IMG/VR virus record: IMGVR_UViG_3300035181_001402
Span: 1-64,000 of that record
Length of the DNA stretch: 64,000 bases
Reading direction: 5' to 3' (one strand)
Source: a virus
The position numbers were made by a program, and so were the translations under genes. The notes below the pieces were generated by a model, which searched no databases, had not been told where the DNA came from, and saw nothing but the letters and a program-made list of their open reading frames with translations. Below, one piece after another: positions 1 through 64,000 of this stretch. How positions within the stretch are numbered: the stretch's first letter is position 1; each line of letters starts with the position of its first letter.

Positions 1-2
1 AC

Positions 3-599
3 GTCAACACAGACAGCTCCGTCGACACGACGCGGCCGGACTTCCTCTACTCGATCGTCGGCTACCTCCTCTTTTTGAATGGGCGGCTCCCGCCCATGGA
101 CTTCTCCGACGAGGAGTTCCGGCAGTTTGTCATCAACCTCATCCGAATCTACTTCCAAGGGTCGACCCCCAAATCGATTTCGGACTTGACGAAGCTCCTT
201 CTCTCGGGGGACGTGCGAGTGACGGAGAACTTCCTCCTCGTTCGTCAAGGGGCTTCGGGCCTGGATATCTCGGACCAGTTCGGCTTCAACGTTGACGTGG
301 TCATCCCTGTTGGGGGACAGCTTCCGACGAACATGTTCCAGGTCGATGCCACGCTGAGGATGCTCCTCGACATCATCCGGCCGGCGCACACCCTCTTCAA
401 GATCCGGTACATCTTCCAGGATCCGATCATCCCCAATGGGGATACCACAGGCACCATCATCGACAGCATGCGCTGGGCTCTCGCGAACTACTACTACGAG
501 GACTTCAGGTCTTATTGGGGTGGAGTTCGGAATCGTGATCGGCTTGGAATGAAGCAAAATCAAGCCGTGTCCGCGGAAGATCACTCGAAGGATTTCTGA
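3..599 (+). CDS. Virion structural protein, probably baseplate-proximal (5' truncated)
   Basis: The reading frame is open to the left edge, so the true start lies outside the window; TTG at 75 and ATG at 96 are internal. The visible 198 residues contain a hydrophobic stretch followed by a PAHTLFKIRY-type segment, which I associate only loosely with tail/baseplate proteins. The frame ends 5 bases before the next large virion gene, in the same orientation. The role is inferred mainly from this position at the head of a structural block. Confidence 0.5.
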   Translation, partial: VNTDSSVDTTRPDFLYSIVGYLLFLNGRLPPMDFSDEEFRQFVINLIRIYFQGSTPKSISDLTKLLLSGDVRVTENFLLVRQGASGLDISDQFGFNVDVVIPVGGQLPTNMFQVDATLRMLLDIIRPAHTLFKIRYIFQDPIIPNGDTTGTIIDSMRWALANYYYEDFRSYWGGVRNRDRLGMKQNQAVSAEDHSKDF

Positions 600-604
600 C
601 CTTC

Positions 605-3600
605 ATGTCTACGACCTTGAACCAGGTTCTCTACACGTCGTCGTCAGGGATTGACGCGCAGAGCATCTACACGGACCGAGGGCCCATCTCCAAGCCCCCG
701 CTCGTTCTTGCAACGGGGACAGGGGCTACCCTCGATTCGTACACGACCGTGACGTTGCCGGGGGCCAATGTCCTTCTCTCCTATGTCGGCCTCGACGTCA
801 AGTTGACCTCGACGTTGAATGGGGGGTCGTACCGTATCGCAGCAAGGATCAGCGCCACCAAGGTTCGTCTTCAGGTGTGCTTCACGCTTCCTAATGTGGA
901 GACCGGGACGATTGCCTGGCAGATCATCGACCCCCGAGATGGGCAGATTGCCGATGACCCCAGCGATGTGACTGTTCACGTCAACGGCTCTCCTGTCATC
1001 CCCGACGCGGTCGCAGGGCTCCTCGGGCAGATTGTTCTTCCCTTCGTCCCTGCTCACGGAGATGACGTCAAGGTCGGCTACTCCTGGATCCACAATCCTA
1101 CGGTTGAGGTTCGGGGTCTCAATTCCAAGGAGTTCAAGCTCAACAACTGGAATCGAGACAACGGGCAGCCCCCCATGGGGAATGGACACAAGTACCGTTA
1201 CAACAACGTGCTTCTTGTCCCGGGCGACTATGTGGCAGCGGACATGCAGGCGGTGTTGGACCAGCCTCTTCAGCGAGACCTCAAGTACCGAGCGTTCGAG
1301 CGAGCCTACACGCCAGTCTTGAACGATCCCAACCTGCTACTCCTGAATTCCCCGACGCACAAGATCGCGTTCCCTCCGCTTCAAAGGGTGATCAACTCGA
1401 CGTTCGTCCCATACCAGGCGCTTGTCCTCCCAGAGAACGACGTCAACCCTTGGGCTCGGATGGGTTCGGGGACGGCAGCTATCGTTGCCCATGAGCTGGT
1501 CGTTGGCGACACGTTGGGGGATGTCTTCCCTGGGGGGCAGCCCATCTTCTGGACGCGTTCGATCGACTTGACGTTCCCCCACGTCTTCGCTGCGACGTGG
1601 CAGATGTACATCAACGCGACCCCCACGTTGGAAGGGGTGTTCTCGGGTGTGGTCGCTGGCTACTCGGACTCCGAGCGGGCGATGGTTGTGGGCTACCTGA
1701 ATGATGCGGGAACCCTCAAGATTGGGTTCCTCGTTGATGGGGAGGACCCGAGCCTCATCACGTCATGGGCCGGCGGCCTGTATGTGAACGGAAACCCGAC
1801 GGGCAGCCCGGTTGTTTTCGACTGGGCGGTGCTTCACTCCTACCGCATCTTCCGAGGGAAAGACCAGGTTGTCCGCCTCTTCGTTGATGGCGCGGTGCTG
1901 GAGACGTTGAAGCTCGGGGAAGGGAGCTTCCCGTTCCTGAGTAGCCTTCATGCGCCGTTCGTGAATCTGGAGGGGGTGTTCTTCGGGTCCCTGTCGATCG
2001 TGGCCACGAGCACATCAACCTGGGATTTCGTCCGCTACCTGATTCTTCCGACGAACCCTGTTCAGACGGCTCCTTCAATCTTCGTCTCCTACGAGGGGAC
2101 AAAGATCCCCGAGGTGGCACCGGGAGCATGGACGCCTGTTGGGGCCCATGGGACGGAGACGATTCTTGGGGGAGACTTCCTGCTCCTCGACTCCACGAGT
2201 GCGACGACGCCTTCTGTGGAAGCTCTTGCGGGGCTCATTGACGGAGACTTCCGAGGGTTCGTTCGGATTGAGCCTCTTCTGTCATCGGCCGCGGATGTGG
2301 TTCTCGACGTGAATGTGCAGCTCCGGACGTTCACCCACGGAATCACCCCCAACGCCTTGATGGCAGCTATCGACGACGGGGATCGTCTTGTCCAGCTCTG
2401 CTTCTTCTCGGATGTGGCAGCACCAAAGCTCAGCTACGGCGGGCGGACCTACCCGGACCAGGCGCAGCCCGTCCCCTGGAATTCGATGGGTACAGCTCCC
2501 GTGCGAATGGTGGGGCAGGTACTTCGGATCTCGGACGCAGATACGAATGACGCTCGGGTCTACTTCGTTGACGACACGGCTCCCACAGGATCTCCCGATC
2601 GTGTTGTCGACGCCACCTCGGACTTCATCCTTGAGTCACGACTCAAGGTCCTTTCCTTCATCCCCGATGGGGGCGGATTCGCTGGAGCGACGGCTCAAGT
2701 CTACGACGGCTCTCGCTCCCTTGGCTTCTTCCTCCAGGAAGCCAGCGGGATCCGCTACATCACGTTGCACTCGGACGGCGCCCCTGTTGTGGGCGGGCAG
2801 TTTGCTTTCGAGTGGAAGGACGGAGCGTTCCACACCTACCGTCTTGTCAAGAGCTTTGGGGGTGACCTCGTCACTCTGTTCGTCGATGGGATCTTCACGG
2901 GCACCGTCGCCTACAGCTCGTTCCCTGTGGCTGTGGGGCCTCCCGTTACGGACGGCACCATCTCCTTCGGGTCTTCGTCCCCGGCTTCGATGCAGTCCAC
3001 CTCCGTGGTCGATTGGGTGTACACGAATGCCTGGCGGGTGCTCTCAAGCTACCGTCGCTATGTGGGGGTCTGGAAGGGCTTCGATTCGGATGCCTTGACG
3101 GGCTACCATCTTCCCCTCAAGGGCTTGGGGAGGGATGTCCACGTCGTCGGGAACGTCATCACGGATACCCTCACGGACTTCTTCGCTTTGGGGGTGGTGA
3201 CCGGAGATCGCCTCATCATCGACGCAGGCCCCAACAAGGGGGTCTACACGATTCAGGCCGTGCCGAACTCCACGACCCTCACCTTGGCCTCGATCATCGT
3301 CAACCAACCCTCGACGGCGAGTTACCGAATCCCCAAGGAAACGGATTGGTCGGTCGCCAGCAAGTACAGGGTCACGCGCAGCCCGGCTGGAGACGTTGAA
3401 GTCTACCAGGGGATGACCCAGCTCATCGAGCTGGGGTACAACACGATCGACCTTCCCTCGAACACCGTCGGAATCCCCAGGATCCTGGCAGGGGGACTTC
3501 CGTCTATCGTTTTCGGGGCCTTCGACCCGACGAACATCTCCCAATCGTCATGGGATTTCGTTCGCTATGGGATCACTCGCTCGCCCACCGAGCTGAGGAT

Positions 3601-4525
3601 TGTCCCCCACCACCAAGTCTTGAACCAGCGGAACGTCATGGCCTCCCCGGAGCACTTGACGATGAATCTTCCGCACACGCACACGGACTTCTGGAGCAGC
3701 TCGACGGGCATCCCTCCGGCGATCGATCCGGACTTCCTACAGAATGCAGGGCTCATCGCCTTCACTCTGCTGAACGAGAAGACCCCGCTGGTCCCGTCGA
3801 CACAGACCGCAGAGGTCCGTCACCCTGTGACCGTCGTGGAACCCATCTCGGGGCTCAACAAGCCCGAGGACGTGCTCAACACGGACTCCGACTTCAAGCT
3901 CAACGATGGGGCTTTCCGGTTCCGTTACGCTGTCCCGGATGACGTTCTGTACAACTCTCTCCAGGTCATCGAAACCACCACGGGGCTTCCGAACCTCATC
4001 GCTCCGGTGGACGACCTTCTCTCAGACATCGGCGCCTTCAACTGGCAGGATGAGGTGTGTCTGGTGTACACGGGGGATGTCCTTCCGGAGCTGGACGCAA
4101 CAGCTCCTACTCCATGGGTAATCGCCTCAGACAATGCCTCCCATGTCACCCGGTCGTCCTTCTCTGGGATCCTCACCTACGGGACGGATGGGACTGGGAC
4201 TCGGACCATCTATCGGAACGCCACGCCTCTTCCGAATTCCCCGAGCTTGGAGACCGAGTTCAAGTTCCGATTCAAGGTCCTCAGCGACTCGACGGGCGGG
4301 ACGGGGGACTCCCAAATTCGAGTGGGCTTCTCAGCTCCCGGGATGACCCTCTCGTTGGCCTTCGTCACCTCATCCCTTGGAGAGCGGTACATCTTGGTCA
4401 AAGATGTGGCTTCGGATACGGTGGTTGGGGGTGCTCCTTTCGACTTCCTCGATGGGGAGTTCCACACGTACCGTCTCGTTCGTAGTCCGGGCGAGGGTAC
4501 TGTCACCATCTACATCGACGGGTAA
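605..4525 (+). CDS. Large virion protein with LamG-like repeats (N-terminal part of a probably split gene)
   Basis: A 1306-residue, beta-rich, Gly/Thr/Ser-rich protein. Several segments have the concanavalin/LamG look: a strand ending FHTYRL, about ten residues, then LFVDG or IYIDG, then a strand pair ending near WDFVRY or DWVYTNAW (about residues 300-480, 700-810 and 1220-1306). Such domains are common in phage tail adhesins that bind surface sugars. The frame stops right after IYIDG, in the middle of the last repeat, and the missing half is encoded by the next ORF one frame back. A GGG run at 4520-4522 read as GGGG would join them, so this is probably one gene of about 1480 residues. Confidence 0.75.
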   Translation: MSTTLNQVLYTSSSGIDAQSIYTDRGPISKPPLVLATGTGATLDSYTTVTLPGANVLLSYVGLDVKLTSTLNGGSYRIAARISATKVRLQVCFTLPNVETGTIAWQIIDPRDGQIADDPSDVTVHVNGSPVIPDAVAGLLGQIVLPFVPAHGDDVKVGYSWIHNPTVEVRGLNSKEFKLNNWNRDNGQPPMGNGHKYRYNNVLLVPGDYVAADMQAVLDQPLQRDLKYRAFERAYTPVLNDPNLLLLNSPTHKIAFPPLQRVINSTFVPYQALVLPENDVNPWARMGSGTAAIVAHELVVGDTLGDVFPGGQPIFWTRSIDLTFPHVFAATWQMYINATPTLEGVFSGVVAGYSDSERAMVVGYLNDAGTLKIGFLVDGEDPSLITSWAGGLYVNGNPTGSPVVFDWAVLHSYRIFRGKDQVVRLFVDGAVLETLKLGEGSFPFLSSLHAPFVNLEGVFFGSLSIVATSTSTWDFVRYLILPTNPVQTAPSIFVSYEGTKIPEVAPGAWTPVGAHGTETILGGDFLLLDSTSATTPSVEALAGLIDGDFRGFVRIEPLLSSAADVVLDVNVQLRTFTHGITPNALMAAIDDGDRLVQLCFFSDVAAPKLSYGGRTYPDQAQPVPWNSMGTAPVRMVGQVLRISDADTNDARVYFVDDTAPTGSPDRVVDATSDFILESRLKVLSFIPDGGGFAGATAQVYDGSRSLGFFLQEASGIRYITLHSDGAPVVGGQFAFEWKDGAFHTYRLVKSFGGDLVTLFVDGIFTGTVAYSSFPVAVGPPVTDGTISFGSSSPASMQSTSVVDWVYTNAWRVLSSYRRYVGVWKGFDSDALTGYHLPLKGLGRDVHVVGNVITDTLTDFFALGVVTGDRLIIDAGPNKGVYTIQAVPNSTTLTLASIIVNQPSTASYRIPKETDWSVASKYRVTRSPAGDVEVYQGMTQLIELGYNTIDLPSNTVGIPRILAGGLPSIVFGAFDPTNISQSSWDFVRYGITRSPTELRIVPHHQVLNQRNVMASPEHLTMNLPHTHTDFWSSSTGIPPAIDPDFLQNAGLIAFTLLNEKTPLVPSTQTAEVRHPVTVVEPISGLNKPEDVLNTDSDFKLNDGAFRFRYAVPDDVLYNSLQVIETTTGLPNLIAPVDDLLSDIGAFNWQDEVCLVYTGDVLPELDATAPTPWVIASDNASHVTRSSFSGILTYGTDGTGTRTIYRNATPLPNSPSLETEFKFRFKVLSDSTGGTGDSQIRVGFSAPGMTLSLAFVTSSLGERYILVKDVASDTVVGGAPFDFLDGEFHTYRLVRSPGEGTVTIYIDG

Positions 4526-4530
4526 AGCAC

Positions 4531-5052
4531 ATGGGAACCCCGATCATCGTCAAGCTGAGCGCCTTCTCAGGGGTTGCTCAAGGGCTATTTTACGGGTCCT
4601 CCGAGGGACGGGTCTTCTTTTCGCCGGCCATGGAAGCGGCGGCGGCGAACTCGGTCATTCAGATCGATGAGGTCGACGTTTGCACGAAGGCGTACGACAC
4701 CTACAAGTTCCCCGCGCTGGTCGACCCTGTCCCCCTCTTCACGTACCCCTTGAACCCTGGGATGACCTTCACCCCGTCGCTGCTTGGGGTGGGATCTGTC
4801 CTCTGGGCTCCGGCGTCGAGGCTCTCGGAAGCCACCTTCGACTTCGGTTACAAGAACTCCGACACCATCGGGGGAGCAACCAGCTCTCGCGCAATTGCGA
4901 CCCTCACTGAGCCCATGGACCCGACCAAGGTTTCATTGTTGAACAACGTCTACTGGACGTTGTTCAACGGAATCGGGCACCCCTTCATCACAGCGGCCAA
5001 CCTGGCGCCAATCGGTCCGGGGACGACGACAGTTGTGACTCTCGAACCCTAG
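4531..5052 (+). CDS. C-terminal part of the LamG-repeat virion protein (apparent separate ORF)
   Basis: 173 residues as read. The first 45 or so match the second half of the LamG-like repeat that the upstream ORF leaves incomplete (GRVFF, then VIQIDEVDVCTKA, comparable to GTISFG, then SVVDWVYTNA, in an earlier repeat). The remaining 125 residues are an unrecognised beta-rich tail. If real as a separate gene, it starts at ATG 4531, 5 bases after the upstream stop, with only a weak ribosome-binding site. I favour a single gene broken by a one-base deletion. Confidence 0.6.
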   Translation: MGTPIIVKLSAFSGVAQGLFYGSSEGRVFFSPAMEAAAANSVIQIDEVDVCTKAYDTYKFPALVDPVPLFTYPLNPGMTFTPSLLGVGSVLWAPASRLSEATFDFGYKNSDTIGGATSSRAIATLTEPMDPTKVSLLNNVYWTLFNGIGHPFITAANLAPIGPGTTTVVTLEP

Positions 5053-5078
5053 TTTTCTCTTATCCGTGGGGACGAGTG

Positions 5079-5744
5079 ATGGCACTCAATGTGGACGAAT
5101 TCGCTCAGCTCTTCGCGGCCCCTCCGCAGACCTATGCTCTGAATCAGCTCTGCGAGACGTTCGCGGATCCTGCTGAAAAAGGGCACTGGATCCGAGGCGA
5201 TGTCTTCATCACCCTCCGCGACGGGGAGACCGACGAGGTCCAAGATCACCGGGAAGTTCGGAACCTTGTCGTTTTCGACGCTTCGATCCTGATCGCGAGG
5301 CTCCTCAAGAACAGCCAGGAGCCTCCCACGGGCATCTTCGCTCTTGCGGTTGGGACGGGGGACGTCGGCTGGAACCCGATGAGCCCCCCGGCGGCGACGA
5401 ACACCCAACGGGCGCTCTTCTCCGAGCTGACGCGGAAGACGTTCACGACGACGACCTACATCGACGCTGGGGGTCTTCCTTCGGCCATCCCTACCAAGGT
5501 GGTGGACTACACGACCACATACACGCAGTCGGAGGCTGTGGGGCCCCTGGTCGAGATGGGCCTCATTGGGGGCAACGTCTCCTCGAACCTCGCGATCAAG
5601 AACCCCGTCTCCCCTCCCAATGGGGCGTATGACCCGACGGTGGACCTCACGACCAAAGAGACGCTGATCAACTACCTGACGTTCCCCGTGATCAACAAGC
5701 CGGCCACTTCCACGATGACCATCGTGTGGCGTTTGACCACCTAA
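5079..5744 (+). CDS. Putative tail/virion structural protein
   Basis: 221 residues from ATG 5079 (GTG 5076 is an alternative three bases upstream). Contains an LRDGETDEV segment, a FDASILIARLLK helix, and FALAVGTGDVGW followed by TQRALFSELTRK. This layout recalls small phage structural proteins that carry a GTG loop, but I cannot name the family. It lies between two large virion genes with spacing of 26 and 10 bases. The function is inferred from context only. Confidence 0.55.
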   Translation: MALNVDEFAQLFAAPPQTYALNQLCETFADPAEKGHWIRGDVFITLRDGETDEVQDHREVRNLVVFDASILIARLLKNSQEPPTGIFALAVGTGDVGWNPMSPPAATNTQRALFSELTRKTFTTTTYIDAGGLPSAIPTKVVDYTTTYTQSEAVGPLVEMGLIGGNVSSNLAIKNPVSPPNGAYDPTVDLTTKETLINYLTFPVINKPATSTMTIVWRLTT

Positions 5745-5754
5745 AGGCACCCGC

Positions 5755-8340
5755 GTGAACAAGTACTTCGGAGCCGCGGTGAGCGGCTATCTGGATCCGT
5801 CGGGCCGCAACTTCGAGTCGACCGTGAGCCAGGCTGGGAAGCCGGTTCTCGACAAGGAGCTGAACCTTTCGCAGGACCTCGCAGAGGGCTTTTCGCAAGG
5901 GCTTGCTCAACGCATGCCTTCGGGCTGTATTGCGGATGACTTCTTGGGGACGAGTAGCGCCTCCTCGGGCATCTTCACGACGAGCGTGGTCGCCAACCAG
6001 CTCGCGATGCCCAACAATCTCGTTGCACAGGTCAACGGCTGGACGTTCCTCGTCGCCCACACCAACGCGAACGGGTCCAACAAGCTCAACATGGGGGCGG
6101 CTCCCGCTGGAGCTGGGGCCAACCGTACGGACCTTGTTGTCCTGGAAGTCTGGAGGGCTCTCATCTCGGCATCCCCCGATGCAACGAACAAGAGCCCCGC
6201 GGGTCGCATCTGGAGGAATGGCAACGTCAAGGTCGCTTCCGCCAACGACCTGGCATTGAACTACGCCGACGACATCTTGGACACCAACGTGGGATCCGAG
6301 ACCACCAAGAGGGTACAGCTCCAATACCGGCTGAGGGTCCTTCATGGGGTCGACCTCTTCGCCACGCCCTACGGTCTTGATGACCCGACTGTGGTCGCGA
6401 ATTCAATCCCGACCAACGCGGCCACCCCGGATGGTGTTGCCACGCTTTTCCCCTACGTCAATCAGTCGACGAGCGGTGACCCTGGTCTTTGGGTCGCTGG
6501 CAACGGCACCACATCGAACACCTTGGGGACGGTCGATGGCTACATGTACGCCATCCCTCTCCTTGCCGTGTTCCGGCGGAACACCACGGCGTTCGCTCGC
6601 AACACGAATCACAACGGAGGGGTCGCCAGCCCGGGACCGAGTGATCGGCCGGACGGGCTTTTTCACGACATCCTTGCAGCGAAGGATATCGCCGACCTCC
6701 GTCATGCGGTCAGTCCGACGGGCTGGGACTACCGCGAACTCCTGGAGAAGAGCTTCAACGCGCTCCTCGACAACTCGGTTCAGACGGACTGGACGTCGAC
6801 TACAATCGGCGGCGGGTCCAATGGGCACACGGTTCTCTGGGCTGACTCGATTGGGGTCTCGAACGCCAACGGTGGGGATGGGACAACGACGGGGAACACC
6901 CCGGGAGCGGCGTTCATCGGGGAGTTCGATGCTGCTCGTAGGTCGTTCTCGGATCGTGTGGTCTACGAGGTCATCACGGTTGCTGTGCCCGCACCCGGCG
7001 GTGGCTGGGTTGATGGGTCAGTGGTCACCATTGACCCCACAGCTCTGGCCATCTACCCCTACGCTGCCTTCAACTGGGCTTCCTACAACCCTGCCACCGT
7101 GGCCTTCGTGGACTACCTGAGTGCCCAATGGATTGGGGATGGGAGCGGGAAGGTCACGCGAGATGCCGCCAACGGGGTCTATCTCGTGACGGGACTCGGC
7201 GAAATCCCTGTGAATACCCTTACGATCAAGATGGGGATTCTCTTTGGGTTTGGGTTGACGGATGAAACCCTATACGTGGATCTCTTGGTGGCATATCCGG
7301 CTGGGGTGGGACTCTCGAAGACGCCCACCACCACGTTTGGGGCTGCCTCTGTTGAGGTGAACAATCCCGGGGCCCTACCGGGATCCTCGCCCATTTCGTT
7401 CTCGGCTCTGGCGTCAACGAATGACATTGATGCCCCCCATCGAGAGGTTCGCCTCCAGTACAACACGTCAACGATCACGCTGACGATGGACGCGGACAGG
7501 ACTCAGATCGCCACGCGTTACCGACTTCCGGAACGCGCAGATAGCATCGTGTCAGTGCTCAAGAACGGGTCTCCGATCGCGGGGACGACTTCGTTGCACT
7601 TCAGCGGTCGCTACTTCGACCTCACTGCGGATTCGACCACCCCGGGAGATGTGCTCGACATCTCCTACGTCGCCATTCGACCGCTCCCTCAGAATGGGGA
7701 GCAGTTGACGGTCTACTACGAAGCGAGGGCTCCTCAAACGGCGAGATCCGAGTTGATCGGGATGACCCTGACTTTGACCCCGAGGCATGTCGGGGAGTCT
7801 CTCTTCACTTTCTCCACGGGGAGCGGGTCTCAGGACGAGGGGTATCCGTTCCCCTTTGCCTACGTCCAGGTGGGGGGCATCTACCCGACGGACAGCAGTT
7901 CTTTCAACGGGGACCATGAGCTGACGGGGTCGAAGCAGCTCTCGGTGATGAACTTCAGCTCGCAGACGGGCTTCCTCAAGTTGCCGTTGTACGTGCCTTT
8001 CGTCCCGAGTCCTGAAGCCATGACGTTCGATCGTGCGCTGGTCGACACGGATATCGAGGGACGAAGCTTCTTCAAATCCGTGCCCAGTGGGTATACCCCC
8101 AATGCCTACGCTCAGAACTTCTCGGATTCCAAGACGCACAGGAATGTCCTCCCTGTGCTTGCGGAGCTTTCCTCTGATTCTCCGTTGGGCTTCCGGGGGC
8201 AACTCGTTCTCGTGATGCTCGTTCGGAATGCAACGCTCGACGATGGGAATTGGGTGGCGTTTGACCCCAATCTCTCTCTGAATACGACGACAGCAGGTGT
8301 AGTCCGCATCAAGGGCAACCCGCTCTCTCGGAGGTTCTGA
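5755..8340 (+). CDS. Large virion protein, tail-fibre/baseplate type, paralogue of the 11112 gene
   Basis: 861 residues from GTG 5755. The N-terminal 60 residues (LDPSGRNFE, then SQAGKPVLDKELNLSQDL) resemble the opening of DUF4815-type phage tail proteins, which begin with a Q-G-K-x-x-x-D-x-E-L-N-x-x-Q pattern. The same opening, and a second block reading DGLFHDILAAKDIADLRH, recur in the gene at 11112 (DGLFSDQIAATDILDLRH), so the two are paralogues. The body is beta-rich with no obvious enzyme motif. The stop overlaps the next ATG by one base (TGATG), suggesting coupled translation. Confidence 0.65.
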   Translation: MNKYFGAAVSGYLDPSGRNFESTVSQAGKPVLDKELNLSQDLAEGFSQGLAQRMPSGCIADDFLGTSSASSGIFTTSVVANQLAMPNNLVAQVNGWTFLVAHTNANGSNKLNMGAAPAGAGANRTDLVVLEVWRALISASPDATNKSPAGRIWRNGNVKVASANDLALNYADDILDTNVGSETTKRVQLQYRLRVLHGVDLFATPYGLDDPTVVANSIPTNAATPDGVATLFPYVNQSTSGDPGLWVAGNGTTSNTLGTVDGYMYAIPLLAVFRRNTTAFARNTNHNGGVASPGPSDRPDGLFHDILAAKDIADLRHAVSPTGWDYRELLEKSFNALLDNSVQTDWTSTTIGGGSNGHTVLWADSIGVSNANGGDGTTTGNTPGAAFIGEFDAARRSFSDRVVYEVITVAVPAPGGGWVDGSVVTIDPTALAIYPYAAFNWASYNPATVAFVDYLSAQWIGDGSGKVTRDAANGVYLVTGLGEIPVNTLTIKMGILFGFGLTDETLYVDLLVAYPAGVGLSKTPTTTFGAASVEVNNPGALPGSSPISFSALASTNDIDAPHREVRLQYNTSTITLTMDADRTQIATRYRLPERADSIVSVLKNGSPIAGTTSLHFSGRYFDLTADSTTPGDVLDISYVAIRPLPQNGEQLTVYYEARAPQTARSELIGMTLTLTPRHVGESLFTFSTGSGSQDEGYPFPFAYVQVGGIYPTDSSSFNGDHELTGSKQLSVMNFSSQTGFLKLPLYVPFVPSPEAMTFDRALVDTDIEGRSFFKSVPSGYTPNAYAQNFSDSKTHRNVLPVLAELSSDSPLGFRGQLVLVMLVRNATLDDGNWVAFDPNLSLNTTTAGVVRIKGNPLSRRF

Positions 8341-10475
8341 TGCCCAGCTCGAAGAATCCGACCGTCACCGTCGCCCCTGGTTCCGGCAAGCTCCCGGCAA
8401 ACGTGGCCAATGCCTCGTCACTACTCTTTCCGGTGGGTGAGGGGGGTGGGGTGGTTCTCTCCAGTCACATCGCGGATCCGACTGACGCACACATGGCGTC
8501 CGCAATCGGGGTGGCTCCGATTGACCCCCTGACTTCAGCTCCCCTTTTGGAGAGTGCTGGCGGGGTCATTCGCGGCGAGAGTGTCTTCGACTTCATCCGG
8601 CAGTTCAAGGATCTTGCTCCGCCTCCCCCCAACACCTTGGGGTCGGACAACGGCCTCACCGTCAATTCGGGGATCCCTTACTGGGGTGTCCCGATCTCAA
8701 ACACGGGCGTTAACGGGGCATGGTCTCAAGATTCGACTCACGGTCGAGTGACCAAGTCCTTGATGCACACCTTCGGGTTGTCGAACACCATCACGGGGTT
8801 TCTCTACCCCGCAGATCGTGGGGTTCTCGCAATCTACAAGACGACGGCGACCGACTTTTCCGATAGCGCCAACACGACGTTGGTCGGGGCTCTCTGGTTG
8901 GGGTCCGCGCCTCCTTCGTACAGCGTCCCCTACTCGAACTTCGATGAGTCTCTCCGAGCGGTGGGGCAAGCGGACTACAACCCCACGCTCTCGGGTATCG
9001 ACAATCTCATGTTGCAGTACCGTGGTCCACAGAGCACGGCATCCATGGGTGGCTCCTTTTCGGGGTATCCCCAAAACTTCTCGGCGTATCAGATCGCCGA
9101 ATACGGGTACACCTTCACCATCGCTTCAGGGGACAATGGGAGTTACCTCCTGGTTCACTGGAAGGAGTCTTACGCGACCACCCTTGCGGCAATTCAGCCG
9201 GCGGGGATCACGCCCTTGACCCTTGTTGCTGCCAACTGCTACTCGGCGACTCCTTCGTCCCCTGACTTCGAGAATGTCATTCGGACGAGCATCTACGCAG
9301 ATACGACGGCCACCCTTCCGACAAGTGTCTCTCTCACCACGGCTCCCGCAGGTACGGTGACGACCTCGAAGTCTTCGGGGGTGCCCTACTACAACAGCAC
9401 GGGTCTCGCGTTCTCGATCACGGGGATTGCGAACAACTTGTTCGCGAACTCGTACTACACGAACACCCATGTGACGGGGTCGGTGCCTAATGGGTACACC
9501 TCGGCTACCACTCCGATCACGATCGACTGGGCAGACTTCGGGGGGGCCGTTCAGACGTTCGACCTTTTCGCGTCGCCCTCCAACATCTTCAATAACGGGA
9601 CCTCTTCGTCATTCTCCAATGGGTCCCCTCCGATGCCTGGCACGGTCGTGAAGTTTCAGGCCAATGCACTTCCGGTTCTTGGGGAAGGTCCGGTATGGCC
9701 TCACTCCGTGATCCGAATTCAATATCAGGCGTTGTTTCGGTCCGCCTTGGTGGTGCAAAGCACCGAGAAGTACATGTACAACGCCCTTTCGGTGCTGGCG
9801 TCAACGAACACCCTGGAGCTTTTCAGCGACGAAACCTATCGTCATGTGGGTTCGTTCACGGCAGCTTCGTCTACTACTCCCATCATCCCGGTGGGTGGTA
9901 ACAAGTTCGTTTCTGCGACTGCACTCACGGCCAATAATGGCGAACTCCAGTGCCATCTTGGGTATCTGACCTACCCCCGCGTGAACTACTCGACAGGGTA
10001 CTTTCCGGCGACGGGGCCGGACTACTCGACGGTCTTCTCAGGGGATTCTTCGACCCATATCCGCCGGTATATCCGTGCATTTGATACAGGATTCCCGACC
10101 AGCACGGGCAAGCTCAGGCTACGAGGGCTGAACCCGGCAGACTTCGCTTCGGGGGGCGTCACGTACACCGGAGCCGAGGTCGCAGACCACCTGGGGGGTG
10201 CCATCGTCCAGGTCAAGGTTCCTGGGGTCACTGGGTGGATGGACGTGGGTCGAGCAAAGGGAGACCCGGATCTCACCACGGTGGACTTCCATGGGTGTCG
10301 TACCCGGCTCACCATCTCCCCCACGATTGGGGTTGATGCGTATGTGGAATACGACACGTCTCTTCCCACCGTGAACAATGGGAGCGGTCAATACTTGATC
10401 TTCGTTCGAGTGAGCTACATCAAGAGCACGGGTAACGGGCGAATTCTGACTGAACTCGAATGGACGGCGTCATGA
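8340..10475 (+). CDS. Virion structural protein, unknown type
   Basis: 711 residues, Ser/Thr/Gly/Tyr-rich and predicted beta-rich, with no catalytic motif that I can see. The start ATG 8340 overlaps the preceding stop. Between two paralogous tail-type genes, a tail fibre or receptor-binding role is the natural inference, but no domain is recognised. The stop overlaps the next start (ATGA at 10472). Confidence 0.5.
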   Translation: MPSSKNPTVTVAPGSGKLPANVANASSLLFPVGEGGGVVLSSHIADPTDAHMASAIGVAPIDPLTSAPLLESAGGVIRGESVFDFIRQFKDLAPPPPNTLGSDNGLTVNSGIPYWGVPISNTGVNGAWSQDSTHGRVTKSLMHTFGLSNTITGFLYPADRGVLAIYKTTATDFSDSANTTLVGALWLGSAPPSYSVPYSNFDESLRAVGQADYNPTLSGIDNLMLQYRGPQSTASMGGSFSGYPQNFSAYQIAEYGYTFTIASGDNGSYLLVHWKESYATTLAAIQPAGITPLTLVAANCYSATPSSPDFENVIRTSIYADTTATLPTSVSLTTAPAGTVTTSKSSGVPYYNSTGLAFSITGIANNLFANSYYTNTHVTGSVPNGYTSATTPITIDWADFGGAVQTFDLFASPSNIFNNGTSSSFSNGSPPMPGTVVKFQANALPVLGEGPVWPHSVIRIQYQALFRSALVVQSTEKYMYNALSVLASTNTLELFSDETYRHVGSFTAASSTTPIIPVGGNKFVSATALTANNGELQCHLGYLTYPRVNYSTGYFPATGPDYSTVFSGDSSTHIRRYIRAFDTGFPTSTGKLRLRGLNPADFASGGVTYTGAEVADHLGGAIVQVKVPGVTGWMDVGRAKGDPDLTTVDFHGCRTRLTISPTIGVDAYVEYDTSLPTVNNGSGQYLIFVRVSYIKSTGNGRILTELEWTAS

Positions 10476-11089
10476 GCACCCTCTACTTCATCGACTACTT
10501 CGGTTCTACTTCGTTCGGTCTGGTACGGGACGTCCGTACCGTGATCTCGGGCCCGGTTGTGTCGACCGGCTCGATGGTGATCCGAGTCCCGGATTCGATT
10601 CCTATCACGTACGCTGTGTACGCCTCTGATGTGCTGAGCCAAAAGCACGCAGGTCAACTGGCTCAGTACCCGGGGTATCAAAACATCGCTTACGATGACC
10701 TCTTCGACACTTCCGGGATTGACCTCCTGAATTCGAGGGGGATTTATGTCGGGAAACGGGGAGCGGTGTCTCTTCGTGACAACTCGTCGATTTTCCGGAC
10801 CGTCCCCGTGACTTTGAATAGTCAACCGACCGAAGCAATTTTCTCGTGGGAGCTTTTTGGGTACAACCTTCTTGACTTCGCCTCCGAGAATCTCGTGTTG
10901 TCGTATGGGGAGGGTAACCCGGCTCTCTTCTCGGCTCTTCTGAGCTTCGATGGGGGTGCCTCCTATACAAGTGTGTTCTCCGGCATCCCCTTCCAAATCC
11001 CCCCCGTGTCTCAGGGGTCGACCCTCGTGATCCAAATCTACGGCTATAGCTCAAGGCTCAATCTGGGCTCTTGGTCGCTAGTGTACTGA
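10472..11089 (+). CDS. Small virion-region protein
   Basis: 205 residues from ATG 10472, chosen over ATG 10460 because it forms the ATGA overlap typical of this genome. The N-terminus is beta-rich (STLYFIDYFGS, then SGPVVSTGSMVIRVPDS) and the C-terminus has YGYSSRLNLGSWSLVY. No family recognised. It is read with the flanking structural genes and is probably an accessory tail protein. Confidence 0.45.
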   Translation: MSTLYFIDYFGSTSFGLVRDVRTVISGPVVSTGSMVIRVPDSIPITYAVYASDVLSQKHAGQLAQYPGYQNIAYDDLFDTSGIDLLNSRGIYVGKRGAVSLRDNSSIFRTVPVTLNSQPTEAIFSWELFGYNLLDFASENLVLSYGEGNPALFSALLSFDGGASYTSVFSGIPFQIPPVSQGSTLVIQIYGYSSRLNLGSWSLVY

Positions 11090-11111
11090 TTCGATCCCCC
11101 AATAGATCCAC

Positions 11112-14100
11112 ATGACAAACCTTGGCAGCGGCGTCTCTCGGGTTCTGGACCCCACTGGAACTTCCTACACAGAGGTGATCTGGCAACAGGGGAAGCCCCC
11201 GATGGATGCCGATCTGAACCTCCTCCAGGAGCTTTCTCAGAACTTCTGCCGGCAGATCGTCATGCGTGGCACGCCGAGCGGGTGGCTCAGCAATGAGACC
11301 AACGCGACGGAAGACTACGTGACCAGCCCGATCTGGTCGAACTGGTTTCAGTTCGGTCGGCAGAGGACGGGGGAGAAAGCGGCCATCGAGTGGGCGGCCG
11401 TCAACGGCTGGCTTGTGCCGGTCATGGGCACGAAGACGGGGACTCCGCCAGGGAATCCGGATGACGTCGACACCTGGAATGTCATCGCTCTGGATCCGCC
11501 TCCCTCGAACTCGGGTGACTTCAGGATCGACTACGTCTTCCTGGAAGTGTGGCAGGCACGAATCCCGCCCAACCCCTCGACGCTCAACAAGCCCGCTGCG
11601 AACTCGGTCTACCGCTATGGCAACGTGGAAGGGGGCTTCACCTTCCTCACGGACGATCTCATCGACCCGGCTCTCGGGTTCGAGATCACGCAGCGTGTCC
11701 AGCTTCAGTACCGGATTCGGGTGGTCAAGGGGCTCGTGGGGCTCACGAGCTACCCGTCGGGATTCGATCCTGTGGTCGTGAAGGCTCAGGGTGGGGCGAC
11801 GACGCCTTCGAGCTATGTCTTCTCGAACATGCGGAAGACTCTCGGAGACGCGGGCCTGTGGCGAGCTGGGGATGGGGTGCCCTCCAATGCTCTCGGGACG
11901 ATCGACGGCTATGTGTACGCGATCCCCATCGCGTCGATCTTCCGTCGCAACTCGGTCGCCTGGAACGGGGACCCGTCTCAGAACCTCAACGGAGCCTTCA
12001 ACCGCAACACGACGGCGGTTGATCGGACGGGGATTCGGACCTTCTCGACGACGGCCACGCTGGCGTTGGACCTCTCGGCTTCGGCCGTCTCGATCCAGCT
12101 CGTGTCTTCCTCGAACATCCCTCTTCCTCTCGCCCCGACGCTCCCTGTTCTCATTCAGATCGGCGACGAGATTCTCACCTACTCTTCTGTCTCGGGATCA
12201 CCCCCGATTCTGGGAGGCCTGACTCGGGGTGTGAATGGTTCGCGGGCGGAGACCCACAAGGCCGGGACCGTCGTCACCATTCTTTCGGGACGACCTGACG
12301 GGCTCTTCTCGGATCAGATCGCGGCGACGGACATCCTGGATCTCCGTCATGTCGTGAATCCCAACGGGTTCAACTACGACGTCCTTCTCAGGACGAACCT
12401 GGACAAGATGCTCCGGGGGCAGATGAGGGCGAACTGGAAGCGTTCGGGAGCGGGTCCGCAAGGCCCCTTCGTTTTCTACCAGGACAAGATCGTCAACGGG
12501 TCTTCGGCTCTCGGGGTCACCAAGCTCGACGGGCCGGACAACATCCGAACGGTCTTCTCGGATGCCGCTGTCACTCAAGCCGTCGAATTCGTGGTGAAGG
12601 CGAACTCGGCTTCCTTGCCGGCGGCTGTGAACGTCGCGTGGTCGTTGACCATGAACGCGAACCACACGACTCGTTCGGTCTCGAACACGTTCAGCGCGAA
12701 CGACGTCATCTCGCTTCCGGTGTCCCAGCTCAAGGCGGGTCTCTCTGGGAGCGACGCGGACCAGATTCGGTGGCTCACCGACTTCCAAAATGAGGCTGTG
12801 GTTCTTCGGATCGATGGGTCACAGGATCCCGTTGACCCGAGCCTTTACACGGTGACCCCCAACACGCCCACGCCGACGGATAACCTGATCATCACGCTGG
12901 GATCGAGCTTCCCTTCAACGACAAATCAGATATACATCACGGCCCACGTTCAGTATGGGCCGGGGCGCGGGTTGGCTCGTCGCCCGGATGCTCTACACTC
13001 GCTCGCCTTCATCAACCCGAGCACGGAGCTTCTCCTTCAGACCTCGGCGGTCCCGATGGCCAACCAGACGCTTCGAACCTCTTGGTTGGCGCTCTGGAGC
13101 AAGTTCCGTGGGGCGACCTATCAGGGTCTTCTCCCGGTGACGGCGGAAGCCTATGCCGACCTTGGGAGCAAGACGGTGGCTCTCACTCCGTTCCGTCGCA
13201 TCGATTGGCCTGACGAGTTCAGGACGATGGATGGGACGATCGCGAATCCCAACGTCGCGTTCTGGGTGGGCAGCCAGGCTTCGAGCACGGGTGGAACTAC
13301 GCTCACCGATGCCTTCCAAGACTTCGTCTCTTTGGGGGTACTCGTCGGGGATTCCGTGTACATGCCGCATGGTGTTCGCAAGGGACACTATGTGGTCACG
13401 GCAGTGGCCCCTGGAGCGGATGTCTCGAAGATTGTCCTCAACAGGGCTTTTGCTTCGGGGTTCCCGTTCGATTACGAGGTCGCCCATACGCAGGGGTTGA
13501 TGCCTCTCCTCAAGCCGGACGGCGTCACGGCGAAGTGGACTACGACGGACCCGCTTCAGCTCTTCTCGGGTACAACTGAGTCGACGGCTGCGACGAAGAA
13601 CATCTACGTCACGATTCCTCGGCACATGGTGCCCGGTTGGGGCGCGTACTACGTGCCGGTCCTCTGGCAGGACAACGGGGTCTTCGCAGAAGGCGTCGAC
13701 TTCATGTTGATCAGCCGGAAGGGTGGATCGCCCTTCGCGGATTCGGACAAGAACTACTGCCCCTACTCGAACGGGCCGTTGACGTACGCGGCCTTCTCGA
13801 CGTTGAACTTCAACCCCCCGGCGGTGACGGCGACCTACAACGCGGCCTTCTCGTTCGGCGGCAAGACCTTCGCAGGGATGCGGTTCTTCACCGACACCCG
13901 CGGCCTTGGTCGAGAAGGCCTGGAGCTGCCTCCCTTCTATGGGATCACTCGGCTGTTCGCGGTCTATGAAGCGAACGACTACAAGCTCAACGGGTCGGCG
14001 TACGACGCAACCACGCGAAATCTCACGGGCAGCGGAGCAACGAACCTCCTTCGGCAGAACTTCGCAGGTCCGACCTTCTGGGTCGAGCTGGATGCTGATG

Positions 14101-15419
14101 GGGACTCGACGTTCATCCTCAACGCTGCGGTGATCGACCTCGCACGGTCGCCGAACACGATTGCCACCTTCGCTTCTGGCAACTACGTCATCGAGACGAA
14201 CATCTTCGGCTTCGACCGTGGGTCCTTCGACATCACGAAGGACTTCCGGTTGGTGATGACCCGGCCGACGAGCGCGGGTCTCATGCGGAGTCAGGCGGCG
14301 GATACGGTCACCCGGGCCAACAACGTGGGGGTCGTTGTGGCGGGTCCTGTTGGTGTTCTCCCGGGGCCCGCCACGGTCTCGGACCAGATTGTGGCCAACT
14401 ACTCCAGGACGGTCTACCAGGGCGATGCTTGGGGGTCGCAGACCAGCTACACGGACATCGGGTACGCCCCGGGGCCCATTCCGTCGGGGTCTGCCTTCCA
14501 GGTAGCCTCCACGTCTCTCGACGCAGCGAACTTGACGCGGCCGAATCAGAAGGTCTTCGAGGTGCTCGCCTCGATCGGCTTCACGACGACGCTGGGTACG
14601 GGGCGTCTCTCGGGGGACGCCATTTCACAGGTCATCGATCTGCGGAATGTCAGCTACGAGGACACTTCCACCTTCCCTCCCGTTTCGTCGATTGCTGCCC
14701 GTCCTACCATTTTCCCGGCGGCATTCAGCAGTGAGTCCAACACGGTGAACATCGGGACGGAGTATCACGGCTGCACCGAGCGTCTACCCCTTGGGGCGCT
14801 GTGCCGAGACAAGGACTTCCGAGGAGGAACCTTCAACTCCACGGTGGACATGCCCTTCATCTACCTCCAGGACTGTGGGGTGGGCTTCCTGGCAAGTCAG
14901 GGCAACGCCAAGAAGCTGGAGCAGACGGAGGTCAACGTCTCGTCTGCCTCCATCATCTCGGGGACCGCGGGTGATATGGGGGTCCATGTGGATGGGGAGC
15001 AGGGTAACTACTCTCTCCTCACGAACTTCCGGACCTACCGGGGTGGGAGCCTCTTCTGTGCCTCGGGATCGCACCCTGGGGGAGAGATGGCGGTCGTGCA
15101 TCCCACGGTCCTCGCTCCGTCGGGCCGAACGAACGTGCTCACGGCACGGGCCTTCCTCGTGCGGAACACGGGGACTCTGGTGGGCTCGACGGAAGTCTCT
15201 GCGGGAGATGAGCTGATGATGGTGGTGGTCACGACGGCCATCCTCATCTCGGATACGAACAGTCACCCGGGGCTCGTCGTCATCGGAACGAATGGGACTG
15301 GGGAAGGGTACTCGGCGGCGGACCTCTACCGCATTGAGGGTCACCCCCTCGTCTCGAACAACAGTCGGTACACGATCGACCCGTCGACCATCCCGCTCAC
15401 GATTTCTCTGAAGGGTTGA
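11112..15419 (+). CDS. Very large tail-fibre/adhesin-type virion protein
   Basis: 1435 residues. The N-terminus (QQGKPPMDADLNLLQEL) and the LDLRHVVNPNGFNYDVLL block match the 861-residue paralogue at 5755. Between them lies an extra insert near residues 320-400 with a tight Gly-rich loop (LGGLTRGVNGSRAETH). The rest is long, beta-rich, and ends in a region with DMGVHVDGEQGNYSLL and SAADLYRIEGHP. Length and paralogy suggest a baseplate-anchored fibre. It closes the structural block, one base before the next ATG. Confidence 0.6.
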   Translation: MTNLGSGVSRVLDPTGTSYTEVIWQQGKPPMDADLNLLQELSQNFCRQIVMRGTPSGWLSNETNATEDYVTSPIWSNWFQFGRQRTGEKAAIEWAAVNGWLVPVMGTKTGTPPGNPDDVDTWNVIALDPPPSNSGDFRIDYVFLEVWQARIPPNPSTLNKPAANSVYRYGNVEGGFTFLTDDLIDPALGFEITQRVQLQYRIRVVKGLVGLTSYPSGFDPVVVKAQGGATTPSSYVFSNMRKTLGDAGLWRAGDGVPSNALGTIDGYVYAIPIASIFRRNSVAWNGDPSQNLNGAFNRNTTAVDRTGIRTFSTTATLALDLSASAVSIQLVSSSNIPLPLAPTLPVLIQIGDEILTYSSVSGSPPILGGLTRGVNGSRAETHKAGTVVTILSGRPDGLFSDQIAATDILDLRHVVNPNGFNYDVLLRTNLDKMLRGQMRANWKRSGAGPQGPFVFYQDKIVNGSSALGVTKLDGPDNIRTVFSDAAVTQAVEFVVKANSASLPAAVNVAWSLTMNANHTTRSVSNTFSANDVISLPVSQLKAGLSGSDADQIRWLTDFQNEAVVLRIDGSQDPVDPSLYTVTPNTPTPTDNLIITLGSSFPSTTNQIYITAHVQYGPGRGLARRPDALHSLAFINPSTELLLQTSAVPMANQTLRTSWLALWSKFRGATYQGLLPVTAEAYADLGSKTVALTPFRRIDWPDEFRTMDGTIANPNVAFWVGSQASSTGGTTLTDAFQDFVSLGVLVGDSVYMPHGVRKGHYVVTAVAPGADVSKIVLNRAFASGFPFDYEVAHTQGLMPLLKPDGVTAKWTTTDPLQLFSGTTESTAATKNIYVTIPRHMVPGWGAYYVPVLWQDNGVFAEGVDFMLISRKGGSPFADSDKNYCPYSNGPLTYAAFSTLNFNPPAVTATYNAAFSFGGKTFAGMRFFTDTRGLGREGLELPPFYGITRLFAVYEANDYKLNGSAYDATTRNLTGSGATNLLRQNFAGPTFWVELDADGDSTFILNAAVIDLARSPNTIATFASGNYVIETNIFGFDRGSFDITKDFRLVMTRPTSAGLMRSQAADTVTRANNVGVVVAGPVGVLPGPATVSDQIVANYSRTVYQGDAWGSQTSYTDIGYAPGPIPSGSAFQVASTSLDAANLTRPNQKVFEVLASIGFTTTLGTGRLSGDAISQVIDLRNVSYEDTSTFPPVSSIAARPTIFPAAFSSESNTVNIGTEYHGCTERLPLGALCRDKDFRGGTFNSTVDMPFIYLQDCGVGFLASQGNAKKLEQTEVNVSSASIISGTAGDMGVHVDGEQGNYSLLTNFRTYRGGSLFCASGSHPGGEMAVVHPTVLAPSGRTNVLTARAFLVRNTGTLVGSTEVSAGDELMMVVVTTAILISDTNSHPGLVVIGTNGTGEGYSAADLYRIEGHPLVSNNSRYTIDPSTIPLTISLKG

Positions 15420-15420
15420 T

Positions 15421-15651
15421 ATGGCGGTCCAACACCTTTCGTATCTCGACATCCCGCCCGAGAAGCGACAGAAGGCGTCGGAAGAGGCTCGGAGGAGGAT
15501 TCAGACCCTCCTCTCGACGCCGCTGCTTTCTTCGGACCAGGTGAAGGCCCTCCAAGATCAGATCCGTCGTATCGACCAGTGGGAACGGGGGGATCTTGAT
15601 CCCCTTATACCTCTCGATAATCGAGGCGATTCCCATGAGCACACAGGTTGA
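15421..15651 (+). CDS. Small helical protein upstream of the holin-like gene
   Basis: 76 residues, mostly charged helix (PPEKRQKASEEARRRIQ, then QVKALQDQIRRIDQWERG). No membrane segment or signal peptide. It starts one base after the preceding stop and its 3' end overlaps the holin-like gene by 17 bases, so it belongs to the same transcript. Function unknown. Confidence 0.5.
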   Translation: MAVQHLSYLDIPPEKRQKASEEARRRIQTLLSTPLLSSDQVKALQDQIRRIDQWERGDLDPLIPLDNRGDSHEHTG

Positions 15652-16099
15652 CCACCTTCTCGACGTCTACTTCTGGCCCACTCTCTTCCTCTGTCTCGGC
15701 ATCTACCTCACGACCTACTTCGTGAGGACGTCGATTGAGGGGGTCTTCCCGAAGGTGAAGACCAAGCTCCTCTGGACGGAGGTGTGTCTTCCCCTCGGGC
15801 CGATCGGGACGGGTCTCCTGTTCGCACTCATCGGGAAGTCCTTCCCGTGGCCGGCGACTGTGGAGACCTACGGGATCTGGGTTCGGCTCACCTACAGCGG
15901 CCTCTGTGGGATCGGATCGGCATGGGTCTACGGGCGCTTCCAGTCGACCCTCAAAGCACTCGCCATCAAGAAGCTCTTGGCGGAGTTGGCCAAGGATCCG
16001 GAGCCGACCCCCACGCCGGCCGACCCCTCTGGGGAGAAGCTCCTCGATGCAAAGCTCGCAACCACCACCCTGAGCAGCAAGACCGACAACCTCAACTGA
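15635..16099 (+). CDS. Holin-like membrane protein
   Basis: 154 residues from ATG 15635. Three hydrophobic segments are visible: roughly residues 10-30 (WPTLFLCLGIYLTTYFV), 46-66 (LPLGPIGTGLLFALIG) and 76-97 (VRLTYSGLCGIGSAWVY). A charged, Pro-rich tail (PEPTPTPADPSGE) follows. Small multi-span proteins with a polar tail beside a lipoprotein gene fit a phage lysis cassette, where the holin permeabilises the inner membrane. No endolysin is recognised next to it, so the holin assignment is inference. Confidence 0.55.
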   Translation: MSTQVDHLLDVYFWPTLFLCLGIYLTTYFVRTSIEGVFPKVKTKLLWTEVCLPLGPIGTGLLFALIGKSFPWPATVETYGIWVRLTYSGLCGIGSAWVYGRFQSTLKALAIKKLLAELAKDPEPTPTPADPSGEKLLDAKLATTTLSSKTDNLN

Positions 16100-16104
16100 T
16101 ACCC

Positions 16105-16473
16105 ATGAAAAAGTACCTCTACCTCGTTCTCCCTCTCAGCCTCATGGGCTGCCAGTTGTCGGCGAAGGATGCCGCAACTCTGGCAGCAAATGAAACCCGA
16201 GACATCGCCGCCACCGAGCACAAGGTCATCCTCGACTACTGTGTTCCTCGGTACAAGGCGGCATCGACTCCGACGGAAGTCAAGGATGTCGACAAGCTGT
16301 GTCTGCCGGCGGAAGCCGCCTATGTGTCCACCAAGGCGGCTTGGGGCCAGATGCTCACTCTTCTCAACGCTGCGAAGAGCGGGACGGTGACGATTCAAGA
16401 ACTCAACGATGCAGGTCGGGAGTTGGGTGAGACTCTCGCCAAGCTCCAGCAGATCGCGGGGGAAATGCAATGA
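16105..16473 (+). CDS. Small lipoprotein (spanin-like candidate)
   Basis: 122 residues from ATG 16105. The N-terminus is a classic lipoprotein signal: MKKYLYLVLPLS, then a lipobox LMGC with Cys at residue 16. The mature part is helical and Ala/Lys/Glu-rich. A periplasmic lipoprotein directly after a holin-like gene is consistent with an outer-membrane spanin (Rz1-like) subunit, although it is long for Rz1 and not proline-rich. The stop overlaps the next start (ATGA). A Gram-negative host would be implied if this role is correct. Confidence 0.55.
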   Translation: MKKYLYLVLPLSLMGCQLSAKDAATLAANETRDIAATEHKVILDYCVPRYKAASTPTEVKDVDKLCLPAEAAYVSTKAAWGQMLTLLNAAKSGTVTIQELNDAGRELGETLAKLQQIAGEMQ

Positions 16474-16649
16474 GCACTCAGGAAGTTCTCGTTCTTCTCC
16501 AGTTTCTTGATGACCTCTTCGAGCTGGGAGGCAAGATGGTCGCTGTGGCTCAGGGAAAGCATCCTGAGCTTGTGACAACCCCTCTTCCGGACCTCGCGGA
16601 GATGGACAAGGCACGAGAAGACGCCATCAAGCGTACTTCGGACACCTGA
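16470..16649 (+). CDS. Small acidic helical protein
   Basis: 59 residues from ATG 16470: MSTQEVLVLLQFLDDLFELGGKM, then a polar stretch with TPLPDLAEMDKARED. It overlaps the lipoprotein stop by four bases and its own stop overlaps the next ATG by one base, which argues for a real translated gene despite its size. Function unknown; possibly an accessory of the lysis cassette. Confidence 0.5.
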   Translation: MSTQEVLVLLQFLDDLFELGGKMVAVAQGKHPELVTTPLPDLAEMDKAREDAIKRTSDT

Positions 16650-18028
16650 TGAGTAACGAGGGCTCACATCAGGCGGACTTGAATCCGCCTCTCGGGAAGC
16701 CCGGGGGGCCCTCGTCAGTCGTGCAGCGCATCCTTCAAAGGGTGCAAAACCCCCATCTTCAGCATGACCTCGTTGACGAGGTTCAGCAGGGGGAGGACCT
16801 CTCGAACGCTGACGCCTCGAAGGTCTATCACCTGGACATCGAGCCTGGGATCGGCCTGATCAAGCGGATCCAGATCACAGCGCACGCCCAATACCGGATG
16901 GATCTCCGAGGGGTGTCTGTCCAGGATGTCCAGGATGTCCTCAAACACTTCGTGACACAGCTCAACAACTGGAAAGCGTTGAAGAGCCCTGCCTACGAGC
17001 GGATGCTCTCGACGCTCGGCTCAGGGGACAAGATCGAATGGGTGAACCCGAAAACGGGGCTCAAGATCGTGTTCGCCACCATCGGACCTGGCACCGTGGA
17101 CCTCATCACCACCTTCAACAAGTGGCACAACAGCTCTGTATTCTCCAACGGAGTAGACATGTACTCGGATCTCGTTCTTCGCGTTGCAGCTCGGTTTATG
17201 GACCCTTCAATTGTCACAGCCGATGACAGAGGGGTGTGGCTCCCGGACATGCTCGGCTCGAAGGAGAACCTCGTGAAAGAGATCCTCCTCGCCGCGAAGA
17301 AGATGGCAGCGGCCGACACCTTCAAGAAGGGGGACATCAAGAGCATCTGCGGCGGGGTCTTGTACTTCCTCATGGAGGAAAAGGCTGGGAAGGCCGTTGC
17401 GGACAAGCTCTGGAATCTCCTCGATTCCTCCGCGGGGCTCGATGTCGGAGCTGCGATCAACAAGCTCGTCTGGCGAATCACGCCCCACCTTGACCATGGG
17501 GACAAGGGGAAGGTTCAGGCGGCAGCCGTTGGGATCTCGCTTCTCCAGCGCTCCAAGCAGCCGACCAAGGCTCAGCGAGCCAACGTCATCTTGAGGGACG
17601 CGCTCAAGTCCTCGATCGACATGGCCGGGCCTCCTGAAGAGAAAGGGAAGACCCCGACGGCGAAGGACACCTTCCTCCAGATGGTGAAGGACCAGATTCC
17701 GTTCGCGAAGACGCTCTACGGCCAGATCAAGGATCCCGGCGTGGCTGCGCTGGTTGTTTCGTACGCTCTCGACCAGGCGAACTACAGCGAGGCGTCCTCT
17801 TTCGCCGAGTCTACCCTCAAGTCGATCGCCACCAAGAACCCTCCCGACGATGTCGTGCAGGACTTCGGAGGGCAGGTCTCGGATGAGATCAGCTTCGCTG
17901 TCTACGAGACGGCGGCCTTTGGTGTGGCTCTGATGCAAGAAGCCGGTCAAGCGTCCGCAGCGCGAACCCTCTTCACCGGCTTCCTTCGCATCATCGGGCC
18001 CGCCATCGGACCCGGCAACCTGCTCTAG
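16649..18028 (+). CDS. Two-module protein: DUF4258-like domain plus a tagged helical module
   Basis: 459 residues as read. Residues about 70-165 (ITAHAQYRMDLRGVS, then GLKIVFATIGPGTVDLITTF) resemble DUF4258, a small RelE/BrnT-like fold. At Met 171 (ATG 17159) a new module begins MYSDLVLRVAARF, carrying the recurring RVxARF peptide seen at the N-terminus of other proteins here, followed by about 275 mostly helical residues. A TAG in the +1 frame (17154-17156) sits just before that ATG. The ORF may therefore be two genes joined by a one-base insertion rather than a true fusion. Confidence 0.55.
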   Translation: MSNEGSHQADLNPPLGKPGGPSSVVQRILQRVQNPHLQHDLVDEVQQGEDLSNADASKVYHLDIEPGIGLIKRIQITAHAQYRMDLRGVSVQDVQDVLKHFVTQLNNWKALKSPAYERMLSTLGSGDKIEWVNPKTGLKIVFATIGPGTVDLITTFNKWHNSSVFSNGVDMYSDLVLRVAARFMDPSIVTADDRGVWLPDMLGSKENLVKEILLAAKKMAAADTFKKGDIKSICGGVLYFLMEEKAGKAVADKLWNLLDSSAGLDVGAAINKLVWRITPHLDHGDKGKVQAAAVGISLLQRSKQPTKAQRANVILRDALKSSIDMAGPPEEKGKTPTAKDTFLQMVKDQIPFAKTLYGQIKDPGVAALVVSYALDQANYSEASSFAESTLKSIATKNPPDDVVQDFGGQVSDEISFAVYETAAFGVALMQEAGQASAARTLFTGFLRIIGPAIGPGNLL

Positions 18029-18315
18029 GACTCAATGATGCACTCGCGGACGAACGCGAGGAGCTTGGGGTCACCCTTTCCGAGGAACTCCCACTGGGGG
18101 TGAATCACAGGATCCCACCCTTCCAGCATACTTTCCGCAGTGTCCTTGAAGAAGAGGACCATGTCTTCACGGAAGGTGCTGCTCCTCTTGGAGCCCCACA
18201 CTCCTTCCCCCATGATAATCCGAACTCGAAATTCGCCGTCTTGACCGTTGTCGGTCAACTGGACGAAGTTGTCATCGACTAGAACCCAGCCCGTTTCGTT
18301 GGTGATGTTCAGCAT
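18025..18315 (-). CDS. Small leftward protein, unknown
   Basis: 96 residues starting at 18315 on the minus strand (MLNITNETGWVLVDDNF). The middle reads GEFRVRIIMGEGVWGSKR and the C-terminus has a helix (DPKLLAFVRECIIES). No family recognised. A GTTGAT-N17-TGTAGG promoter ends 6 bases before the ATG. The 3' end meets the end of the rightward gene tail-to-tail with a four-base overlap. Confidence 0.6.
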   Translation of the reverse strand: MLNITNETGWVLVDDNFVQLTDNGQDGEFRVRIIMGEGVWGSKRSSTFREDMVLFFKDTAESMLEGWDPVIHPQWEFLGKGDPKLLAFVRECIIES

Positions 18316-18321
18316 GGGGGT

Positions 18322-18350
18322 CCTACAGACCGGACCCCCCGCCGATCAAC
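18322..18350 (-). promoter_or_regulatory. Leftward promoter GTTGAT-N17-TGTAGG
   Basis: The minus strand reads GTTGAT (18350-18345), a 17-base spacer, then TGTAGG (18327-18322). The ATG follows 6 bases later at 18315. Six leftward genes share this arrangement with an identical spacer length. Confidence 0.7.
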
Positions 18351-18846
18351 CTAGAAGAGCGAGAGCTGCTCGGCGATCTTCTCGACGGGCTTCGTCTCCC
18401 AGACGAAGCCCGTCCACCTTCCGGCCGATCTTGGCCCCGTTCGCCCTCCAGTAGGCGACGAACATCTCGACGCCTACAAAATCGAGGCCCTTCCAGGCGG
18501 GCTGCGCGATCTTCAGCGCAATCAAGTCGGCATACCCGCCCTCGAAGCCCCTTGCCATGTAGTCGGGGATGTCGGGGCAGGCCTTGACCTCGTCCTTCGG
18601 GATCCGCGTGTCGAGCATGGGGGCAGCGAAAACAGCCCGAACGATGTTGTCGTTGTCGAGGTTGTCGACGTCGTCGACAACGTTCTCCAGCTCCCTCTCG
18701 AAGTCGTCGTGGGGGATGGATACCGTGATCGGTCCGTACCCCTCACGAGGGCCGGGGTAGCCCGTCAGCCCGCTCAGACCTCGCGTGAGGACAAGGTAGC
18801 GATCATCGCGGACAGCTTTGGGCGGCAGCTTCTTCTTGGTAGCCAT
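18346..18846 (-). CDS. Leftward hypothetical protein
   Basis: 166 residues, beginning with a basic MATKKKLPPKAVRDDRY, then a negatively charged region with ELENVVDDVDNLDNDN and a C-terminal basic helix. No known domain. It has its own GTTGAT-N17-TGTAGG promoter 6 bases upstream of the ATG, so it is probably an independent transcription unit, plausibly early and host-directed. Confidence 0.6.
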   Translation of the reverse strand: MATKKKLPPKAVRDDRYLVLTRGLSGLTGYPGPREGYGPITVSIPHDDFERELENVVDDVDNLDNDNIVRAVFAAPMLDTRIPKDEVKACPDIPDYMARGFEGGYADLIALKIAQPAWKGLDFVGVEMFVAYWRANGAKIGRKVDGLRLGDEARREDRRAALALLG

Positions 18847-18852
18847 GGGGGT

Positions 18853-18881
18853 CCTACAAGATGAAAGGGGGAGGGATCAAC
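18853..18881 (-). promoter_or_regulatory. Leftward promoter GTTGAT-N17-TGTAGG
   Basis: GTTGAT (18881-18876), a 17-base spacer and TGTAGG (18858-18853). The ATG at 18846 is 6 bases downstream, so transcription would begin at or next to the start codon. Confidence 0.7.
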
Positions 18882-18885
18882 CCCT

Positions 18886-19275
18886 TCAGTGAATGATGGC
18901 AGAAACCTCGTGTTCGTGCTCGACTTGGAAGCGAGCACGAACCTTTGCGATCGTGACCCGGAGGCCAGCATCCGCGATCGGAATCAGCTCATCCCCCACC
19001 TGGCGGAAGCGGGTCGGGACGCAGGTCACCTTCCAGCCGGGGCCCACCACGGATTCGACCCCGAGTCCTTCGAGGACTGAGATGACGAAGCTCCGAGCTT
19101 GGATCTCGGCCGCGCAGGGGGTTGCCCCACGTCGTTCCTTGCGCTCGCGGGCCAGCCTGACCAGGGGAGCACACAGCTCTTCCAGGACAGCCTGAGAGAC
19201 CTTCAGGGTCGGAGAAGCCAGCGGAGGCACCTCCGGCCACTCCGCGTCGATGACCTCGGTGTCGATGCTTTTCAT
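18886..19275 (-). CDS. Leftward hypothetical protein
   Basis: 129 residues from ATG 19275. A central helix carries LCAPLVRLARERKERRG, followed by IQARSFVISVLEGLGVES and a C-terminal strand pair (GLRVTIAKVRARFQVEHEH). KVRARF resembles the tag found elsewhere but lies inside a strand and is probably coincidental. It has its own leftward promoter and is divergent from the SNF2-type helicase gene. Confidence 0.6.
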   Translation of the reverse strand: MKSIDTEVIDAEWPEVPPLASPTLKVSQAVLEELCAPLVRLARERKERRGATPCAAEIQARSFVISVLEGLGVESVVGPGWKVTCVPTRFRQVGDELIPIADAGLRVTIAKVRARFQVEHEHEVSAIIH

Positions 19276-19283
19276 ATTTTGGC

Positions 19284-19312
19284 CCTACAGCGATGGTTCC
19301 CCCCGGATCAAC
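19284..19312 (-). promoter_or_regulatory. Leftward promoter GTTGAT-N17-TGTAGG
   Basis: GTTGAT (19312-19307), 17 bases, TGTAGG (19289-19284), with the ATG 8 bases on at 19275. It stands back-to-back with the rightward GGTGTA signal at 19341, making a divergent promoter region. Confidence 0.7.
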
Positions 19313-19340
19313 CGCTCTCCGATTTCCTACACCAAAGCTC

Positions 19341-19346
19341 GGTGTA
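19341..19346 (+). promoter_or_regulatory. GGTGTA start-proximal signal
   Basis: GGTGTA lies 11 bases before the helicase ATG at 19358. There is no GTTGAT-like element 17 bases upstream, unlike the leftward set. Confidence 0.5.
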
Positions 19347-19357
19347 GACAGGACTCA

Positions 19358-21118
19358 ATGACGACCGCTCTATCGCCGCAAGACACGACAGCTTACGAAA
19401 CGCTGAAGAAGGTTCGGGCTTCAACGACTGTTGCACTGAAGCCCACCCCGATGCTCAGGGCGAGCATCCTCGGCCTTGACGGGCAAGCGCAGGACTTCCG
19501 CCTACGGTACTACCAGGTTCAGGGGGTCTTCCACCTTCTGACCATGACCCGGATGATCTTGGGGGATGGGACTGGGCTCGGGAAGACGATCCAGGTGATC
19601 GCCGCCCTCTGCTACCTACGTCCCCGGGAGCCCAACAACCGGGTCATCATCGTCACCCCCAAGAGCGTCCTACGCCAGTGGGGAGAAGAGATCGAACGCT
19701 TCACGACGGGCGTCAAGTGCTACGTCGTCAGCGGGTCTCTCGAAGAACGCAAAGCGGTCTACGAGAAGTGGGCCAAAGCACCCCTCGGAGAGGACGCTCC
19801 TCTCTCTGTGCTCATCGTCAACTACGCGATCATCGTTCGGGACTGGGACCAGGGGAGCCAGTCTATCCCTGGGAAGACCCCCAAGGAGAAGCCGACCGTG
19901 TTGCCTGGCTATCTTGACGGGCTCACTCGGGGGATGGATCTGGTCGTCATCTACGATGAGGCGACGGCATTCAAGAACCACTCTACCAAGACGTGGCAGA
20001 CGTGTCGCTACCTCTCGGATCGAGCGAAGAGGTGCTACGGGCTCACGGCGACGCTCCTCAAGAACAACTTGATGGAGGGCTTCTCGATCTTCAAGGTGAT
20101 CGTTCCTCGTCTCTTTGCGACGAAGACCGCCTTCCTGGCATCCTTCTGTATCGTCGAGCAGAAGAGGGTGGCAGGGAACCGGAAGATCCCCATGGTCGTG
20201 GGGTACAAGAACCTGGAGGTGTTCCGGGAGAGGATCGACCCCTACTTCCTTGGGCGTCCGAAGCACGCGGTGTCTGCCGAGCTACCCGTGCTCACCACGA
20301 AGCAGATCATCGTGGAACTGTCGGCCGCAGAAGACCAGAAGTACCAGGAGGCCCTCTCGGGTGTCCTCGAAATGGGGGACGGGTCCACCAAGGACTACGA
20401 GGAGCACAAGGCCTTCGTCTCGCTCTGCTACTGCCAACAGGTCGTCGACTCTCTCACCTTGCTCAAGTACAAGGCGGGGGACGAGCTGCTCCCTGGGGGT
20501 CATGAACGGCTCGACGCCGAGATCGCCAGCCACACGATCGCGAAGCTCGGAAGCAAGGAGCAGGCGTTCCAGGACCTCATCCTTGACGAGCTGGATGGCG
20601 AGAAGGTCATCGTCTACACCCGCTTCGAGTCTCTTGTGGGGCGCCTACAGGCCATTCTCAAGGAGAAGGGGATCAAGAGCGGGCGCATCACGGGGAAGGA
20701 CTCGGACTCGGCTCGCCGGGACCATCAAAAGGAGTTCCAGAACCTCGACTCGGACATGAAGGTCATCTTCATCACGGACGCCGGAAGCGAGGCCATCAAC
20801 CTCCAGGCGGCCAGCGCTCTCGTGTTCTACGATGCCCCCTGGAGCTGGGGGAACTACGTGCAGACCCTTGGGAGGCCGATTCGCATCGGGAGCCCTCACC
20901 CCAATGTGTGCGCCTACCACATCGTGGCGGTTCGTCCCAAGGCGTCGGGGAAGAACAAGAAGACGATCGACCACCACATCCTGACCCTCCTCATGGGCAA
21001 GAAGAACCTCGTCGACAAGGTTCTCGGGGAGGCCGCCGTTGGGGCCCTCGACTTCAAGAAGGACGGCGTTGGGGCGGGGACGAAGGAGCTGCTCAAGCAA
21101 ATGCGTTCCGGCGAATGA
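19358..21118 (+). CDS. SNF2-type superfamily 2 helicase
   Basis: 586 residues from ATG 19358. Motif I is GDGTGLGKT (residues 69-77). Motif II reads YDEAT, motif III GLTATLLKN, and the C-terminal lobe has TDAGSEAINLQ and QTLGRPIRIGS (motifs V and VI). The RYYQVQGV segment ahead of motif I fits the Q-motif region of SNF2 proteins. Such phage enzymes remodel or translocate on duplex DNA during replication, recombination or transcription; the exact task cannot be read here. It heads the rightward replication block behind a GGTGTA signal. Confidence 0.85.
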   Translation: MTTALSPQDTTAYETLKKVRASTTVALKPTPMLRASILGLDGQAQDFRLRYYQVQGVFHLLTMTRMILGDGTGLGKTIQVIAALCYLRPREPNNRVIIVTPKSVLRQWGEEIERFTTGVKCYVVSGSLEERKAVYEKWAKAPLGEDAPLSVLIVNYAIIVRDWDQGSQSIPGKTPKEKPTVLPGYLDGLTRGMDLVVIYDEATAFKNHSTKTWQTCRYLSDRAKRCYGLTATLLKNNLMEGFSIFKVIVPRLFATKTAFLASFCIVEQKRVAGNRKIPMVVGYKNLEVFRERIDPYFLGRPKHAVSAELPVLTTKQIIVELSAAEDQKYQEALSGVLEMGDGSTKDYEEHKAFVSLCYCQQVVDSLTLLKYKAGDELLPGGHERLDAEIASHTIAKLGSKEQAFQDLILDELDGEKVIVYTRFESLVGRLQAILKEKGIKSGRITGKDSDSARRDHQKEFQNLDSDMKVIFITDAGSEAINLQAASALVFYDAPWSWGNYVQTLGRPIRIGSPHPNVCAYHIVAVRPKASGKNKKTIDHHILTLLMGKKNLVDKVLGEAAVGALDFKKDGVGAGTKELLKQMRSGE

Positions 21119-21119
21119 C

Positions 21120-21125
21120 GGTGTA
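21120..21125 (+). promoter_or_regulatory. GGTGTA start-proximal signal
   Basis: GGTGTA ends exactly 10 bases before ATG 21136. The intervening bases contain no convincing Shine-Dalgarno sequence. Confidence 0.5.
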
Positions 21126-21135
21126 GGTCAAGCAC

Positions 21136-21843
21136 ATGGTTCCCTCCGACCTCGGTGCTTCCTTTCGAGCCAACCCCCAACTTCTCGTGGGCACGCGGTG
21201 GACCCAAGACTACCGCGCCACAGATGACGGTGCGGTACGAGAATATACCTACACGAGAGTGGTAGAGGTTCTTCATGTGGGTGAGTCCCAACTATTGTGT
21301 GGGACTCTCTTCCAAGAAGAGTTCGAGAAGGTGTGGGTGCCTACACAGGGTATGCTCTCTGATTTCTCGTCGTTCAACTACATTGGGACGGCCGAACAGT
21401 TGAGTTTCGTACGGCGGAACTCCTGGGTGTTCCGTCTACCTACGGACAACTTCGGAGGGGACACGGGGAATTCCCTCCGAAGAATCACGCAGATCGACAA
21501 CTCTGAAGTGATGCTGATATCCCTCCCTCAAGAAGGAGGGAGGTGGGAATCCTATGGCGTCAATTACTCGATGATTTTACGTAATTATAGAGTAGCAAGC
21601 CAAGAAGAAACCCTCTTGGCTCAGGCACAAGAGCAACGAGCACTTCCGGTACGTGTCGAGAATGGGCCCCAGCCCCAAGTGCCCGTCGACTACGTTCTTC
21701 GAGAGAATGGGGAGATGAGGGTGGGGCAAGAGAACCCTGATGCGAATCCATTTGTGGCGTTGGCCCCTCCTGTGGAAGAGACCCCCAGGACCTACGGACG
21801 CCTGACGTCGTGGGACATCCTGGACTTCGAGTCGGACATTTAG
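21136..21843 (+). CDS. Hypothetical protein in the replication block
   Basis: 235 residues. The N-terminal two thirds is beta-rich (REYTYTRVVEVLHVG, then WVFRLPTDNFGGD); the last third is a Pro/Glu-rich linker ending YGRLTSWDILDFESDI, which could be a short docking tail. No known domain. It sits between the SNF2-type helicase and the helicase-loader-like gene, with GGTGTA signals on both sides. Confidence 0.55.
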   Translation: MVPSDLGASFRANPQLLVGTRWTQDYRATDDGAVREYTYTRVVEVLHVGESQLLCGTLFQEEFEKVWVPTQGMLSDFSSFNYIGTAEQLSFVRRNSWVFRLPTDNFGGDTGNSLRRITQIDNSEVMLISLPQEGGRWESYGVNYSMILRNYRVASQEETLLAQAQEQRALPVRVENGPQPQVPVDYVLRENGEMRVGQENPDANPFVALAPPVEETPRTYGRLTSWDILDFESDI

Positions 21844-21844
21844 C

Positions 21845-21850
21845 GGTGTA
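21845..21850 (+). promoter_or_regulatory. GGTGTA start-proximal signal
   Basis: GGTGTA precedes ATG 21863 by 12 bases, immediately after the stop of the previous gene. Confidence 0.45.
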
Positions 21851-21862
21851 GAGACGAAGCGA

Positions 21863-22756
21863 ATGACTGACGAGAAAAAGGTCTGCTCCAAGTGTGGGGG
21901 GACGGGGCGGATCGAAGTGGACGACCTCACGGTCCGCCAGTGCATCTGCGCGTTCGCCCGAGCGATGAAGGAACACCTTGGGGCAGAGATCGCTCTCGCC
22001 CCTTCCCTCACGTCGAGCCCTCTGTTCGAGATGGGAGGCGTTGACAAGGACCCCAAGACCGACCTGACCGCCAAGAACCTCTTCCTCAAGGGGGCATGGG
22101 AAGACCTTCTCCCTCATCTAAAATGCGCTCTGGTTGGGAAAGGGCTCTTCTTCTCTTTCCGAGTCCTGACCGACGAGCGACTCAAGATCGTTTACGTCGG
22201 AGATGAGAGCTACAAGGCTCGTTCCAAAAGCAAGCGTGATGAGGCCCCGACGTTCAACTCGTTGACCGACATCTTGGGGCCGGATGTCGACCTTGTGATC
22301 CTCCGTATTGGCAAATTGGGGTACCCCAATAAAGCCATGCCCGGGATTCTCAAGGAAGCTCTCATGCTTCGTGAAGCTGCCTCAAAGGCTACATGGATCA
22401 ACGAGACTCCAGATAGCTTTTTCGGTCCCGGTCACTTCTCCTACGATGAGAACGTGGCTGAGTACATCGAAAAGAGATTCACGATCATGGACTTGACGAA
22501 CAAGCATCGGCCGAAAGAAGCACCTCAAGGATTCTACGTTCCTTCGGGGCCTGTTGACGTGGATATGGACTCTGCGCCACAGACACAGATCGTGACGGAG
22601 AAGACCTGGGAAGCAGCCCCGAAGCCTCGTTTCGAAGCTCGGAGCTACCCCAGCAACAATTCAGACGGGGCTTTGGGGGATAACGGCGGCTACAAGTCGA
22701 AGTTCAAGCCGAAGAAGTTCGGGAATGGCGGCGGGGGAGGGGGACCGCTCGGATGA
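21863..22756 (+). CDS. Zinc-finger protein, possible helicase loader
   Basis: 297 residues. The N-terminus has CSKCGGTGRIEVDD followed by CIC, a DnaJ-like zinc knuckle also seen at the start of DnaC/DnaI-type loaders. The central part (DILGPDVDLVILRIGKLG, then ILKEALMLREAASKATW) resembles the core of an ATPase-derived loader, but no Walker A loop is visible. The C-terminus is a flexible Pro/Asn/Gly tail. Its stop overlaps the DnaB-like helicase start (ATGA), and loader-helicase adjacency is common in phages. The loader role is inferred from position and layout. Confidence 0.45.
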   Translation: MTDEKKVCSKCGGTGRIEVDDLTVRQCICAFARAMKEHLGAEIALAPSLTSSPLFEMGGVDKDPKTDLTAKNLFLKGAWEDLLPHLKCALVGKGLFFSFRVLTDERLKIVYVGDESYKARSKSKRDEAPTFNSLTDILGPDVDLVILRIGKLGYPNKAMPGILKEALMLREAASKATWINETPDSFFGPGHFSYDENVAEYIEKRFTIMDLTNKHRPKEAPQGFYVPSGPVDVDMDSAPQTQIVTEKTWEAAPKPRFEARSYPSNNSDGALGDNGGYKSKFKPKKFGNGGGGGGPLG

Positions 22757-24216
22757 AGCGCCTACTTCGATCCATCATCGATTTTGATGGGCAGACACCC
22801 CAAGAGCACCTGACGCAGAACCTCCAGCGGCTCATTGCCGCTCAGATCGGCTGGAATCGTCCCGACGACGAGAAAATCTTCGAGTACGTCAAGTCGTACT
22901 TCCAACAGCGGTTGGAGATCCCCGCTGTCCAGACAATCCGGGACTATTTCGTCCGCATGGACGACGTCGAGATCCAGGAGCGCATCCCGGACATCGAGGC
23001 TTCGCCGGCCTACGTCCGAACCAACTTCGCCGCCCTGCTCCAAACGATCCTGGAGCAACAGAACACGAACAAGACGATCGCCCTCCTCAAGGAGACGCAC
23101 GAGATCGTCACCCGCGGTTTGGAGATCGTCGAGGGGCGCGAGAAGATCCGGAAGCACGGGGTTCGAGATGCTCTCGTGCATTTCACCTCGAAGTCTCACG
23201 ACCTGATCATCCCGGAGTACAACGCGAGGACCTCGGGGGACATCCGGAAGGATGGCCAAGCCATCCTCGATCAATACCAGGACGCCAAGGTCAACAAGGA
23301 GAAGACCTGGGGGAAGTTCTGCGGGCTCAACGAGATCGACAAGAACACCCACGGGATCAAGCGCGGAGAGCTGTGGGTTCACGCGGCCTTCCCCGGCGAG
23401 CTGAAGACCACGTTCTCGCTCAACTGGTGTTACAACCTCGTCACCCGGTATCGGACGAACATCGTCTACTGGTCGCTGGAAATGCCCTACGAGCAGATCC
23501 GCCTCCAGTTCTACGTGCTCCACTCGGCCAACATGAAGTGGCGGGCCATGGGGTACGTGCCTCTCGATTACCGGAAGGTCCGGGATGGGGAGCTATCCCC
23601 CGCGGAGGAAGCCTTCTACGAGAGGGTTGTTGACGACTTCGCCAACAACCCGGACTACTGCCACTGCGAGATCATCTCCCCTGACCGGGAGGTGACCATG
23701 GATGACATTCGCCTGGAGTGCGAGCTTCTCCACAAGCAGATGGAAGTGGGGCTGATCGTCATCGACCACGGGCAAGAGGTCGAGGCCCGCAAGACCAAGA
23801 GGTCCAAGGATTACGGCGTCGAGCTGAACTCTGTCGTTCGGGATGCGAAGCGTCTCGCTCTGCACTTCAATCACGGGGAGCGGATCCCTGTCCTCATGCT
23901 CTTCCAGATCAACCGGCAAGGCAAGGACGAGGCGTCCAAGAACGAGGGCAAATACAAGATGTCCGCCGTGGCCTACGCCAACCAGGTCGAGAAGTCGGCC
24001 GATGTGCTGACGACAACCTACCTGGATGAGAACCATCGGGCGAACGGCACCACCCTGTTCTGCAACCTCAAGAATCGGGACAACCCGATCTTCGAGCCCT
24101 TCCTCGCGTCGGTCCACTTCAGCTCGAAGCGGATCTACAACATGGATATGTACCAGGGCAAGGGGATGAGCGTCGAGGAGCACAAGCAAGTGCTCGACGA
24201 GATGTTCAACGTGTGA
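22753..24216 (+). CDS. DnaB-like replicative helicase
   Basis: 487 residues. The C-terminal RecA-like domain shows a phosphate-binding loop at 214-220 (PGELKTT) in the position of the usual PGxGKTT, then IVYWSLEMP (the DnaB SLEM motif), LIVIDHGQE (Walker B) and a VPVLMLFQINR-like H4 region. The N-terminal 170 residues are helical, as in DnaB. Leu replaces the second glycine of Walker A; the Lys and both Thr remain. It would unwind the fork for the polymerase encoded 1.4 kb downstream. Confidence 0.85.
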   Translation: MKRLLRSIIDFDGQTPQEHLTQNLQRLIAAQIGWNRPDDEKIFEYVKSYFQQRLEIPAVQTIRDYFVRMDDVEIQERIPDIEASPAYVRTNFAALLQTILEQQNTNKTIALLKETHEIVTRGLEIVEGREKIRKHGVRDALVHFTSKSHDLIIPEYNARTSGDIRKDGQAILDQYQDAKVNKEKTWGKFCGLNEIDKNTHGIKRGELWVHAAFPGELKTTFSLNWCYNLVTRYRTNIVYWSLEMPYEQIRLQFYVLHSANMKWRAMGYVPLDYRKVRDGELSPAEEAFYERVVDDFANNPDYCHCEIISPDREVTMDDIRLECELLHKQMEVGLIVIDHGQEVEARKTKRSKDYGVELNSVVRDAKRLALHFNHGERIPVLMLFQINRQGKDEASKNEGKYKMSAVAYANQVEKSADVLTTTYLDENHRANGTTLFCNLKNRDNPIFEPFLASVHFSSKRIYNMDMYQGKGMSVEEHKQVLDEMFNV

Positions 24217-24217
24217 G

Positions 24218-24448
24218 ATGCCCCAAATCGAGACGGAAGAAAAGTTTCGGGTTCACGCGCTCCTGGTTGTGCGGGTGGTGCATAATCTCTTCCCTCATCT
24301 GTCTCAAGAGGGGAAAGAACAGACGGCCATGGCCCTTTTGGACCTGGAGCCGGAAGACCTGGAGCCCATGACTCGACATGGGTATGCGTTGTCTTGTGCG
24401 ATTCCGACCCATAAGACAGTGTGGTATTACCTGGAGGACGACCTGTGA
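24218..24448 (+). CDS. Small hypothetical protein
   Basis: 76 residues (MPQIETEEKFRVHALLVVRVVHNLF, then EDLEPMTRHGYALSCAIP). No family recognised. It begins one base after the helicase stop and overlaps the next start by four bases (GTGA), so it is translated within the replication operon. Confidence 0.5.
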   Translation: MPQIETEEKFRVHALLVVRVVHNLFPHLSQEGKEQTAMALLDLEPEDLEPMTRHGYALSCAIPTHKTVWYYLEDDL

Positions 24449-24615
24449 ACGAACGCACATCTGACGATTGGGAGGCGGATTGGGCCTGGCTCCGACCTGC
24501 GACCTTGAAGGTCTATGAGATGTTCGCGCTTCTCGTTCAGGAGAAGCAACGAGAACGAGCGAACCTCCCGGTCTTTTGGACTCACCTTTTGGAGGATGAC
24601 GACGATGGCATTTGA
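24445..24615 (+). CDS. Small hypothetical protein
   Basis: 56 residues from GTG 24445, chosen because it forms a GTGA overlap with the preceding stop. Sequence VNERTSDDWEADWAWLRPATLKVYEMF, then an acidic end LLEDDDDGI. No domain recognised. The 3' end overlaps the next gene by 11 bases. Confidence 0.45.
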   Translation: MNERTSDDWEADWAWLRPATLKVYEMFALLVQEKQRERANLPVFWTHLLEDDDDGI

Positions 24616-25231
24616 ACCCCAAGACCACGAGCGGAAGGAAGTCTTCCGACGATGGATCCAGGCTCGCATCGAGGCTATTCACCGCCAGGTGACGGCCTAT
24701 GACGTGCTCCGACGGAACGGGGTGAGCCTTCGGAACGGTGGTGCTCGCGAGGAGCAGTTCGCCTGCCCCTTCCACGGGCGAGACAACAAGCCCTCCGTTC
24801 GGTATCACCCGGAGTCGAACCGCGGCCCCTCTCACGCGTGGTGCTTCGTGTGCCAGGAGCGCTGGGACTGCATCGCGCTCTACAAGAAGTTCGAGGGCTT
24901 CGAGGGCAAGTTCACCCAGCTCCTCGCGATGATCGAGCGGGACAACGGGCTCACCGCGCCTGAAGGTCCTCCGCCGGAAGCTCACGGGGAAGACGAAGAA
25001 GCTCTGGCTCAAGACGCTGAGGTTCACAGCCTTCTCGGGATCTGCGAACGCCGCCTCCTCGCCGCCAAGGAACTCTTCGACATGAAGGCCTATCTGGTCC
25101 TCGGGACGATCCTCGATCGGCTCTACGGCTCTCTCGACGATCGTCGGGTGCTCCCGCTCAAGGCCAAGGAGACCATCCGGCTCGTGCTCGACAAGATCGG
25201 CCAGAGGGAACGGGCTTGTCCCGACGTCTGA
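24605..25231 (+). CDS. CHC2-type primase zinc-finger protein without catalytic domain
   Basis: 208 residues from ATG 24605, which has GGAGGA 8 bases upstream (ATG 24596 is too close to that site). Residues about 48-85 match the DnaG zinc-binding domain: FACPFHGRDNKPSVR, then WCFVCQERWDCIALYKKFEG (Cys, His, Cys, Cys ligands). The rest is helical, with no TOPRIM or RNA-polymerase core. It probably recognises priming sites or bridges helicase and a primase encoded elsewhere. It is flanked by helicase and polymerase genes. Confidence 0.75.
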   Translation: MAFEPQDHERKEVFRRWIQARIEAIHRQVTAYDVLRRNGVSLRNGGAREEQFACPFHGRDNKPSVRYHPESNRGPSHAWCFVCQERWDCIALYKKFEGFEGKFTQLLAMIERDNGLTAPEGPPPEAHGEDEEALAQDAEVHSLLGICERRLLAAKELFDMKAYLVLGTILDRLYGSLDDRRVLPLKAKETIRLVLDKIGQRERACPDV

Positions 25232-25641
25232 AGATCCGGACCAACGAGCTGGGCTTCCTGGAGCTGTTCCTCATCTACGTCTACGGCGAGGCCTGGGAAG
25301 ATGAATGGTTCCAGCTTCAAGGCCAGCCGATCACGGCCAACATCCCTCAAGTCTCGAAGGCGACGATGGACCATGCCCTTCGAGGTTGGACCCGCCCCTT
25401 CCTCGACCAGCTAGGCCCGGCGCCAGCTCTACTTCTACGCAAGCTCCCTGAGACACATTCTCAGTGTGTCCAGAGGAAGCGGTGTAGCCTCTACATCCCC
25501 CATTACTGCGTCCCGTCGGCCAAGAAGATGCCTTGGTGTTTTCAGCCCGAAGGAACGGATGATTTTACGGGGCCCCTCGCGGCCGAGATCATTCGGCTCT
25601 GGCGTGAGGGTGTGTACATCGTGTTGGTTCAGGAGGCGTGA
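25216..25641 (+). CDS. Hypothetical protein upstream of DNA polymerase
   Basis: 141 residues from TTG 25216, inside the 3' end of the previous gene; no better start is visible. A hydrophobic helix (GFLELFLIYVYGEAW) is followed by a Cys-containing middle (QCVQRKRCSLYIPHYC). No family recognised. The stop overlaps the polymerase start (TGATG). Confidence 0.45.
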   Translation: MSRRLKIRTNELGFLELFLIYVYGEAWEDEWFQLQGQPITANIPQVSKATMDHALRGWTRPFLDQLGPAPALLLRKLPETHSQCVQRKRCSLYIPHYCVPSAKKMPWCFQPEGTDDFTGPLAAEIIRLWREGVYIVLVQEA

Positions 25642-28502
25642 TGGCTGACGAGTTCGATGACGACGATATTGACTTCTTGAACTCCCCGGCTCCTCTCGGA
25701 CGCAAGGAGAAGGATCGCCCCATCGAGTCCTTCGAGGATGAGGGTGGGCTCGACGACTTCATGTCGAACACCGGGATGGTCAGGGAACGCGATGTCCCCG
25801 ACCCGACGAAGCCGTGGATGCGTTTTCACGAGTTCGTGCTCGTGAAGGCCATCGAAGAGGTTCGAACGATCGTCGATGCGGCCATCGCTGCCAAGAACTG
25901 CTCGCTCGACCTGGAAACCCAGGGCCTCGACAACCGCATCTTCTACGATGCGGAGGGCAAGCCTCAGACGGTCCACAAGATCGTGGGGTTCTGCATCTCG
26001 GTCGACTCCAAGACGGGCTACTACATCCCTGTCCGCCACAAGACCGGCGAAGGGATGCCGGATCTGAACGTCAAGCCGAGCGAGGTCGAAGCGGAAATCC
26101 GTCGACTGTGTCTCGCCTCGCAGCCGACCCCCAAGGGCACCCCCAAGGACCTCCTATCCTTCAAGGAGTTCGAGGAGGGACCGCAGCTCGTCATCAACTT
26201 CTGGAACGCCAAGTTCGATCAGGAGTTCCTCTACCCCATCACGGGGATCGATTGGTGGCACCCCGACTCCTTCGAGGATGGTTGCCTGGCGGCCTTCACG
26301 GTCTACTCCGACGACTGGCTTGGTCTCAAGGAGAACTCGAAGTCTCGTCTCCGAGTCTCGGAAGAGGTCACGGGATCGGACGGGAAGCGGTTGAGGGTCG
26401 AGTACGCCTACGAGATGATCGAGCTGAAGGAGCTGTTCCTCAAGGGCCGCCCGATCAAGTTCGATTCGCTCTCGCCGGATGAGCCGGGCGTGATCAAATA
26501 CGCCTGTTCCGACGCTATCTGCACGAACCTCCTCTGCCTACGAGACGACCTCGTGAAGCTGAGCCGGGACAAGTACGGCTTCACCTACCGCCTGGAGAAG
26601 CAAGTATCCCAGGTGGTTCGCGTCATGGAACGCAACCGCGCAATGGTGAACCGGGGCAAGGTCAAGCTCCTCCTGGACAGGCACACCAAGAAGCGCGATG
26701 AGCTTCTCGTTCTCATCGACGCTCTCGCCAAGAGCAAGGGCTTCCACAGCTTCGACCCTGCGAGCACCAAGCAGCTCGGAGAGTTCCTCTTCGGGGAGAA
26801 GGGTCTGGACATCTCCCCCAAGCCCGAGAAGAACGAGAAGTCTCAGCAGTACAAGACGGACGGGGAGACTCTCGAAACCCTCACGAAGGACATGGGCCCC
26901 AATGCCCCCATGATCCTCCAATGGATGGTCAAGCTCCGGGGTGAAGAGAAGCTCCTCGGGACCTACCTGCACAACCTCTACGAGAACTACGACAAGCACG
27001 CGATGCCTCTGTCGGAGATGCGGTTCGACTGGAAGCAGACGGGAGCGGCCACAGGGCGCTTCTCGGCTCCGAGCCGGAAGGACCATCTCGACCATGGTTT
27101 CAGTGGCGTCCCCAGCCACGGGATTCCTTCGACGTCCGACATTCGAACGTGCTTCGAGGCCCGGCCGGGCTATGCGATGTGCAAGTGCGATTACGCAGGC
27201 CAAGAGCTGCGGATCGTCACGAACCTCTCGAACGAAGGCGTCTGGATCAAGGAGTTCAAGGAAGGGTCGGGCGATCTCCACAGCATCACCGCCAGGGCCT
27301 TCTTCAACAAGGCGGACATCACCAAGGACGAGCGGAAGATGGGCAAGATTGCCAACTTCACTCTCGTCTACGGTGGTGGGCCGGCGGCCATCATGCGGGC
27401 GACGGGCTGTGACAAGGTCGAGGGGCAACGCCGGAAGGCGGCCTTCGATAAGGCGGTCCCGACCTTCGCGAAGTGGGTCAAGCAGCAACACACGAAGGTC
27501 AAGAGGGACAAGGGCGTCTGGACGGCTTTCGGTCGTTGGATTGCCATCCCCGATGCCAACGTGATGGAAGGGGAGATGCACAACGGTCGGATCTTGTCGT
27601 CGCAAGACGCGAACATGATCCGAGCTGCCTGTGAGCGTCACGCGACGAACTACCCGATTCAGGGGAGCGGCGCGGACATCATGAAGATCGCGATGGTTCT
27701 GCTCCACAAGGAGTTCCACCGCCGGGGCTGGCTCCGAAATGGGGGTGACGATTCGGTTCGGATGCTCCTCACGGTTCACGACGAGCTTGTCTTCGAGATT
27801 CGCTTCGATCGTGTGGCGGAAGCCATCCCCCTCATCGTCGAGCAGATGGAGATGCCGACGAAGATGGCTCGTCCTCCCTACTCGCCTATCTGGCAGGTCC
27901 CTCTTATTGTCGAGCCCTTGATCGGCTTCAACTGGGGCGCGGGCTATGGTGTCGTTCTTTTCAAGGAAGGGTATGTCCTCAAGGAGTTCGAAGTGCTCCT
28001 CGGCGGATTCGTCTACTCTCTCACCCGTGTGGTCGAGAAGGAAGCTGAGATCCTGGAAGAGGAAGTCATCGTCAAGACGGAGGAGAAGAGCGGCAAGAAG
28101 GTCTTCACCATCCGGTTGAAGATCGACCCCCCGTGGCTCAAGGGGGGCTCCAGCTCACCGCCCCCTTCAACTCCCCCGTCCTCGGGTGGTCGTGAGAAGG
28201 AGACGCCTCCCTCTTCGCCGATGGCTCCCTTGTCTCAACAGACGTTGAAGCAGGATGGTCCGCCGCCCAAGGTCGTCACGATTCGGCTTCGAGAACTGTC
28301 CCCGTCCACGCTTCGGCAAGTCCGTGGGGTGTGCGCGCAGTACATCGATCCCGACAACGGATCGATCCTCCGGTTGATTGACCCGATGTCGGGGAAGACG
28401 ATCATTGACCCCAAGCTCGGAGTCAAGATCAACCCCGAGATGGTCGCGGGGGCTCTCAAGGAGATGCATCTTTCCGACGGACAGTATCTTCCCAGCTCGT
28501 AA
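25641..28502 (+). CDS. Family A DNA polymerase with 3'-5' exonuclease and a C-terminal extension
   Basis: 953 residues from ATG 25641, with AGGAGG just upstream. Proofreading domain: SLDLET (Asp 90, Glu 92), NFWNAKFD and YACSD. Polymerase domain: motif A CDYAGQELR (Asp 517), motif B KMGKIANFTLVYGG and motif C TVHDELVFE (Asp 714). There is no 5'-nuclease domain. After the fingers/palm come about 160 extra residues: a VFTIRL segment, a Ser/Pro-rich linker, then about 70 residues starting VVTIRLRELSPSTLRQ. That extension is unusual for Pol I-type enzymes. This is the phage replicase. Confidence 0.92.
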   Translation: MADEFDDDDIDFLNSPAPLGRKEKDRPIESFEDEGGLDDFMSNTGMVRERDVPDPTKPWMRFHEFVLVKAIEEVRTIVDAAIAAKNCSLDLETQGLDNRIFYDAEGKPQTVHKIVGFCISVDSKTGYYIPVRHKTGEGMPDLNVKPSEVEAEIRRLCLASQPTPKGTPKDLLSFKEFEEGPQLVINFWNAKFDQEFLYPITGIDWWHPDSFEDGCLAAFTVYSDDWLGLKENSKSRLRVSEEVTGSDGKRLRVEYAYEMIELKELFLKGRPIKFDSLSPDEPGVIKYACSDAICTNLLCLRDDLVKLSRDKYGFTYRLEKQVSQVVRVMERNRAMVNRGKVKLLLDRHTKKRDELLVLIDALAKSKGFHSFDPASTKQLGEFLFGEKGLDISPKPEKNEKSQQYKTDGETLETLTKDMGPNAPMILQWMVKLRGEEKLLGTYLHNLYENYDKHAMPLSEMRFDWKQTGAATGRFSAPSRKDHLDHGFSGVPSHGIPSTSDIRTCFEARPGYAMCKCDYAGQELRIVTNLSNEGVWIKEFKEGSGDLHSITARAFFNKADITKDERKMGKIANFTLVYGGGPAAIMRATGCDKVEGQRRKAAFDKAVPTFAKWVKQQHTKVKRDKGVWTAFGRWIAIPDANVMEGEMHNGRILSSQDANMIRAACERHATNYPIQGSGADIMKIAMVLLHKEFHRRGWLRNGGDDSVRMLLTVHDELVFEIRFDRVAEAIPLIVEQMEMPTKMARPPYSPIWQVPLIVEPLIGFNWGAGYGVVLFKEGYVLKEFEVLLGGFVYSLTRVVEKEAEILEEEVIVKTEEKSGKKVFTIRLKIDPPWLKGGSSSPPPSTPPSSGGREKETPPSSPMAPLSQQTLKQDGPPPKVVTIRLRELSPSTLRQVRGVCAQYIDPDNGSILRLIDPMSGKTIIDPKLGVKINPEMVAGALKEMHLSDGQYLPSS

Positions 28503-28542
28503 TCCTGGCATATACTGAAACGTTCGGGTATTATCCTCACTC

Positions 28543-29088
28543 ATGGCTTCGGAACGTCGAGATTTGTACGGGGAATGCAACGTGGACGGGGCGTCGCTCG
28601 ACCAGTTCACGGCCGAGTGCTGCTCCCGTTGCATGACTTCGGAGTGTTCTCGTAGCCTTTTGAGTGGGGTTAAATTCGAGCGTCGAATCCAGAGCTGGGA
28701 GGATCGATTGTTCAACAACCCCCCGCAGATGGATCCCCAAGATCCCCGCTACATGAAGATCCAGGGTCAACGATTCCTGACCCTGTATGTCGGGCGCACC
28801 CCTGAGATTCGCTCTTCGGGGTGGATCGACCCCCTGGCGGAAGCTGAAAAGCTGGAGACGGCTCCCGTTTCCCCGGCTTCCATCATTTCGGTTCCGCCCG
28901 TTCCCAGCTCCAAGCTGGTCCTCCCGCGCCGGTTGTCCCTGGCAAATGCCCCGGATCAATCGGGAAAAATGGTAGGGGCCCCCGTCACTCCTTCAAGAGA
29001 TCCGTGGGCCGCTTCTTCTCTTCCTCCCACAACGGATCCGACTATTTCACCTGGAGGCACGGTCAAGCTCCGCGGTTCTGGTGTATAG
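28543..29088 (+). CDS. Cys-rich phage protein with disordered tail
   Basis: 181 residues. The N-terminal 90 residues carry a Cys cluster (YGECNVD, then CCSRCMTSECSRSL), then FERRIQSWEDRLFNNPPQM and DPRYMKIQGQRFLTLY. The Cys spacing suggests metal binding. The second half is Pro/Ser/Thr-rich and probably unstructured. I do not know a function for this layout. It lies 40 bases after the polymerase gene. Confidence 0.55.
   Translation: MASERRDLYGECNVDGASLDQFTAECCSRCMTSECSRSLLSGVKFERRIQSWEDRLFNNPPQMDPQDPRYMKIQGQRFLTLYVGRTPEIRSSGWIDPLAEAEKLETAPVSPASIISVPPVPSSKLVLPRRLSLANAPDQSGKMVGAPVTPSRDPWAASSLPPTTDPTISPGGTVKLRGSGV
29080..29085 (+). promoter_or_regulatory. GGTGTA signal, distant from the start codon
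   Basis: GGTGTA lies at the 3' end of the preceding gene, 56 bases before ATG 29142. It is the one listed copy that is not start-proximal, so it may be fortuitous or may give a leadered transcript of the DUF2997-DUF1257 module. Confidence 0.3.
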
Positions 29089-29141
29089 ATAGGCTGTCCC
29101 CCACACCACCGAAGCTACCGGAGCTACCGGAGAGACAAGAC

Positions 29142-29324
29142 ATGAAATTCAAGGCCTCCATCAAGACCGACGGCAAGGTCGTCACCGAAGTTCTCGCCCG
29201 CGAGAACCACCTTTGCAGCGAAATCTACAAGGTGACCAACGCCATCGGCAAGCAGCTCAGCGACGACGAGATCGGCCCCGAGTGCGATCCGCAGACCGAG
29301 GTCAACAGCGACTCTTCGCTGTAA
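29142..29324 (+). CDS. DUF2997-like small protein
   Basis: 60 residues from ATG 29142, with GGAGAG upstream. It matches the DUF2997 pattern: a first strand ending DGKVVTEV, an HLCSEIYKVTNAIGKQL helix with conserved Cys, then an acidic end. DUF2997 proteins are encoded beside DUF1257 (Ycf35-like) proteins and Ycf46-type AAA+ ATPases, exactly the arrangement seen here. Biochemical role unknown. Confidence 0.7.
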   Translation: MKFKASIKTDGKVVTEVLARENHLCSEIYKVTNAIGKQLSDDEIGPECDPQTEVNSDSSL

Positions 29325-29363
29325 GCCTCACCAGAAGTACCCTTTCGAGAGGAATCCCAGAAC

Positions 29364-29687
29364 ATGTCCCACCGCGTCACGACCCAAACCGAGATGAAGA
29401 ATGCCGCCAACGTGAAGGAGGCCTGCAAGCAGCAGGGCGTCACCTTCCAGGAGACCGGCAACACCATCCGCTTCACGAGCGGGCCCCTCAACACGGCCTC
29501 GCTCGACCTCACCACGGGGACGATCACGGGCGACACCGATCGCCACAGCGCCTCGACGCTGGGTGCCATCAAGCAGGCCTATGGAGAGGTGTCCTACCGC
29601 TTCGAGTGCCTGAAGCAGGGCATCACGATCGAGAGCCGCACCGTCGAGAAGGACGGCACCATCACCCTGATGTGCGCGAGCGCCTGA
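29364..29687 (+). CDS. DUF1257 (Ycf35-like) protein
   Basis: 107 residues. It opens with MSHRVTTQTEMKNAANVKEACKQ, the typical DUF1257 start (SHxSxxxTxxxDxxxLxxAL), followed by short strands with LDLTTGTITGDTDRH and a C-terminal TIESRTVEKDGTITL. In plastids and cyanobacteria the equivalent is Ycf35. It forms a conserved neighbourhood with the DUF2997 gene upstream and the Ycf46-type AAA+ gene downstream. Mechanism unknown. Confidence 0.75.
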   Translation: MSHRVTTQTEMKNAANVKEACKQQGVTFQETGNTIRFTSGPLNTASLDLTTGTITGDTDRHSASTLGAIKQAYGEVSYRFECLKQGITIESRTVEKDGTITLMCASA

Positions 29688-29724
29688 TCCGGTTCCCTTC
29701 GGCGGCCGGGTGAGTCCCCGGTAA

Positions 29725-29775
29725 CTGAAATGCGAGTGCCCTTCCTTCACAAGAGGAAGGGCACTCGCATTTCAG
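29725..29775 (+). terminator. Long perfect hairpin, possible terminator or RNA element
   Basis: A perfect 22-base inverted repeat, CTGAAATGCGAGTGCCCTTC and two more bases, with a 7-base loop TCACAAG. It fills the space between DUF1257 and the AAA+ gene. No T-run follows, so it is not a standard intrinsic terminator; a processing or stability element is equally possible. Confidence 0.6.
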
Positions 29776-29813
29776 GGGTAGAAGTTCAATCAAGATGGGG
29801 TTTAGGCCCCAAC

Positions 29814-29819
29814 GGTGTA
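29814..29819 (+). promoter_or_regulatory. GGTGTA start-proximal signal
   Basis: GGTGTA ends exactly 10 bases before ATG 29830 of the AAA+ gene and follows the long hairpin, so the ATPase may be transcribed separately from DUF2997-DUF1257. Confidence 0.55.
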
Positions 29820-29829
29820 AAGAGTCCCT

Positions 29830-31404
29830 ATGTCATCCCACGAAGAACTCGTCTTCCACCTTCGCAGCCTGAGCCGCGTGATTTACTACGTCACCGACGA
29901 GGAAGATCGGTTCCTCGTGAAGCTGCGGGACACCCTCAAGAAGCACGCCGATCGGTGCTGGGTGTTCAACGCAACCCTCGGGTTGGTGACGCTCAAGAAC
30001 CTGATCACGGATTGGACCTCGAAGCAGCACGCGGTCAATCGGGAGCAGGCGGACATTCACAGTGCTTTGGAGCACATCTACAAGGATGACCCCAAGGACG
30101 AGCGCAACTTCTACGTCTTCACGGACCCGGAGCGTTGGCTCAACGATGCTCATGTGAACCGCCGGTTCATGAACATCATTCACCAGGTCCACCAGGACAT
30201 CCGCACCCTCAAGATCCTGATCTTCGTCGGGACCCGCAAGCAGATCCCGGCCTGCCTCGAACCCTACGTCGAGGTCATCCAGGACACCGGGCTGACGTCG
30301 GAAGAGATCATGTCGACGGTCGAGGCGGCCTGCAAGCACCTCCCCGGAGTCGAGCCCCCGCCCAACTGTGCGCAGCTCTTCGCTGGGATGAACAGCTACC
30401 AGATCGATATGGCCGTGGCCAAGTCGATCGTGGCCACCAAGAAGGACGAGTCCGCTCCGAAGCGGATCGACCCGGCGCACATCACGAAGTATCGCCGGAA
30501 CCATCTCAAGAAGACGGACCTTCTCCAGCTTCTCGACGTCGACAACGTGTCCTTCGATCAGCTCGGCGGCAACCATCGCTTCAAGGAGTGGGCGATCGAA
30601 ACGAAGGACTCCTGGTCGGAGGAAGGGCGGGCCTTCGGGCTCAAGCCCCCGAAGGGTGTCCTCCTCGTGGGCGTCTGGGGCTGTGGCAAGTCGCTCGCCT
30701 CGAAGGCGATGGCTCGTGAGTGGGGCATGCCGGTCGTCCAGCTCGAAATGGGCAAGCTCCGGTCGGCCAACGTCGGCCAGTCCGAAGCCAACGTCTACAA
30801 GGCCATCCGGCACATCGAGTCCATCGCTCCCTGTGTGGTGTGGATCGATGAGGCCGAGAAGAGCCTCGGCGGCGGGGCATCTTCGGCGGCCTCCGATGCA
30901 GGAACGACGAGCCGCACGATCGGTATCCTCTCGACCTGGCTCCAGGAGACCACGTCTCCGATCTGCCTCGCCCTCACGGCGAACTCGTTGAAGACGCTCC
31001 CCATCGAGTTCGTCAACCGTATGGACGAGCGGTTCTTCTTCGACATCCCGAGCGAGGAAGAGCGGATCGAGATCCTCCGGATCCACCTCCGCAAGGCGGG
31101 GCAGAACCCGAGTGACTACCAGCTCGCCGCTCTGTCCGATGCTTGCAAGGGCATGGTCGGTCGTGAGATCGAGCAGGCGGTCGGCGCGGGTATGCGGAAG
31201 AGCTTCAAGGCTCGAAGCAAGAAGCTCGACGAGACCATCCTTCTGGACATCGCGGTGAAGAAGCCCCGGATCCTCAAGACGATGGTCGACGAGATCCGCG
31301 AGCTGGTCGAGTGGGTTGGCTTCGACACGGAAGCCAACGAAGGGATCAAGGCTCGCCTGGCTTCGGCCCCGAGCAAGGGAAGCAGCTTCAAGCTCGTCGA
31401 GTGA
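29830..31404 (+). CDS. Ycf46-like AAA+ ATPase
   Basis: 524 residues. The N-terminal 230 residues include a degenerate domain (YYVTDEEDRFLVKL, then FYVFTDPERWL). The AAA+ module follows with Walker A GVWGCGKS (Lys 287), GQSEANVYKAIRHIES, Walker B VVWIDEAEK, sensor 1 LALTANSLKTLP and arginine-finger region FVNRMDERFFFDIP. This order and the CGKSLASKA wording match the Ycf46 family of plastids and cyanobacteria. Together with DUF2997 and DUF1257 it forms a three-gene unit; an ATP-driven remodelling role is inferred. Confidence 0.85.
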   Translation: MSSHEELVFHLRSLSRVIYYVTDEEDRFLVKLRDTLKKHADRCWVFNATLGLVTLKNLITDWTSKQHAVNREQADIHSALEHIYKDDPKDERNFYVFTDPERWLNDAHVNRRFMNIIHQVHQDIRTLKILIFVGTRKQIPACLEPYVEVIQDTGLTSEEIMSTVEAACKHLPGVEPPPNCAQLFAGMNSYQIDMAVAKSIVATKKDESAPKRIDPAHITKYRRNHLKKTDLLQLLDVDNVSFDQLGGNHRFKEWAIETKDSWSEEGRAFGLKPPKGVLLVGVWGCGKSLASKAMAREWGMPVVQLEMGKLRSANVGQSEANVYKAIRHIESIAPCVVWIDEAEKSLGGGASSAASDAGTTSRTIGILSTWLQETTSPICLALTANSLKTLPIEFVNRMDERFFFDIPSEEERIEILRIHLRKAGQNPSDYQLAALSDACKGMVGREIEQAVGAGMRKSFKARSKKLDETILLDIAVKKPRILKTMVDEIRELVEWVGFDTEANEGIKARLASAPSKGSSFKLVE

Positions 31405-31405
31405 C

Positions 31406-32590
31406 ATGCCCAGCTCTTCTTTGGTCCCGCTGATCCCCGAGGTCCGGACACTCGCTTGTCCGGCCTCGGGGGATCTTCTCGCCGCTCGGCAAGAGATCCA
31501 ACGCAACCCTGCCCTTCAACAGCTCTTCCGCAGAGCCCGAGACGAGAAGCAAGACTCATCTCGGTTTGCCTCGGACCTTGCTGAGGTGCTCTTCGACCAT
31601 GTCGAAGGCAACAACGCAGAGATCCAGGCGGCTGCGGCCTACCTCGCCGATGAGTACCTCCAGCTCGGCGACGGGATGCTCATCATCTCGTCAACGACGG
31701 GGCGTGCCATCTACAAGGTCACGGAGGAGGACATCTGGCAGCCTCCTGACGTGCCTCGTGAGAGCGGGGGGATGTCTACCCCGCTCCGTCGTCTTCGGCC
31801 CGCTCTCGAAGGCTTCCTGGTCCAATGGGTCTTCGATGAAGCTCGGGAGACGAACGTCCTGCGAGACACCTATCGACGTCTTGCGGCCAAGGGGACCCAC
31901 GTCGAAGACGACCCGCGCTTCCTTCCCATCACGAAACGGGGGAGGAAGACGATCGTCGAAGATATCCGGGAGCAGCTCCCGTCCTTGATTCCCAACCGCG
32001 TCCGGGGGAACATGGGAGCGTTCTTGGCTCGCTTCGAGCTGCGGGACACAGATCCGGAAGAATCCAAGCTCACACCCCTGGTTCGGAGCATCGGGGTTGC
32101 GTCGGGACGATCCAACATCGCCGATCCGACAACCATCAACCTCAACTTCCATCAGACGACGGCCATCACGGCTCGAATCGCCGCTCAGTGGGTGGCAGAG
32201 ATCGCTCGAACGCTTTCGGTGGTTGCACAAGGAAGAAACTCCAAGAAGATATCATACTTGGACCCTGTCTTTGCGATCCCCCTGGAAGGATATTCGGAGG
32301 ACTCTTTTTGGTTGGCGAGTCCCCATCAAAAAGACGTTATCCGAAGTCAATTCGGGCCCCTTCAACAACGGGCGTTTATCATGCCTGTTGAGGGGGGGAA
32401 TCTGACTGAGATCGAGGGACCCGCGGGGGTCATCGTCATCCACCCGGACTCGTTCACAATCGAGGCTCGCGAGGTTCACGATCGCTGGGATGTGGTGGCT
32501 ACCTTCGAGTACACACTCTGGGTCGATTGGCGTCACGTCAAGGGCATGATGTTGACAGACCTTCCCGTCGAGGTTCAGATCGTCCGATGA
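31406..32590 (+). CDS. Hypothetical protein after the AAA+ ATPase
   Basis: 394 residues from ATG 31406, one base after the AAA+ stop, implying co-translation. The N-terminal half is helical (DLLAARQEIQRNPALQQLFRR, then AEIQAAAAYLADEYL). The second half mixes strands and helices (TAITARIAAQWVAEIARTL). No catalytic motif recognised. It may be a substrate or adaptor of the ATPase, by position only. Confidence 0.5.
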   Translation: MPSSSLVPLIPEVRTLACPASGDLLAARQEIQRNPALQQLFRRARDEKQDSSRFASDLAEVLFDHVEGNNAEIQAAAAYLADEYLQLGDGMLIISSTTGRAIYKVTEEDIWQPPDVPRESGGMSTPLRRLRPALEGFLVQWVFDEARETNVLRDTYRRLAAKGTHVEDDPRFLPITKRGRKTIVEDIREQLPSLIPNRVRGNMGAFLARFELRDTDPEESKLTPLVRSIGVASGRSNIADPTTINLNFHQTTAITARIAAQWVAEIARTLSVVAQGRNSKKISYLDPVFAIPLEGYSEDSFWLASPHQKDVIRSQFGPLQQRAFIMPVEGGNLTEIEGPAGVIVIHPDSFTIEAREVHDRWDVVATFEYTLWVDWRHVKGMMLTDLPVEVQIVR

Positions 32591-32811
32591 ATACCGGCGG
32601 CTTTTACTCGTTCGTTGTCTGGGCTGTGGAAGAGGTGCCGCTTCCGGAGCACCTCTTGCTCCTCGAACCTGGCATGAACGCCTTCAACGCTCAACTGGAA
32701 GACCTGGATGGGTTCCTTGCCTGTCTCAGGGAAGCTCGGGTTGAGGTTCGCCAGGTCAACAACCTGTCCGAGCCTGAACCACTCGTTCAGCTTCCTCCCG
32801 GAGAATACTGA
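32587..32811 (+). CDS. Small hypothetical protein
   Basis: 74 residues from ATG 32587, in an ATGA overlap with the previous stop. Sequence NTGGFYSFVVWAVEEVPLPEH, then a helix (AQLEDLDGFLACLREARVEV). No family recognised. Confidence 0.5.
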   Translation: MNTGGFYSFVVWAVEEVPLPEHLLLLEPGMNAFNAQLEDLDGFLACLREARVEVRQVNNLSEPEPLVQLPPGEY

Positions 32812-32813
32812 GT

Positions 32814-32841
32814 CTCATCCGGTGTAGACGCACCGGATGAG
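32814..32841 (+). promoter_or_regulatory. Hairpin overlapping a GGTGTA signal and start codon
   Basis: A perfect 11-base inverted repeat CTCATCCGGTG / CACCGGATGAG with a 6-base loop TAGACG. The left arm contains GGTG of the GGTGTA signal (32821-32826) and the right arm contains the ATG at 32837, 10 bases downstream. It could be an operator or a translation-blocking hairpin. Confidence 0.55.
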
Positions 32842-33007
32842 AAGACGCCGGAACCAGCAAAGGAAGAAAGACAAGGTCCGAAGTGGATCTTCTTTCAATT
32901 ACTGGCAAGGGCTCCCGGGAGGATTCCGGGTTCTCTGCCACAACTGCAACATGGCACGCGGATTCTACGGAATGTGCCCTCACGAACGCGAAAGAATGGA
33001 ATCGTGA
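32837..33007 (+). CDS. Small zinc-ribbon protein, HNH-family-like C-terminus
   Basis: 56 residues from ATG 32837. A basic N-terminus (RRRRNQQRKKDK) precedes FRVLCHNCNMARGFYGMCPHE, the Cys-x2-Cys...Cys-x-His signature seen at the C-terminus of some small phage HNH-type proteins. The N-terminal nuclease part is absent, so it may be a remnant or a stand-alone metal-binding protein. Its stop overlaps the thyA start (GTGA). Confidence 0.55.
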   Translation: MRRRRNQQRKKDKVRSGSSFNYWQGLPGGFRVLCHNCNMARGFYGMCPHERERMES

Positions 33008-34131
33008 AGCAATACCTCGACGCGGTGAACCATGTGCTCAGCAACGGGACCAGGAAGGAAAACCGTACTGGTGTGGATACGTTGAGCACATTTGGGTATT
33101 ACTACGAGGTCGACTTGAGTGAGGGCTTCCCCCTTCTCACGACGAAAAAGGTCAACTGGGTTCATATCGTTGTTGAAATGTTGTGGTTCCTATCGGGCCA
33201 GACGGACATCGCGATCCTCAAGCGCCACGGGTGCAAGTTCTGGGACGCATGGGCCGACCCCGTCACGGGCAAGGTCCCGAGCGCCTATGGGAACTTCTGG
33301 CGCAACTTCCCGGTTCACACATACAATCAGACGATGTTCGAAAACACCCCTGGCGGCTTTCAGCTCCCCCAGGGCGTCTGGGCAACCTTCAACGACCAGA
33401 TCGCCTGGGTGCTCGCCGAGATGCGCAAGAACCCCATGAGCCGGCGGATGGTCGTCTCGGCTTGGGCTCCCCAGAACGCTCAGACGAGCAAGCTCCCGCC
33501 CTGCCACTGCCTCTACGTGTTCAACGTGCAGAACGAGGACCCGACGCCGAGGTACGTGCATTACGGGCACAACAGGGGAGAGGACCCCGTGTGCGGCAAC
33601 TACAAGGACGGCCGACGGGTTCTTCCGCACGGGGAAGGGATGAAGTACAGGGAGGCGTGGTGCCCTGACTGCCAGGTCATTCTCAACGGAGCGCGTGGGG
33701 GGGATGTCTTCAAGAATCCTCCTGTGGGGGACGACCCGCGTCGCCTCTGTCTTCATTTGACCCAAAGATCGCTGGATGTAATGCTTGGCGCACCGTACAA
33801 CCTTGCCAGCTACGCTCTTCTCATCGAGCTTTTCAGCAGGTTTACGGGGATCAAGCCTGGGATTTTTGGGCATTCCGTGGTCGACATGCACATCTACTGT
33901 GCCAAGCCCGATGGGTCTATGGCCGAATACGACCACACCCCTGGGGCTCGCGAGCAACTTACCAGAGAGCCTCGTCCTCTTCCTCGTCTCATCATCGATG
34001 ACAGCATCAAGGATCTCAGCGATATCGAACGCCTGATGGATCCCTCGGTCACTACAGAGGAAATCATGGGTCTCTTCCGCTTGGAAGGATACAATCCGCA
34101 CCCGGCCATCAACTTCAAAGTTGCAGTCTGA
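33004..34131 (+). CDS. thyA: Thymidylate synthase with a Cys-rich insertion
   Basis: 375 residues from GTG 33004, giving a start KQYLDAVNHVLSNGTRKENRTG that aligns with bacterial ThyA. Catalytic Cys 167 is in PPCHC; folate/dUMP-binding parts include RRMVVSAW, QRSLDVMLGAPYNLASYALL and PLPRLI. It makes dTMP from dUMP and pairs with the DHFR gene 4.6 kb downstream. Bacterial ThyA is about 264 residues; most of the extra length is an insert at about residues 180-248 carrying DPVCGNYKDGRR and AWCPDCQ, a possible zinc site. Confidence 0.93.
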   Translation: MKQYLDAVNHVLSNGTRKENRTGVDTLSTFGYYYEVDLSEGFPLLTTKKVNWVHIVVEMLWFLSGQTDIAILKRHGCKFWDAWADPVTGKVPSAYGNFWRNFPVHTYNQTMFENTPGGFQLPQGVWATFNDQIAWVLAEMRKNPMSRRMVVSAWAPQNAQTSKLPPCHCLYVFNVQNEDPTPRYVHYGHNRGEDPVCGNYKDGRRVLPHGEGMKYREAWCPDCQVILNGARGGDVFKNPPVGDDPRRLCLHLTQRSLDVMLGAPYNLASYALLIELFSRFTGIKPGIFGHSVVDMHIYCAKPDGSMAEYDHTPGAREQLTREPRPLPRLIIDDSIKDLSDIERLMDPSVTTEEIMGLFRLEGYNPHPAINFKVAV

Positions 34132-34155
34132 TGTTCACTGTGCTACGCCCTGGAC

Positions 34156-35016
34156 GTGGTAACTGAAGAGTTCCTCCGACAGAAGTACCTTGGCGATCTG
34201 CTGTCCCTTCGGCAGATCGCTTCTCTTTGTGGTGAGTCCGCAAGCACGATCCGCTACCACATGGCGCGCTACGGAATTCCAAGGCGAACGAAATCCGAGG
34301 CGCTCTCTGGGGACAAAAACCCCATGCACGGGAAGACGAAGTCAGACGCGACCCGGCGGAAAACCTCAGAGACCCTTCAAGTCACAAATAAGGATCCCGA
34401 GGTAAAGGCCCGCCGAAGTGCCTCAACTTCGGGGATCCGAAATCCCATGTATGGGAGAACGCATACAGAAGAGGTGAAGGAAGCCGCACACACAAGGCTG
34501 AATTCTATACGACACACACCAGACTTTGTGGCAGCTCAAAAAGCTGCAATGCAACGACTGGAGGTTCGCCAAGCTCTCTCGGAGAGCGCCTCCCAACGAG
34601 TGGGGGAGAAGAATCCCTTCTTTGGGCGTGAGCATAGCTCCGAGATCAAGCAGAAAATAGCTCAAGCCAACCGAGGTCGTTTTCTAGGGGAGAAGGGGTC
34701 CAACTGGAAGGGCGGGAAAACTCGCCTCTCAGCTCTGATTCGGAACTCCGAACCGGCTATCCGATGGCGAAAGGATGTCTTCAAGAGGGACGCCTATACT
34801 TGCCAGGGATGTGGTCAAGTTGGGGGTCAACTACAGGCGGACCACATTAAACCTCTTGCGGGACTCCTCGACGAGCATCGTATCAAGACCCTCGAAGATG
34901 CGTTCAACTGTCCCGCCCTCTGGGACTTGACCAACGGTCGAACGCTCTGCATTTCGTGTCACAAGAAGACGCCCTCTTACGCGGGCAACTACCAAAAGAA
35001 CTACAGGAGTACTTGA
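34156..35016 (+). CDS. HNH homing endonuclease with NUMOD3 repeats
   Basis: 286 residues from GTG 34156. An N-terminal helix-turn-helix-like segment (LSLRQIASLCGESASTIRYHMARYGIP) is followed by three NUMOD3-type DNA-binding repeats (KNPMHGK, RNPMYGRTHTEEVK, KNPFFGREHSSEIK). A C-terminal HNH domain (CQGCGQ, then LQADHIKPLA, then LCISCHK) completes it. It is a free-standing selfish endonuclease inserted directly after thyA, a site class known to attract homing elements in T4-like phages. Confidence 0.88.
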   Translation: MVTEEFLRQKYLGDLLSLRQIASLCGESASTIRYHMARYGIPRRTKSEALSGDKNPMHGKTKSDATRRKTSETLQVTNKDPEVKARRSASTSGIRNPMYGRTHTEEVKEAAHTRLNSIRHTPDFVAAQKAAMQRLEVRQALSESASQRVGEKNPFFGREHSSEIKQKIAQANRGRFLGEKGSNWKGGKTRLSALIRNSEPAIRWRKDVFKRDAYTCQGCGQVGGQLQADHIKPLAGLLDEHRIKTLEDAFNCPALWDLTNGRTLCISCHKKTPSYAGNYQKNYRST

Positions 35017-35017
35017 G

Positions 35018-35359
35018 ATGCAACGACTACAGCGAGATAGGTACCCGGCCCTTATGGTTGGAGGGTGGGAATACCGCCCTCACCACAACTACCATCGTAG
35101 ACAGCTATTCGAGTTGGGGGAAGATGGTGTCCATCTCATGCGGGAAGACCTCGTTCGTGTCAAGGAGTGCGGGGAGGAAGGGAAACCCCGATACTGGTAT
35201 GTGACTGACGGGTACAATGGTAATTTGTCCCGTCAACTGGACTCCTCTGCGGTCTCTCCCAAAAAATACACGTCCATCGAATCCGCAAAAGAGGCGGTCG
35301 ACAATCTTCTCCGAGATAATGGGTGGCCCGTAAACTTGAATCTCAAATTCGCGGTGTAG
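35018..35359 (+). CDS. Small hypothetical protein
   Basis: 113 residues. The N-terminus has YPALMVGGWEYRPHHNYHRRQLFEL; the C-terminus has YTSIESAKEAVDNLLRDNGW, a short helix followed by a strand. No family recognised. It starts one base after the endonuclease stop and ends FAV at a GGTGTAG junction that also serves the next gene. Confidence 0.5.
   Translation: MQRLQRDRYPALMVGGWEYRPHHNYHRRQLFELGEDGVHLMREDLVRVKECGEEGKPRYWYVTDGYNGNLSRQLDSSAVSPKKYTSIESAKEAVDNLLRDNGWPVNLNLKFAV
35353..35358 (+). promoter_or_regulatory. GGTGTA start-proximal signal
   Basis: GGTGTA overlaps the stop codon of the previous gene and lies 12 bases before ATG 35371. Confidence 0.45.
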
Positions 35360-35370
35360 GTCTCTGGGCG

Positions 35371-35880
35371 ATGCAGGCTCTCGACTGCTTCCTTCCTGAA
35401 CTTCTCCCCATGGGGGTCCCTGCGTACTTCGACTTGGACCCAGGGTTGTACTATCGGCTGGGGGAGTCTCCGGCTCACGGATACCCTCTCATCATGGAAG
35501 GGGAAGTCAAGGACAGGGCTCGTCGTGTCTTGTGCGAGCCCGTCGCGATCTTTGATAGGATACTTGAGGATCGCGCGATTGAGATGCTGTGGAGAGCGGC
35601 ATTGTCGAATGCTCGGGTCCCTGAAGACACTCTTGCAACCTGGTTTGAATCGCAGGACCTCGACTACCAGGGGAGTCGCATAGCCTACAAGGGCTGTGAA
35701 TTGGCTGTGGCTACCCCCGAAACTCTCGGGAGGTACATCATGTCTGATAACGTGCAAGACACGCCAGCCGCCAGAAACCTTCTCCTGTTCAACCTCAAGG
35801 GGGTTGTGAGGATTGGAGATACTGTAGAAGTCATAAACGCACGTCCTACCCTGTGGGACAAACTTGGAGACGACCTATGA
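35371..35880 (+). CDS. Hypothetical protein
   Basis: 169 residues from ATG 35371, chosen over an upstream start inside the previous gene because a GGTGTA signal precedes it. Segments include PAYFDLDPGLYYRLGESPAHG and an RDGD-like C-terminal part (RIGDTVEVINARPTLW). No catalytic motif. The stop overlaps the next start (ATGA). Confidence 0.5.
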   Translation: MQALDCFLPELLPMGVPAYFDLDPGLYYRLGESPAHGYPLIMEGEVKDRARRVLCEPVAIFDRILEDRAIEMLWRAALSNARVPEDTLATWFESQDLDYQGSRIAYKGCELAVATPETLGRYIMSDNVQDTPAARNLLLFNLKGVVRIGDTVEVINARPTLWDKLGDDL

Positions 35881-36086
35881 AGATCGGTGATGTGGTTCAG
35901 CTCAAGTCCGGCGGTCCCGAGATGACCGTGGTGGATAAGGGGGCCTCCTCCCCCTCCGACGTGAGGCCCCCTTATTTCAAATGCGTCTGGTTCGACGGGG
36001 CCAATGTGGTCACGCATAGCTTCCCCGAAGAGGCTCTCGACACCATCAAGAGGCCCTCGAAGGGGGGATTCTCCAGTGAGTCCTGA
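35877..36086 (+). CDS. DUF2158 (YodC-like) protein
   Basis: 69 residues from ATG 35877. It matches the YodC/DUF2158 family throughout: MKIGDVVQLKSGGPEMTVVD, then FKCVWFDGANVVTHSFPEEAL. These are small beta-barrel proteins of unknown role. It overlaps the stop of the previous gene (ATGA) and the start of the next by 11 bases. Confidence 0.8.
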   Translation: MKIGDVVQLKSGGPEMTVVDKGASSPSDVRPPYFKCVWFDGANVVTHSFPEEALDTIKRPSKGGFSSES

Positions 36087-36318
36087 AGAACTGGCGGCGC
36101 ACAGGAAGCGCTTCCTCGACACGATGGAGAAGGCCTGGCACGAGATCTCGGCCACCCTGAATGACCCCAAATTCCCTCTCCTCAAGCTGAAGGAGATGGA
36201 CGTCTACATCGAGCTGAGCTTCGACGAAACGACGACCGTGATCGTTTCGAACCCCATCATCCCCATGCAGGGCGACTTCGACCCGTGGGCGCCTACCAGG
36301 ACCGTCAAGACCGGGTAG
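36076..36318 (+). CDS. Small hypothetical protein
   Basis: 80 residues from GTG 36076. An N-terminal helix (SPEELAAHRKRFLDTMEKAW) is followed by two strands (MDVYIELSFDETTTVIVSNP). No family recognised. It overlaps the DUF2158 gene by 11 bases. Confidence 0.45.
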   Translation: MSPEELAAHRKRFLDTMEKAWHEISATLNDPKFPLLKLKEMDVYIELSFDETTTVIVSNPIIPMQGDFDPWAPTRTVKTG

Positions 36319-36325
36319 CGCTTTC

Positions 36326-36331
36326 GGTGTA
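36326..36331 (+). promoter_or_regulatory. GGTGTA start-proximal signal
   Basis: GGTGTA ends 10 bases before ATG 36342 of the CYTH gene. The bases between are TA/CG-mixed with no Shine-Dalgarno. Confidence 0.55.
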
Positions 36332-36341
36332 CTATGCCCGT

Positions 36342-36827
36342 ATGGGCACTGAATTCGAGCGCAAGTTCCTCCTCACCACCACCGAGTACTTCCACCCCGA
36401 GGCCTATCGGGGTGGTGGGACGAACATCGTCCAGGGCTACCTCTCGGAGAAACCCTGCGTGCGGGTTCGTACCACGCTGGAAGCTCCCAACGCATTCCAG
36501 GCTTTCCTCACCGTCAAAGGTCCGGGTCTACTCGAACGTCCCGAGTTCGAGTACGAAATTCCCTACAAGGACGGAGTTTCGTTGCTCGCCATGTGCCCGG
36601 CCACCCTGACGAAGGTCAGGTTCAAGGTGTACACTGCGGTGCATCTCTGGGAGGTCGACCGCTTTGGGGGCCACCTCGAAGGGCTCTGGCTTGCGGAGGT
36701 TGAGCTGAAGAACTCGACGGAGTACATCGAGCACCCCGCCTGGCTCGGGAAGGAAGTCACGTTCGACGCGCGCTACCAGAACGTGAACCTCATCAAATGG
36801 GGGATCCCTCAAGAAGACCCGGTGTAA
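36342..36827 (+). CDS. CYTH-domain protein (triphosphate tunnel metalloenzyme)
   Basis: 161 residues from ATG 36342. It starts with the family signature EFERKFL (ExExK: Glu 4, Glu 6, Lys 8), followed by QGYL, VRVRT, FLTVKGPG, RPEFEYEIP, LTKVRFKV, WEVDRFGG and LAEVELK, the alternating strands of the CYTH tunnel. Members hydrolyse triphosphorylated substrates such as inorganic triphosphate, thiamine triphosphate or RNA 5' ends. With an RNA ligase in the same region, RNA 5'-end processing is one possibility; the substrate cannot be told here. Confidence 0.88.
   Translation: MGTEFERKFLLTTTEYFHPEAYRGGGTNIVQGYLSEKPCVRVRTTLEAPNAFQAFLTVKGPGLLERPEFEYEIPYKDGVSLLAMCPATLTKVRFKVYTAVHLWEVDRFGGHLEGLWLAEVELKNSTEYIEHPAWLGKEVTFDARYQNVNLIKWGIPQEDPV
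36821..36826 (+). promoter_or_regulatory. GGTGTA start-proximal signal
   Basis: GGTGTA overlaps the CYTH gene stop and lies 9 bases before ATG 36836. Confidence 0.5.
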
Positions 36828-36835
36828 TCTGGGGT

Positions 36836-37303
36836 ATGGCTGAGAAAGACCCCTCCGCGGTTCAGGAGTTGATCCACTTCTACAAGCAGGTCCTCAACGA
36901 GCCGGCCCGCGTGGGGGCGATCCTCAATTCTGCCGGGGATCACTACATCGTGCGAATTGTCATGTTCGCAGAGAACGAGCAGAACTCGGTGCTCTTCCAG
37001 ATTTGCAGCACGGGCAGCACCGAGTCCTACGACTCGGCGGCGCAACAGCTCTTGCACAGCTACCGGAACATCGGCCTCGCCTTCCAAGACCTCTCTTTCT
37101 ACACTAACGGGCAGAAGATCCCGAAGGTTCGATGCCTGTGCGTCACCTGTACGGCAGGGCATCGAAAAAGCCAGTGCAGTGCCCGAGCGGCAGAAGTCCG
37201 TCCTTTTGGGGGTACGCTTCTCTGTGCGGCCTGCTTGAAGTATCACCCTTCAAATGTGGCGGCGATCCTCAATCAGAATGACGAGGAAGAGGATATCGGG
37301 TAG
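36836..37303 (+). CDS. Hypothetical protein with Cys-rich C-terminus
   Basis: 155 residues from ATG 36836. The N-terminal 95 residues form an alpha/beta unit (ELIHFYKQVLNEPARVGAIL, then LLHSYRNIGLAFQDLSF). The C-terminus has CLCVTCTAGHRKSQC and LLCAACLKYH, likely a zinc-binding motif. No family recognised. Confidence 0.5.
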   Translation: MAEKDPSAVQELIHFYKQVLNEPARVGAILNSAGDHYIVRIVMFAENEQNSVLFQICSTGSTESYDSAAQQLLHSYRNIGLAFQDLSFYTNGQKIPKVRCLCVTCTAGHRKSQCSARAAEVRPFGGTLLCAACLKYHPSNVAAILNQNDEEEDIG

Positions 37304-37308
37304 GTCCT

Positions 37309-37314
37309 GGTGTA
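37309..37314 (+). promoter_or_regulatory. GGTGTA start-proximal signal
   Basis: GGTGTA ends 10 bases before ATG 37325; the spacer contains AGGA, so a Shine-Dalgarno is also possible here. Confidence 0.5.
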
Positions 37315-37324
37315 TTAGGACTCC

Positions 37325-37708
37325 ATGAAGAATCCCCCGTCCGATCCCGACGCCTACACCCCCGAACAGCGGGCGGTGATGATCCTCAAGATGAAGCTCG
37401 CGTCGGGCACCTACTACAGGGATGCAGTGGGGACGGGCGTCCACGCCTTCATCGAGTTCAACGGGCTGATGAACGAGTTCATACAGGTCTGCGAAAGAGC
37501 CCAGAGCGCCGGCCAAGACTTCACGATGGCCAATACCCACTCGGGGCAGGCACTTCCGGTCCACCCTCACAACCTGACGTACCTCGCCGAGAAGCTCAAC
37601 TGCATCTACGGCCCCGCGCTCCTCGGAAACGAAGACAACCGCCGTGCGTTCGTCGAAGAACTCTTCGAGGGCGAGTACGAGCTGGTCAGGAAGAAGACCC
37701 GACGATGA
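37325..37708 (+). CDS. Hypothetical helical protein
   Basis: 127 residues, mostly helical (TPEQRAVMILKMKLASGTYYRD, then HNLTYLAEKLNCIYG). No known domain. The stop overlaps the next start (ATGA). Confidence 0.5.
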   Translation: MKNPPSDPDAYTPEQRAVMILKMKLASGTYYRDAVGTGVHAFIEFNGLMNEFIQVCERAQSAGQDFTMANTHSGQALPVHPHNLTYLAEKLNCIYGPALLGNEDNRRAFVEELFEGEYELVRKKTRR

Positions 37709-38012
37709 GCTACAAGGAAGAGCTGGCGGCGAAGAAGGCAGAGCGTCAAGCTCCCGGCCTGATGCTCCTCGGTCGATCCCTGCAAAGAAGGACAAGAAGC
37801 GTTGGTGCGGCGGCCATGAGGGTCGCGAGCACACGCCGGTCTGCATGCGGGACCTCGCTTGGGATGGGTGGGCCGCTCGGTTCAATAAACCGAACACGCA
37901 TCGTCTCTTCTCCTGTGCCGTCTGTGGTAAAGTCCTCGAACGGTACTACGGTACGGGGCCTCTGTGGGCAGGCCACATCCCGAAACCCAAGCCCGACTGG
38001 GTGACCTTCTGA
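37705..38012 (+). CDS. Zinc-ribbon protein broken by a one-base frame change
   Basis: The first 24 codons read MSYKEELAAKKAERQAPGL in one frame; from about 37780 the protein-like sequence continues one frame back: PAKKDKKRWCGGHEG, HTPVCMRDLAW and LFSCAVCGKVLERYYG, ending at 38012. Two CxxC-type pairs suggest a zinc ribbon. Reading the CCC run at 37778-37780 as CCCC restores a single protein of about 102 residues. The intact frame begins in an ATGA overlap and ends in a TGATG overlap, as expected of one gene. Confidence 0.6.
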
Positions 38013-38482
38013 TGTCCAACAACGCTTTCGTGACTGTTGCTGGAGGTCGATTCAGCGCGGGGAAGATCAACCACTTCCTCATTCAGCTCGTTCAGAGGAA
38101 GTGGGGTGACAAGGTCACCGTCACCTACAACGGGAATGAGTGGTGGGTGATCGAGCTGCAAGGGGCTCTCAGCCTGACGGTTGAGCTGAGGAATCCTCGA
38201 AGGATCAGCCTTCGCCCTGCGTCATGGCCGCTGACGGAATGGGCTCCGGGGTACATTCAGGAATCACTGGCGGAGTACTTCCAGGGCCTCTGCTCTGATG
38301 AGGGCTTCCCTGGTTCTTGGAAAGGTGTCCCCGAGAGGCTGGACACATACCAGAAGTGGTACAGGCATGCTCACGGGGATCCGGTCATGAGTGAGGTAGA
38401 CGAGGCTGAATTCAAGCTGCGTCTTGATCGGGCTGTGGGGTACATGAGTGCGTGGAACATCCCGAAGGAGATGCTCGGGTGA
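38012..38482 (+). CDS. Hypothetical protein
   Basis: 156 residues from ATG 38012, in a TGATG overlap. The N-terminal half is strand-rich (NAFVTVAGGRFSAGKINHF, then VTVTYNGNEWWVIELQG), the C-terminal half helical (LDRAVGYMSAWNIPKEML). No family recognised. Confidence 0.5.
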   Translation: MSNNAFVTVAGGRFSAGKINHFLIQLVQRKWGDKVTVTYNGNEWWVIELQGALSLTVELRNPRRISLRPASWPLTEWAPGYIQESLAEYFQGLCSDEGFPGSWKGVPERLDTYQKWYRHAHGDPVMSEVDEAEFKLRLDRAVGYMSAWNIPKEMLG

Positions 38483-38707
38483 AAACGTATAGCGGACGAC
38501 CCGAGCAGTGTCTCATGGATCGGTTTCGTCGCTACCGGAGACGAAGACTTCGAGCGGGTCGTCTTCGGGAAGAGCGAGCTGGAAAACGTCGCGCGCGAGC
38601 CGTTGGGCAAGCCGAAGTCCTGGGGTTCCTCGTATGAGCACGTACGACGAAGTATTCCTCGCGTGGGCGCACTCGATGCCCGTACCCTCAAACACAGTCC
38701 TGGCTGA
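38479..38707 (+). CDS. Small protein broken by a one-base frame change
   Basis: GTG 38479 overlaps the previous stop. Two codons later the protein-like frame is displaced: IADDPSSVSWIGFVATGDED, then FERVVFGKSELENVAREPLGK, ending at TGA 38705. Dropping one A from the AAAA run at 38482-38485 gives a continuous protein of about 75 residues. Codon choice in the second frame matches the neighbours (G/C third positions), whereas the first frame reads as Arg-rich noise. Function unknown. Confidence 0.5.
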
Positions 38708-38720
38708 AGGAGAGGATCAG

Positions 38721-39245
38721 GTGGAAGATAGCTCGATTGCTGTGGCGCTGATCGCAGCCATGGACCCCAGCGGAGTCATTGGCATCGACGGGAAGATGCC
38801 CTGGAAGTACCCGGCAGATTTCCGACGGTTCAAGCAGGTCACCATGGGTGGCGTCCTCGTCATGGGGAGCAAGACCTTCCGGTCTCTCCCGGGGCTGCTC
38901 CATGGAAGGACGCACTTCGTCGTGAGCCGTGGCGACATGAGGGCGGACAAAGTACAACCTGATCTTGTCTGCGAGAGCCTGGAGTCGGCCATCCTGACGG
39001 CGGAGAACATCGCAGACACCCACGCGATCTGGATCGCCGGGGGAGCACATATCTACCGGCTGGCACTGGAGGGACGTCGGGTGGACTTCATCGATCTCAC
39101 GATCGTCCCTCCTGTGGACATCCCGCCCGGCGCTTCTGTGACCCGATTTCCCACTGATCTTCTTTCGGACTGGGAGATGGTGAGAGAGAGTGCCCTCACC
39201 GATGACCCCCGACTTCGCGTCCAACGCTACGAACATCGCCCGTAG
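38721..39245 (+). CDS. folA: Dihydrofolate reductase
   Basis: 174 residues from GTG 38721, with AAGGAGAGG 7 bases upstream; ATG 38634 is an alternative but lies inside the preceding gene. DHFR landmarks are clear: IAVALIAAMDPSGVIGIDGK, MPWKYPADFRRFK, VLVMGSKTFRSLPG, HFVVSR and IWIAGGAHIY. It regenerates tetrahydrofolate consumed by the phage ThyA. The 3' end overlaps the next gene by 44 bases. Confidence 0.9.
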   Translation: MEDSSIAVALIAAMDPSGVIGIDGKMPWKYPADFRRFKQVTMGGVLVMGSKTFRSLPGLLHGRTHFVVSRGDMRADKVQPDLVCESLESAILTAENIADTHAIWIAGGAHIYRLALEGRRVDFIDLTIVPPVDIPPGASVTRFPTDLLSDWEMVRESALTDDPRLRVQRYEHRP

Positions 39246-40473
39246 GGTTTACCGTCGATTCATGGCTGACGCCATTGGCGATCCGGTTGAACTCCTGGCT
39301 CAGTTCAAAAAATGGGTCTCTCTATTCGCTGAAAACGGAGACTTTGCCATGACGTCTTCGACCTTGTTGCGGGAGGCGCTTGACAAGTTGCCCCTCAACG
39401 AGGACCGAGACAGATACAGAGCCCCCATGCCCCCCAATCTGGAGCCTTACGCTAAAGGCATCCGAGACATCGTGTCTACGATGGGCATGGGGAATTGGTA
39501 CAAGAGAGCCAAGCCTTTGGCGACCTCTCTCTTCTTCTCTCTCCTACAACAGTACGCAATCCTCCCTGCCCTTTCAAAGGGGGTAGAAGCAGCCACTCGA
39601 TTCTGGGATAAGACCCGTACAACGGTTCGTCTCAAGAGCGATTACAAGTTCGGGTGGGCGGCGTGGATCGAGTACCTCGATGCCTATGTTGAGGTGATGG
39701 ACCTTCTAAACGCTCAAGTGGTACTTGGGGAGAAAGTCCTTGCCACGGCGAAGCTTCACAGTGACCCTGATGTCGCAGCGACTACCCGGATCCCTGTGGG
39801 TAGTTTCACGCTGGTCAACACAGGCAACTTCGACGAGAAGGTGATGGCCACCAACAAAGAGGTCGTCGCCAAAGCTGAGCGGGCTCTCCGTGAGATCGGA
39901 CTTGCAAAGGTGTGCTACGGGGACATACTGGTCACGAAGACCATCAGCCAAAGCTCTCGCATCATGGCGTTCTATCTCATCAAGAATGACGAGATGTTCG
40001 TCAGGGCCAATATTCGGCCTGGGTGGGATACGGTTCAGACCGTCTGTCACGAGCTGACGCACCGGCTCATTCACAAGTTCCTAGCCTCGAAAAAGGCTGA
40101 GATCCGGAACCTTTTTCGGACAGTTCAGAACCACCAAAATGACATTCAGATCCCCTTGGCCCTTTACCCCAACGCAGGGGATAAATTGGTGTTCAAGGGG
40201 GAGAACTTGGTCGTCACGGGTGTCGACTTCATGAAGTCGAAGGTGAATCTGGCCATCGCAGACGACCCCAAGTCCTTGCTCTCGATGAAGATTGATGCTT
40301 GGTGTCGGGTCAACAACATTCAAGTTGTCCCCCCGGAAGAATTCAAGGGGTTTGTGACGCAATACGCCGCAACGGACCCCGACGAAAACTTCTGTGAGAT
40401 GGTGTCTTACTACGCACTGGGCAAGCTGCCCAAAGTTCAAATCCCTTTGATTGAAGCGATCCTCAATGGATGA
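39202..40473 (+). CDS. HExxH metalloprotease-like protein with N-terminal tag
   Basis: 423 residues from ATG 39202. It opens with the shared peptide (IARRVYRRFMADA, residues 12-24). A zinc-protease core is visible: CHELTHRLIHKF, with His 283, Glu 284 and His 287, and a likely third ligand Glu 399 in NFCEMVSYYALG, the gluzincin arrangement. The first 200 residues are mainly helical. A tagged protease is a good candidate for a virion-carried enzyme acting on the host or during capsid maturation; this is inference. Confidence 0.65.
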   Translation: MTPDFASNATNIARRVYRRFMADAIGDPVELLAQFKKWVSLFAENGDFAMTSSTLLREALDKLPLNEDRDRYRAPMPPNLEPYAKGIRDIVSTMGMGNWYKRAKPLATSLFFSLLQQYAILPALSKGVEAATRFWDKTRTTVRLKSDYKFGWAAWIEYLDAYVEVMDLLNAQVVLGEKVLATAKLHSDPDVAATTRIPVGSFTLVNTGNFDEKVMATNKEVVAKAERALREIGLAKVCYGDILVTKTISQSSRIMAFYLIKNDEMFVRANIRPGWDTVQTVCHELTHRLIHKFLASKKAEIRNLFRTVQNHQNDIQIPLALYPNAGDKLVFKGENLVVTGVDFMKSKVNLAIADDPKSLLSMKIDAWCRVNNIQVVPPEEFKGFVTQYAATDPDENFCEMVSYYALGKLPKVQIPLIEAILNG

Positions 40474-40855
40474 TATCGACCTCTCGACATACTTCGCAGT
40501 TCAGTCCACGCGCTATGAGACGTCGCATGACGTGGCAAAAGCGGTGATGATGGCCTCCAAGACAGCACAGGTGCTCTTCCGGAGGTTGGAAAGCCTCGAC
40601 ACGATGAGCGTCGGAACCTCTACGTTCATCCGGTTCCGGGCCGACCTCGGGACGCCCCGAGCGGTCTTCGGTGCGCTCTTGGCGGGCGGTCGGGGCGTCA
40701 TCGAGTGCCAGGGGAAGACCTACGTGGTGAAGCTCCCTGGGGGCCGCTCGGGACCCATGAACACGCTGACGATGCACGCGGAACCCAAGCCGGGGAACCA
40801 GCGCATGTACCGCGGGACCAAGATCAAGAGCTGGGAGGACCAGTTCTCGGTGTAA
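40466..40855 (+). CDS. Hypothetical protein
   Basis: 129 residues from ATG 40466, overlapping the previous stop. An N-terminal helical part (SHDVAKAVMMASKTAQVLFRRL) is followed by a beta-rich half (GVIECQGKTYVVKLPGGRSG). No known domain. It ends QFSV at a GGTGTAA junction. Confidence 0.5.
   Translation: MDDIDLSTYFAVQSTRYETSHDVAKAVMMASKTAQVLFRRLESLDTMSVGTSTFIRFRADLGTPRAVFGALLAGGRGVIECQGKTYVVKLPGGRSGPMNTLTMHAEPKPGNQRMYRGTKIKSWEDQFSV
40849..40854 (+). promoter_or_regulatory. GGTGTA start-proximal signal
   Basis: GGTGTA overlaps the previous gene's last codons and lies 10 bases before ATG 40865 of the RNA ligase gene. Confidence 0.55.
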
Positions 40856-40864
40856 AGAGTCCAC

Positions 40865-41430
40865 ATGGACGCTCAAGAACTTCTCCAGACCGCTTTCGAT
40901 CCCTTCCAAAAATCAGCCGGTTGAACCGCGAGTGTGTCGCCACGGAGAAGCTCGACGGGGCCAACGTCGGGATCACCATCGCCGACGACTTCCAGACCTA
41001 CCGGGTCAACTCCCGCACGAAGTACATCTCCTACAAGGACGACTACAAGGGCTTCGCCCGCTGGATCGAGGAGAACCGGGAAGAGGTCCTCAAGCTCGGC
41101 CCCGGGCGTCACAACGGAGAGTGGTGGGGCTCGGGTCTCGGTCGAGGCTACGGTCTCAAGGAGAAGCGCTTCTCCCTCTTCAACACCGCGATCTGGGGTG
41201 ACGATGCGGTTCGCCCGAAGTGCTGCCACGTCGTTCCCGTTCTCGGGCGCGGCACGGACATCCGAGTCGTCACGGAGAACGCTCTGACCCTTCTTCGCGA
41301 GAAGGGGAGCCAGGCAGCTCCTGGCTACATGGACCCCGAAGGCGTGGTCATCTTCCACACGGCTTCCTCGTCCCTTTTCAAGGTGACCCTCAAGAACGAC
41401 GAGTCCCCCAAAGGGGCTCAGGCAGAGTAG
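40865..41430 (+). CDS. RNA ligase (Rnl2-type) broken by a one-base frame change
   Basis: From ATG 40865 the frame reads MDAQELLQTAFDPF, then runs to a stop; the ligase continues one frame back as PKISRLNRECVATEKLDGAN. Restoring one C at 40906-40907 gives FPKISRLNREC, the usual opening, and about 188 residues in total. The adenylated Lys is in EKLDG (AAG 40948-40950); HNGEWWG, PEGVVIFH and LFKVTLK match ligase motifs III-V. It seals RNA nicks, typically repairing host tRNA cleavage. With CYTH, nearby RNA repair is plausible. Confidence 0.8.
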
Positions 41431-41459
41431 CGGTTTCTTCTCATATCGGGGCCTCTGGT

Positions 41460-42233
41460 ATGAAGGTCGCCGCTGTTCAATTCGCCCCCACGTATGGGGA
41501 CAAGCTCGGAAATCTCCGCAAAGTCGCCAGGCTCGTTCTCCACGCGGCGGAGAACGGGGCCCGGCTCATCGTTCTCCCGGAGCTGGTCACCACGGGGTAC
41601 AGCTTCATGGGCGAGGAGGATGCCATCCCCGTGGCTGAGGAGATATCCCTCAACAGCCTGACGATGAAGGCGATGCACGCGCTCGCGTCCGCCTACAACG
41701 TCCACCTCGTCTGGGGAATGGTCGAGCGCGAGGTGGGCACCAACAAGCTCTACAACAGCCAGGTCTACATCGACCCCACGGGCTACTTCGAGTCCTATCG
41801 CAAGGTCAACCTGTGGGGGAACGACATCCTCTGGGCGCACGAGGGGAAGGGGAATCCACCCGTCATCCGAGCGAAGTTCGAGGCAGGGATTGGAGAGCCT
41901 TCCACCACGCTTCGGGTCGGGCTTCTCATCTGCCGAGACGTCCGAAACAAGAAGGACGACAAGTGGACCGACTTCTACGAATCGGGGGATGCTGACGTCG
42001 TGTGCTTCTCGGCCAACTGGGGCAACGGGGGCTTCCCTTCAACGACGTGGTGGGACTTCGCGAAGGACAACAACACCTGGCTCATCGTCGCGAACCGTTA
42101 CGGCAAAGAGGTCCCGAACGACTTCGGCGAGGGCGGCATCTGCGTCATCGAGCCCTCGGGGAAGGTCCACTGCGACGGCCTCAAGGGGCACTGGCTCCAG
42201 GACTGCGTTGTTTACTGCGATATTCCTACCTGA
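41460..42233 (+). CDS. Carbon-nitrogen hydrolase (nitrilase superfamily)
   Basis: 257 residues from ATG 41460. The catalytic triad of the superfamily is in order: Glu 41 (LPELVTTGY), Lys 115 (YRKVNLWG) and Cys 158 (LLICRDVR). VAAVQFAPTYGDKLGNL and the late ANWGNGG segment also fit. Members hydrolyse amides or carbamoyl amides, and some act as the glutaminase part of NAD synthetase. The substrate cannot be inferred. Such an enzyme is unusual in phage genomes and may alter host nitrogen or NAD metabolism. Confidence 0.87.
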   Translation: MKVAAVQFAPTYGDKLGNLRKVARLVLHAAENGARLIVLPELVTTGYSFMGEEDAIPVAEEISLNSLTMKAMHALASAYNVHLVWGMVEREVGTNKLYNSQVYIDPTGYFESYRKVNLWGNDILWAHEGKGNPPVIRAKFEAGIGEPSTTLRVGLLICRDVRNKKDDKWTDFYESGDADVVCFSANWGNGGFPSTTWWDFAKDNNTWLIVANRYGKEVPNDFGEGGICVIEPSGKVHCDGLKGHWLQDCVVYCDIPT

Positions 42234-42235
42234 AG

Positions 42236-42721
42236 ATGCTTCCTGCACTACCTGTAACCGATCTCATGTTGACCACGCCTGACGCAGAAGGGTTGAACAT
42301 GTGGGCGATTGATTTTGGACGCAAATCGATACCCGAAGGTATCGGCGTCTACTGTTTTTACGATCCCAAAACGGGAAGCCCTAGCTACATTGGGTCGGGG
42401 TGTGCGGTACATTCAAATGGGGTTGGGGTTTGGCGTCGAATTCTGCAATACCGCCGGGAACCGAATCAAACCACATGCAAGCATGATCGGAGAATTGGTC
42501 AAGCTGTGCGAGAGCAAGGCCTTCTTTTGAAGGTTTGGTTGGTAGCGAGTGATGGGGATGCCAGGAAGTACGAAATGGACGCAATCGCCAAATACCAACC
42601 CTCAACAAAGTTGGAGCACAAGATCCAATTCAGACTGTGGTACGTGAACGGGCCGAAGCTCAAGCGCACCATGCTCGTACGCGTACCAAATGGCTTGGGG
42701 TGTACGACCCGAGTGCTGTGA
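42236..42721 (+). CDS. GIY-YIG endonuclease-like protein
   Basis: 161 residues from ATG 42236, two bases after the hydrolase stop. The signature reads GVYCFYDP (GIY part) and PSYIGSG (YIG part), followed by VWRRILQYRREP with catalytic-type Arg and KYEMDAIAKYQP carrying the Glu. A free-standing homing endonuclease is likely. Base composition is less GC-biased than the neighbours (many A/T third positions), consistent with recent mobility. Confidence 0.75.
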   Translation: MLPALPVTDLMLTTPDAEGLNMWAIDFGRKSIPEGIGVYCFYDPKTGSPSYIGSGCAVHSNGVGVWRRILQYRREPNQTTCKHDRRIGQAVREQGLLLKVWLVASDGDARKYEMDAIAKYQPSTKLEHKIQFRLWYVNGPKLKRTMLVRVPNGLGCTTRVL

Positions 42722-42867
42722 AGGCTTGCAGTAAATGTAAGACACCGAAAAAGTGCTCGGAGTATCGACGGTACGATGGCCTACCCTATGGTGTACAGCG
42801 TCGTTGCAGGTCTTGTGAGTCCGTTCAGCGGGCTCTGATCAAGAAAAACGCGGAGATCCCGGCATGA
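42718..42867 (+). CDS. Small zinc-ribbon protein
   Basis: 49 residues from GTG 42718, in a GTGA overlap (GTG 42700 is an alternative). CSKCKTPKKCSEYRRYDGLPYG and CRSCESVQR form a four-Cys ribbon of a kind often found next to, or as a part of, phage HNH/GIY-YIG endonucleases. It shares the lower GC content of the preceding gene and may have moved with it. Confidence 0.6.
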   Translation: MKACSKCKTPKKCSEYRRYDGLPYGVQRRCRSCESVQRALIKKNAEIPA

Positions 42868-43196
42868 GCTACTCCTACGATCGTCGCGCGTCTGACCCTA
42901 CCTCGGCTGTCGACTGGGTGATCGACAACGTGTTGGACCAGAAACACGACGGTAAGTCTGTGAAGAAGGAAATCGAGGCCTACCTTCGAGAGTACATCAA
43001 ACAGGGACAGGCAATTTCGGACTTCTTCCGAGCTGCTCTTGCAGAAGCCGAGAAGAGTGTCGAGATGGACGGAGTCCAGGTCACAGAGGAAGCGGTGAAG
43101 CGTGCCGTTTACAAAGGCGTCGTCCGGGTCTTCTTTGACGACGCCATGGGCCCGCTGCTCGCGGACATGATCGCGAACCGGAAGTACGTCGACTGA
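42864..43196 (+). CDS. Hypothetical helical protein
   Basis: 110 residues in an ATGA overlap with the zinc-ribbon gene. Almost entirely helical (PTSAVDWVIDNVLDQKHDG, then ISDFFRAALAEAEKSVEMDG). No family recognised. Confidence 0.5.
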   Translation: MSYSYDRRASDPTSAVDWVIDNVLDQKHDGKSVKKEIEAYLREYIKQGQAISDFFRAALAEAEKSVEMDGVQVTEEAVKRAVYKGVVRVFFDDAMGPLLADMIANRKYVD

Positions 43197-43228
43197 CCCC
43201 AAAATGATTCGGCATTTTGGGCTTTTGT

Positions 43229-43234
43229 GGTGTA
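43229..43234 (+). promoter_or_regulatory. GGTGTA start-proximal signal
   Basis: GGTGTA ends 10 bases before ATG 43245 of clpX. It lies in a true intergenic gap after a T-rich stretch, with no Shine-Dalgarno in the spacer (CTAGATCAAC). Confidence 0.6.
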
Positions 43235-43244
43235 CTAGATCAAC

Positions 43245-44495
43245 ATGGCCCAAAACATCGCCAAGTGCTCGTTCTGTGGAAAACCCCGCAATGAGGTGAA
43301 AGCCCTCGCGGGGGTTGAGGGGGGCGCCCTCATCTGTGACAAGTGTGTGGGGCAGATCGGTCGAGCCTTCGGCGAAGCGGAGCTGAAGAAGAACGCCGAC
43401 AAGAAGGAAGTCCTTCGCAAGCCCATGGAAATCCGGGCCTTCCTGGATCAGTACGTCATCGGGCAGGAACGGGCGAAGGTGGACATGGCGGTGGCCGTCT
43501 ACAACCACTACAAGCGGCGGGATGCCGTCCGTCAAAACCTGGATCTTGGGGTCGAGATCCAGAAGAGCAACATGATGGTCATCGGCCCGAGCGGTTGCGG
43601 CAAGACCGAGATCGCTCGAACCCTCGCCCGGATGTTGGGCGTGCCCATGTTCAACGCGGACGCGACCAAGCTGACGCAAGCGGGCTACGTCGGGGATGAC
43701 GTCGAGAGCTTGATTCAGGGGCTCATCGCGGATGCCAACGGGGACATCGAGCGTGCTCAGTGGGGGATCATTTTCATCGACGAGTTCGACAAGCTGGCGA
43801 GGAAGTCGGGCCGCGGGTCGACCGGCTATCGCGACGTCACGGGGGAAGGCGTTCAGCAGAGCCTCCTCAAGCTCCTCGAAGGGAACAAGATCAACGTGCC
43901 CCGCGGGCAGGGCAAGATGGTCACGTCAGGTGGGGAATCGGACCCGTTCGACACCACCAACGTGCTCTTCATCTGCGCCGGGTCCTTCGCCGGAATCGAG
44001 GACATCATCTCGCAGCGGGTGAACCACAAGTCGAGCCTTGGATTCGGAGCGGAGGACAAGAAGAAGCTCTCCAAGACGGAGACCTACCTGGAGGTGAAGG
44101 AAGACGACATTCTCAGCTTCGGGATCATCCCCGAGCTGATGGGGCGCGTCCCGGTGCTCACGACGGTGATCGAGCTGACGGAAGAGGAGATGTTGAAGAT
44201 CCTCACGGAGCCCCGCAACGCCATCATCAAGCAGGTCAAGGCCCTCTTCCACATGGACCGCATCGATCTCCAGTTCGATGATGCTGCCCTCCGGCACATC
44301 GCCAAGGAGGCCAAGAAGCGGCCGACGGGAGCCCGCGGGCTTCGGTCCGTCGTCGAGAGCATCCTGGCTCCGTACGCCTACATCTCGCCGAGCGACCCCA
44401 CGATCGTCTCGATCCGGATCACGGAGGAAGCGGCCATGGGGAAGGGTCAAGCTGTCATCCTCCGCCGGGATGTCCCGGCAGAAGCGGTGGGGTGA
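43245..44495 (+). CDS. clpX: ClpX-like AAA+ unfoldase
   Basis: 416 residues, full length for ClpX. The N-terminal zinc domain has Cys 8, 11, 31 and 34. The ATPase part has Walker A GPSGCGKT (Lys 120), pore loop AGYVGDD, Walker B IIFIDEFDK, sensor region NVLFICAG, and GARGLRSVVE near the end. The loop LGFG (in HKSSLGFGAEDKK) stands where IGF contacts ClpP. No clpP is seen in the window, so it may recruit host ClpP, compete with host ClpX, or act as a stand-alone unfoldase. Confidence 0.92.
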   Translation: MAQNIAKCSFCGKPRNEVKALAGVEGGALICDKCVGQIGRAFGEAELKKNADKKEVLRKPMEIRAFLDQYVIGQERAKVDMAVAVYNHYKRRDAVRQNLDLGVEIQKSNMMVIGPSGCGKTEIARTLARMLGVPMFNADATKLTQAGYVGDDVESLIQGLIADANGDIERAQWGIIFIDEFDKLARKSGRGSTGYRDVTGEGVQQSLLKLLEGNKINVPRGQGKMVTSGGESDPFDTTNVLFICAGSFAGIEDIISQRVNHKSSLGFGAEDKKKLSKTETYLEVKEDDILSFGIIPELMGRVPVLTTVIELTEEEMLKILTEPRNAIIKQVKALFHMDRIDLQFDDAALRHIAKEAKKRPTGARGLRSVVESILAPYAYISPSDPTIVSIRITEEAAMGKGQAVILRRDVPAEAVG

Positions 44496-44500
44496 TCGAG

Positions 44501-44788
44501 ATGGGCATCCCTCGAAAAGGAAGCCGCCCTATCGTGGTCGATGGGAAGTCTTACCGCTACCTCGTGAAGATTTCCCATCGCTTTGAGGAGCGAGACCAGA
44601 AAGAGCTGGTCCTGATCGTCCAGGAGGTGACGCCGAAACCCGGTCGGGTTCTTTTTCGCCGCCTGTCCTACTACAGGGTCATCACGCCTCGCCTGGTTGC
44701 GGAGATGATCCCGAAGGCGCTGAAGCGAGGCTGGGACCCCAGCGCCAGGGGTATCGCCTTCTACGTTGGCGACTCGATCGACGAGTGA
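44501..44788 (+). CDS. Small protein, first of a tandem paralogue pair
   Basis: 95 residues from ATG 44501, chosen because it aligns with the start of the next gene (GTG 44492 is possible). GKSYRYLVK, PGRVLFRRLS and AEMIPKALKRGWDP match GRAYRYLVK, PGQILRTSM and INAIRQGIAKGWDP in the neighbour. No function known. Confidence 0.55.
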   Translation: MGIPRKGSRPIVVDGKSYRYLVKISHRFEERDQKELVLIVQEVTPKPGRVLFRRLSYYRVITPRLVAEMIPKALKRGWDPSARGIAFYVGDSIDE

Positions 44789-44791
44789 CCC

Positions 44792-45061
44792 ATGAGCTTC
44801 CCCAAGAAGAAGAGCAGGCGTATTCAGGTAGAGGGTAGGGCCTATCGCTATCTGGTGAAGACCCCTACCAACACCGACCCCCAACGTCATGCGGGGGGTC
44901 GGCTCATCTTGATCCAGGCTGACACGGAAAAGCCTGGACAAATACTCCGCACCTCAATGGTGATCGAGAGTGTGACTCCCTCCCTCATTATCAATGCCAT
45001 CCGGCAAGGCATTGCAAAGGGATGGGACCCGTACGAACCCGGCGCAGTCTTCGATATCTGA
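44792..45061 (+). CDS. Small protein, second of a tandem paralogue pair
   Basis: 89 residues. It shares the YRYLVK strand, the V[IT]-TP-x-L segment and the C-terminal GWDP turn with the gene at 44501; the two arose by tandem duplication and have diverged. The fold looks like a small alpha/beta unit. Function unknown. Confidence 0.55.
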   Translation: MSFPKKKSRRIQVEGRAYRYLVKTPTNTDPQRHAGGRLILIQADTEKPGQILRTSMVIESVTPSLIINAIRQGIAKGWDPYEPGAVFDI

Positions 45062-45064
45062 CCC

Positions 45065-45784
45065 ATGAAAGTCGGCATCATCTCGGATCTTCACTTCGAG
45101 TTCCAACGGGACTCGGGACGCTCTCTTCTGGAGAGCATCCTCCCCGATGGTTGCGATGTGCTCGTTGTGGCGGGAGACCTTACGGTGGGAGCCGAGCTGA
45201 TCCCGGCGCTGAGTCTCCTCTGCCACCAGTACACGGAGGTGGTCTACGTCCCTGGAAACCACGAGTACTACCGGATGACTCGTGGGGAGCTTCGCAAACG
45301 GCTGCACAACTTCGCCGGCCGACACAAGAATTTCCACTGGCTGGACAACAGCTCTGTGGTTCTCGGAGGGCAGCGCTTCCTTGGGGGTACGATGTGGTTT
45401 CGTCACGACCCCATTGCCCCGAAGGATGAGATGTGGGATTTCAAGCTCATCCCCGAGCTGGAGTCCTGGGTGTACCAGGACAATGCAGCCACCCTTGCCT
45501 TCTTCCAGAAGGAGGTGCGAGAGGGGGACATCGTCGTCACCCATCATCTCCCTTCTCCGCGGTCGACTCCAGAGCAGTACAAGGGATCCGAGATCAACTC
45601 GTTCTTCGTCTGCAACATGGAGGAGTTGATCCTCGCGAAGAAGCCTGCGATTTGTATGCACGGCCATACCCACGGGTCCTTCGACTACCAGCTTGGGAAA
45701 ACCCGAGTGCTCTGCAACCCGTTCGGGTACGCGCGGAAAGAAGAGAACCCCAAGTTCAATTTCGAGCTGACGGTCGAAGTCTGA
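45065..45784 (+). CDS. Calcineurin-like metallophosphoesterase
   Basis: 239 residues. All metal-binding signatures are present: ISDLHFEF (DxH), VVAGDLT (GD), VPGNHEYY (GNHE), VVTHHLPS (H) and MHGHTHG (GHxH). The enzyme would hydrolyse phosphodiesters or phosphomonoesters with two metals. Phage members act on nucleic acids, nucleotides or proteins; no specificity can be read. Spacing of 3 bases from the upstream paralogue pair suggests a shared mRNA. Confidence 0.87.
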   Translation: MKVGIISDLHFEFQRDSGRSLLESILPDGCDVLVVAGDLTVGAELIPALSLLCHQYTEVVYVPGNHEYYRMTRGELRKRLHNFAGRHKNFHWLDNSSVVLGGQRFLGGTMWFRHDPIAPKDEMWDFKLIPELESWVYQDNAATLAFFQKEVREGDIVVTHHLPSPRSTPEQYKGSEINSFFVCNMEELILAKKPAICMHGHTHGSFDYQLGKTRVLCNPFGYARKEENPKFNFELTVEV

Positions 45785-45796
45785 GAGTTCTTTGAT

Positions 45797-46317
45797 ATGG
45801 CGGCTGTGGCAGGGATCGTCTGGCATTTGAGGTTTTCCGAAGGTTTCAAGAGTCTCGCTTGAAGCCCACCTGCATTTTCCGTATCGGGAAGCCTTCCAGC
45901 GCCAAGCCCTACGCTCAGGTCAACATCACGGCGTCTGTGATCTTGAACCAAAAAACACCCTTGGGTAAGGACCCATCAGGTGGGGGGAATGGGGTTACTC
46001 GCCCTCAGTTCGATCCGGAGATCCCGGAGCAGGTGGCTGCATTGGCCGCAACTGTTCGGGACTCCCTGAAGAAGTTCTTCGAGGAGCATGGGGTTGAGGG
46101 TTCCGTCACCTACTGCGAACCCGTCGCCAGCTTGAAGAAGTTCCTTGGGTCGCTGCACGCGGGGAATTACACGGACCCGACCAACTTTCTGGGAGCGCAC
46201 TTCAAGGTCCCCTACGGAGCTGGTCAGAAGAAACGAGTGGATCACATCTCTCGGGACATCGCTCGACTGGCCAGTGCATTCGAGAGCGACATGGATGTCG
46301 AAGTGAAACAGGATTGA
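45797..46317 (+). CDS. Tagged hypothetical protein broken by a one-base frame change
   Basis: The obvious frame starts only at TTG 45859. A better reading begins at ATG 45797 (MAAVAG) and, with the GGG at 45812-45814 read as GGGG, continues DRLAFEVFRRFQESRLKPTC into the long frame, about 174 residues. This restores an N-terminal VFRRF matching the shared tag. The body has VTRPQFDPEIPEQVAALAATV and SRDIARLASAFESDMDVEV; no known domain. It opens a block of tagged genes (45.8-48.8 kb). Confidence 0.5.
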
Positions 46318-46340
46318 TCCTCTTGTAGGGGGGTGTGGGC

Positions 46341-46691
46341 ATGGATCTGAACAAGCGCGTGGTGGCTCGGTTTTTGGAGGCAGCGGCAGCCAAGCAACGC
46401 ACCTACCCGCAAGCTCAAGCCGAGATATTCGCCTTCCTCAAGACGAAGGGTTGGAAGGTCACGGAAGGGCTCAAGGTGCCCCACGCGACCTCACCCGACG
46501 GCAAGTTCAAGCTCTGGTTCAAGGCGCAGTCTGTGTACTTCACCCTGCCCAACGACCGCGGGCGGCATGAGTACGGGGACGCTCGAACGATCAACTACGA
46601 TCACGACATTCGCAAGATGTCGGTCGAGGAGTTCCTGGAGATGGTCCTTCACTCGAAGGAGTACCGGGAAAAGAATCCCCTCCCCCGGTAG
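46341..46691 (+). CDS. Tagged small protein
   Basis: 116 residues from ATG 46341. The first 11 residues are MDLNKRVVARF, a clean copy of the shared tag, then an Ala-rich helix (LEAAAAKQRTYPQAQAEIFAFL). The rest (GWKVTEGLKVPHATSPDGKF, then VYFTLPNDRG) looks like a small alpha/beta domain. No family recognised. Confidence 0.6.
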   Translation: MDLNKRVVARFLEAAAAKQRTYPQAQAEIFAFLKTKGWKVTEGLKVPHATSPDGKFKLWFKAQSVYFTLPNDRGRHEYGDARTINYDHDIRKMSVEEFLEMVLHSKEYREKNPLPR

Positions 46692-46718
46692 CATTTTCTC
46701 TTGTGCCCTCCCCTCAGT

Positions 46719-47510
46719 GTGAGTGACCTCGTCCATCGTGTTGCGACCCGCTATGCAGCGGTGGTCATCCCCTTCAAACCCAAACCTGGGGTCCCGACGG
46801 CCACCATTGGGGGTCGGAAGTACGTGCTGAGCACGTTCCGTGGAGAGGGGATGGACGTCTCGGAAAAGGTCGATGAGGGCGGCCCGGGGACGGGACATGC
46901 TCGCTACATTCACCTCCCGAGCAACACCCCCTGGAGATACCTGTGGGTGTTCGATGCCGAGAAGAAGATCGTGGCGATGTGGCAGGTCTCTGAGGGGGAC
47001 CTGAAGATCCATGGTCCCTCGGGACACTTCGCTTCGATGATCGTGCATCTCGAAAAGAAGGGCCAGCTCAACCGGGTCACTCACGAAGAGTACCACGACC
47101 TCGAAAAGAGGATGGAGCGGGTCTACGATGAGACCGTGTCTGGGCTCAAGACCTTTTTCGAGCAGAACGACAGCGACTTCCAAAAGAAGGTCAATGCAGG
47201 CGTTCAGGAGTACTACGCCAAGTACGTCAAGCCGAAGGTGGACCGGGCCATCTCTGATGTGTTGAACGGGGCCATTCCTTTGGGGTTCAAGCCCTACGAT
47301 AGCCCCCATCGATCCACACAGAGCCAAGCTATCGGCTACAACGTGGGTATGGTCCTCAAGAGGGAGTTGGACCTCGCGAAGGTTGAGGAAGCTCTGGTCC
47401 ACATGGGGATCAACGTGCATTCCCCCCACGAAGACAACCAGGCGACCTACTGGGCCATCGGCGACGTCAAAGATACCGTCCTTGACCGACTTTCCACCGA
47501 GTACGCCTGA
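46719..47510 (+). CDS. Tagged hypothetical protein
   Basis: 263 residues from GTG 46719, the start that places the tag MSDLVHRVATRYAA at the N-terminus like its neighbours. The body has GGRKYVLSTFRGEGMDV, a central helical part (EYHDLEKRMERVYDETVSGL) and a C-terminal VEEALVHMGINVHSP. No enzyme motif. The stop overlaps the next ATG by one base. Confidence 0.55.
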   Translation: MSDLVHRVATRYAAVVIPFKPKPGVPTATIGGRKYVLSTFRGEGMDVSEKVDEGGPGTGHARYIHLPSNTPWRYLWVFDAEKKIVAMWQVSEGDLKIHGPSGHFASMIVHLEKKGQLNRVTHEEYHDLEKRMERVYDETVSGLKTFFEQNDSDFQKKVNAGVQEYYAKYVKPKVDRAISDVLNGAIPLGFKPYDSPHRSTQSQAIGYNVGMVLKRELDLAKVEEALVHMGINVHSPHEDNQATYWAIGDVKDTVLDRLSTEYA

Positions 47511-48769
47511 TGCTACCCATCGTCTATCGTGTCGCGCGGAGCTTTCAAGCATCTTGGGCTTCAGCCTTGCCCGAGGATTTTCGTCAGGCCATGTCGAAGA
47601 TCCTCGCGTGCCTGCACTCTCTCCAAGACACGGGGTTCACTGGGATTCAGGAAACGGATGGGGCCAGTTACCACAAGGGCATGGCCAATTACGCTCAGAT
47701 TAACGAGCTGAGCGCGTTCGTCATCTACGACCTCAGTGATTTGGGGAAGGTCTGGATGAAGACCCCCATTTTGGACATGATGCGGAAGAAATGGCCCCAT
47801 GACCCCAACAAGATCCTGACGACGTTGGGACCGCATGCCTGGCAGCTCGCTGAAAAAGAAGCGAAGCAACTGGCCCAGTTGATCCCCTCGGGGAACGATT
47901 GGAAAGAGCTGCGAGATCGCTACGACCGACGACTGATGCTCCCTACTTTTCGACCGAGGCCTCACATGACGCAATCCCGCACACTTCTCCGCGTTGTCGC
48001 TCGTTTCCAGATGCAGCTTGCGATGGAGCACTCATCGCCCGAGGAAATGAAAGAGTACCTGCACGAGCACCCTCAAGCCGACCCTGCGAATCACACCGTC
48101 ACCAAAAAGGAAGATCATGGGGGTGGCGGGGAGCATGAGCATGATGCACCCAAGAAGTCCTGGAAGGAGCGCCTGCAAGGACTCGGGGCCAAAGCGAAGA
48201 AGTTCTACGAGGATGCGCCCGCGGCCGTCAAGCAGTTCTTCACCGACGATGCCTATCGTCGAACGGCCCTCATGGGGGCCCACAAGAAGCTGATGGACGC
48301 CCCGCACAACGTCGTGCAGCATGCCATCACCACCGTGAAGAACGAGGTGAAGGAGTACAAGGAAGCGGCAGCCGGGGTGAAGGCTGTCATCAAGGGGGGT
48401 TCGATGACCCCCGAGCAGAAGCACGCTTTCAAGACATTGGCCAAGCACATGGCCATCACCGCTGCGGCAACGGCTCTGACAGTCAGTGGTGGGCCTCTCG
48501 CTCTTGCAGGGGCCTTCGGAAAGACCCTCACCAAGAACCTGGCAGCACGAGCGGCAGCCGACATCCTGGGACACATCGACGGGCTCAGCGAGTACATCGA
48601 GATTGGGGAGGGCATTCACAAGCATGTTCACCACTTCCTCGCATCGGATGAGGACGCCAAGGTGGACGAGGGGATCGCCAAGTTCGTCATGGCCAAGGTC
48701 GCCAAGCAGATCCAGGACCTCGACATGGACGCGATCGAGGCGGCCCTCAAGGAAATGGACTCAGAGTAA
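47510..48769 (+). CDS. Doubly tagged ORF: two modules, possibly two genes
   Basis: 419 residues as read. Module one (from ATG 47510) starts MLPIVYRVARSF. A second copy of the tag, RTLLRVVARF, appears at residues 158-167 after ATG 47936 and 47966, followed by a His/Glu-rich linker, amphipathic helices (KSWKERLQGLGAKAKKFYED) and a hydrophobic Ala/Gly segment (ITAAATALTVSGGPLALAGAF), perhaps membrane-active. A TGATG in the +1 frame at 47934-47938 resembles the TGATGCTACC junction at 47507. The ORF may therefore be two tagged genes fused by an indel. Confidence 0.55.
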   Translation: MLPIVYRVARSFQASWASALPEDFRQAMSKILACLHSLQDTGFTGIQETDGASYHKGMANYAQINELSAFVIYDLSDLGKVWMKTPILDMMRKKWPHDPNKILTTLGPHAWQLAEKEAKQLAQLIPSGNDWKELRDRYDRRLMLPTFRPRPHMTQSRTLLRVVARFQMQLAMEHSSPEEMKEYLHEHPQADPANHTVTKKEDHGGGGEHEHDAPKKSWKERLQGLGAKAKKFYEDAPAAVKQFFTDDAYRRTALMGAHKKLMDAPHNVVQHAITTVKNEVKEYKEAAAGVKAVIKGGSMTPEQKHAFKTLAKHMAITAAATALTVSGGPLALAGAFGKTLTKNLAARAAADILGHIDGLSEYIEIGEGIHKHVHHFLASDEDAKVDEGIAKFVMAKVAKQIQDLDMDAIEAALKEMDSE

Positions 48770-48780
48770 TCCCTCCAGTT

Positions 48781-48786
48781 GGTGTA
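48781..48786 (+). promoter_or_regulatory. GGTGTA start-proximal signal
   Basis: GGTGTA ends 10 bases before ATG 48797, in the gap between the tagged block and the membrane protein gene. Confidence 0.55.
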
Positions 48787-48796
48787 CTTGGGGGAC

Positions 48797-49309
48797 ATGC
48801 CCACCTACGGAAATAAGCCCTCCCCCAAGAACCCCCTCATCCTCGGAGTGTTCTTTCTCATCCTCCTCCTCGGTTTCGGAATCACCGCGGGGTGCAAGGA
48901 TCTCCGGTTCGATCAGAACTGCGAGGGGCATCTCAAGCGAGCCGCTGACGCCAACACGGTCGAGCTGGCATACACGGAGCTGGGGACGGCCCTCCAGTAC
49001 ATCAAGTGGGCGGGGCTCACGTCTGGCAACACGTCGGTCTTCTTCGACACCCCGAACAACGACATCGGCTTCTGGTTCACGAACCTCAGCGCTTCCCAGG
49101 CGGAGTTGGCCAAGGTGACGCCCGAGACCGCCATGCTGGAGCGGAGCAACATGCTGCTCAAGCTCCGGGAGACGTTGCTCGATGGGCAAGTGGTGACCGT
49201 CCCTTCGGGCATCACGCTCTTCCCGAATGTCCAGTTCTACTTTTGGTGGGGCGTCATCTCGGCGATTGGGTTCTTCACCGGCCTGGGTGTGGGTTTGTAC
49301 CGCGCCTGA
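48797..49309 (+). CDS. Membrane protein with two predicted spans
   Basis: 170 residues from ATG 48797. One hydrophobic segment lies near the N-terminus (PLILGVFFLILLLGFGITAG) and another at the very C-terminus (FYFWWGVISAIGFFTGLGVG). The 100 residues between are soluble and helical and would face the periplasm or the cytoplasm as a loop. No family recognised. Confidence 0.6.
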   Translation: MPTYGNKPSPKNPLILGVFFLILLLGFGITAGCKDLRFDQNCEGHLKRAADANTVELAYTELGTALQYIKWAGLTSGNTSVFFDTPNNDIGFWFTNLSASQAELAKVTPETAMLERSNMLLKLRETLLDGQVVTVPSGITLFPNVQFYFWWGVISAIGFFTGLGVGLYRA

Positions 49310-49329
49310 TTGATCCGAGACCCTCGACG

Positions 49330-49335
49330 CGTGTA
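49330..49335 (+). promoter_or_regulatory. CGTGTA variant of the start-proximal signal
   Basis: CGTGTA lies 9 bases before ATG 49345; one mismatch to GGTGTA. Confidence 0.4.
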
Positions 49336-49344
49336 GAGACGACG

Positions 49345-50187
49345 ATGAGAAATCTCAGAAGCGGTCGCGAAGAAAATCTCCCCTACAGCCTCAGCCGGTG
49401 GACGGATGTCCCGGCCGCCAAGTGGGACTGGTTCAAGGAAAGCCTCCGGGAAGGCTTCATGGAGGGCTTCGACCCGCGGACCGGCGTCCCTTCGAAGTGG
49501 TCTCTCGCGCCCGAAGATACTCTCGGGCTCGTCTTCTGGACGAAGGACCCCTGGAACCTGGTCATGGATCAGCGTCTCCCCCGGGACTTCAAGGTCAAGA
49601 TCCACGTCACCGTCACGGGCTGGGAGGAAGTGGAGAAGGGAGCCCCGACCCTTCTCCAGGGGGCATCGGGACTGAAAGCTGCCTCAGTCATCTATGGCCC
49701 TGAGAACGTCACCTGGCGTTTCTCGCCCGTCCCGCTGGTCCCCAACGTCGTCGAGCGGTTCGGCCGGATCCTCGTTCACGCGGCGGATGCTGGGCTCAAG
49801 AGCGTCTTCCTGTCCTTCCTCCAGACGAACGACCTCATGGCCGAAACCCGGACCGACGTCGATCGCCTCAACATCCTCGTGCAGATTGCCGAGCTGGGCG
49901 AGAAGCACGGCGTCAAGGTCCTCCTCTGCAATGAGGACCGGCTTCTCATCGGACATCCGGATGCCCATGCGAACCTCGCCTCGGGTATCTGTGCTCCGCC
50001 GGAAGACTTCTTCCTCGCAGGTCGGGAAAAGGCCCCTTCGGAGGGCTGTGGCTGCGTCCTGATGGTCGACCCGTTCACCATCAACGAGACCTGTACGATG
50101 GGGTGCAAGTACTGCTACGCGGCAGACGTGAACCTCGCGGACAAGAAGCGCAACACAACCAAGAGGTCTCTTCCTCTCGTGCGATGA
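49345..50187 (+). CDS. DUF1848 family protein
   Basis: 280 residues from ATG 49345. It matches the DUF1848 plan: SRWTDVPA near the start, LGLVFWTKDPWNL, FKVKIHVTVTGWE, VTWRFSPVPLVP, and a C-terminus with CGC, then TINETCTMGCKYCYA, where CxxxCxxC is the radical-SAM-type iron-sulfur triad. In this family the cluster motif is C-terminal, so the protein is not truncated. Predicted to bind an Fe-S cluster; reaction unknown. Confidence 0.85.
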   Translation: MRNLRSGREENLPYSLSRWTDVPAAKWDWFKESLREGFMEGFDPRTGVPSKWSLAPEDTLGLVFWTKDPWNLVMDQRLPRDFKVKIHVTVTGWEEVEKGAPTLLQGASGLKAASVIYGPENVTWRFSPVPLVPNVVERFGRILVHAADAGLKSVFLSFLQTNDLMAETRTDVDRLNILVQIAELGEKHGVKVLLCNEDRLLIGHPDAHANLASGICAPPEDFFLAGREKAPSEGCGCVLMVDPFTINETCTMGCKYCYAADVNLADKKRNTTKRSLPLVR

Positions 50188-50615
50188 CCCCAGCCAAGAA
50201 AAAGGGGAAACCCCTCCCCAAGGACAAGCCCCGCACGACCGAATGGAAGGTATTCAGCCGGCGCAGGCTGCCGGGGGTCCAACACATCGAATACAAATCG
50301 ACGATTTGCTTGGCCTACGAGGTGGGGGAGTATCGTTGGGTCAACGGTGAAAAGCACATACAGTATCGGCGGGATGAACAAAGGGTGCATGCCTATGAGT
50401 TGGGGCATGTTACAGCCCTCAAGTTGATTGGCGGGCTGTTGCCTTATCTCTTTGACGCGGCGTACGAACTCTTCGAGAAGAGTAAAGGGTTGCAGCCGGA
50501 CCCCCGAGGAAGGGATGCCATCGTCAAGATCCCCAAGCCCGTCAAGTCGCGCAAGTTCAAGACGGCTATGGCGAAAGCTCTTCTGGGGAAGGATGATCTC
50601 GACGATGACTCCTGA
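50184..50615 (+). CDS. Hypothetical basic protein
   Basis: 143 residues from ATG 50184, in an ATGA overlap with DUF1848. A Lys/Pro-rich start (TPAKKKGKPLPKDKPRTTEW) is followed by a strand-rich middle and a basic C-terminus (PVKSRKFKTAMAKALLG). Nucleic-acid binding is possible from charge alone. No family recognised. Confidence 0.5.
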   Translation: MTPAKKKGKPLPKDKPRTTEWKVFSRRRLPGVQHIEYKSTICLAYEVGEYRWVNGEKHIQYRRDEQRVHAYELGHVTALKLIGGLLPYLFDAAYELFEKSKGLQPDPRGRDAIVKIPKPVKSRKFKTAMAKALLGKDDLDDDS

Positions 50616-50874
50616 CATATCTATCCGTACTCTGGACGAAGACTCCCCCGACCTCACGGACGAAGATATCCGTCAAGCTCAACCGACAGGCGGAGCCGAC
50701 GATGTTGTCCAAGCGCTGAAAAACTTGTCATGCTGCTCTTGTGCGGCTCGACCGGAGCCCACCTCGTACGCCCTTCGTCGAAAGGCCTCCCACTTCTACT
50801 GGAAGGTGGGGTTACGCTGCCTTGAGGGACACGAGCGGATCTTGGTTTTCCAGACGGATTGGATCGGACGATGA
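50605..50874 (+). CDS. Small Cys-containing protein
   Basis: 89 residues from ATG 50605. An acidic N-terminus (DEDSPDLTDEDIRQAQP) precedes NLSCCSCAARPEP and LRCLEGHERILVF, likely zinc-binding. It overlaps the previous gene by 11 bases and the next by four. Function unknown. Confidence 0.5.
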   Translation: MTPDISIRTLDEDSPDLTDEDIRQAQPTGGADDVVQALKNLSCCSCAARPEPTSYALRRKASHFYWKVGLRCLEGHERILVFQTDWIGR

Positions 50875-51218
50875 GCGACAACTGTTGCGATGAGGAGCCC
50901 CGATGCACCAACTGCGATCGGGACACGAAGAACAACGTGTGGCTGGAGCGAGGCACGCCGGGGGCGATCGGTATCTGCCTCCTCGACACGATGACCCGAG
51001 AGCAGGTCATCTACTGCCTGGAGCACGATGAGAAGTCCCGAGCGGACCTCCTACGGATCACATCCAACCCGGACCTCCTGGAGCTGGCTGCCACGGTCAC
51101 ACGGCTCCCGACTGTGGAGCTGATGGACGCGATGCAGAGCGACTTCAACCGGGAGGGCCCCAAGACGAACGTGCTCTACTCGACGTTCAAGGGGATCTCT
51201 CCCTGGGTGGGGTCGTGA
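50871..51218 (+). CDS. Small Cys-rich protein
   Basis: 115 residues from ATG 50871. CCDEEPRCTNCDRD forms a possible zinc knuckle at the N-terminus, followed by helices (REQVIYCLEHDEKSRADLL). No family recognised. Confidence 0.5.
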   Translation: MSDNCCDEEPRCTNCDRDTKNNVWLERGTPGAIGICLLDTMTREQVIYCLEHDEKSRADLLRITSNPDLLELAATVTRLPTVELMDAMQSDFNREGPKTNVLYSTFKGISPWVGS

Positions 51219-51751
51219 ATGAAGACCCGCCTACTGGAGACGCAGACGCAGTCCTTGGCTCCGAAGAACGCAATCGAGTGGCACAGGCTGATGACGCAGG
51301 TCCTCACCTCCGCTCAGACGATCGACTCCCGTCATCTTCCCGGTCTACGAATGGCCGTGTCGAAGGGGCAGACCGAGCAAGCTCTCCGTCGGATGGGGAT
51401 CATCTGCCAGGCGGACATCGAGCGGGAGTTCCCCAAGAAGTAGACCCTGCTGACGAAGCTCTCCAGAGCTTCTCGACCGGAGACCCCACCCAGGTCTTTG
51501 CCGCCGTTGAGAAGCTCTCTGAGGCCTACCACGAGCTTCTCGCGGAAGGTGCTCGGCTACGGTTCCGTCTGAATTTTGGGACAGCTATCTGCGAACGTTG
51601 TGAAGGGCTCAAGGCTGGGCCTGGCGTGGTTGCAACGTGTTTCCAGATCAAGAAGTGCAATTTTGGAAACGTTCGTGAAGAGGACGTTTCCAAAAAGCAT
51701 CTCAGAGTCCTGAATTCTCGAATTGGAACCGACCCCAAAATATATCCTTGA
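51219..51751 (+). CDS. Hypothetical protein broken by a one-base frame change
   Basis: The frame from ATG 51219 reads MKTRLLETQTQSLAPKN, then IICQADIEREFPKK and stops at 51443. Protein-like sequence continues one frame back with no start codon: VDPADEALQSFSTGDP, then ICERCEGLKAGPGVVATC, ending at 51751. One extra G after 51440 joins them as FPKKVDPADEAL, giving about 177 residues: a helical N-terminal domain and a Cys-containing C-terminal part. Function unknown. Confidence 0.5.
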
Positions 51752-51776
51752 CAGATCCTCCAGGTTAGGGTCCTAT
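51748..51776 (+). promoter_or_regulatory. Sigma70-like promoter candidate
   Basis: A perfect TTGACA (51748-51753) is followed after 17 bases by TCCTAT. It precedes the AT-hook gene with a leader of about 75 bases, unlike the start-proximal signals elsewhere. The -10 match is weak. Confidence 0.35.
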
Positions 51777-51855
51777 CACAGGGAACCATCTTACCGTCTT
51801 CGGCATACCCCAAAGGGACCGAGAGACGGCATGTGCATCTGGAGATCATCCCAAT

Positions 51856-52650
51856 ATGAACAAGATCACGTACGAGAGCACCCTATCCGAGCTTCAGGCC
51901 GAAGTTGCCACGAAGCAGGCCGAAGCGGTGAAGGCCGCGGACAAGGTGACGAAGTTCGTCGAAATCTTCGGTGACGGATCGTCGGCCTCAGCAGCTCCCG
52001 CAGCGGCCCCCAAGGGCAAGCCCGGCCGCAAGCCGAAGGCTGCAACGGAGGATGCCACGAGCACTCCGGAACCTGTGAAGCCGAAGGGCAAGCCGGGTCG
52101 CAAGCCGAAGGCCAAGGACGAGTCCGCCGCAGACCCGAAGCCCAAGGTGGCGGGCATGAGCCGAGCCGCGGAAGGCCGTCGCCAGGTGGCCAATGGGGAT
52201 CGTCCCAAGCTGCACGACGCCATGGCAGTCACGGCTGGGGATCGCATCGTGAACGCGGACACCCTCTTCACGGAGATGAAGGAGATGGGCTGGTTGCCCT
52301 TCTCGGACAACCCGCGAGGATACATCTCGTACACCCTCTCCTCGGCCAAGGAGACCTTCGAGAAGGTCCCGGCCAAGGGACGCGGCTTCTATCGCGTCGT
52401 GTCCTCGTACGAGGCTCCCCCTGCCCTCGTCGCGCAGAAGCTCGCCAAGGGCAGCTCGCCCAAGGCTGCCGTCGAGCCTGTCAAGGCGTCCTCGGACGAA
52501 GACAAGAAGGCGGAATCGGAAGTGAAGGCAGCTCCCGTCGAAGACGAGGCTCCCGCCACGACTCCCAAGGCGTCCGTCGTGAAGCGCAAGAGCACGGACG
52601 ACGTCCTCAAGGATGCCGGCCTCGAACTCGGCGGTCCTTTCGGCGGCTGA
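51856..52650 (+). CDS. AT-hook DNA-binding protein
   Basis: 264 residues. An N-terminal helix (TLSELQAEVATKQAEAVKAAD) is followed by two near-identical AT-hook segments, KGKPGRKPKA, about 25 residues apart. Residues about 118-178 form a globular part (RPKLHDAMAVTAGDRIVNAD, then GYISYTLSSAKETFEKV), possibly winged-helix. The Ala/Lys/Pro-rich tail is probably disordered. AT-hooks bind the minor groove of AT-rich DNA, so this may be a nucleoid-type or transcription protein. It has its own leader and promoter candidate. Confidence 0.7.
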   Translation: MNKITYESTLSELQAEVATKQAEAVKAADKVTKFVEIFGDGSSASAAPAAAPKGKPGRKPKAATEDATSTPEPVKPKGKPGRKPKAKDESAADPKPKVAGMSRAAEGRRQVANGDRPKLHDAMAVTAGDRIVNADTLFTEMKEMGWLPFSDNPRGYISYTLSSAKETFEKVPAKGRGFYRVVSSYEAPPALVAQKLAKGSSPKAAVEPVKASSDEDKKAESEVKAAPVEDEAPATTPKASVVKRKSTDDVLKDAGLELGGPFGG

Positions 52651-52679
52651 ACGATCCCTCTCTGCTTGGGAGCGGATTC

Positions 52680-52685
52680 GGTGTC
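52680..52685 (+). promoter_or_regulatory. GGTGTC variant of the start-proximal signal
   Basis: GGTGTC ends 10 bases before ATG 52696, in the gap after the AT-hook gene. Confidence 0.45.
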
Positions 52686-52695
52686 AGTATAGGCG

Positions 52696-53067
52696 ATGCC
52701 CTCCGCTCTTCTCGCTCAACACCTCGCCCAACGCCTTCTTCGCAGTCTGGCTCGAAGGACTGTCTACCTCCCGAGAAGTCGAGAGGAGGGGGACATCGGT
52801 CCCTACCATCGCATGCTCGGGTTGGAAGACGACATCGAGAAGTCCGCTCACGCCGAGTGGGTGGGGCACCTCAAGACCTGGGATCTCTCGGATCCTCCTC
52901 AAAAAGCCATCCTGACGCACGTCATAGAGAATTCCTTCCGGAATGCGCTTTACGACGTGCGTCGGTCGTTCGAAGATGACGCAGCAACGGCGTTCCCCAT
53001 CCTCAAGAAGTTCGAGGAGCAGTTCACGCCTCAAGACCTCCTGATTCCGGCAGTGGTGGAAGCATGA
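52696..53067 (+). CDS. Hypothetical helical protein
   Basis: 123 residues. The basic N-terminus (HLAQRLLRSLARRTVYLP) is followed by helices (LEDDIEKSAHAEWVGHLKTW, then SFRNALYDVRRSFEDD). No family recognised. It overlaps the next start by four bases. Confidence 0.5.
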   Translation: MPSALLAQHLAQRLLRSLARRTVYLPRSREEGDIGPYHRMLGLEDDIEKSAHAEWVGHLKTWDLSDPPQKAILTHVIENSFRNALYDVRRSFEDDAATAFPILKKFEEQFTPQDLLIPAVVEA

Positions 53068-53582
53068 AGCTCGGAGACCTTCTTCTGCACGATGGGCAGC
53101 ACTGGATTGTCCGCAAGTACGACCTGAAGCGTACGCACATGTCGGAGCTTCTCGCAGCCTCCGGGCAGGTGAAGGAGATTCGCTTCGATGCGGATCTCAA
53201 GGGAGAGGCGACGGTTCTCTCCAACCCGCAGACGGAGTGGCCGTTCGTGGTCATGCAGTCCAGGCCCAGCTTGGGCCGGTTGCAGTACATCGCTCGCATC
53301 ATCGGGCCTCTGGCAACTCCGACGGAAGAACCCTTGAGGTTGTACGTTGACTGGGTGGCGAGCGACCCCGCTCGAATGGGTGGGCCCGTGTTCTTCTCGC
53401 CCATGTTGGGGCTGCAATCTGGGAACCTCCTCGTGGCCGTTCACGAGAAAGGCCGCTCGCGGATCGACATCACCGCGCAATTCAAGACGGTCAAGCAACG
53501 AATCGCCCACGTCGCCGTCAAGCCGAAACCCGAGAAGAACGCCTATACCCATCTTCTCGATGACGCCGAGTTCGACGAATGA
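53064..53582 (+). CDS. Hypothetical protein
   Basis: 172 residues, strand-rich (MKLGDLLLHDGQHWIVRKYD, then PLRLYVDWVASDPAR). No known domain. ATGA overlaps at both ends place it firmly in a translated cluster. Confidence 0.5.
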   Translation: MKLGDLLLHDGQHWIVRKYDLKRTHMSELLAASGQVKEIRFDADLKGEATVLSNPQTEWPFVVMQSRPSLGRLQYIARIIGPLATPTEEPLRLYVDWVASDPARMGGPVFFSPMLGLQSGNLLVAVHEKGRSRIDITAQFKTVKQRIAHVAVKPKPEKNAYTHLLDDAEFDE

Positions 53583-54211
53583 CCCGACGGTCGCTCCCCC
53601 TTCTTTTGGAGAGAGACACACATGAGGTCGAAGCTCAACGCTTCGAGCGAGCTGGGGCCTTCGAGGCTTCGGTTCGTGACACGGCAGAGGATCTCGGACG
53701 GGTAATCTCGTGTGTCGTGAAGTGCTCCGCCTGCTGTTCCCACCCTGTGGGGATCTCTATTCTTGAGGGTATCAGTCTCTTCCGATGGCTGGTCGAACGA
53801 GGGCTTTGGACTGCGAGCCTACAGGCAAAGCTCCAGACTCACTCGACGCAGGTATGGGGCCTTGCTCATGAAGTCTGGTTCCTGAGCAACATCCCTTGCC
53901 CACTTCTCTCTGAGAGCAAGTGCTCTGCACACGAGGGCCGACCCTTCGTCTGTAGGACAACCTGGTCGACGGGGGACCCCTACGATTGCCACCCGCACCG
54001 ATTCGGACCTCGAACAGGGATCGTCCCGAGAGCGGACACCATTCGAGATTTCCACCAGATGGAGGCTTCCAAGCTCCGTCAGCATGTGTTGAAACATATC
54101 CCTCTACCTATCTCCAAAGCGCTACTACTCGCGGAGCGTGTCTGTTCGGGTAAACTTGCGATAGAAGACGTACAGCACACGCTCTTGAAAGAGTATGGGG
54201 ACGTCGGATGA
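53579..54211 (+). CDS. YkgJ-like cysteine-cluster protein
   Basis: 210 residues. The CxxCC pattern VVKCSACCSHPVGISILEG, then CPLLSESKCSAHEGRPFVCR, matches the YkgJ (UPF0153) cysteine-cluster family, thought to bind zinc or an iron-sulfur centre. A C-terminal helical extension follows. Function in phages unknown. Confidence 0.7.
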   Translation: MTRRSLPLLLERDTHEVEAQRFERAGAFEASVRDTAEDLGRVISCVVKCSACCSHPVGISILEGISLFRWLVERGLWTASLQAKLQTHSTQVWGLAHEVWFLSNIPCPLLSESKCSAHEGRPFVCRTTWSTGDPYDCHPHRFGPRTGIVPRADTIRDFHQMEASKLRQHVLKHIPLPISKALLLAERVCSGKLAIEDVQHTLLKEYGDVG

Positions 54212-54495
54212 AATGCTGTGTTTGCTCGAAGAAGATCGAGTCGTCGGCCTGTGTCACGCTTCGACTATCGGACTCCGAGAAGGAGTCGGTACGACAAATG
54301 GGGCAAGAGCCTCAAAATGAGTACGAGTATTGTCGACCATGCTTTCGACTACTCTCGAACCCGGAGCAGGGCGCACAGCTCATCCGGGGGACATTCCAGC
54401 TCGCTTTGCGCTCGGAGGGGGTCCCCGATGCAGAGTCAAAGGCTCGGAAGTATTACGATTTTCTGATTCGTGGGGCCAACCATCCCACCCACTGA
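54208..54495 (+). CDS. Small zinc-finger-like protein
   Basis: 95 residues in an ATGA overlap. MKCCVCSKKIES and YEYCRPCFRLL form a four-Cys zinc-ribbon-like pair; the C-terminus is helical (GTFQLALRSEGVPDAESKA). No family recognised. Confidence 0.55.
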   Translation: MKCCVCSKKIESSACVTLRLSDSEKESVRQMGQEPQNEYEYCRPCFRLLSNPEQGAQLIRGTFQLALRSEGVPDAESKARKYYDFLIRGANHPTH

Positions 54496-54503
54496 GGATA
54501 TGT

Positions 54504-55025
54504 ATGAGCGACAACAGAGAGCCCCTGGAACCGAACGAGGAGTTTGCCCGTGCCCTTCAGGCACAAATGCCGGCGGTCACGAGCCAGGCGCAGTTCAACG
54601 CCTTCATGGCATCGTTTGACGCGCTTCGCTTCACCTTCAACGAAATCTGCGCGGGAAACCTGGCTCAGGAGACGGAAGGCCGAAAGGCCCTGGACATGTC
54701 CCTTGAGTTGGGCCGCAAGGTGACCGAGGTGACCGAGCAGCTCAAGGACATCCCGGAGGCTGCAACTTCCAAGGCCGCGGAGGAGTACAAGAATCCCCCG
54801 GCGCAGTACTACGAGTACGACATTCAACGCGCTCTGCTCTCGGAGCTGGAGCAGTTGGCTGAGCTGGATAAGCTCAATGAGTGGTACAGCCTCACCAAAG
54901 AGCGCCGAGAGATGGTGAAGACATCGAGCCTTCGGAACGCTCTCTTCGATGCGATCCGGAGTCGTAAATCGCTGTTGACAGCGTGGGGTCTCAAGAAGTC
55001 CGCAGAAGGAGAACAGAACCAGTGA
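54504..55025 (+). CDS. Hypothetical helical protein
   Basis: 173 residues from ATG 54504. Long amphipathic helices (LAQETEGRKALDMSLELGRK, then LLSELEQLAELDKLNEW), possibly coiled coil. No enzyme motif. Its stop overlaps the next start (GTGA). Confidence 0.5.
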   Translation: MSDNREPLEPNEEFARALQAQMPAVTSQAQFNAFMASFDALRFTFNEICAGNLAQETEGRKALDMSLELGRKVTEVTEQLKDIPEAATSKAAEEYKNPPAQYYEYDIQRALLSELEQLAELDKLNEWYSLTKERREMVKTSSLRNALFDAIRSRKSLLTAWGLKKSAEGEQNQ

Positions 55026-55417
55026 AAGTGCTCGTGACCGGGTCGAGGGATTACAAGAACCAGCTCGGGATGCGGAGGGTCTTCGACAAGCTCGCCGAGA
55101 AGACCCTCCGCATCATCATCGTCCACGGGGACTGTCCGACGGGGGCTGATGCCATGGCGACCGAGCTGGCCAAGGAGTACGGCTTCGAGGTGCGGGCCTA
55201 CCCCGCCGACTGGGACGCGGCGAAAGCAGCGGGCAACCCCAAGTCTGCGGGCCCGATCCGGAACGCGAAGATGATCCGCGACGAGCACCCCCACAAGGAC
55301 GGGACGTCCTTCGACCTCGGGATCGCCTTCACCCCCGACCTGGAGCGCAGCCGGGGGACGAAGGACTGCCACACCCGAGCGAGGGCGGCGGGGATCAAGA
55401 TGCTCCTCTTCCCGTAG
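55022..55417 (+). CDS. DUF2493/YspA-type SLOG protein
   Basis: 131 residues from GTG 55022. VKVLVTGSRDY, then IIVHGDCPTGADAMATELA, YPADWD, AGPIRNAKMI and a C-terminal AAGIKMLLFP match the YspA/DUF2493 branch of the SLOG superfamily, Rossmann-like folds that bind or cleave nucleotide derivatives. Some SLOG proteins sense NAD- or ADP-ribose-type signals, which is of interest beside the macrodomain 1 kb downstream. Confidence 0.82.
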   Translation: MKVLVTGSRDYKNQLGMRRVFDKLAEKTLRIIIVHGDCPTGADAMATELAKEYGFEVRAYPADWDAAKAAGNPKSAGPIRNAKMIRDEHPHKDGTSFDLGIAFTPDLERSRGTKDCHTRARAAGIKMLLFP

Positions 55418-55422
55418 GTTTC

Positions 55423-55428
55423 GGTGTA
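55423..55428 (+). promoter_or_regulatory. GGTGTA start-proximal signal
   Basis: GGTGTA ends 10 bases before ATG 55439. Here the spacer ends in GGAGG, so a Shine-Dalgarno directly precedes the start. Confidence 0.55.
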
Positions 55429-55438
55429 AGATTGGAGG

Positions 55439-55771
55439 ATGCACACCTCCAGGCACTACAATTCCCCTGAGCGAAAACAGGGGATGCGTCCATCGTGCCG
55501 GCGGTGGAACAAGGAGAAGCTCCTCTCCGTGATACGCCAAGATGTCCAGGACATCTTGGCGTATCACCGATCAATGATCGGCCTCTTCATCGAGAAGGTG
55601 GCTGAGAAGTACCGAGCCAAGCGGAGCCTGGTCGCTTGGTGCTTCTCCAGGTTGAAGGCGGAGGGGCTCATCGGACCGCCCTGCAATGCCGTCCCCCAAG
55701 AAATGTACTCCGGCAAACGAGCCGGCATGATTTGGCAAGCAACCTGTTTCATCGTAACTCTGAAGCCATGA
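55439..55771 (+). CDS. Small basic protein, first of a paralogue pair
   Basis: 110 residues. RRWNKEKLLSVIRQDVQDIL, then AKRSLVAWCFSRLKAEGLIG and WQATCFIVTLKP match the next gene closely. The helix-turn-helix-like layout and basic charge suggest nucleic-acid binding. A 39-base near-perfect palindrome (55529-55567) lies inside the coding sequence. Function unknown. Confidence 0.55.
   Translation: MHTSRHYNSPERKQGMRPSCRRWNKEKLLSVIRQDVQDILAYHRSMIGLFIEKVAEKYRAKRSLVAWCFSRLKAEGLIGPPCNAVPQEMYSGKRAGMIWQATCFIVTLKP
55529..55567 (+). repeat. 39-base palindrome inside a gene
   Basis: The left arm GTGATACGCCAAGATGTCC and its exact reverse complement are separated by one A. The gene's paralogue lacks it. 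Confidence 0.75.
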
Positions 55772-56114
55772 TCACCTACCGATCCGGCGGGTCGCTTCGA
55801 CGCAAATCCCAGATCCGTGCCTCGATGAGGCGGTGGGAGAGGGAGAAGCTTCTTGTTGCGATCCGAGAGGCCATCAAGAAGGACTTCGCAGCTCTTCCGC
55901 ACCACAAGTACCGCTACCATGTGTGCATCGAGTCGTTCGTCAACTCGATGCGAGCCAAGCAAGCGCTCGTGGCGTGGGTCTTCTCGCGTCTGAAGACAGC
56001 GGGGCTCATCGGGGCGCCTGAGAACAGCATACCCCACGACTGCTACCGGGTTGCTTGCCACACCCCACCTCGATGTGGCAAGCAACCCGTTTCCCCGTTC
56101 TCCTGGAAGCATGA
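55768..56114 (+). CDS. Small basic protein, second paralogue, broken by a one-base frame change
   Basis: From ATG 55768: RRWEREKLLVAIREAIKKD, then AKQALVAWVFSRLKTAGLIG and NSIPHDCY align with the preceding paralogue. Further on the read frame wanders to 56490 through two other genes. One frame back, SMWQATRFPVLLEA followed by TGA at 56112 aligns with WQATCFIVTLKP and its stop. Adding one C to the CCCC at 56063-56066 restores a paralogue of about 116 residues that ends in an ATGA overlap. Confidence 0.55.
56047..56089 (+). repeat. Hairpin with 16-base perfect stem
   Basis: CGGGTTGCTTGCCACA and its reverse complement flank an 11-base loop. It lies within the 3' end of the second paralogue and contains the suspected one-base deletion in its loop. 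Confidence 0.7.
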
Positions 56115-56356
56115 CTACCGAAGAAGACAATCTACCCCTTGGGGCCTCACCCAGTTACGATGTCCCCAAGGGAGGTTCTGCTTTCTTCCTTCAGGCAGAT
56201 CGCAGCATTGGGCACACAACGGATACATGGGTCAAAGTCCCTCTTTGGGATATGGCACCCGAAGACGAAGAACTCTTGGTCCTCTGTGGCCCTTTCCAGC
56301 GAGTTCTTCGTGTTCGAGGAGAATCTGGTATCGGCCTTGTCGGATTCTGTTGGTGA
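56111..56356 (+). CDS. Small hypothetical protein
   Basis: 81 residues from ATG 56111, in an ATGA overlap with the restored stop of the previous gene. Sequence TTEEDNLPLGASPSYDVPKG, then TDTWVKVPLWDMAPEDEELL, strand-rich at the C-terminus. No family recognised. Confidence 0.5.
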   Translation: MTTEEDNLPLGASPSYDVPKGGSAFFLQADRSIGHTTDTWVKVPLWDMAPEDEELLVLCGPFQRVLRVRGESGIGLVGFCW

Positions 56357-56359
56357 AGC

Positions 56360-56893
56360 ATGATCCACTACCTCATCGGCAATGCCGTCCGACCCCAAGG
56401 CACGGGGACGCGATACATCGTCCACATCTGCAACGACGTCGGGGGATGGGGCGCTGGATTCGTCCTCGCGATCTCGGGGCGTTGGTTTGACCCCGAGATC
56501 GCCTACCGAGAGTGGTATCGAAACGGGAAGCATCCTCGAAGCGGACCGTTCGCTCTTGGGGAGGTTCAAAGCGTGAGCGTCCAGGGGAAGACCCATGAGG
56601 ACAACGGGATCTGGGTGATGAACATGATCGCCCAAACCGGCTACGGCTCCAAGAAGACGCAGCACAAGGGCGCAGACGATGACGGGCCTCCGATTCGCTA
56701 CGACGCACTGAGGAAGTGCCTCCAGAAGGTGGCAAAGGCTGCCAGGACCACCCAAGCCACGATCCACATGCCGAGGATCGGCTGTGGGCTCGCGGGTGGG
56801 TCTTGGGCGGAGGTCTCCAAGATCATCGAAGAGACCATGGGTGGCCTCGATGTCTACGTGTACGACGTCCCTGGAGGGACCTACCGAGCATGA
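56360..56893 (+). CDS. Macrodomain protein (Poa1p/TARG1-like)
   Basis: 177 residues. HICNDVGGWGAGFVLAISGR forms the ADP-ribose-binding loop, LGEVQSVSV and NMIAQTGYG follow, and MPRIGCGLAGGSW is the second loop characteristic of Poa1p/TARG1-type macrodomains. Such enzymes remove ADP-ribose from proteins or nucleic acids or hydrolyse ADP-ribose 1''-phosphate. An ADP-ribosyltransferase-like gene at 59969 makes an ADP-ribose writer/eraser pair conceivable; RNA-ligation by-products are another possible substrate. Confidence 0.87.
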   Translation: MIHYLIGNAVRPQGTGTRYIVHICNDVGGWGAGFVLAISGRWFDPEIAYREWYRNGKHPRSGPFALGEVQSVSVQGKTHEDNGIWVMNMIAQTGYGSKKTQHKGADDDGPPIRYDALRKCLQKVAKAARTTQATIHMPRIGCGLAGGSWAEVSKIIEETMGGLDVYVYDVPGGTYRA

Positions 56894-57161
56894 TCCTTCG
56901 ATCTGGGAACCTGCCTCAGCAGACGCTCGTTTTCTCTGTCGTCGTGATCACGAGACTGGGTCGTCAATCATGTCTCTTTCCCCAAAAGAGATCGATGAAA
57001 CCGAGAAGAAGACTTGGCTCCAAAGAAAGCCGGGGCTGGGATGGATCTGGAAGGTCTGTCATGGGTCCAATGACTGGAAGGGCTTCGATCTGGACTTCGA
57101 GAAGGCAAAAGAAGCGGCGGATGCTCGCGCTCTCCAGCTTGGGCGCACGTTCTTGGTGTAG
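56890..57161 (+). CDS. Small protein, probably broken by a one-base frame change near the start
   Basis: The uninterrupted frame starts at ATG 56970 (SLSPKEIDETEKKTWLQRKP, then FDLDFEKAKEAADARALQLG), 63 residues. Upstream in the same frame the sequence is still protein-like (SIWEPASADARFLCRRDHE). The natural start is ATG 56890, which forms an ATGA overlap with the macrodomain stop but is in another frame. One added C at 56895-56896 joins them, giving about 90 residues. Function unknown. Confidence 0.5.
57155..57160 (+). promoter_or_regulatory. GGTGTA start-proximal signal
   Basis: GGTGTA overlaps the end of the previous gene and lies 10 bases before ATG 57171. Confidence 0.5.
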
Positions 57162-57170
57162 CTGCGTGGG

Positions 57171-58166
57171 ATGATCTCCCTCGACAAGCTCGACGCCGTC
57201 ACCACCCTCATCGTTCACGACAACTGCCCGGATGGTCTCGCCTCAGCGATGATCCTGCATGACGCTCTGCCCAAGGCCGAGATCGTCTTCATGCGGCACA
57301 TGTCCCCCGAGCTGGCCGCCCTGGAGCCCAAGCCGGGGATGCTCTTCTGCGACTTCACCCCTCACGCCGACCAGGCCCAGAAGTTCGTGGACGCGGGCGC
57401 CATCGTGCTCGACCACCACAAGTCCTCGGAGGCGACCATCAAGTCCTTCGGGGAGAACAGCGTCTACGCAGACGAAGCTCTGGAACCGGGTGTCTCCGGA
57501 GCGGTCCTCGCTTTCCGTGAGGTGTGGCGTCCGATGTGCCGGCTCGCAGGCCGAACGAGGCCCACGGCCTATGAGAAGCTGATCGAAGACTTCGCAACCC
57601 TCGCTGGCATCCGGGACACCTGGCAGAGGAGAAGCCCTCGCTGGCTCGAAGCCTGTGCTCAGGCTGAAGCGCTTCTGTTCTGGCCGCGAGAGAAGTGGCT
57701 CAAGTGTGATGCGATCGATTGGTCCGACCTTGCGGAGATCGGGCCCGTCCTTGTCCAGAAGCAGCAAGCCAAGGTCGAGAGCATTGTGGCGAGGGCCTAC
57801 CGCTACACGACGCCGGTCGGGACGCGGGTGGTGGTCTTCCAGGGGCTCACGACGACGAGCGATGCAGCGGAGCTGCTTGGCGAGGATGCAGACCTCGTCA
57901 TCGGGTTCTCATGCCAGTTCGACGGGGAGAACCACAAGCTCGCGTTCTCGACGCGGAGCCACACGACGTTCGACTGTGCGAAGTTCGCGAAGGTCTTCGG
58001 GGGTGGCGGACACACGAAAGCCGCGGGGTTCAATCGGACGATGGTCCCGACTGATCCGCAGCCTTACGAGATGATCCGTCGGACTCTCGCGCTGTTCGAA
58101 GGCCCCAAGGAGACCTTCTACTCGGAGGTCAACGACGAGCCCTACAGGAATCTCATCGACGGGTAG
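57171..58166 (+). CDS. DHH-family phosphoesterase
   Basis: 331 residues. The DHH domain has VHDNCPDGLASA, FCDFTPH and VLDHHKSS; the C-terminal DHHA1-like domain ends GGGGHTKAAGF, the substrate-binding loop. Family members include RecJ-type nucleases, oligoribonucleases (NrnA) and cyclic-dinucleotide phosphodiesterases. Size and domain content fit a NrnA-like enzyme that degrades short oligonucleotides or cyclic dinucleotides, the latter being defence signals. The last rightward gene before the second leftward cluster. Confidence 0.87.
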   Translation: MISLDKLDAVTTLIVHDNCPDGLASAMILHDALPKAEIVFMRHMSPELAALEPKPGMLFCDFTPHADQAQKFVDAGAIVLDHHKSSEATIKSFGENSVYADEALEPGVSGAVLAFREVWRPMCRLAGRTRPTAYEKLIEDFATLAGIRDTWQRRSPRWLEACAQAEALLFWPREKWLKCDAIDWSDLAEIGPVLVQKQQAKVESIVARAYRYTTPVGTRVVVFQGLTTTSDAAELLGEDADLVIGFSCQFDGENHKLAFSTRSHTTFDCAKFAKVFGGGGHTKAAGFNRTMVPTDPQPYEMIRRTLALFEGPKETFYSEVNDEPYRNLIDG

Positions 58167-58167
58167 C

Positions 58168-58416
58168 TCAGAACTGGGGGAGGAGTTTGGCGGGGGCGAT
58201 CTGCCAGCCGGGGATGACATCTCCCATGCTGAGGGGGCTGAGAGTCAGGGAGTTACGGCCCAGAACCTCAGCCAACCAGCCCACATGGTAGCAAGTGCCA
58301 CCGATACTGACGGCGAGGGCATCGAACAAGCGGTCGCCGTCAACCGTGTACTCCCGCCCGTTGAACTCGAACTCGAACTCGTACTTGTTCGTCTTCTTGT
58401 CGAGCTTGGCCTTCAT
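58168..58416 (-). CDS. Small leftward protein
   Basis: 82 residues from ATG 58416. Starts KAKLDKKTNKYEFEFEFNGR, a strand hairpin, then GGTCYHVGWLAEVLGRNSL. No family recognised. It has its own leftward promoter 6 bases upstream of the ATG. Confidence 0.6.
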   Translation of the reverse strand: MKAKLDKKTNKYEFEFEFNGREYTVDGDRLFDALAVSIGGTCYHVGWLAEVLGRNSLTLSPLSMGDVIPGWQIAPAKLLPQF

Positions 58417-58422
58417 GGGGGT

Positions 58423-58451
58423 CCTACAAGGCCAAGCTCGACGCGATCAAC
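58423..58451 (-). promoter_or_regulatory. Leftward promoter GTTGAT-N17-TGTAGG
   Basis: GTTGAT (58451-58446), 17 bases, TGTAGG (58428-58423), with the ATG 6 bases on at 58416. Confidence 0.7.
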
Positions 58452-58457
58452 CGAAGG

Positions 58458-58817
58458 TCAGGTCGGGGGGATGAATGCCCACTCGTCCACCGGCTCGCTC
58501 GGAGCCGCACAGGACTCGAAGCCGCGGGGATCCGGGGGCGTGGTGTTGGGGATCTTGGAGCGGGCCCTCTCCAGGGCGGAGTTCGCCTTCTCGATCGCCT
58601 CGGAACCTTCGGCGCAAACGCCGGGGATCTTGTTGATCTTGTCCGCGTTCGCCTTCAGGAACGCGATGCTCGAATCGAGGGCACCGACATCAGCGGAGGT
58701 CAGGAGCATGGTGAGCACTTTCGCGGCCCACTGGCCCGACTTGAGTGCTGTGCGGCTCTTGTCGAGGTCGCTCATGGCCTGGAACAGCGCGGTGTGGGTT
58801 GCATCGGGGATGAACAT
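58458..58817 (-). CDS. Leftward hypothetical protein
   Basis: 119 residues from ATG 58817, preceded by AGAGGAG, so this gene uses a normal ribosome-binding site rather than a start-proximal promoter. Helical (ALFQAMSDLDKSRTALKSGQ, then ALDSSIAFLKANADKIN). Likely the distal gene of a short leftward operon. Function unknown. Confidence 0.55.
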   Translation of the reverse strand: MFIPDATHTALFQAMSDLDKSRTALKSGQWAAKVLTMLLTSADVGALDSSIAFLKANADKINKIPGVCAEGSEAIEKANSALERARSKIPNTTPPDPRGFESCAAPSEPVDEWAFIPPT

Positions 58818-58851
58818 TCGAAACTCCTCTGTGAGATGGGGCAAAGCCCGT

Positions 58852-59229
58852 TTACGAAGCCAGTACACGAACGGGGGCGAGACGATCAACCTCGGGAGGC
58901 AAAATCCTCCGGAGAACTCGTTCGAAGTCTTCCAAGGCGTCTTTGACGGGCACGTCGAAGTAGTTCTGGTTCCACTTCCCGGAGAATGGGTTGAGCCCAG
59001 ATGTCCCCACGACAGCCTTCGCCGCGTCAGGGTCGTTGAACTTGCAGGCGACCCAGTTACCGTAGGTGGCAATGCTGAGATACCCTGCTCGGGTCGTGAT
59101 CTCGTAGTAGTTGGGGAGCCATTCCTTGCCCTGAGAGACCCCACCCAGACGGGTACCGATCTCGACCACCCCGGCATTGAAGGCGACCTCTTGAGCCGCC
59201 TTTTGCTTCTTGGTCAACTTCTTGATCAC
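58852..59229 (-). CDS. Leftward protein, paralogue of the next gene upstream
   Basis: 125 residues from GTG 59229, in a GTGA overlap with the stop of the 59519 gene. FNAGVVEIGTRLGGVSQGKE, then WVACKFNDPDAAKAVVG and GKWNQNYFD match FDAGIIEIVLRLGGWQGVRE, YVDCRFDDPKAASQLTG and GKWNHEYLG in that gene. A basic KKLTKKQK precedes the shared domain. Function unknown. Confidence 0.6.
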   Translation of the reverse strand: MIKKLTKKQKAAQEVAFNAGVVEIGTRLGGVSQGKEWLPNYYEITTRAGYLSIATYGNWVACKFNDPDAAKAVVGTSGLNPFSGKWNQNYFDVPVKDALEDFERVLRRILPPEVDRLAPVRVLAS

Positions 59230-59519
59230 GGCAGCACCTTTCGGAGAGTCTCCTCGAATTCCTTCAGCGCTGTGCGGATGGACTTTCCGAGGTATTCGTG
59301 GTTCCACTTGCCCGTCTGAGGGTCGATGGGGTCGCCCGTGAGCTGGCTGGCCGCTTTGGGGTCGTCGAACCGACAGTCGACATAGTCCCACTGCGGAAGA
59401 ACGCGAAGAGGGCCCGCCAGGGTTTTGATGTAGAGGGCCTCGCGGACACCTTGCCAGCCTCCGAGACGTAGAACGATCTCGATGATGCCCGCGTCGAATG
59501 CGTTTTGTTGGGTGCTCAT
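59226..59519 (-). CDS. Leftward protein, tandem paralogue
   Basis: 97 residues from ATG 59519. A small alpha/beta protein sharing its whole length with the domain of the 58852-59229 gene, including the GKWN turn and a C-terminal helix ending in VLP or ILP. First gene of the pair, behind its own promoter. Function unknown. Confidence 0.6.
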   Translation of the reverse strand: MSTQQNAFDAGIIEIVLRLGGWQGVREALYIKTLAGPLRVLPQWDYVDCRFDDPKAASQLTGDPIDPQTGKWNHEYLGKSIRTALKEFEETLRKVLP

Positions 59520-59525
59520 GGGAGT

Positions 59526-59554
59526 CCTACAGGAGGAAGGGATCCGGGATCAAC
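59526..59554 (-). promoter_or_regulatory. Leftward promoter GTTGAT-N17-TGTAGG
   Basis: GTTGAT (59554-59549), 17 bases, TGTAGG (59531-59526), ATG 6 bases on at 59519. The GTTGAT overlaps the restored stop codon of the upstream leftward gene. Confidence 0.7.
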
Positions 59555-59899
59555 CCTTCGGCTTCTTCGTCATGATCATGGCGAGCTGAGCCGCGAACGC
59601 GACATCGGCCATGGTCGGGCCGGGAAGACCTTTCGCGATCTTCTTCAGCTCCTTCTTGACAGCCGTGGCCGCTCGCTTGGCGGGGGCCACCTTCGCCCAG
59701 CCGACCAGAGGATCCCCACGGTCTGACCCGCGAAGTCCTTCGGGTTGGCCAGAAAACAGGCCCGGAAAAGCCGACCGTGAGTGTCGTTCTCCGTGTAGGA
59801 CGCCTTCAGGGGCTTGTTCTCGAACTCGTCGTATTCCTCAACGAGGTAGACACGGAAAGCGTGGGGGTCGTCCCATTCGGCATACGCGTCGATAATCAT
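59550..59899 (-). CDS. Leftward protein broken by a one-base frame change
   Basis: From ATG 59899 the frame reads MIIDAYAEWDDPHAFRVYLV, then ANPKDFAGQTVGI; beyond about 59711 that frame becomes Arg/Pro-rich noise. One frame back the sequence is sound: LVGWAKVAPAKRAATAVKKE, then LKKIAKGLPGPTMAD, ending at TGA 59552-59550. One extra C on the minus strand (GG at 59710-59711) joins them as VGIPLVGWAKV, about 116 residues. The basic C-terminus suggests nucleic-acid contact. Confidence 0.5.
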
Positions 59900-59905
59900 G
59901 TCCCT

Positions 59906-59934
59906 ACTACACACCGAGAACCTTGGGGATCAAC
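59906..59934 (-). promoter_or_regulatory. Leftward promoter GTTGAT-N17-TGTAGT
   Basis: GTTGAT (59934-59929), 17 bases, TGTAGT (59911-59906), ATG 6 bases on at 59899. The minus strand also reads GGTGTG just upstream, resembling the rightward signal. Confidence 0.65.
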
Positions 59935-59968
59935 CGGAAAGTATTGATAGGGCCCTCTCCGTAGATAC

Positions 59969-60976
59969 ATGGCTCCGGCTTCCTCAAAAGTGGCGCAAAG
60001 ATACGCGGGGACTCTCGCTACGGACGGGGCTGTTCGAGAGGCCGCTCTTGCGGTGTTCGAGGCTCTTCCGAGCGACTTGAAGCACGGCGTGGAGACTTTC
60101 CTTCACGGGGTGTTCGGAGGCTCTGCGCCGGCCCTGGAAGCCCATGCTGACGAGCTGTACGACCTCTACACGCCAGTCCGCAACCTGGTCCACAGCAAGC
60201 ATGGGGCAGAGGTCACGCTCTACCGAGGGGAGCCCGTGGACAAGCCGGCGATCGTCCGGAAGTTCCTCTCCTGGACGCCGTCCTTCAAGATGGCAACACA
60301 CTTCGCCCAGATGCGAGGGTATGAGGTCGTGACGGCCAGCGTCCGGGTAGCTGACGTGGTCGCTGTCTTCGTTTCCCCCCACGACGCGAAGTACATCGAG
60401 TACCTGGTTCGCTTTCGAAAGAGCCACCACGAGAAGGGACAGCAACTCCCTCTCAAGGGCTACGTCGAGTTCGACATCCCTTTTGGCGGATGGTCTGTGG
60501 AACTCGCACAGACCATGGTCAAGAGGCTCGAACACGAGCTGGCGGCAATGGGTGGGTCCATCCTTCAGACGAACATCAGCGAAGAATACGAGATGGCAAC
60601 TGCTTACGTCTTGGTCCCAGCGAACGTGAAGATCGACGAGAACGATTCAACTCGGATTGGGGAGTTCGAGGCGCAGTTTCTCGAAGTCTACTCGCACCAC
60701 ATGACCGCCTCGAAAAGCGTGTCCGCTCGGGGATTCTTCGATGTGGGGGACCGGATTCTGTACGGCAAGTACAAGAACAAGAAGGGCAGGATCGTCTCCG
60801 TGGGGCTCGACGTCAAGGGGAACCCCATCATCGAGATTGAGCCCGTCCCCAAGGGCCGGAAGAAGAACCAAATCATCGGCCTCTACAAGATCTGGCACGA
60901 CCCTCCGCCGGCTCTTGCTCAGAAGGTGCTCGCTCGTTACACCCAGGCCGCCATGCTCGACGACGGGGAAGACTGA
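59969..60976 (+). CDS. ADP-ribosyltransferase-like protein with N- and C-terminal tags
   Basis: 335 residues. It starts MAPASSKVAQRYAG (tag). Residues about 55-150 have an ART layout: VTLYRGE (Arg 86), FLSWTPSFKMATHFA (Ser 101 in the STS position) and AKYIEYLVRF with Glu 144, although the first Glu of the usual ExE is Tyr. A second domain (GDRILYGKYKNKKGRIVSVG) resembles a KOW-type barrel. The end reads QKVLARYTQAAM, another tag copy. It may be a virion-delivered enzyme that modifies host proteins with ADP-ribose; the family call is tentative. Confidence 0.5.
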   Translation: MAPASSKVAQRYAGTLATDGAVREAALAVFEALPSDLKHGVETFLHGVFGGSAPALEAHADELYDLYTPVRNLVHSKHGAEVTLYRGEPVDKPAIVRKFLSWTPSFKMATHFAQMRGYEVVTASVRVADVVAVFVSPHDAKYIEYLVRFRKSHHEKGQQLPLKGYVEFDIPFGGWSVELAQTMVKRLEHELAAMGGSILQTNISEEYEMATAYVLVPANVKIDENDSTRIGEFEAQFLEVYSHHMTASKSVSARGFFDVGDRILYGKYKNKKGRIVSVGLDVKGNPIIEIEPVPKGRKKNQIIGLYKIWHDPPPALAQKVLARYTQAAMLDDGED

Positions 60977-60979
60977 ACC

Positions 60980-62857
60980 ATGTCTCTATCCTCTCGTGTA
61001 GTTTCCCGATTCCTTGGGGCGAAGAAGGCTCCTGACCCGGAGTTCTTCCTTTCGAGCAAGTTCTTCAAAGAGAAGAAGGCCGAATTGCGGAAGCGCCTCA
61101 AGACTCCCCTGGGGAACTCGAATAGCCCCGAGGACGTGGCGTACAAGGTCATGACGGACTTGAAGACCTTCTTCCTGGAATTCCAGGAAGACTTCAACAG
61201 CATCATCACGTTCGCCCCGGCCCGGGAGTACATCAACACTCGGTACAAGATCATGGCCGAGAACCTCATGGTGGCTCAGAAGTCAGCGGAGATGTTGACA
61301 TCTGTCCCTACTCCGGCTCCGGGGGATATCGAGGGGTATCTCAAGTGGACGATACGTATTGACATCGAGTACGCCTTCAAAGACCAGGTCTCCACGCTGC
61401 TCGACTACATCAAGTACTACTGGAGGGTGGACCTACCGAAGCGGGACAGCCTTGTCCAGAAAGCCCTCAAGGGCATCACAACCCCCGAGCTGATCGCCGC
61501 CTTCAAGAACGGCATGGCCGAGTCTTTTGGAGACGACGCGGACAGCAAGCGGCGTTGGGAGTACCTGACTCAGTCGGGGTTCACCGCTGCCAGCAAGAAG
61601 CTTCTGCTCAAGTCTCCCTCTGGGTTCGGGGGATGGATCATGGATTGGGTGGACGTCGTTCAAAAGGACCTCATCGAGAAGTTCTCAGCACAAGCCCAAG
61701 AAGCGAACCCTACTCCGACAGTCACCGACTTTGACATGTACGGGATGCGGGTCATCATCGAGGACTCGAAGGTCACCCCTGACGACACCCGTCTCTACAT
61801 CAGATACCTCGACGAGACCTACAACCGCCTTCGAGCCAAGAAGCTTGAGTCTGCGTGGTATGGTGTCGTCTTCATTCAATGTGAGTCGTGCGGTGGGGTC
61901 AATCAAAATGGGGCGGACCTGGGAGTAGCCGGTAGATACAATATCGGCAAAGACGTCGTCATGATTTACGCCCGCCCTAGCGAACACATCGTGGGCTATA
62001 TGGCCCACGAGCTGGGCCATAGGTACTGGTTCCATCAGCTCTCCTCAAGACAGCGAGAGTTCTTTGAGAGCCTCGTCCGGGTGCATAAGAACAAGAAGCC
62101 CGAGAAGACGAGGGACCCCTACATCATCCCTCCCGAGAAGATCAAGAAGGGCAAAAACCAGATTCTCGATCTCCTCGGGGCGATTGCAGAGCCCTTGGGG
62201 AACATGACGGACTCCAAATTGGGGTATCAGGAGACTCTCGCCAAGTTCGGGCCCCCTCTGGAAGAGGCTGCGAAGAAGCATCGGGATGAACTTTCCAGTG
62301 TGTTCACGAACACCACCTGGAAGCGAGGGACCCCCGAGATCGAGAAGCTGTACTGGGATGCCTTCGCCAAGAGCAAGGCTCTTTACGTGTACTTCAAAGC
62401 GGCACCCAAGCTGGCCCTGAAGCTCACCAAGTACCCTGACGAGGAGGCAAAGAACACTGCGTTCAAGGCTATCTTGGCGGCTTGGGCCAAAAAGGGCATT
62501 GCTCTCATCGACGAATCGATGAAGACCTCCTTCGCATTCATCGACGAATCGATCAAGGACTCGAACGCGAAGGAGCTTCAAGAAACCAACATCGAGCTTC
62601 GCACCAAGGCCTGGGAAGACGAGTGGGATGCTGATCCTCGTGAGGTCCTCCCTGTCTCTGATTATGGCCGGAGCAACATTGGCGAAGCATGGGCCGAGGT
62701 GTTTCGGTCCTACGTCATGAACTGGGACATGTCTCGTGACCAGCTCGAAACCTTCAAGCTCATCCTGAAGCGATCCTCCCTCGTGACCGCTGAGCAAGTC
62801 CTCGCTCGGTTCCAGCTTCTTGGGGGAGATTTCTCTTGTACGTCGCCCCTGATGTAG
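60980..62857 (+). CDS. HExxH metalloprotease-like protein with N- and C-terminal tags
   Basis: 625 residues, three bases after the previous stop. The N-terminus MSLSSRVVSRFLGAKK and C-terminus TAEQVLARFQLLGG both carry the tag. The zinc motif is MAHELGHRYWFH with His 343, Glu 344 and His 347; a likely third ligand Glu lies in NIGEAWAEVFRSYVM, as in gluzincins. Flanking regions are long and helical. A second tagged protease (39202) lies elsewhere in the window. Capsid maturation or host-directed proteolysis are the candidate roles. Confidence 0.65.
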   Translation: MSLSSRVVSRFLGAKKAPDPEFFLSSKFFKEKKAELRKRLKTPLGNSNSPEDVAYKVMTDLKTFFLEFQEDFNSIITFAPAREYINTRYKIMAENLMVAQKSAEMLTSVPTPAPGDIEGYLKWTIRIDIEYAFKDQVSTLLDYIKYYWRVDLPKRDSLVQKALKGITTPELIAAFKNGMAESFGDDADSKRRWEYLTQSGFTAASKKLLLKSPSGFGGWIMDWVDVVQKDLIEKFSAQAQEANPTPTVTDFDMYGMRVIIEDSKVTPDDTRLYIRYLDETYNRLRAKKLESAWYGVVFIQCESCGGVNQNGADLGVAGRYNIGKDVVMIYARPSEHIVGYMAHELGHRYWFHQLSSRQREFFESLVRVHKNKKPEKTRDPYIIPPEKIKKGKNQILDLLGAIAEPLGNMTDSKLGYQETLAKFGPPLEEAAKKHRDELSSVFTNTTWKRGTPEIEKLYWDAFAKSKALYVYFKAAPKLALKLTKYPDEEAKNTAFKAILAAWAKKGIALIDESMKTSFAFIDESIKDSNAKELQETNIELRTKAWEDEWDADPREVLPVSDYGRSNIGEAWAEVFRSYVMNWDMSRDQLETFKLILKRSSLVTAEQVLARFQLLGGDFSCTSPLM

Positions 62858-62862
62858 AACCC

Positions 62863-64000
62863 ATGCACAGCCGGTCCCTCCGAGTAGCTGCTCAACATGT
62901 CGTCTCCCGCCGGGAGGCCGCTCTACGATCCGTCGTGGCAAGGGGAAGCTCCGGGGGGATGCCTCTACCGCCGGAGATGGCGGACCACCCTGCTCTGACC
63001 GCGGGCCTGACGGAGATTTACTCCAACCCCAAAGAGGTTGGAGGCTACCTCGGGGTCATCGACGGAGGCTCTTGGATCGTCTTCGTGGGAGTGTATGGGA
63101 AGTCCGAGCTGTGGACATCCCGCGACCCCAAGGGAGGCACCATCGGGAATCCCTACGTGTTCCAGCGGGACGACATCTCTTCGGCGTCGACCGTGACCAT
63201 TCCCAACCCTGTGTTCCAGTTCTACTCCCCGATCGAACTCAAGATGATGGGTATCACCGAAAAAGTCGCGGCCCGCTACAAGAAGAAAAAGAAGGTCAAG
63301 ACTCAAGACGGCGAGGATATGACCGTCTACGAGTACTCCGACAAGCAGATCGCCAACCGGAACCGGGAGAAGGCGAAGCGAATCGAGAAGCTCCGGGGCA
63401 AGATCGACGACGTCCGCTCGAAGGCCAAGAAGGACCTGAAGTCGAGCGATCCCGAGAAGATGCTCACGGCCCTCGCCGTGATGCTGATGGATCACACGTT
63501 CGAGCGGGTCGGGAACGACGAGAGCGCGGACGACGGGCACTTCGGGGTCACGGGCTGGCAGAAGGACCACATCACCTTCAGCAAGGGCGGGGCGACCATC
63601 AAGTACGTCGGCAAGTCCGGCGTCAAGCACGTCAAGAAGGTGACCGACTCGACCATCACCAAGGCGCTCAAGGATGCCTGTGAGGCGGCCGAGAACGAGA
63701 CGTCCTGTATCTTCGAGTGGGACGGGGGCAAGGTCTCAGCCGAGAAGGTGAACGCCTACCTGAAGGAATTTGACATCTCGGCAAAGGACATCCGTGGGTT
63801 GCACGCGAACGTCGAGATGCAGGACCAGCTCAAGGCCTCCAGGAAGAAGGGCGGCAAGCTCCCCGAAGACCCCAAGAAGCGGGAGAAGCAGCTCAAGGAA
63901 GAGTTCAAGGAAGCCCTCGAAGTCACAGCGGAAGCCGTGGGCCACGAGCCTGCCACGCTGAAGAGCCAGTATCTCGTCCCCGGACTGGAGGACACATATC
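62863..64000 (+). CDS. Type IB DNA topoisomerase (3' truncated)
   Basis: 379 residues visible from ATG 62863; the frame runs off the right edge. All five catalytic residues of the poxvirus/bacterial type IB family are in order: Arg 215 (FERVGN), Lys 251 (YVGKSG), Arg 311 (KDIRGL), His 361 (VGHEP) and Tyr 370 (SQYLVP). NRNREKAKRIEKL before them fits the N-terminal linker. The first 100 residues are extra; they start SLRVAAQHVVSR, and EKVAARYKKKKK follows at residue 134, both tag-like. It relaxes supercoils through a 3'-phosphotyrosine link. Confidence 0.88.
   Translation, partial: MHSRSLRVAAQHVVSRREAALRSVVARGSSGGMPLPPEMADHPALTAGLTEIYSNPKEVGGYLGVIDGGSWIVFVGVYGKSELWTSRDPKGGTIGNPYVFQRDDISSASTVTIPNPVFQFYSPIELKMMGITEKVAARYKKKKKVKTQDGEDMTVYEYSDKQIANRNREKAKRIEKLRGKIDDVRSKAKKDLKSSDPEKMLTALAVMLMDHTFERVGNDESADDGHFGVTGWQKDHITFSKGGATIKYVGKSGVKHVKKVTDSTITKALKDACEAAENETSCIFEWDGGKVSAEKVNAYLKEFDISAKDIRGLHANVEMQDQLKASRKKGGKLPEDPKKREKQLKEEFKEALEVTAEAVGHEPATLKSQYLVPGLEDTY

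Follow-up and report, generated by a model that had tools for sequence, protein, structure and literature searches.

A short portable peptide on unrelated proteins of a huge-phage clade, proposed as a capsid-loading address

Tagged genes at the locus and in related phages

The window analyzed here is a 64,000-nt stretch that makes up half of the 128,096-base viral record IMGVR_UViG_3300035181_001402; a 350-kb viral contig is identical to this record in all three proteins compared. Copies of a short peptide of the RVAARF type recur in genes on the plus strand of the window, and all 13 copies listed in an earlier note on this DNA were found where that note had placed them. The first (RVAARF, positions 17180 to 17197) is internal, at residue 178 of the open reading frame (ORF) at 16649 to 18028, at a module joint. 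A 423-residue HExxH protein (39202 to 40473) carries RVYRRF at 39244 to 39261; its Pfam match to Peptidase_Mx1 (E value of 1.2e-4) falls below the curated cutoff. Before a 152-residue gene call lies EVFRRF (45829 to 45846), reported earlier as VFRRF at 45832: the peptide is present, but no ATG, GTG, or TTG stands ahead of it in the open frame. Translation of this copy is for that reason doubtful here, whereas its counterpart in the related phage G002 begins with ATG (MDRLALEVFRRF). Two tagged proteins of unknown function lie at 46341 to 46691 (116 residues; RVVARF at 46356 to 46373) and at 46719 to 47510 (263 residues; RVATRY at 46737 to 46754), the latter retaining its tag as RVANRY in a 93% identical G002 orthologue. 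The 419-residue protein at 47510 to 48769 consists of two modules, with RVARSF at its N terminus (47528 to 47545) and RVVARF at the joint (47990 to 48007).

A 335-residue protein (59969 to 60976) carries KVAQRY (59987 to 60004), a C-terminal KVLARY (60923 to 60940), and a KOW-like module for which the Pfam KOW E value is only 0.073. An ART-like identity had been proposed among the carriers; for this protein it was not confirmed and was dropped, as Pfam gave no ART match and the AlphaFold model, with a mean pLDDT of 49, was set aside. The 625-residue HExxH protein at 60980 to 62857 (AHELGH) carries RVVSRF (60995 to 61012) and a C-terminal QVLARF (62795 to 62812), both retained in a G002 orthologue of 45% identity. 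The type IB topoisomerase named in the earlier note is borne out by Pfam (Topoisom_I, E value of 1.3e-25) and by alignment with relatives. This fusion protein occupies 62863 to 64000 of the window and runs on to 64599; its tags are RVAAQH (62881 to 62898), which is present but is a degenerate form of the motif, KVAARY at a joint (63262 to 63279), and, beyond the window, RILARF at 64111. Two further copies outside the window in the same record are RVLARF at 64608 and RVLARF at 116187.

A motif search of the whole record and of related phages returned more copies than shuffled sequences did. The pattern was loosened after the window had been seen (strict first, then with S, G, K, and N allowed, and later with I at position 2), and gene starts came from a simple gene caller, in which a misplaced start could conceal a tag or produce a spurious one. 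The whole record has 168 gene calls, and in these the strict motif occurs 6 times in the first 25 residues (shuffled mean of 0.10, maximum of 2), 3 times in the last 30 residues (0.10, maximum of 1), and 3 times elsewhere (0.62, maximum of 3). The core motif, R[VI][AVL]x[RK][FY], lies within the first 30 residues of 5/174 proteins of this record (shuffled mean, 0.08), 6/434 of G001 (0.16), 6/304 of G002 (0.14), 9/484 of G003 (0.20), and 3/547 of LR745208.1 (0.11), for which a looser pattern is merely marginal (7 versus 1.44, shuffle maximum of 6). Three phages with related capsid proteins served as controls, and none of their proteins carries the core motif in this region (0/319 in Tunturi_5, 0/559 in phage G, and 0/226 in Myrna).

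A larger set pooled four related huge-phage records with 152 of 176 fetched loci, those under 6 kb having been dropped; before counting, genes truncated at the edge of a locus, proteins shorter than 45 residues, and near-duplicates (detected by shared five-mers) were removed. Helicase relatives were found in only three viral contigs, none among the genome contigs. In the pooled set, the motif occurs in the first 30 residues of 68 of 2,289 non-redundant proteins (shuffled 7.4, maximum of 16), and the reversed motif gives 8 in the same proteins. The tag starts at residue 5 to 7 in 38 of these 68 proteins, and flanks outside the search pattern are also conserved ([LI][AS]xRVAAR[YF]LxA). When spaced four-residue patterns at N termini were counted without bias, RV..RF ranked first in G001 (7) and R.A.RY in G003 (8), with no tag form ranked first in G002 or LR745208.1. 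C-terminal copies number 13/891, versus 2.75 in shuffled sequences. With the tag removed, 119 tagged proteins form 42 families, some being chance matches, and 55 proteins carry multiple copies, a raw count that includes near-duplicates and has no shuffle control. The peptide is a portable tag of a huge-phage clade, carried by many unrelated proteins N-terminally, C-terminally, or at joints. The earlier proposal of a tag shared by unrelated proteins is strongly supported; the tag is not strictly N-terminal.

Other terminal peptides were seen in these phages: a second, acidic tag, PTAW[ED]xLLxDD, at the C terminus, as well as a LIRLAHENPALRPHLLPLL type in LR745208.1 and an MKRLxKK type, on 16 proteins, in phage G.

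Module joints and the head-gene cluster

Internal copies of the tag sit at joints between modules, and its occurrence at either end and at such joints explains the internal copies listed earlier. In relatives, these modules occur both as separate proteins headed by the tag and as fusions in which the tag separates one module from the next. Residues 6 to 195 of the ORF at 16649 to 18028 match residues 749 to 938 of a 2,305-residue topoisomerase polyprotein (L285), in which this module is followed by a tag and the topoisomerase. In G002 and G003, the second module of the 47510 protein is a protein of its own and opens with the tag. Comparison with relatives placed joint tags also in topoisomerase fusions and in KOW-module proteins (of 56 loci, 18 yielded no KOW module, and 6 near-duplicates were dropped). 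One chain, L240, runs NUDIX-tag-topoisomerase-tag-zincin-tag; zincin metalloprotease orthologues in L305, L166, and L307 are tagged at both ends; and at least two effector-type domains per chain occur in L291, L287, L260, L240, and L263. Modules in the window are mostly separate genes with their own tags. Pfam modules found on carriers or their relatives are zincins, InPase, 2'-5' RNA ligase, GNAT, and Zeta-type.

In the one well-modeled carrier, the zincin at 64596, the tag end has a pLDDT of <50, against a protein mean of 82. Foldseek returned no match to this model at an E value of 0.001 or better. In a further structure comparison, the top match was a talin helix bundle (Z score of 10.1), on the N-terminal helical part, while the catalytic part resembled lethal-factor-type zincin domains (1j7n_A; Z score of 9.8, rmsd of 3.4, 156 residues) and the Pro-Pro endopeptidase 9g3t_B (Z score of 9.1, rmsd of 3.4, 148 residues). 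For these last two, the model suggests a fold in common and nothing more.

Tags also occur around the major head protein gene, where 19 of 334 non-redundant proteins carry one (shuffled 1.12, maximum of 5). Relatives of the major head protein number at least 508 candidates; the other head-cluster products include the portal, the protease, and proteins of 418 and 988 residues. In G001, a tagged 88-residue gene lies between the protease and portal genes, and a tagged 133-residue gene adjoins the terminase gene. A large head-cluster protein, encoded between the portal and the prohead protease, is tagged in 8 of 15 distinct members under the strict pattern and in 11 of 15 under the relaxed one (shuffled means of 0.13 and 0.93). 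Judged by its gene position, it is a putative virion protein. It has no Pfam domain, and searches of Tunturi_5, phage G, and Myrna gave no match; the first 100 residues of its L209 member likewise matched nothing in the phages collection at E values up to 1. Its leader segment is found again in topoisomerase polyproteins, and the second module of the 47510 protein is embedded in its L209 and L233 members (residues 705 to 930, E value of 8e-56). In LR745208.1, the topoisomerase gene lies within the head cluster. Across 12 contigs, 8 have the topoisomerase and capsid genes within ∼20 kb of each other, with 4.4 expected, and in several long contigs the two are widely separated; as proof of a link, this excess was rejected as too weak. 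Many of the tagged genes are located away from the head cluster.

Capsid loading as the probable role, and other explanations

We consider it probable, on sequence evidence, that the tag is an address by which proteins destined for injection are loaded into the capsid, similar in its working to the capsid targeting sequence (CTS) of T4. Virion delivery is favored indirectly by the tags on small head-cluster genes and on the large head-cluster protein, by tagged modules of kinds published as proposed virion-delivered effectors, and by the position of the tag end outside the fold of the well-modeled carrier. Under this proposal, the tag would form a short, detached, basic amphipathic helix that binds a part of the head during assembly; candidate docks are the scaffold, the shell on its inner side, and the large head-cluster protein, which is often tagged itself. 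Through this docking, tagged enzymes would become part of the prohead and, when the phage next infects, enter along with the DNA; besides topoisomerase IB and zincin metalloproteases, the cargo would include KOW, NUDIX, RNA-ligase, and acetyltransferase modules, among others. Counting against capsid loading are the small number of copies in LR745208.1, the many carriers encoded away from the head cluster, the wide spacing of topoisomerase and capsid genes in several long contigs, the C-terminal and joint copies, which are unlike the T4 signal, the lack of a conserved T4-type cleavage site after the tag, and the raised codon agreement of the tags in G002.

Rather improbable, in our view, is a tag that sends proteins not to the capsid but elsewhere in the cell (membrane, nucleoid, or a phage-made compartment) or to one partner, of host or phage origin, that the carriers share. 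Binding to a membrane or to such a partner would suit a detached basic amphipathic helix equally well, and the many carriers encoded away from the head cluster fit such a destination, but the tags on head-cluster genes and on the large head-cluster protein do not. The tubulin family PF00091 was matched in 0/4 records, which are possibly incomplete, as expected without a PhuZ-type nucleus; the same search matched 13 of 14 control genomes. A phage tubulin gene is usual, not universal, in phages that build such a nucleus.

Unlikely, too, is a polyprotein processing or linker element, cut by the prohead protease or by a carried zincin, with terminal copies as leftovers. The fixed distance of the tag from the protein start, its retention by independent small genes, and the lack of an evident cleavage consensus all weigh against this role, and stand-alone single-module proteins are tagged as often as expected for a working N-terminal element; the joint position in fusions and the frequency of zincins among carriers are what it would explain. 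Processing and address roles may also act together.

The peptide is conserved mainly as peptide and not as DNA. Extensive module shuffling around the tag would suit a recombination seam that joins modules and is translated incidentally, and tag-codon agreement is above expectation in G002 (48/96 versus 31.8) and mildly raised in LR745208.1 (27/64 versus 20.8) and G003 (110/277 versus 95.7). However, agreement falls below expectation in G001 (67/203 versus 81.0), many different codons are used in all four records, and the place near the protein start is fixed; a DNA seam is disfavored by the codon comparison and very improbable. Chance or composition, that is, a common helical pattern picked by eye, is next to impossible and, for the whole set of copies, refuted: a looser pattern is expected to give a few N-terminal matches per genome, but shuffles, inner windows, the reversed motif, and the control phages all tell against it, as does conservation in the unselected flanks.

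Building on the capsid-loading reading, we tentatively suggest that huge phages might run a sorting code of lineage-own terminal peptides, with RVAAR[YF]L for head loading and PTAW[ED]xLLxDD for another destination; genes would join the injected arsenal by gaining a tag, and relatives would fuse them tag by tag. If capsid loading is correct, a single short motif would reveal which proteins are injected by a clade of uncultured huge phages in which most genes lack annotation, and the motif itself would serve as a compact, transferable label for bringing enzymes into very large capsids.

Comparison with known systems

The T4 CTS presumably differs in sequence from the tag described here. The string RVAARY had no match in a text search of open-licence papers, and no open-licence literature on tags, targeting, or huge or jumbo phages was found to name the peptide; the phage G tail paper, in the portions drawn on here, mentions virion mass spectra and names no tagged gene.

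According to the sections consulted of PMC7697877 and PMC5694885, the T4 CTS is a short N-terminal peptide of several unrelated proteins that brings them into the prohead and can do so for foreign proteins as well. The tag resembles it as a short N-terminal peptide common to unrelated proteins, for which packaging would be the shared function. Unlike the T4 CTS, it is also C-terminal and at joints, has many more carriers, and is followed by no conserved T4-type cleavage site: L-x-E or I-x-E is not conserved downstream in the pooled tagged proteins, although the clade's own protease may cut at a different site. If the tag loads capsids, phages would have solved in a second way what the CTS solves in T4.

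SPN3US and phiKZ-type giant phages carry many head-borne proteins, for which targeting by N-terminal extensions has been proposed; the consulted part of that source gives their ejection-protein propeptides as mostly >100 residues and describes no shared short motif (PMC5694885). Propeptides are long there; a short motif is shared here.

Polyvalent proteins of phages and conjugative elements, as presented in excerpts of PMC5512222, are chains of metallopeptidase, InPase, 2H-type RNA ligase, GNAT, and Zeta-type domains, inferred there to enter with the DNA or to be virion delivered. Effector modules of matching types were found here by Pfam. Unlike the polyvalent proteins, for which those excerpts describe no shared short tag, the carriers share one; topoisomerase IB is a usual module among them, and the modules of the window are mostly separate tagged genes. 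If the tag is a loading address, it would suggest a way in which polyvalent proteins are put together, one module at a time and each module bearing an address of its own.

Position and conservation of the tag

The tag, a short peptide with the consensus [LI]-[AS]-x-R-V-A-A-R-[YF]-L-x-A, is portable among unrelated proteins, defined in its position, conserved, and present on genes of the head cluster. All 13 copies reported from the window in the earlier note were confirmed in place, and the remainder of the 128,096-base record holds 3 further copies. The comparison with shuffled proteins proposed there likewise bore out the N-terminal excess. A pooled set was built from 152 of 176 fetched loci together with the related viral contigs G001, G002, and G003 and the related uncultured huge phage LR745208.1. 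Of its 2,289 nonredundant proteins, 68 carry the tag within their first 30 residues, compared to 7.4 expected from shuffling (standard deviation, 2.9; maximum, 16) and 8 matches to the reversed motif. Among proteins with 210 or more residues (n = 867), matches in consecutive windows of 30 residues, counted from the N-terminus, numbered 36, 6, 11, 5, 1, and 8. Flanking residues outside the search pattern are also conserved, namely L or I at −3 (35/67), A or S at −2 (37/67), L at +6 (22/68), and A or K at +8 (44/68). C-terminal copies are enriched as well (13/891 versus 2.75 shuffled; maximum, 7).

The core motif, R[VI][AVL]x[RK][FY], was absent from the proteins of three control phages with related capsid proteins: Tunturi_5 (0/319), phage G (0/559), and Myrna (0/226). 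LR745208.1 is a weak member of the tag-bearing group, with the core motif in 3 of 547 proteins and a looser pattern in 7 (1.44 shuffled; maximum, 6). For the window gene after 45784 (45797-45859), the usual start codons are absent ahead of the tag and the nearest gene call runs from TTG at 45859; its G002 counterpart is a tagged version with an ATG start.

Codon agreement was scored at residues common to the tags, with expectations taken from codon usage. Agreement was found in 67/203 pairs for G001 (81.0 expected), 110/277 for G003 (95.7 expected), and 27/64 for LR745208.1 (20.8 expected); in these three no DNA-level identity was seen beyond a modest excess. The conserved entity is mainly the peptide rather than the DNA, with G002 departing upward (48/96 pairs; 31.8 expected).

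Tagged modules and their joints

Modules that carry the tag or are joined by it include topoisomerase IB, NUDIX, 2′-5′ RNA ligase, inorganic pyrophosphatase, RNA ligase, a poly(A) polymerase head, GNAT, a Zeta-type kinase, and an Mx-type peptidase scoring under its cutoff. They also include HExxH proteins 39202, 60980, and 64596 (named by start coordinate), whose motifs were recognized by eye; two of the three have weak Pfam matches under curated cutoffs. An ART reading of protein 59969 is unproved. Iyer and colleagues term module combinations of this sort polyvalent proteins and infer their virion delivery (PMC5512222) as well as packaging of ART and Nudix proteins (PMC9503650).

Judged from sequence, internal tag copies are joints between modules. 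The topoisomerase IB of G002 and G003 begins with the tag; that of the window has an extra module fused in front, itself starting with a degenerate tag, and in LR745208.1 the same tag is preceded by a different N-terminal module. The second module of 47510 is free-standing in G002 and G003 with the tag first, and the first module of 16649 is followed in locus L285 by tag and topoisomerase. Upstream of the KOW module of 59969, a tag lies within 50 residues in 6/32 (strict search) or 12/32 (relaxed search) distinct relatives, compared to shuffled means of 0.36 and 0.94 (maxima, 4 and 5), and several have a second tag ahead of the next, varying module. The order in locus L240 is NUDIX, tag, topoisomerase, tag, zincin, tag. 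At least two copies occur in 55 proteins, a count that includes near-duplicates and is without a shuffle control.

In the 64596 zincin family, whose gene lies just outside the window, the tag is N-terminal, C-terminal, or at both ends depending on the orthologue; some orthologues have no tag. The predicted model of the 64596 zincin has a mean pLDDT of 82, with residues 1-4, 6-8, and 417-421 below 50, consistent with detached ends. In this tagged zincin (record 64596-65861; L002 1596-2861), the N-terminal part is helical. The catalytic part has a predicted fold like those of two zincin types, lethal-factor-type and Pro-Pro endopeptidase, with middling Z scores, which would be a fold resemblance only.

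Head genes and other terminal peptides

The window spans bases 1-64,000 of the 128,096-base virus record, and its first 25 kb gave no megablast matches among 50,697 phage records. Three proteins were matched at 100% in G001 (350,469 bases) and at 46 to 98% in G002 (275 kb), and the replicative helicase was matched at 54% in G003 (437 kb). LR745208.1 (485 kb, "uncultured phage") was the sole record in the phage collection with the topoisomerase. Major head protein identity is 82% for LR745208.1, 48% and 39% for the nearest isolates, Tunturiibacter phage Tunturi_5 and Bacillus phage G, and 28 to 30% for mycobacteriophages such as Myrna.

PHROGs annotation of G001 identifies a head cluster that encodes the major head protein, the head maturation protease, the portal, and the terminase. 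One tagged gene, of 88 residues, is situated between those for protease and portal. Another, of 133 residues, is next but one to the terminase gene; 10 tagged proteins group with it, and decayed tags are seen in some of its relatives. Around the major head protein gene of related contigs, 19 of 334 nonredundant proteins bear the tag, compared to 1.12 after shuffling (maximum, 5). Between portal and protease is encoded a large protein (988 residues in G001) with an N-terminal leader ending ..PPRxDxRR..DPDLSLNYK.., after which the tag follows in 8/15 (strict) or 11/15 (relaxed) distinct members (0.13 and 0.93 shuffled). This leader of ∼50 residues (ERLVRPxPKxKPPRxDxRR..DLSLNYK) is shared with topoisomerase polyproteins, lying near 5′ ends in L144, L160, L178, L193, L209, and other loci and internally in L245, L266, L285, L287, and L298; copies inside the polyproteins have the tag in 2/6 (strict) or 4/6 (relaxed). 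In L209 and L233, residues 705-930 of the large protein match the second module of 47510 (E value, 8e-56). The LR745208.1 topoisomerase gene itself lies between portal and protease. Capsid and topoisomerase genes lie within about 20 kb in 8 of the 12 contigs with both, and because 4.4 were expected, their proximity is only suggestive of a head link.

Other terminal peptides were also observed. An acidic C-terminal tag, P-T-A-W-[ED]-x-L-L-x-D-D, occurs on many unrelated proteins, among them 24218-24448, 24445-24615, and 53064-53582 in the window and 85044-85370, 100673-101185, 101237-101812, and others in the record. It is carried by 21/174 proteins of the whole record (2.79 shuffled), 28/434 of G001 (5.99), 21/304 of G002 (4.76), and 17/484 of G003 (6.14), and is at background in LR745208.1 (7/547 versus 6.18). 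LR745208.1 has a different tag, of LRSKLIRLAHENPALRPHLLPLLKEAG type, in 8 gene calls, one internal (e.g., record 398171-398575, L096 8171-8575; record 351543-351824, L094 543-824); by eye, it looks like the C-terminus of the G001 988-residue protein, KNPAMRPHIRPILQTIKNLG. Phage G (L120-L143) has its own N-terminal tag, MKRLxKK, in 16/559 gene calls, compared to 0.23 in shuffled sequences; several of these open with an HGTS-type start that, by eye, resembles ART proteins. Its C-terminal peptide WKENDRYLxKI falls largely in one gene array (352-369 kb), which may consist of paralogues.

Comparison with the T4 capsid targeting sequence

No earlier description of the tag was found in searches of open-licence literature. 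The T4 capsid targeting sequence docks cargo on the assembling head (PMC7697877, PMC5694885). By analogy, the tag most likely would dock its cargo likewise, and we infer that tagged proteins are then packaged in the head and injected. No T4-type cleavage site was seen with the tag. The tag would resemble the T4 signal in how it works, but it differs in sequence, sits at either end of proteins, and also occurs at polyprotein joints.
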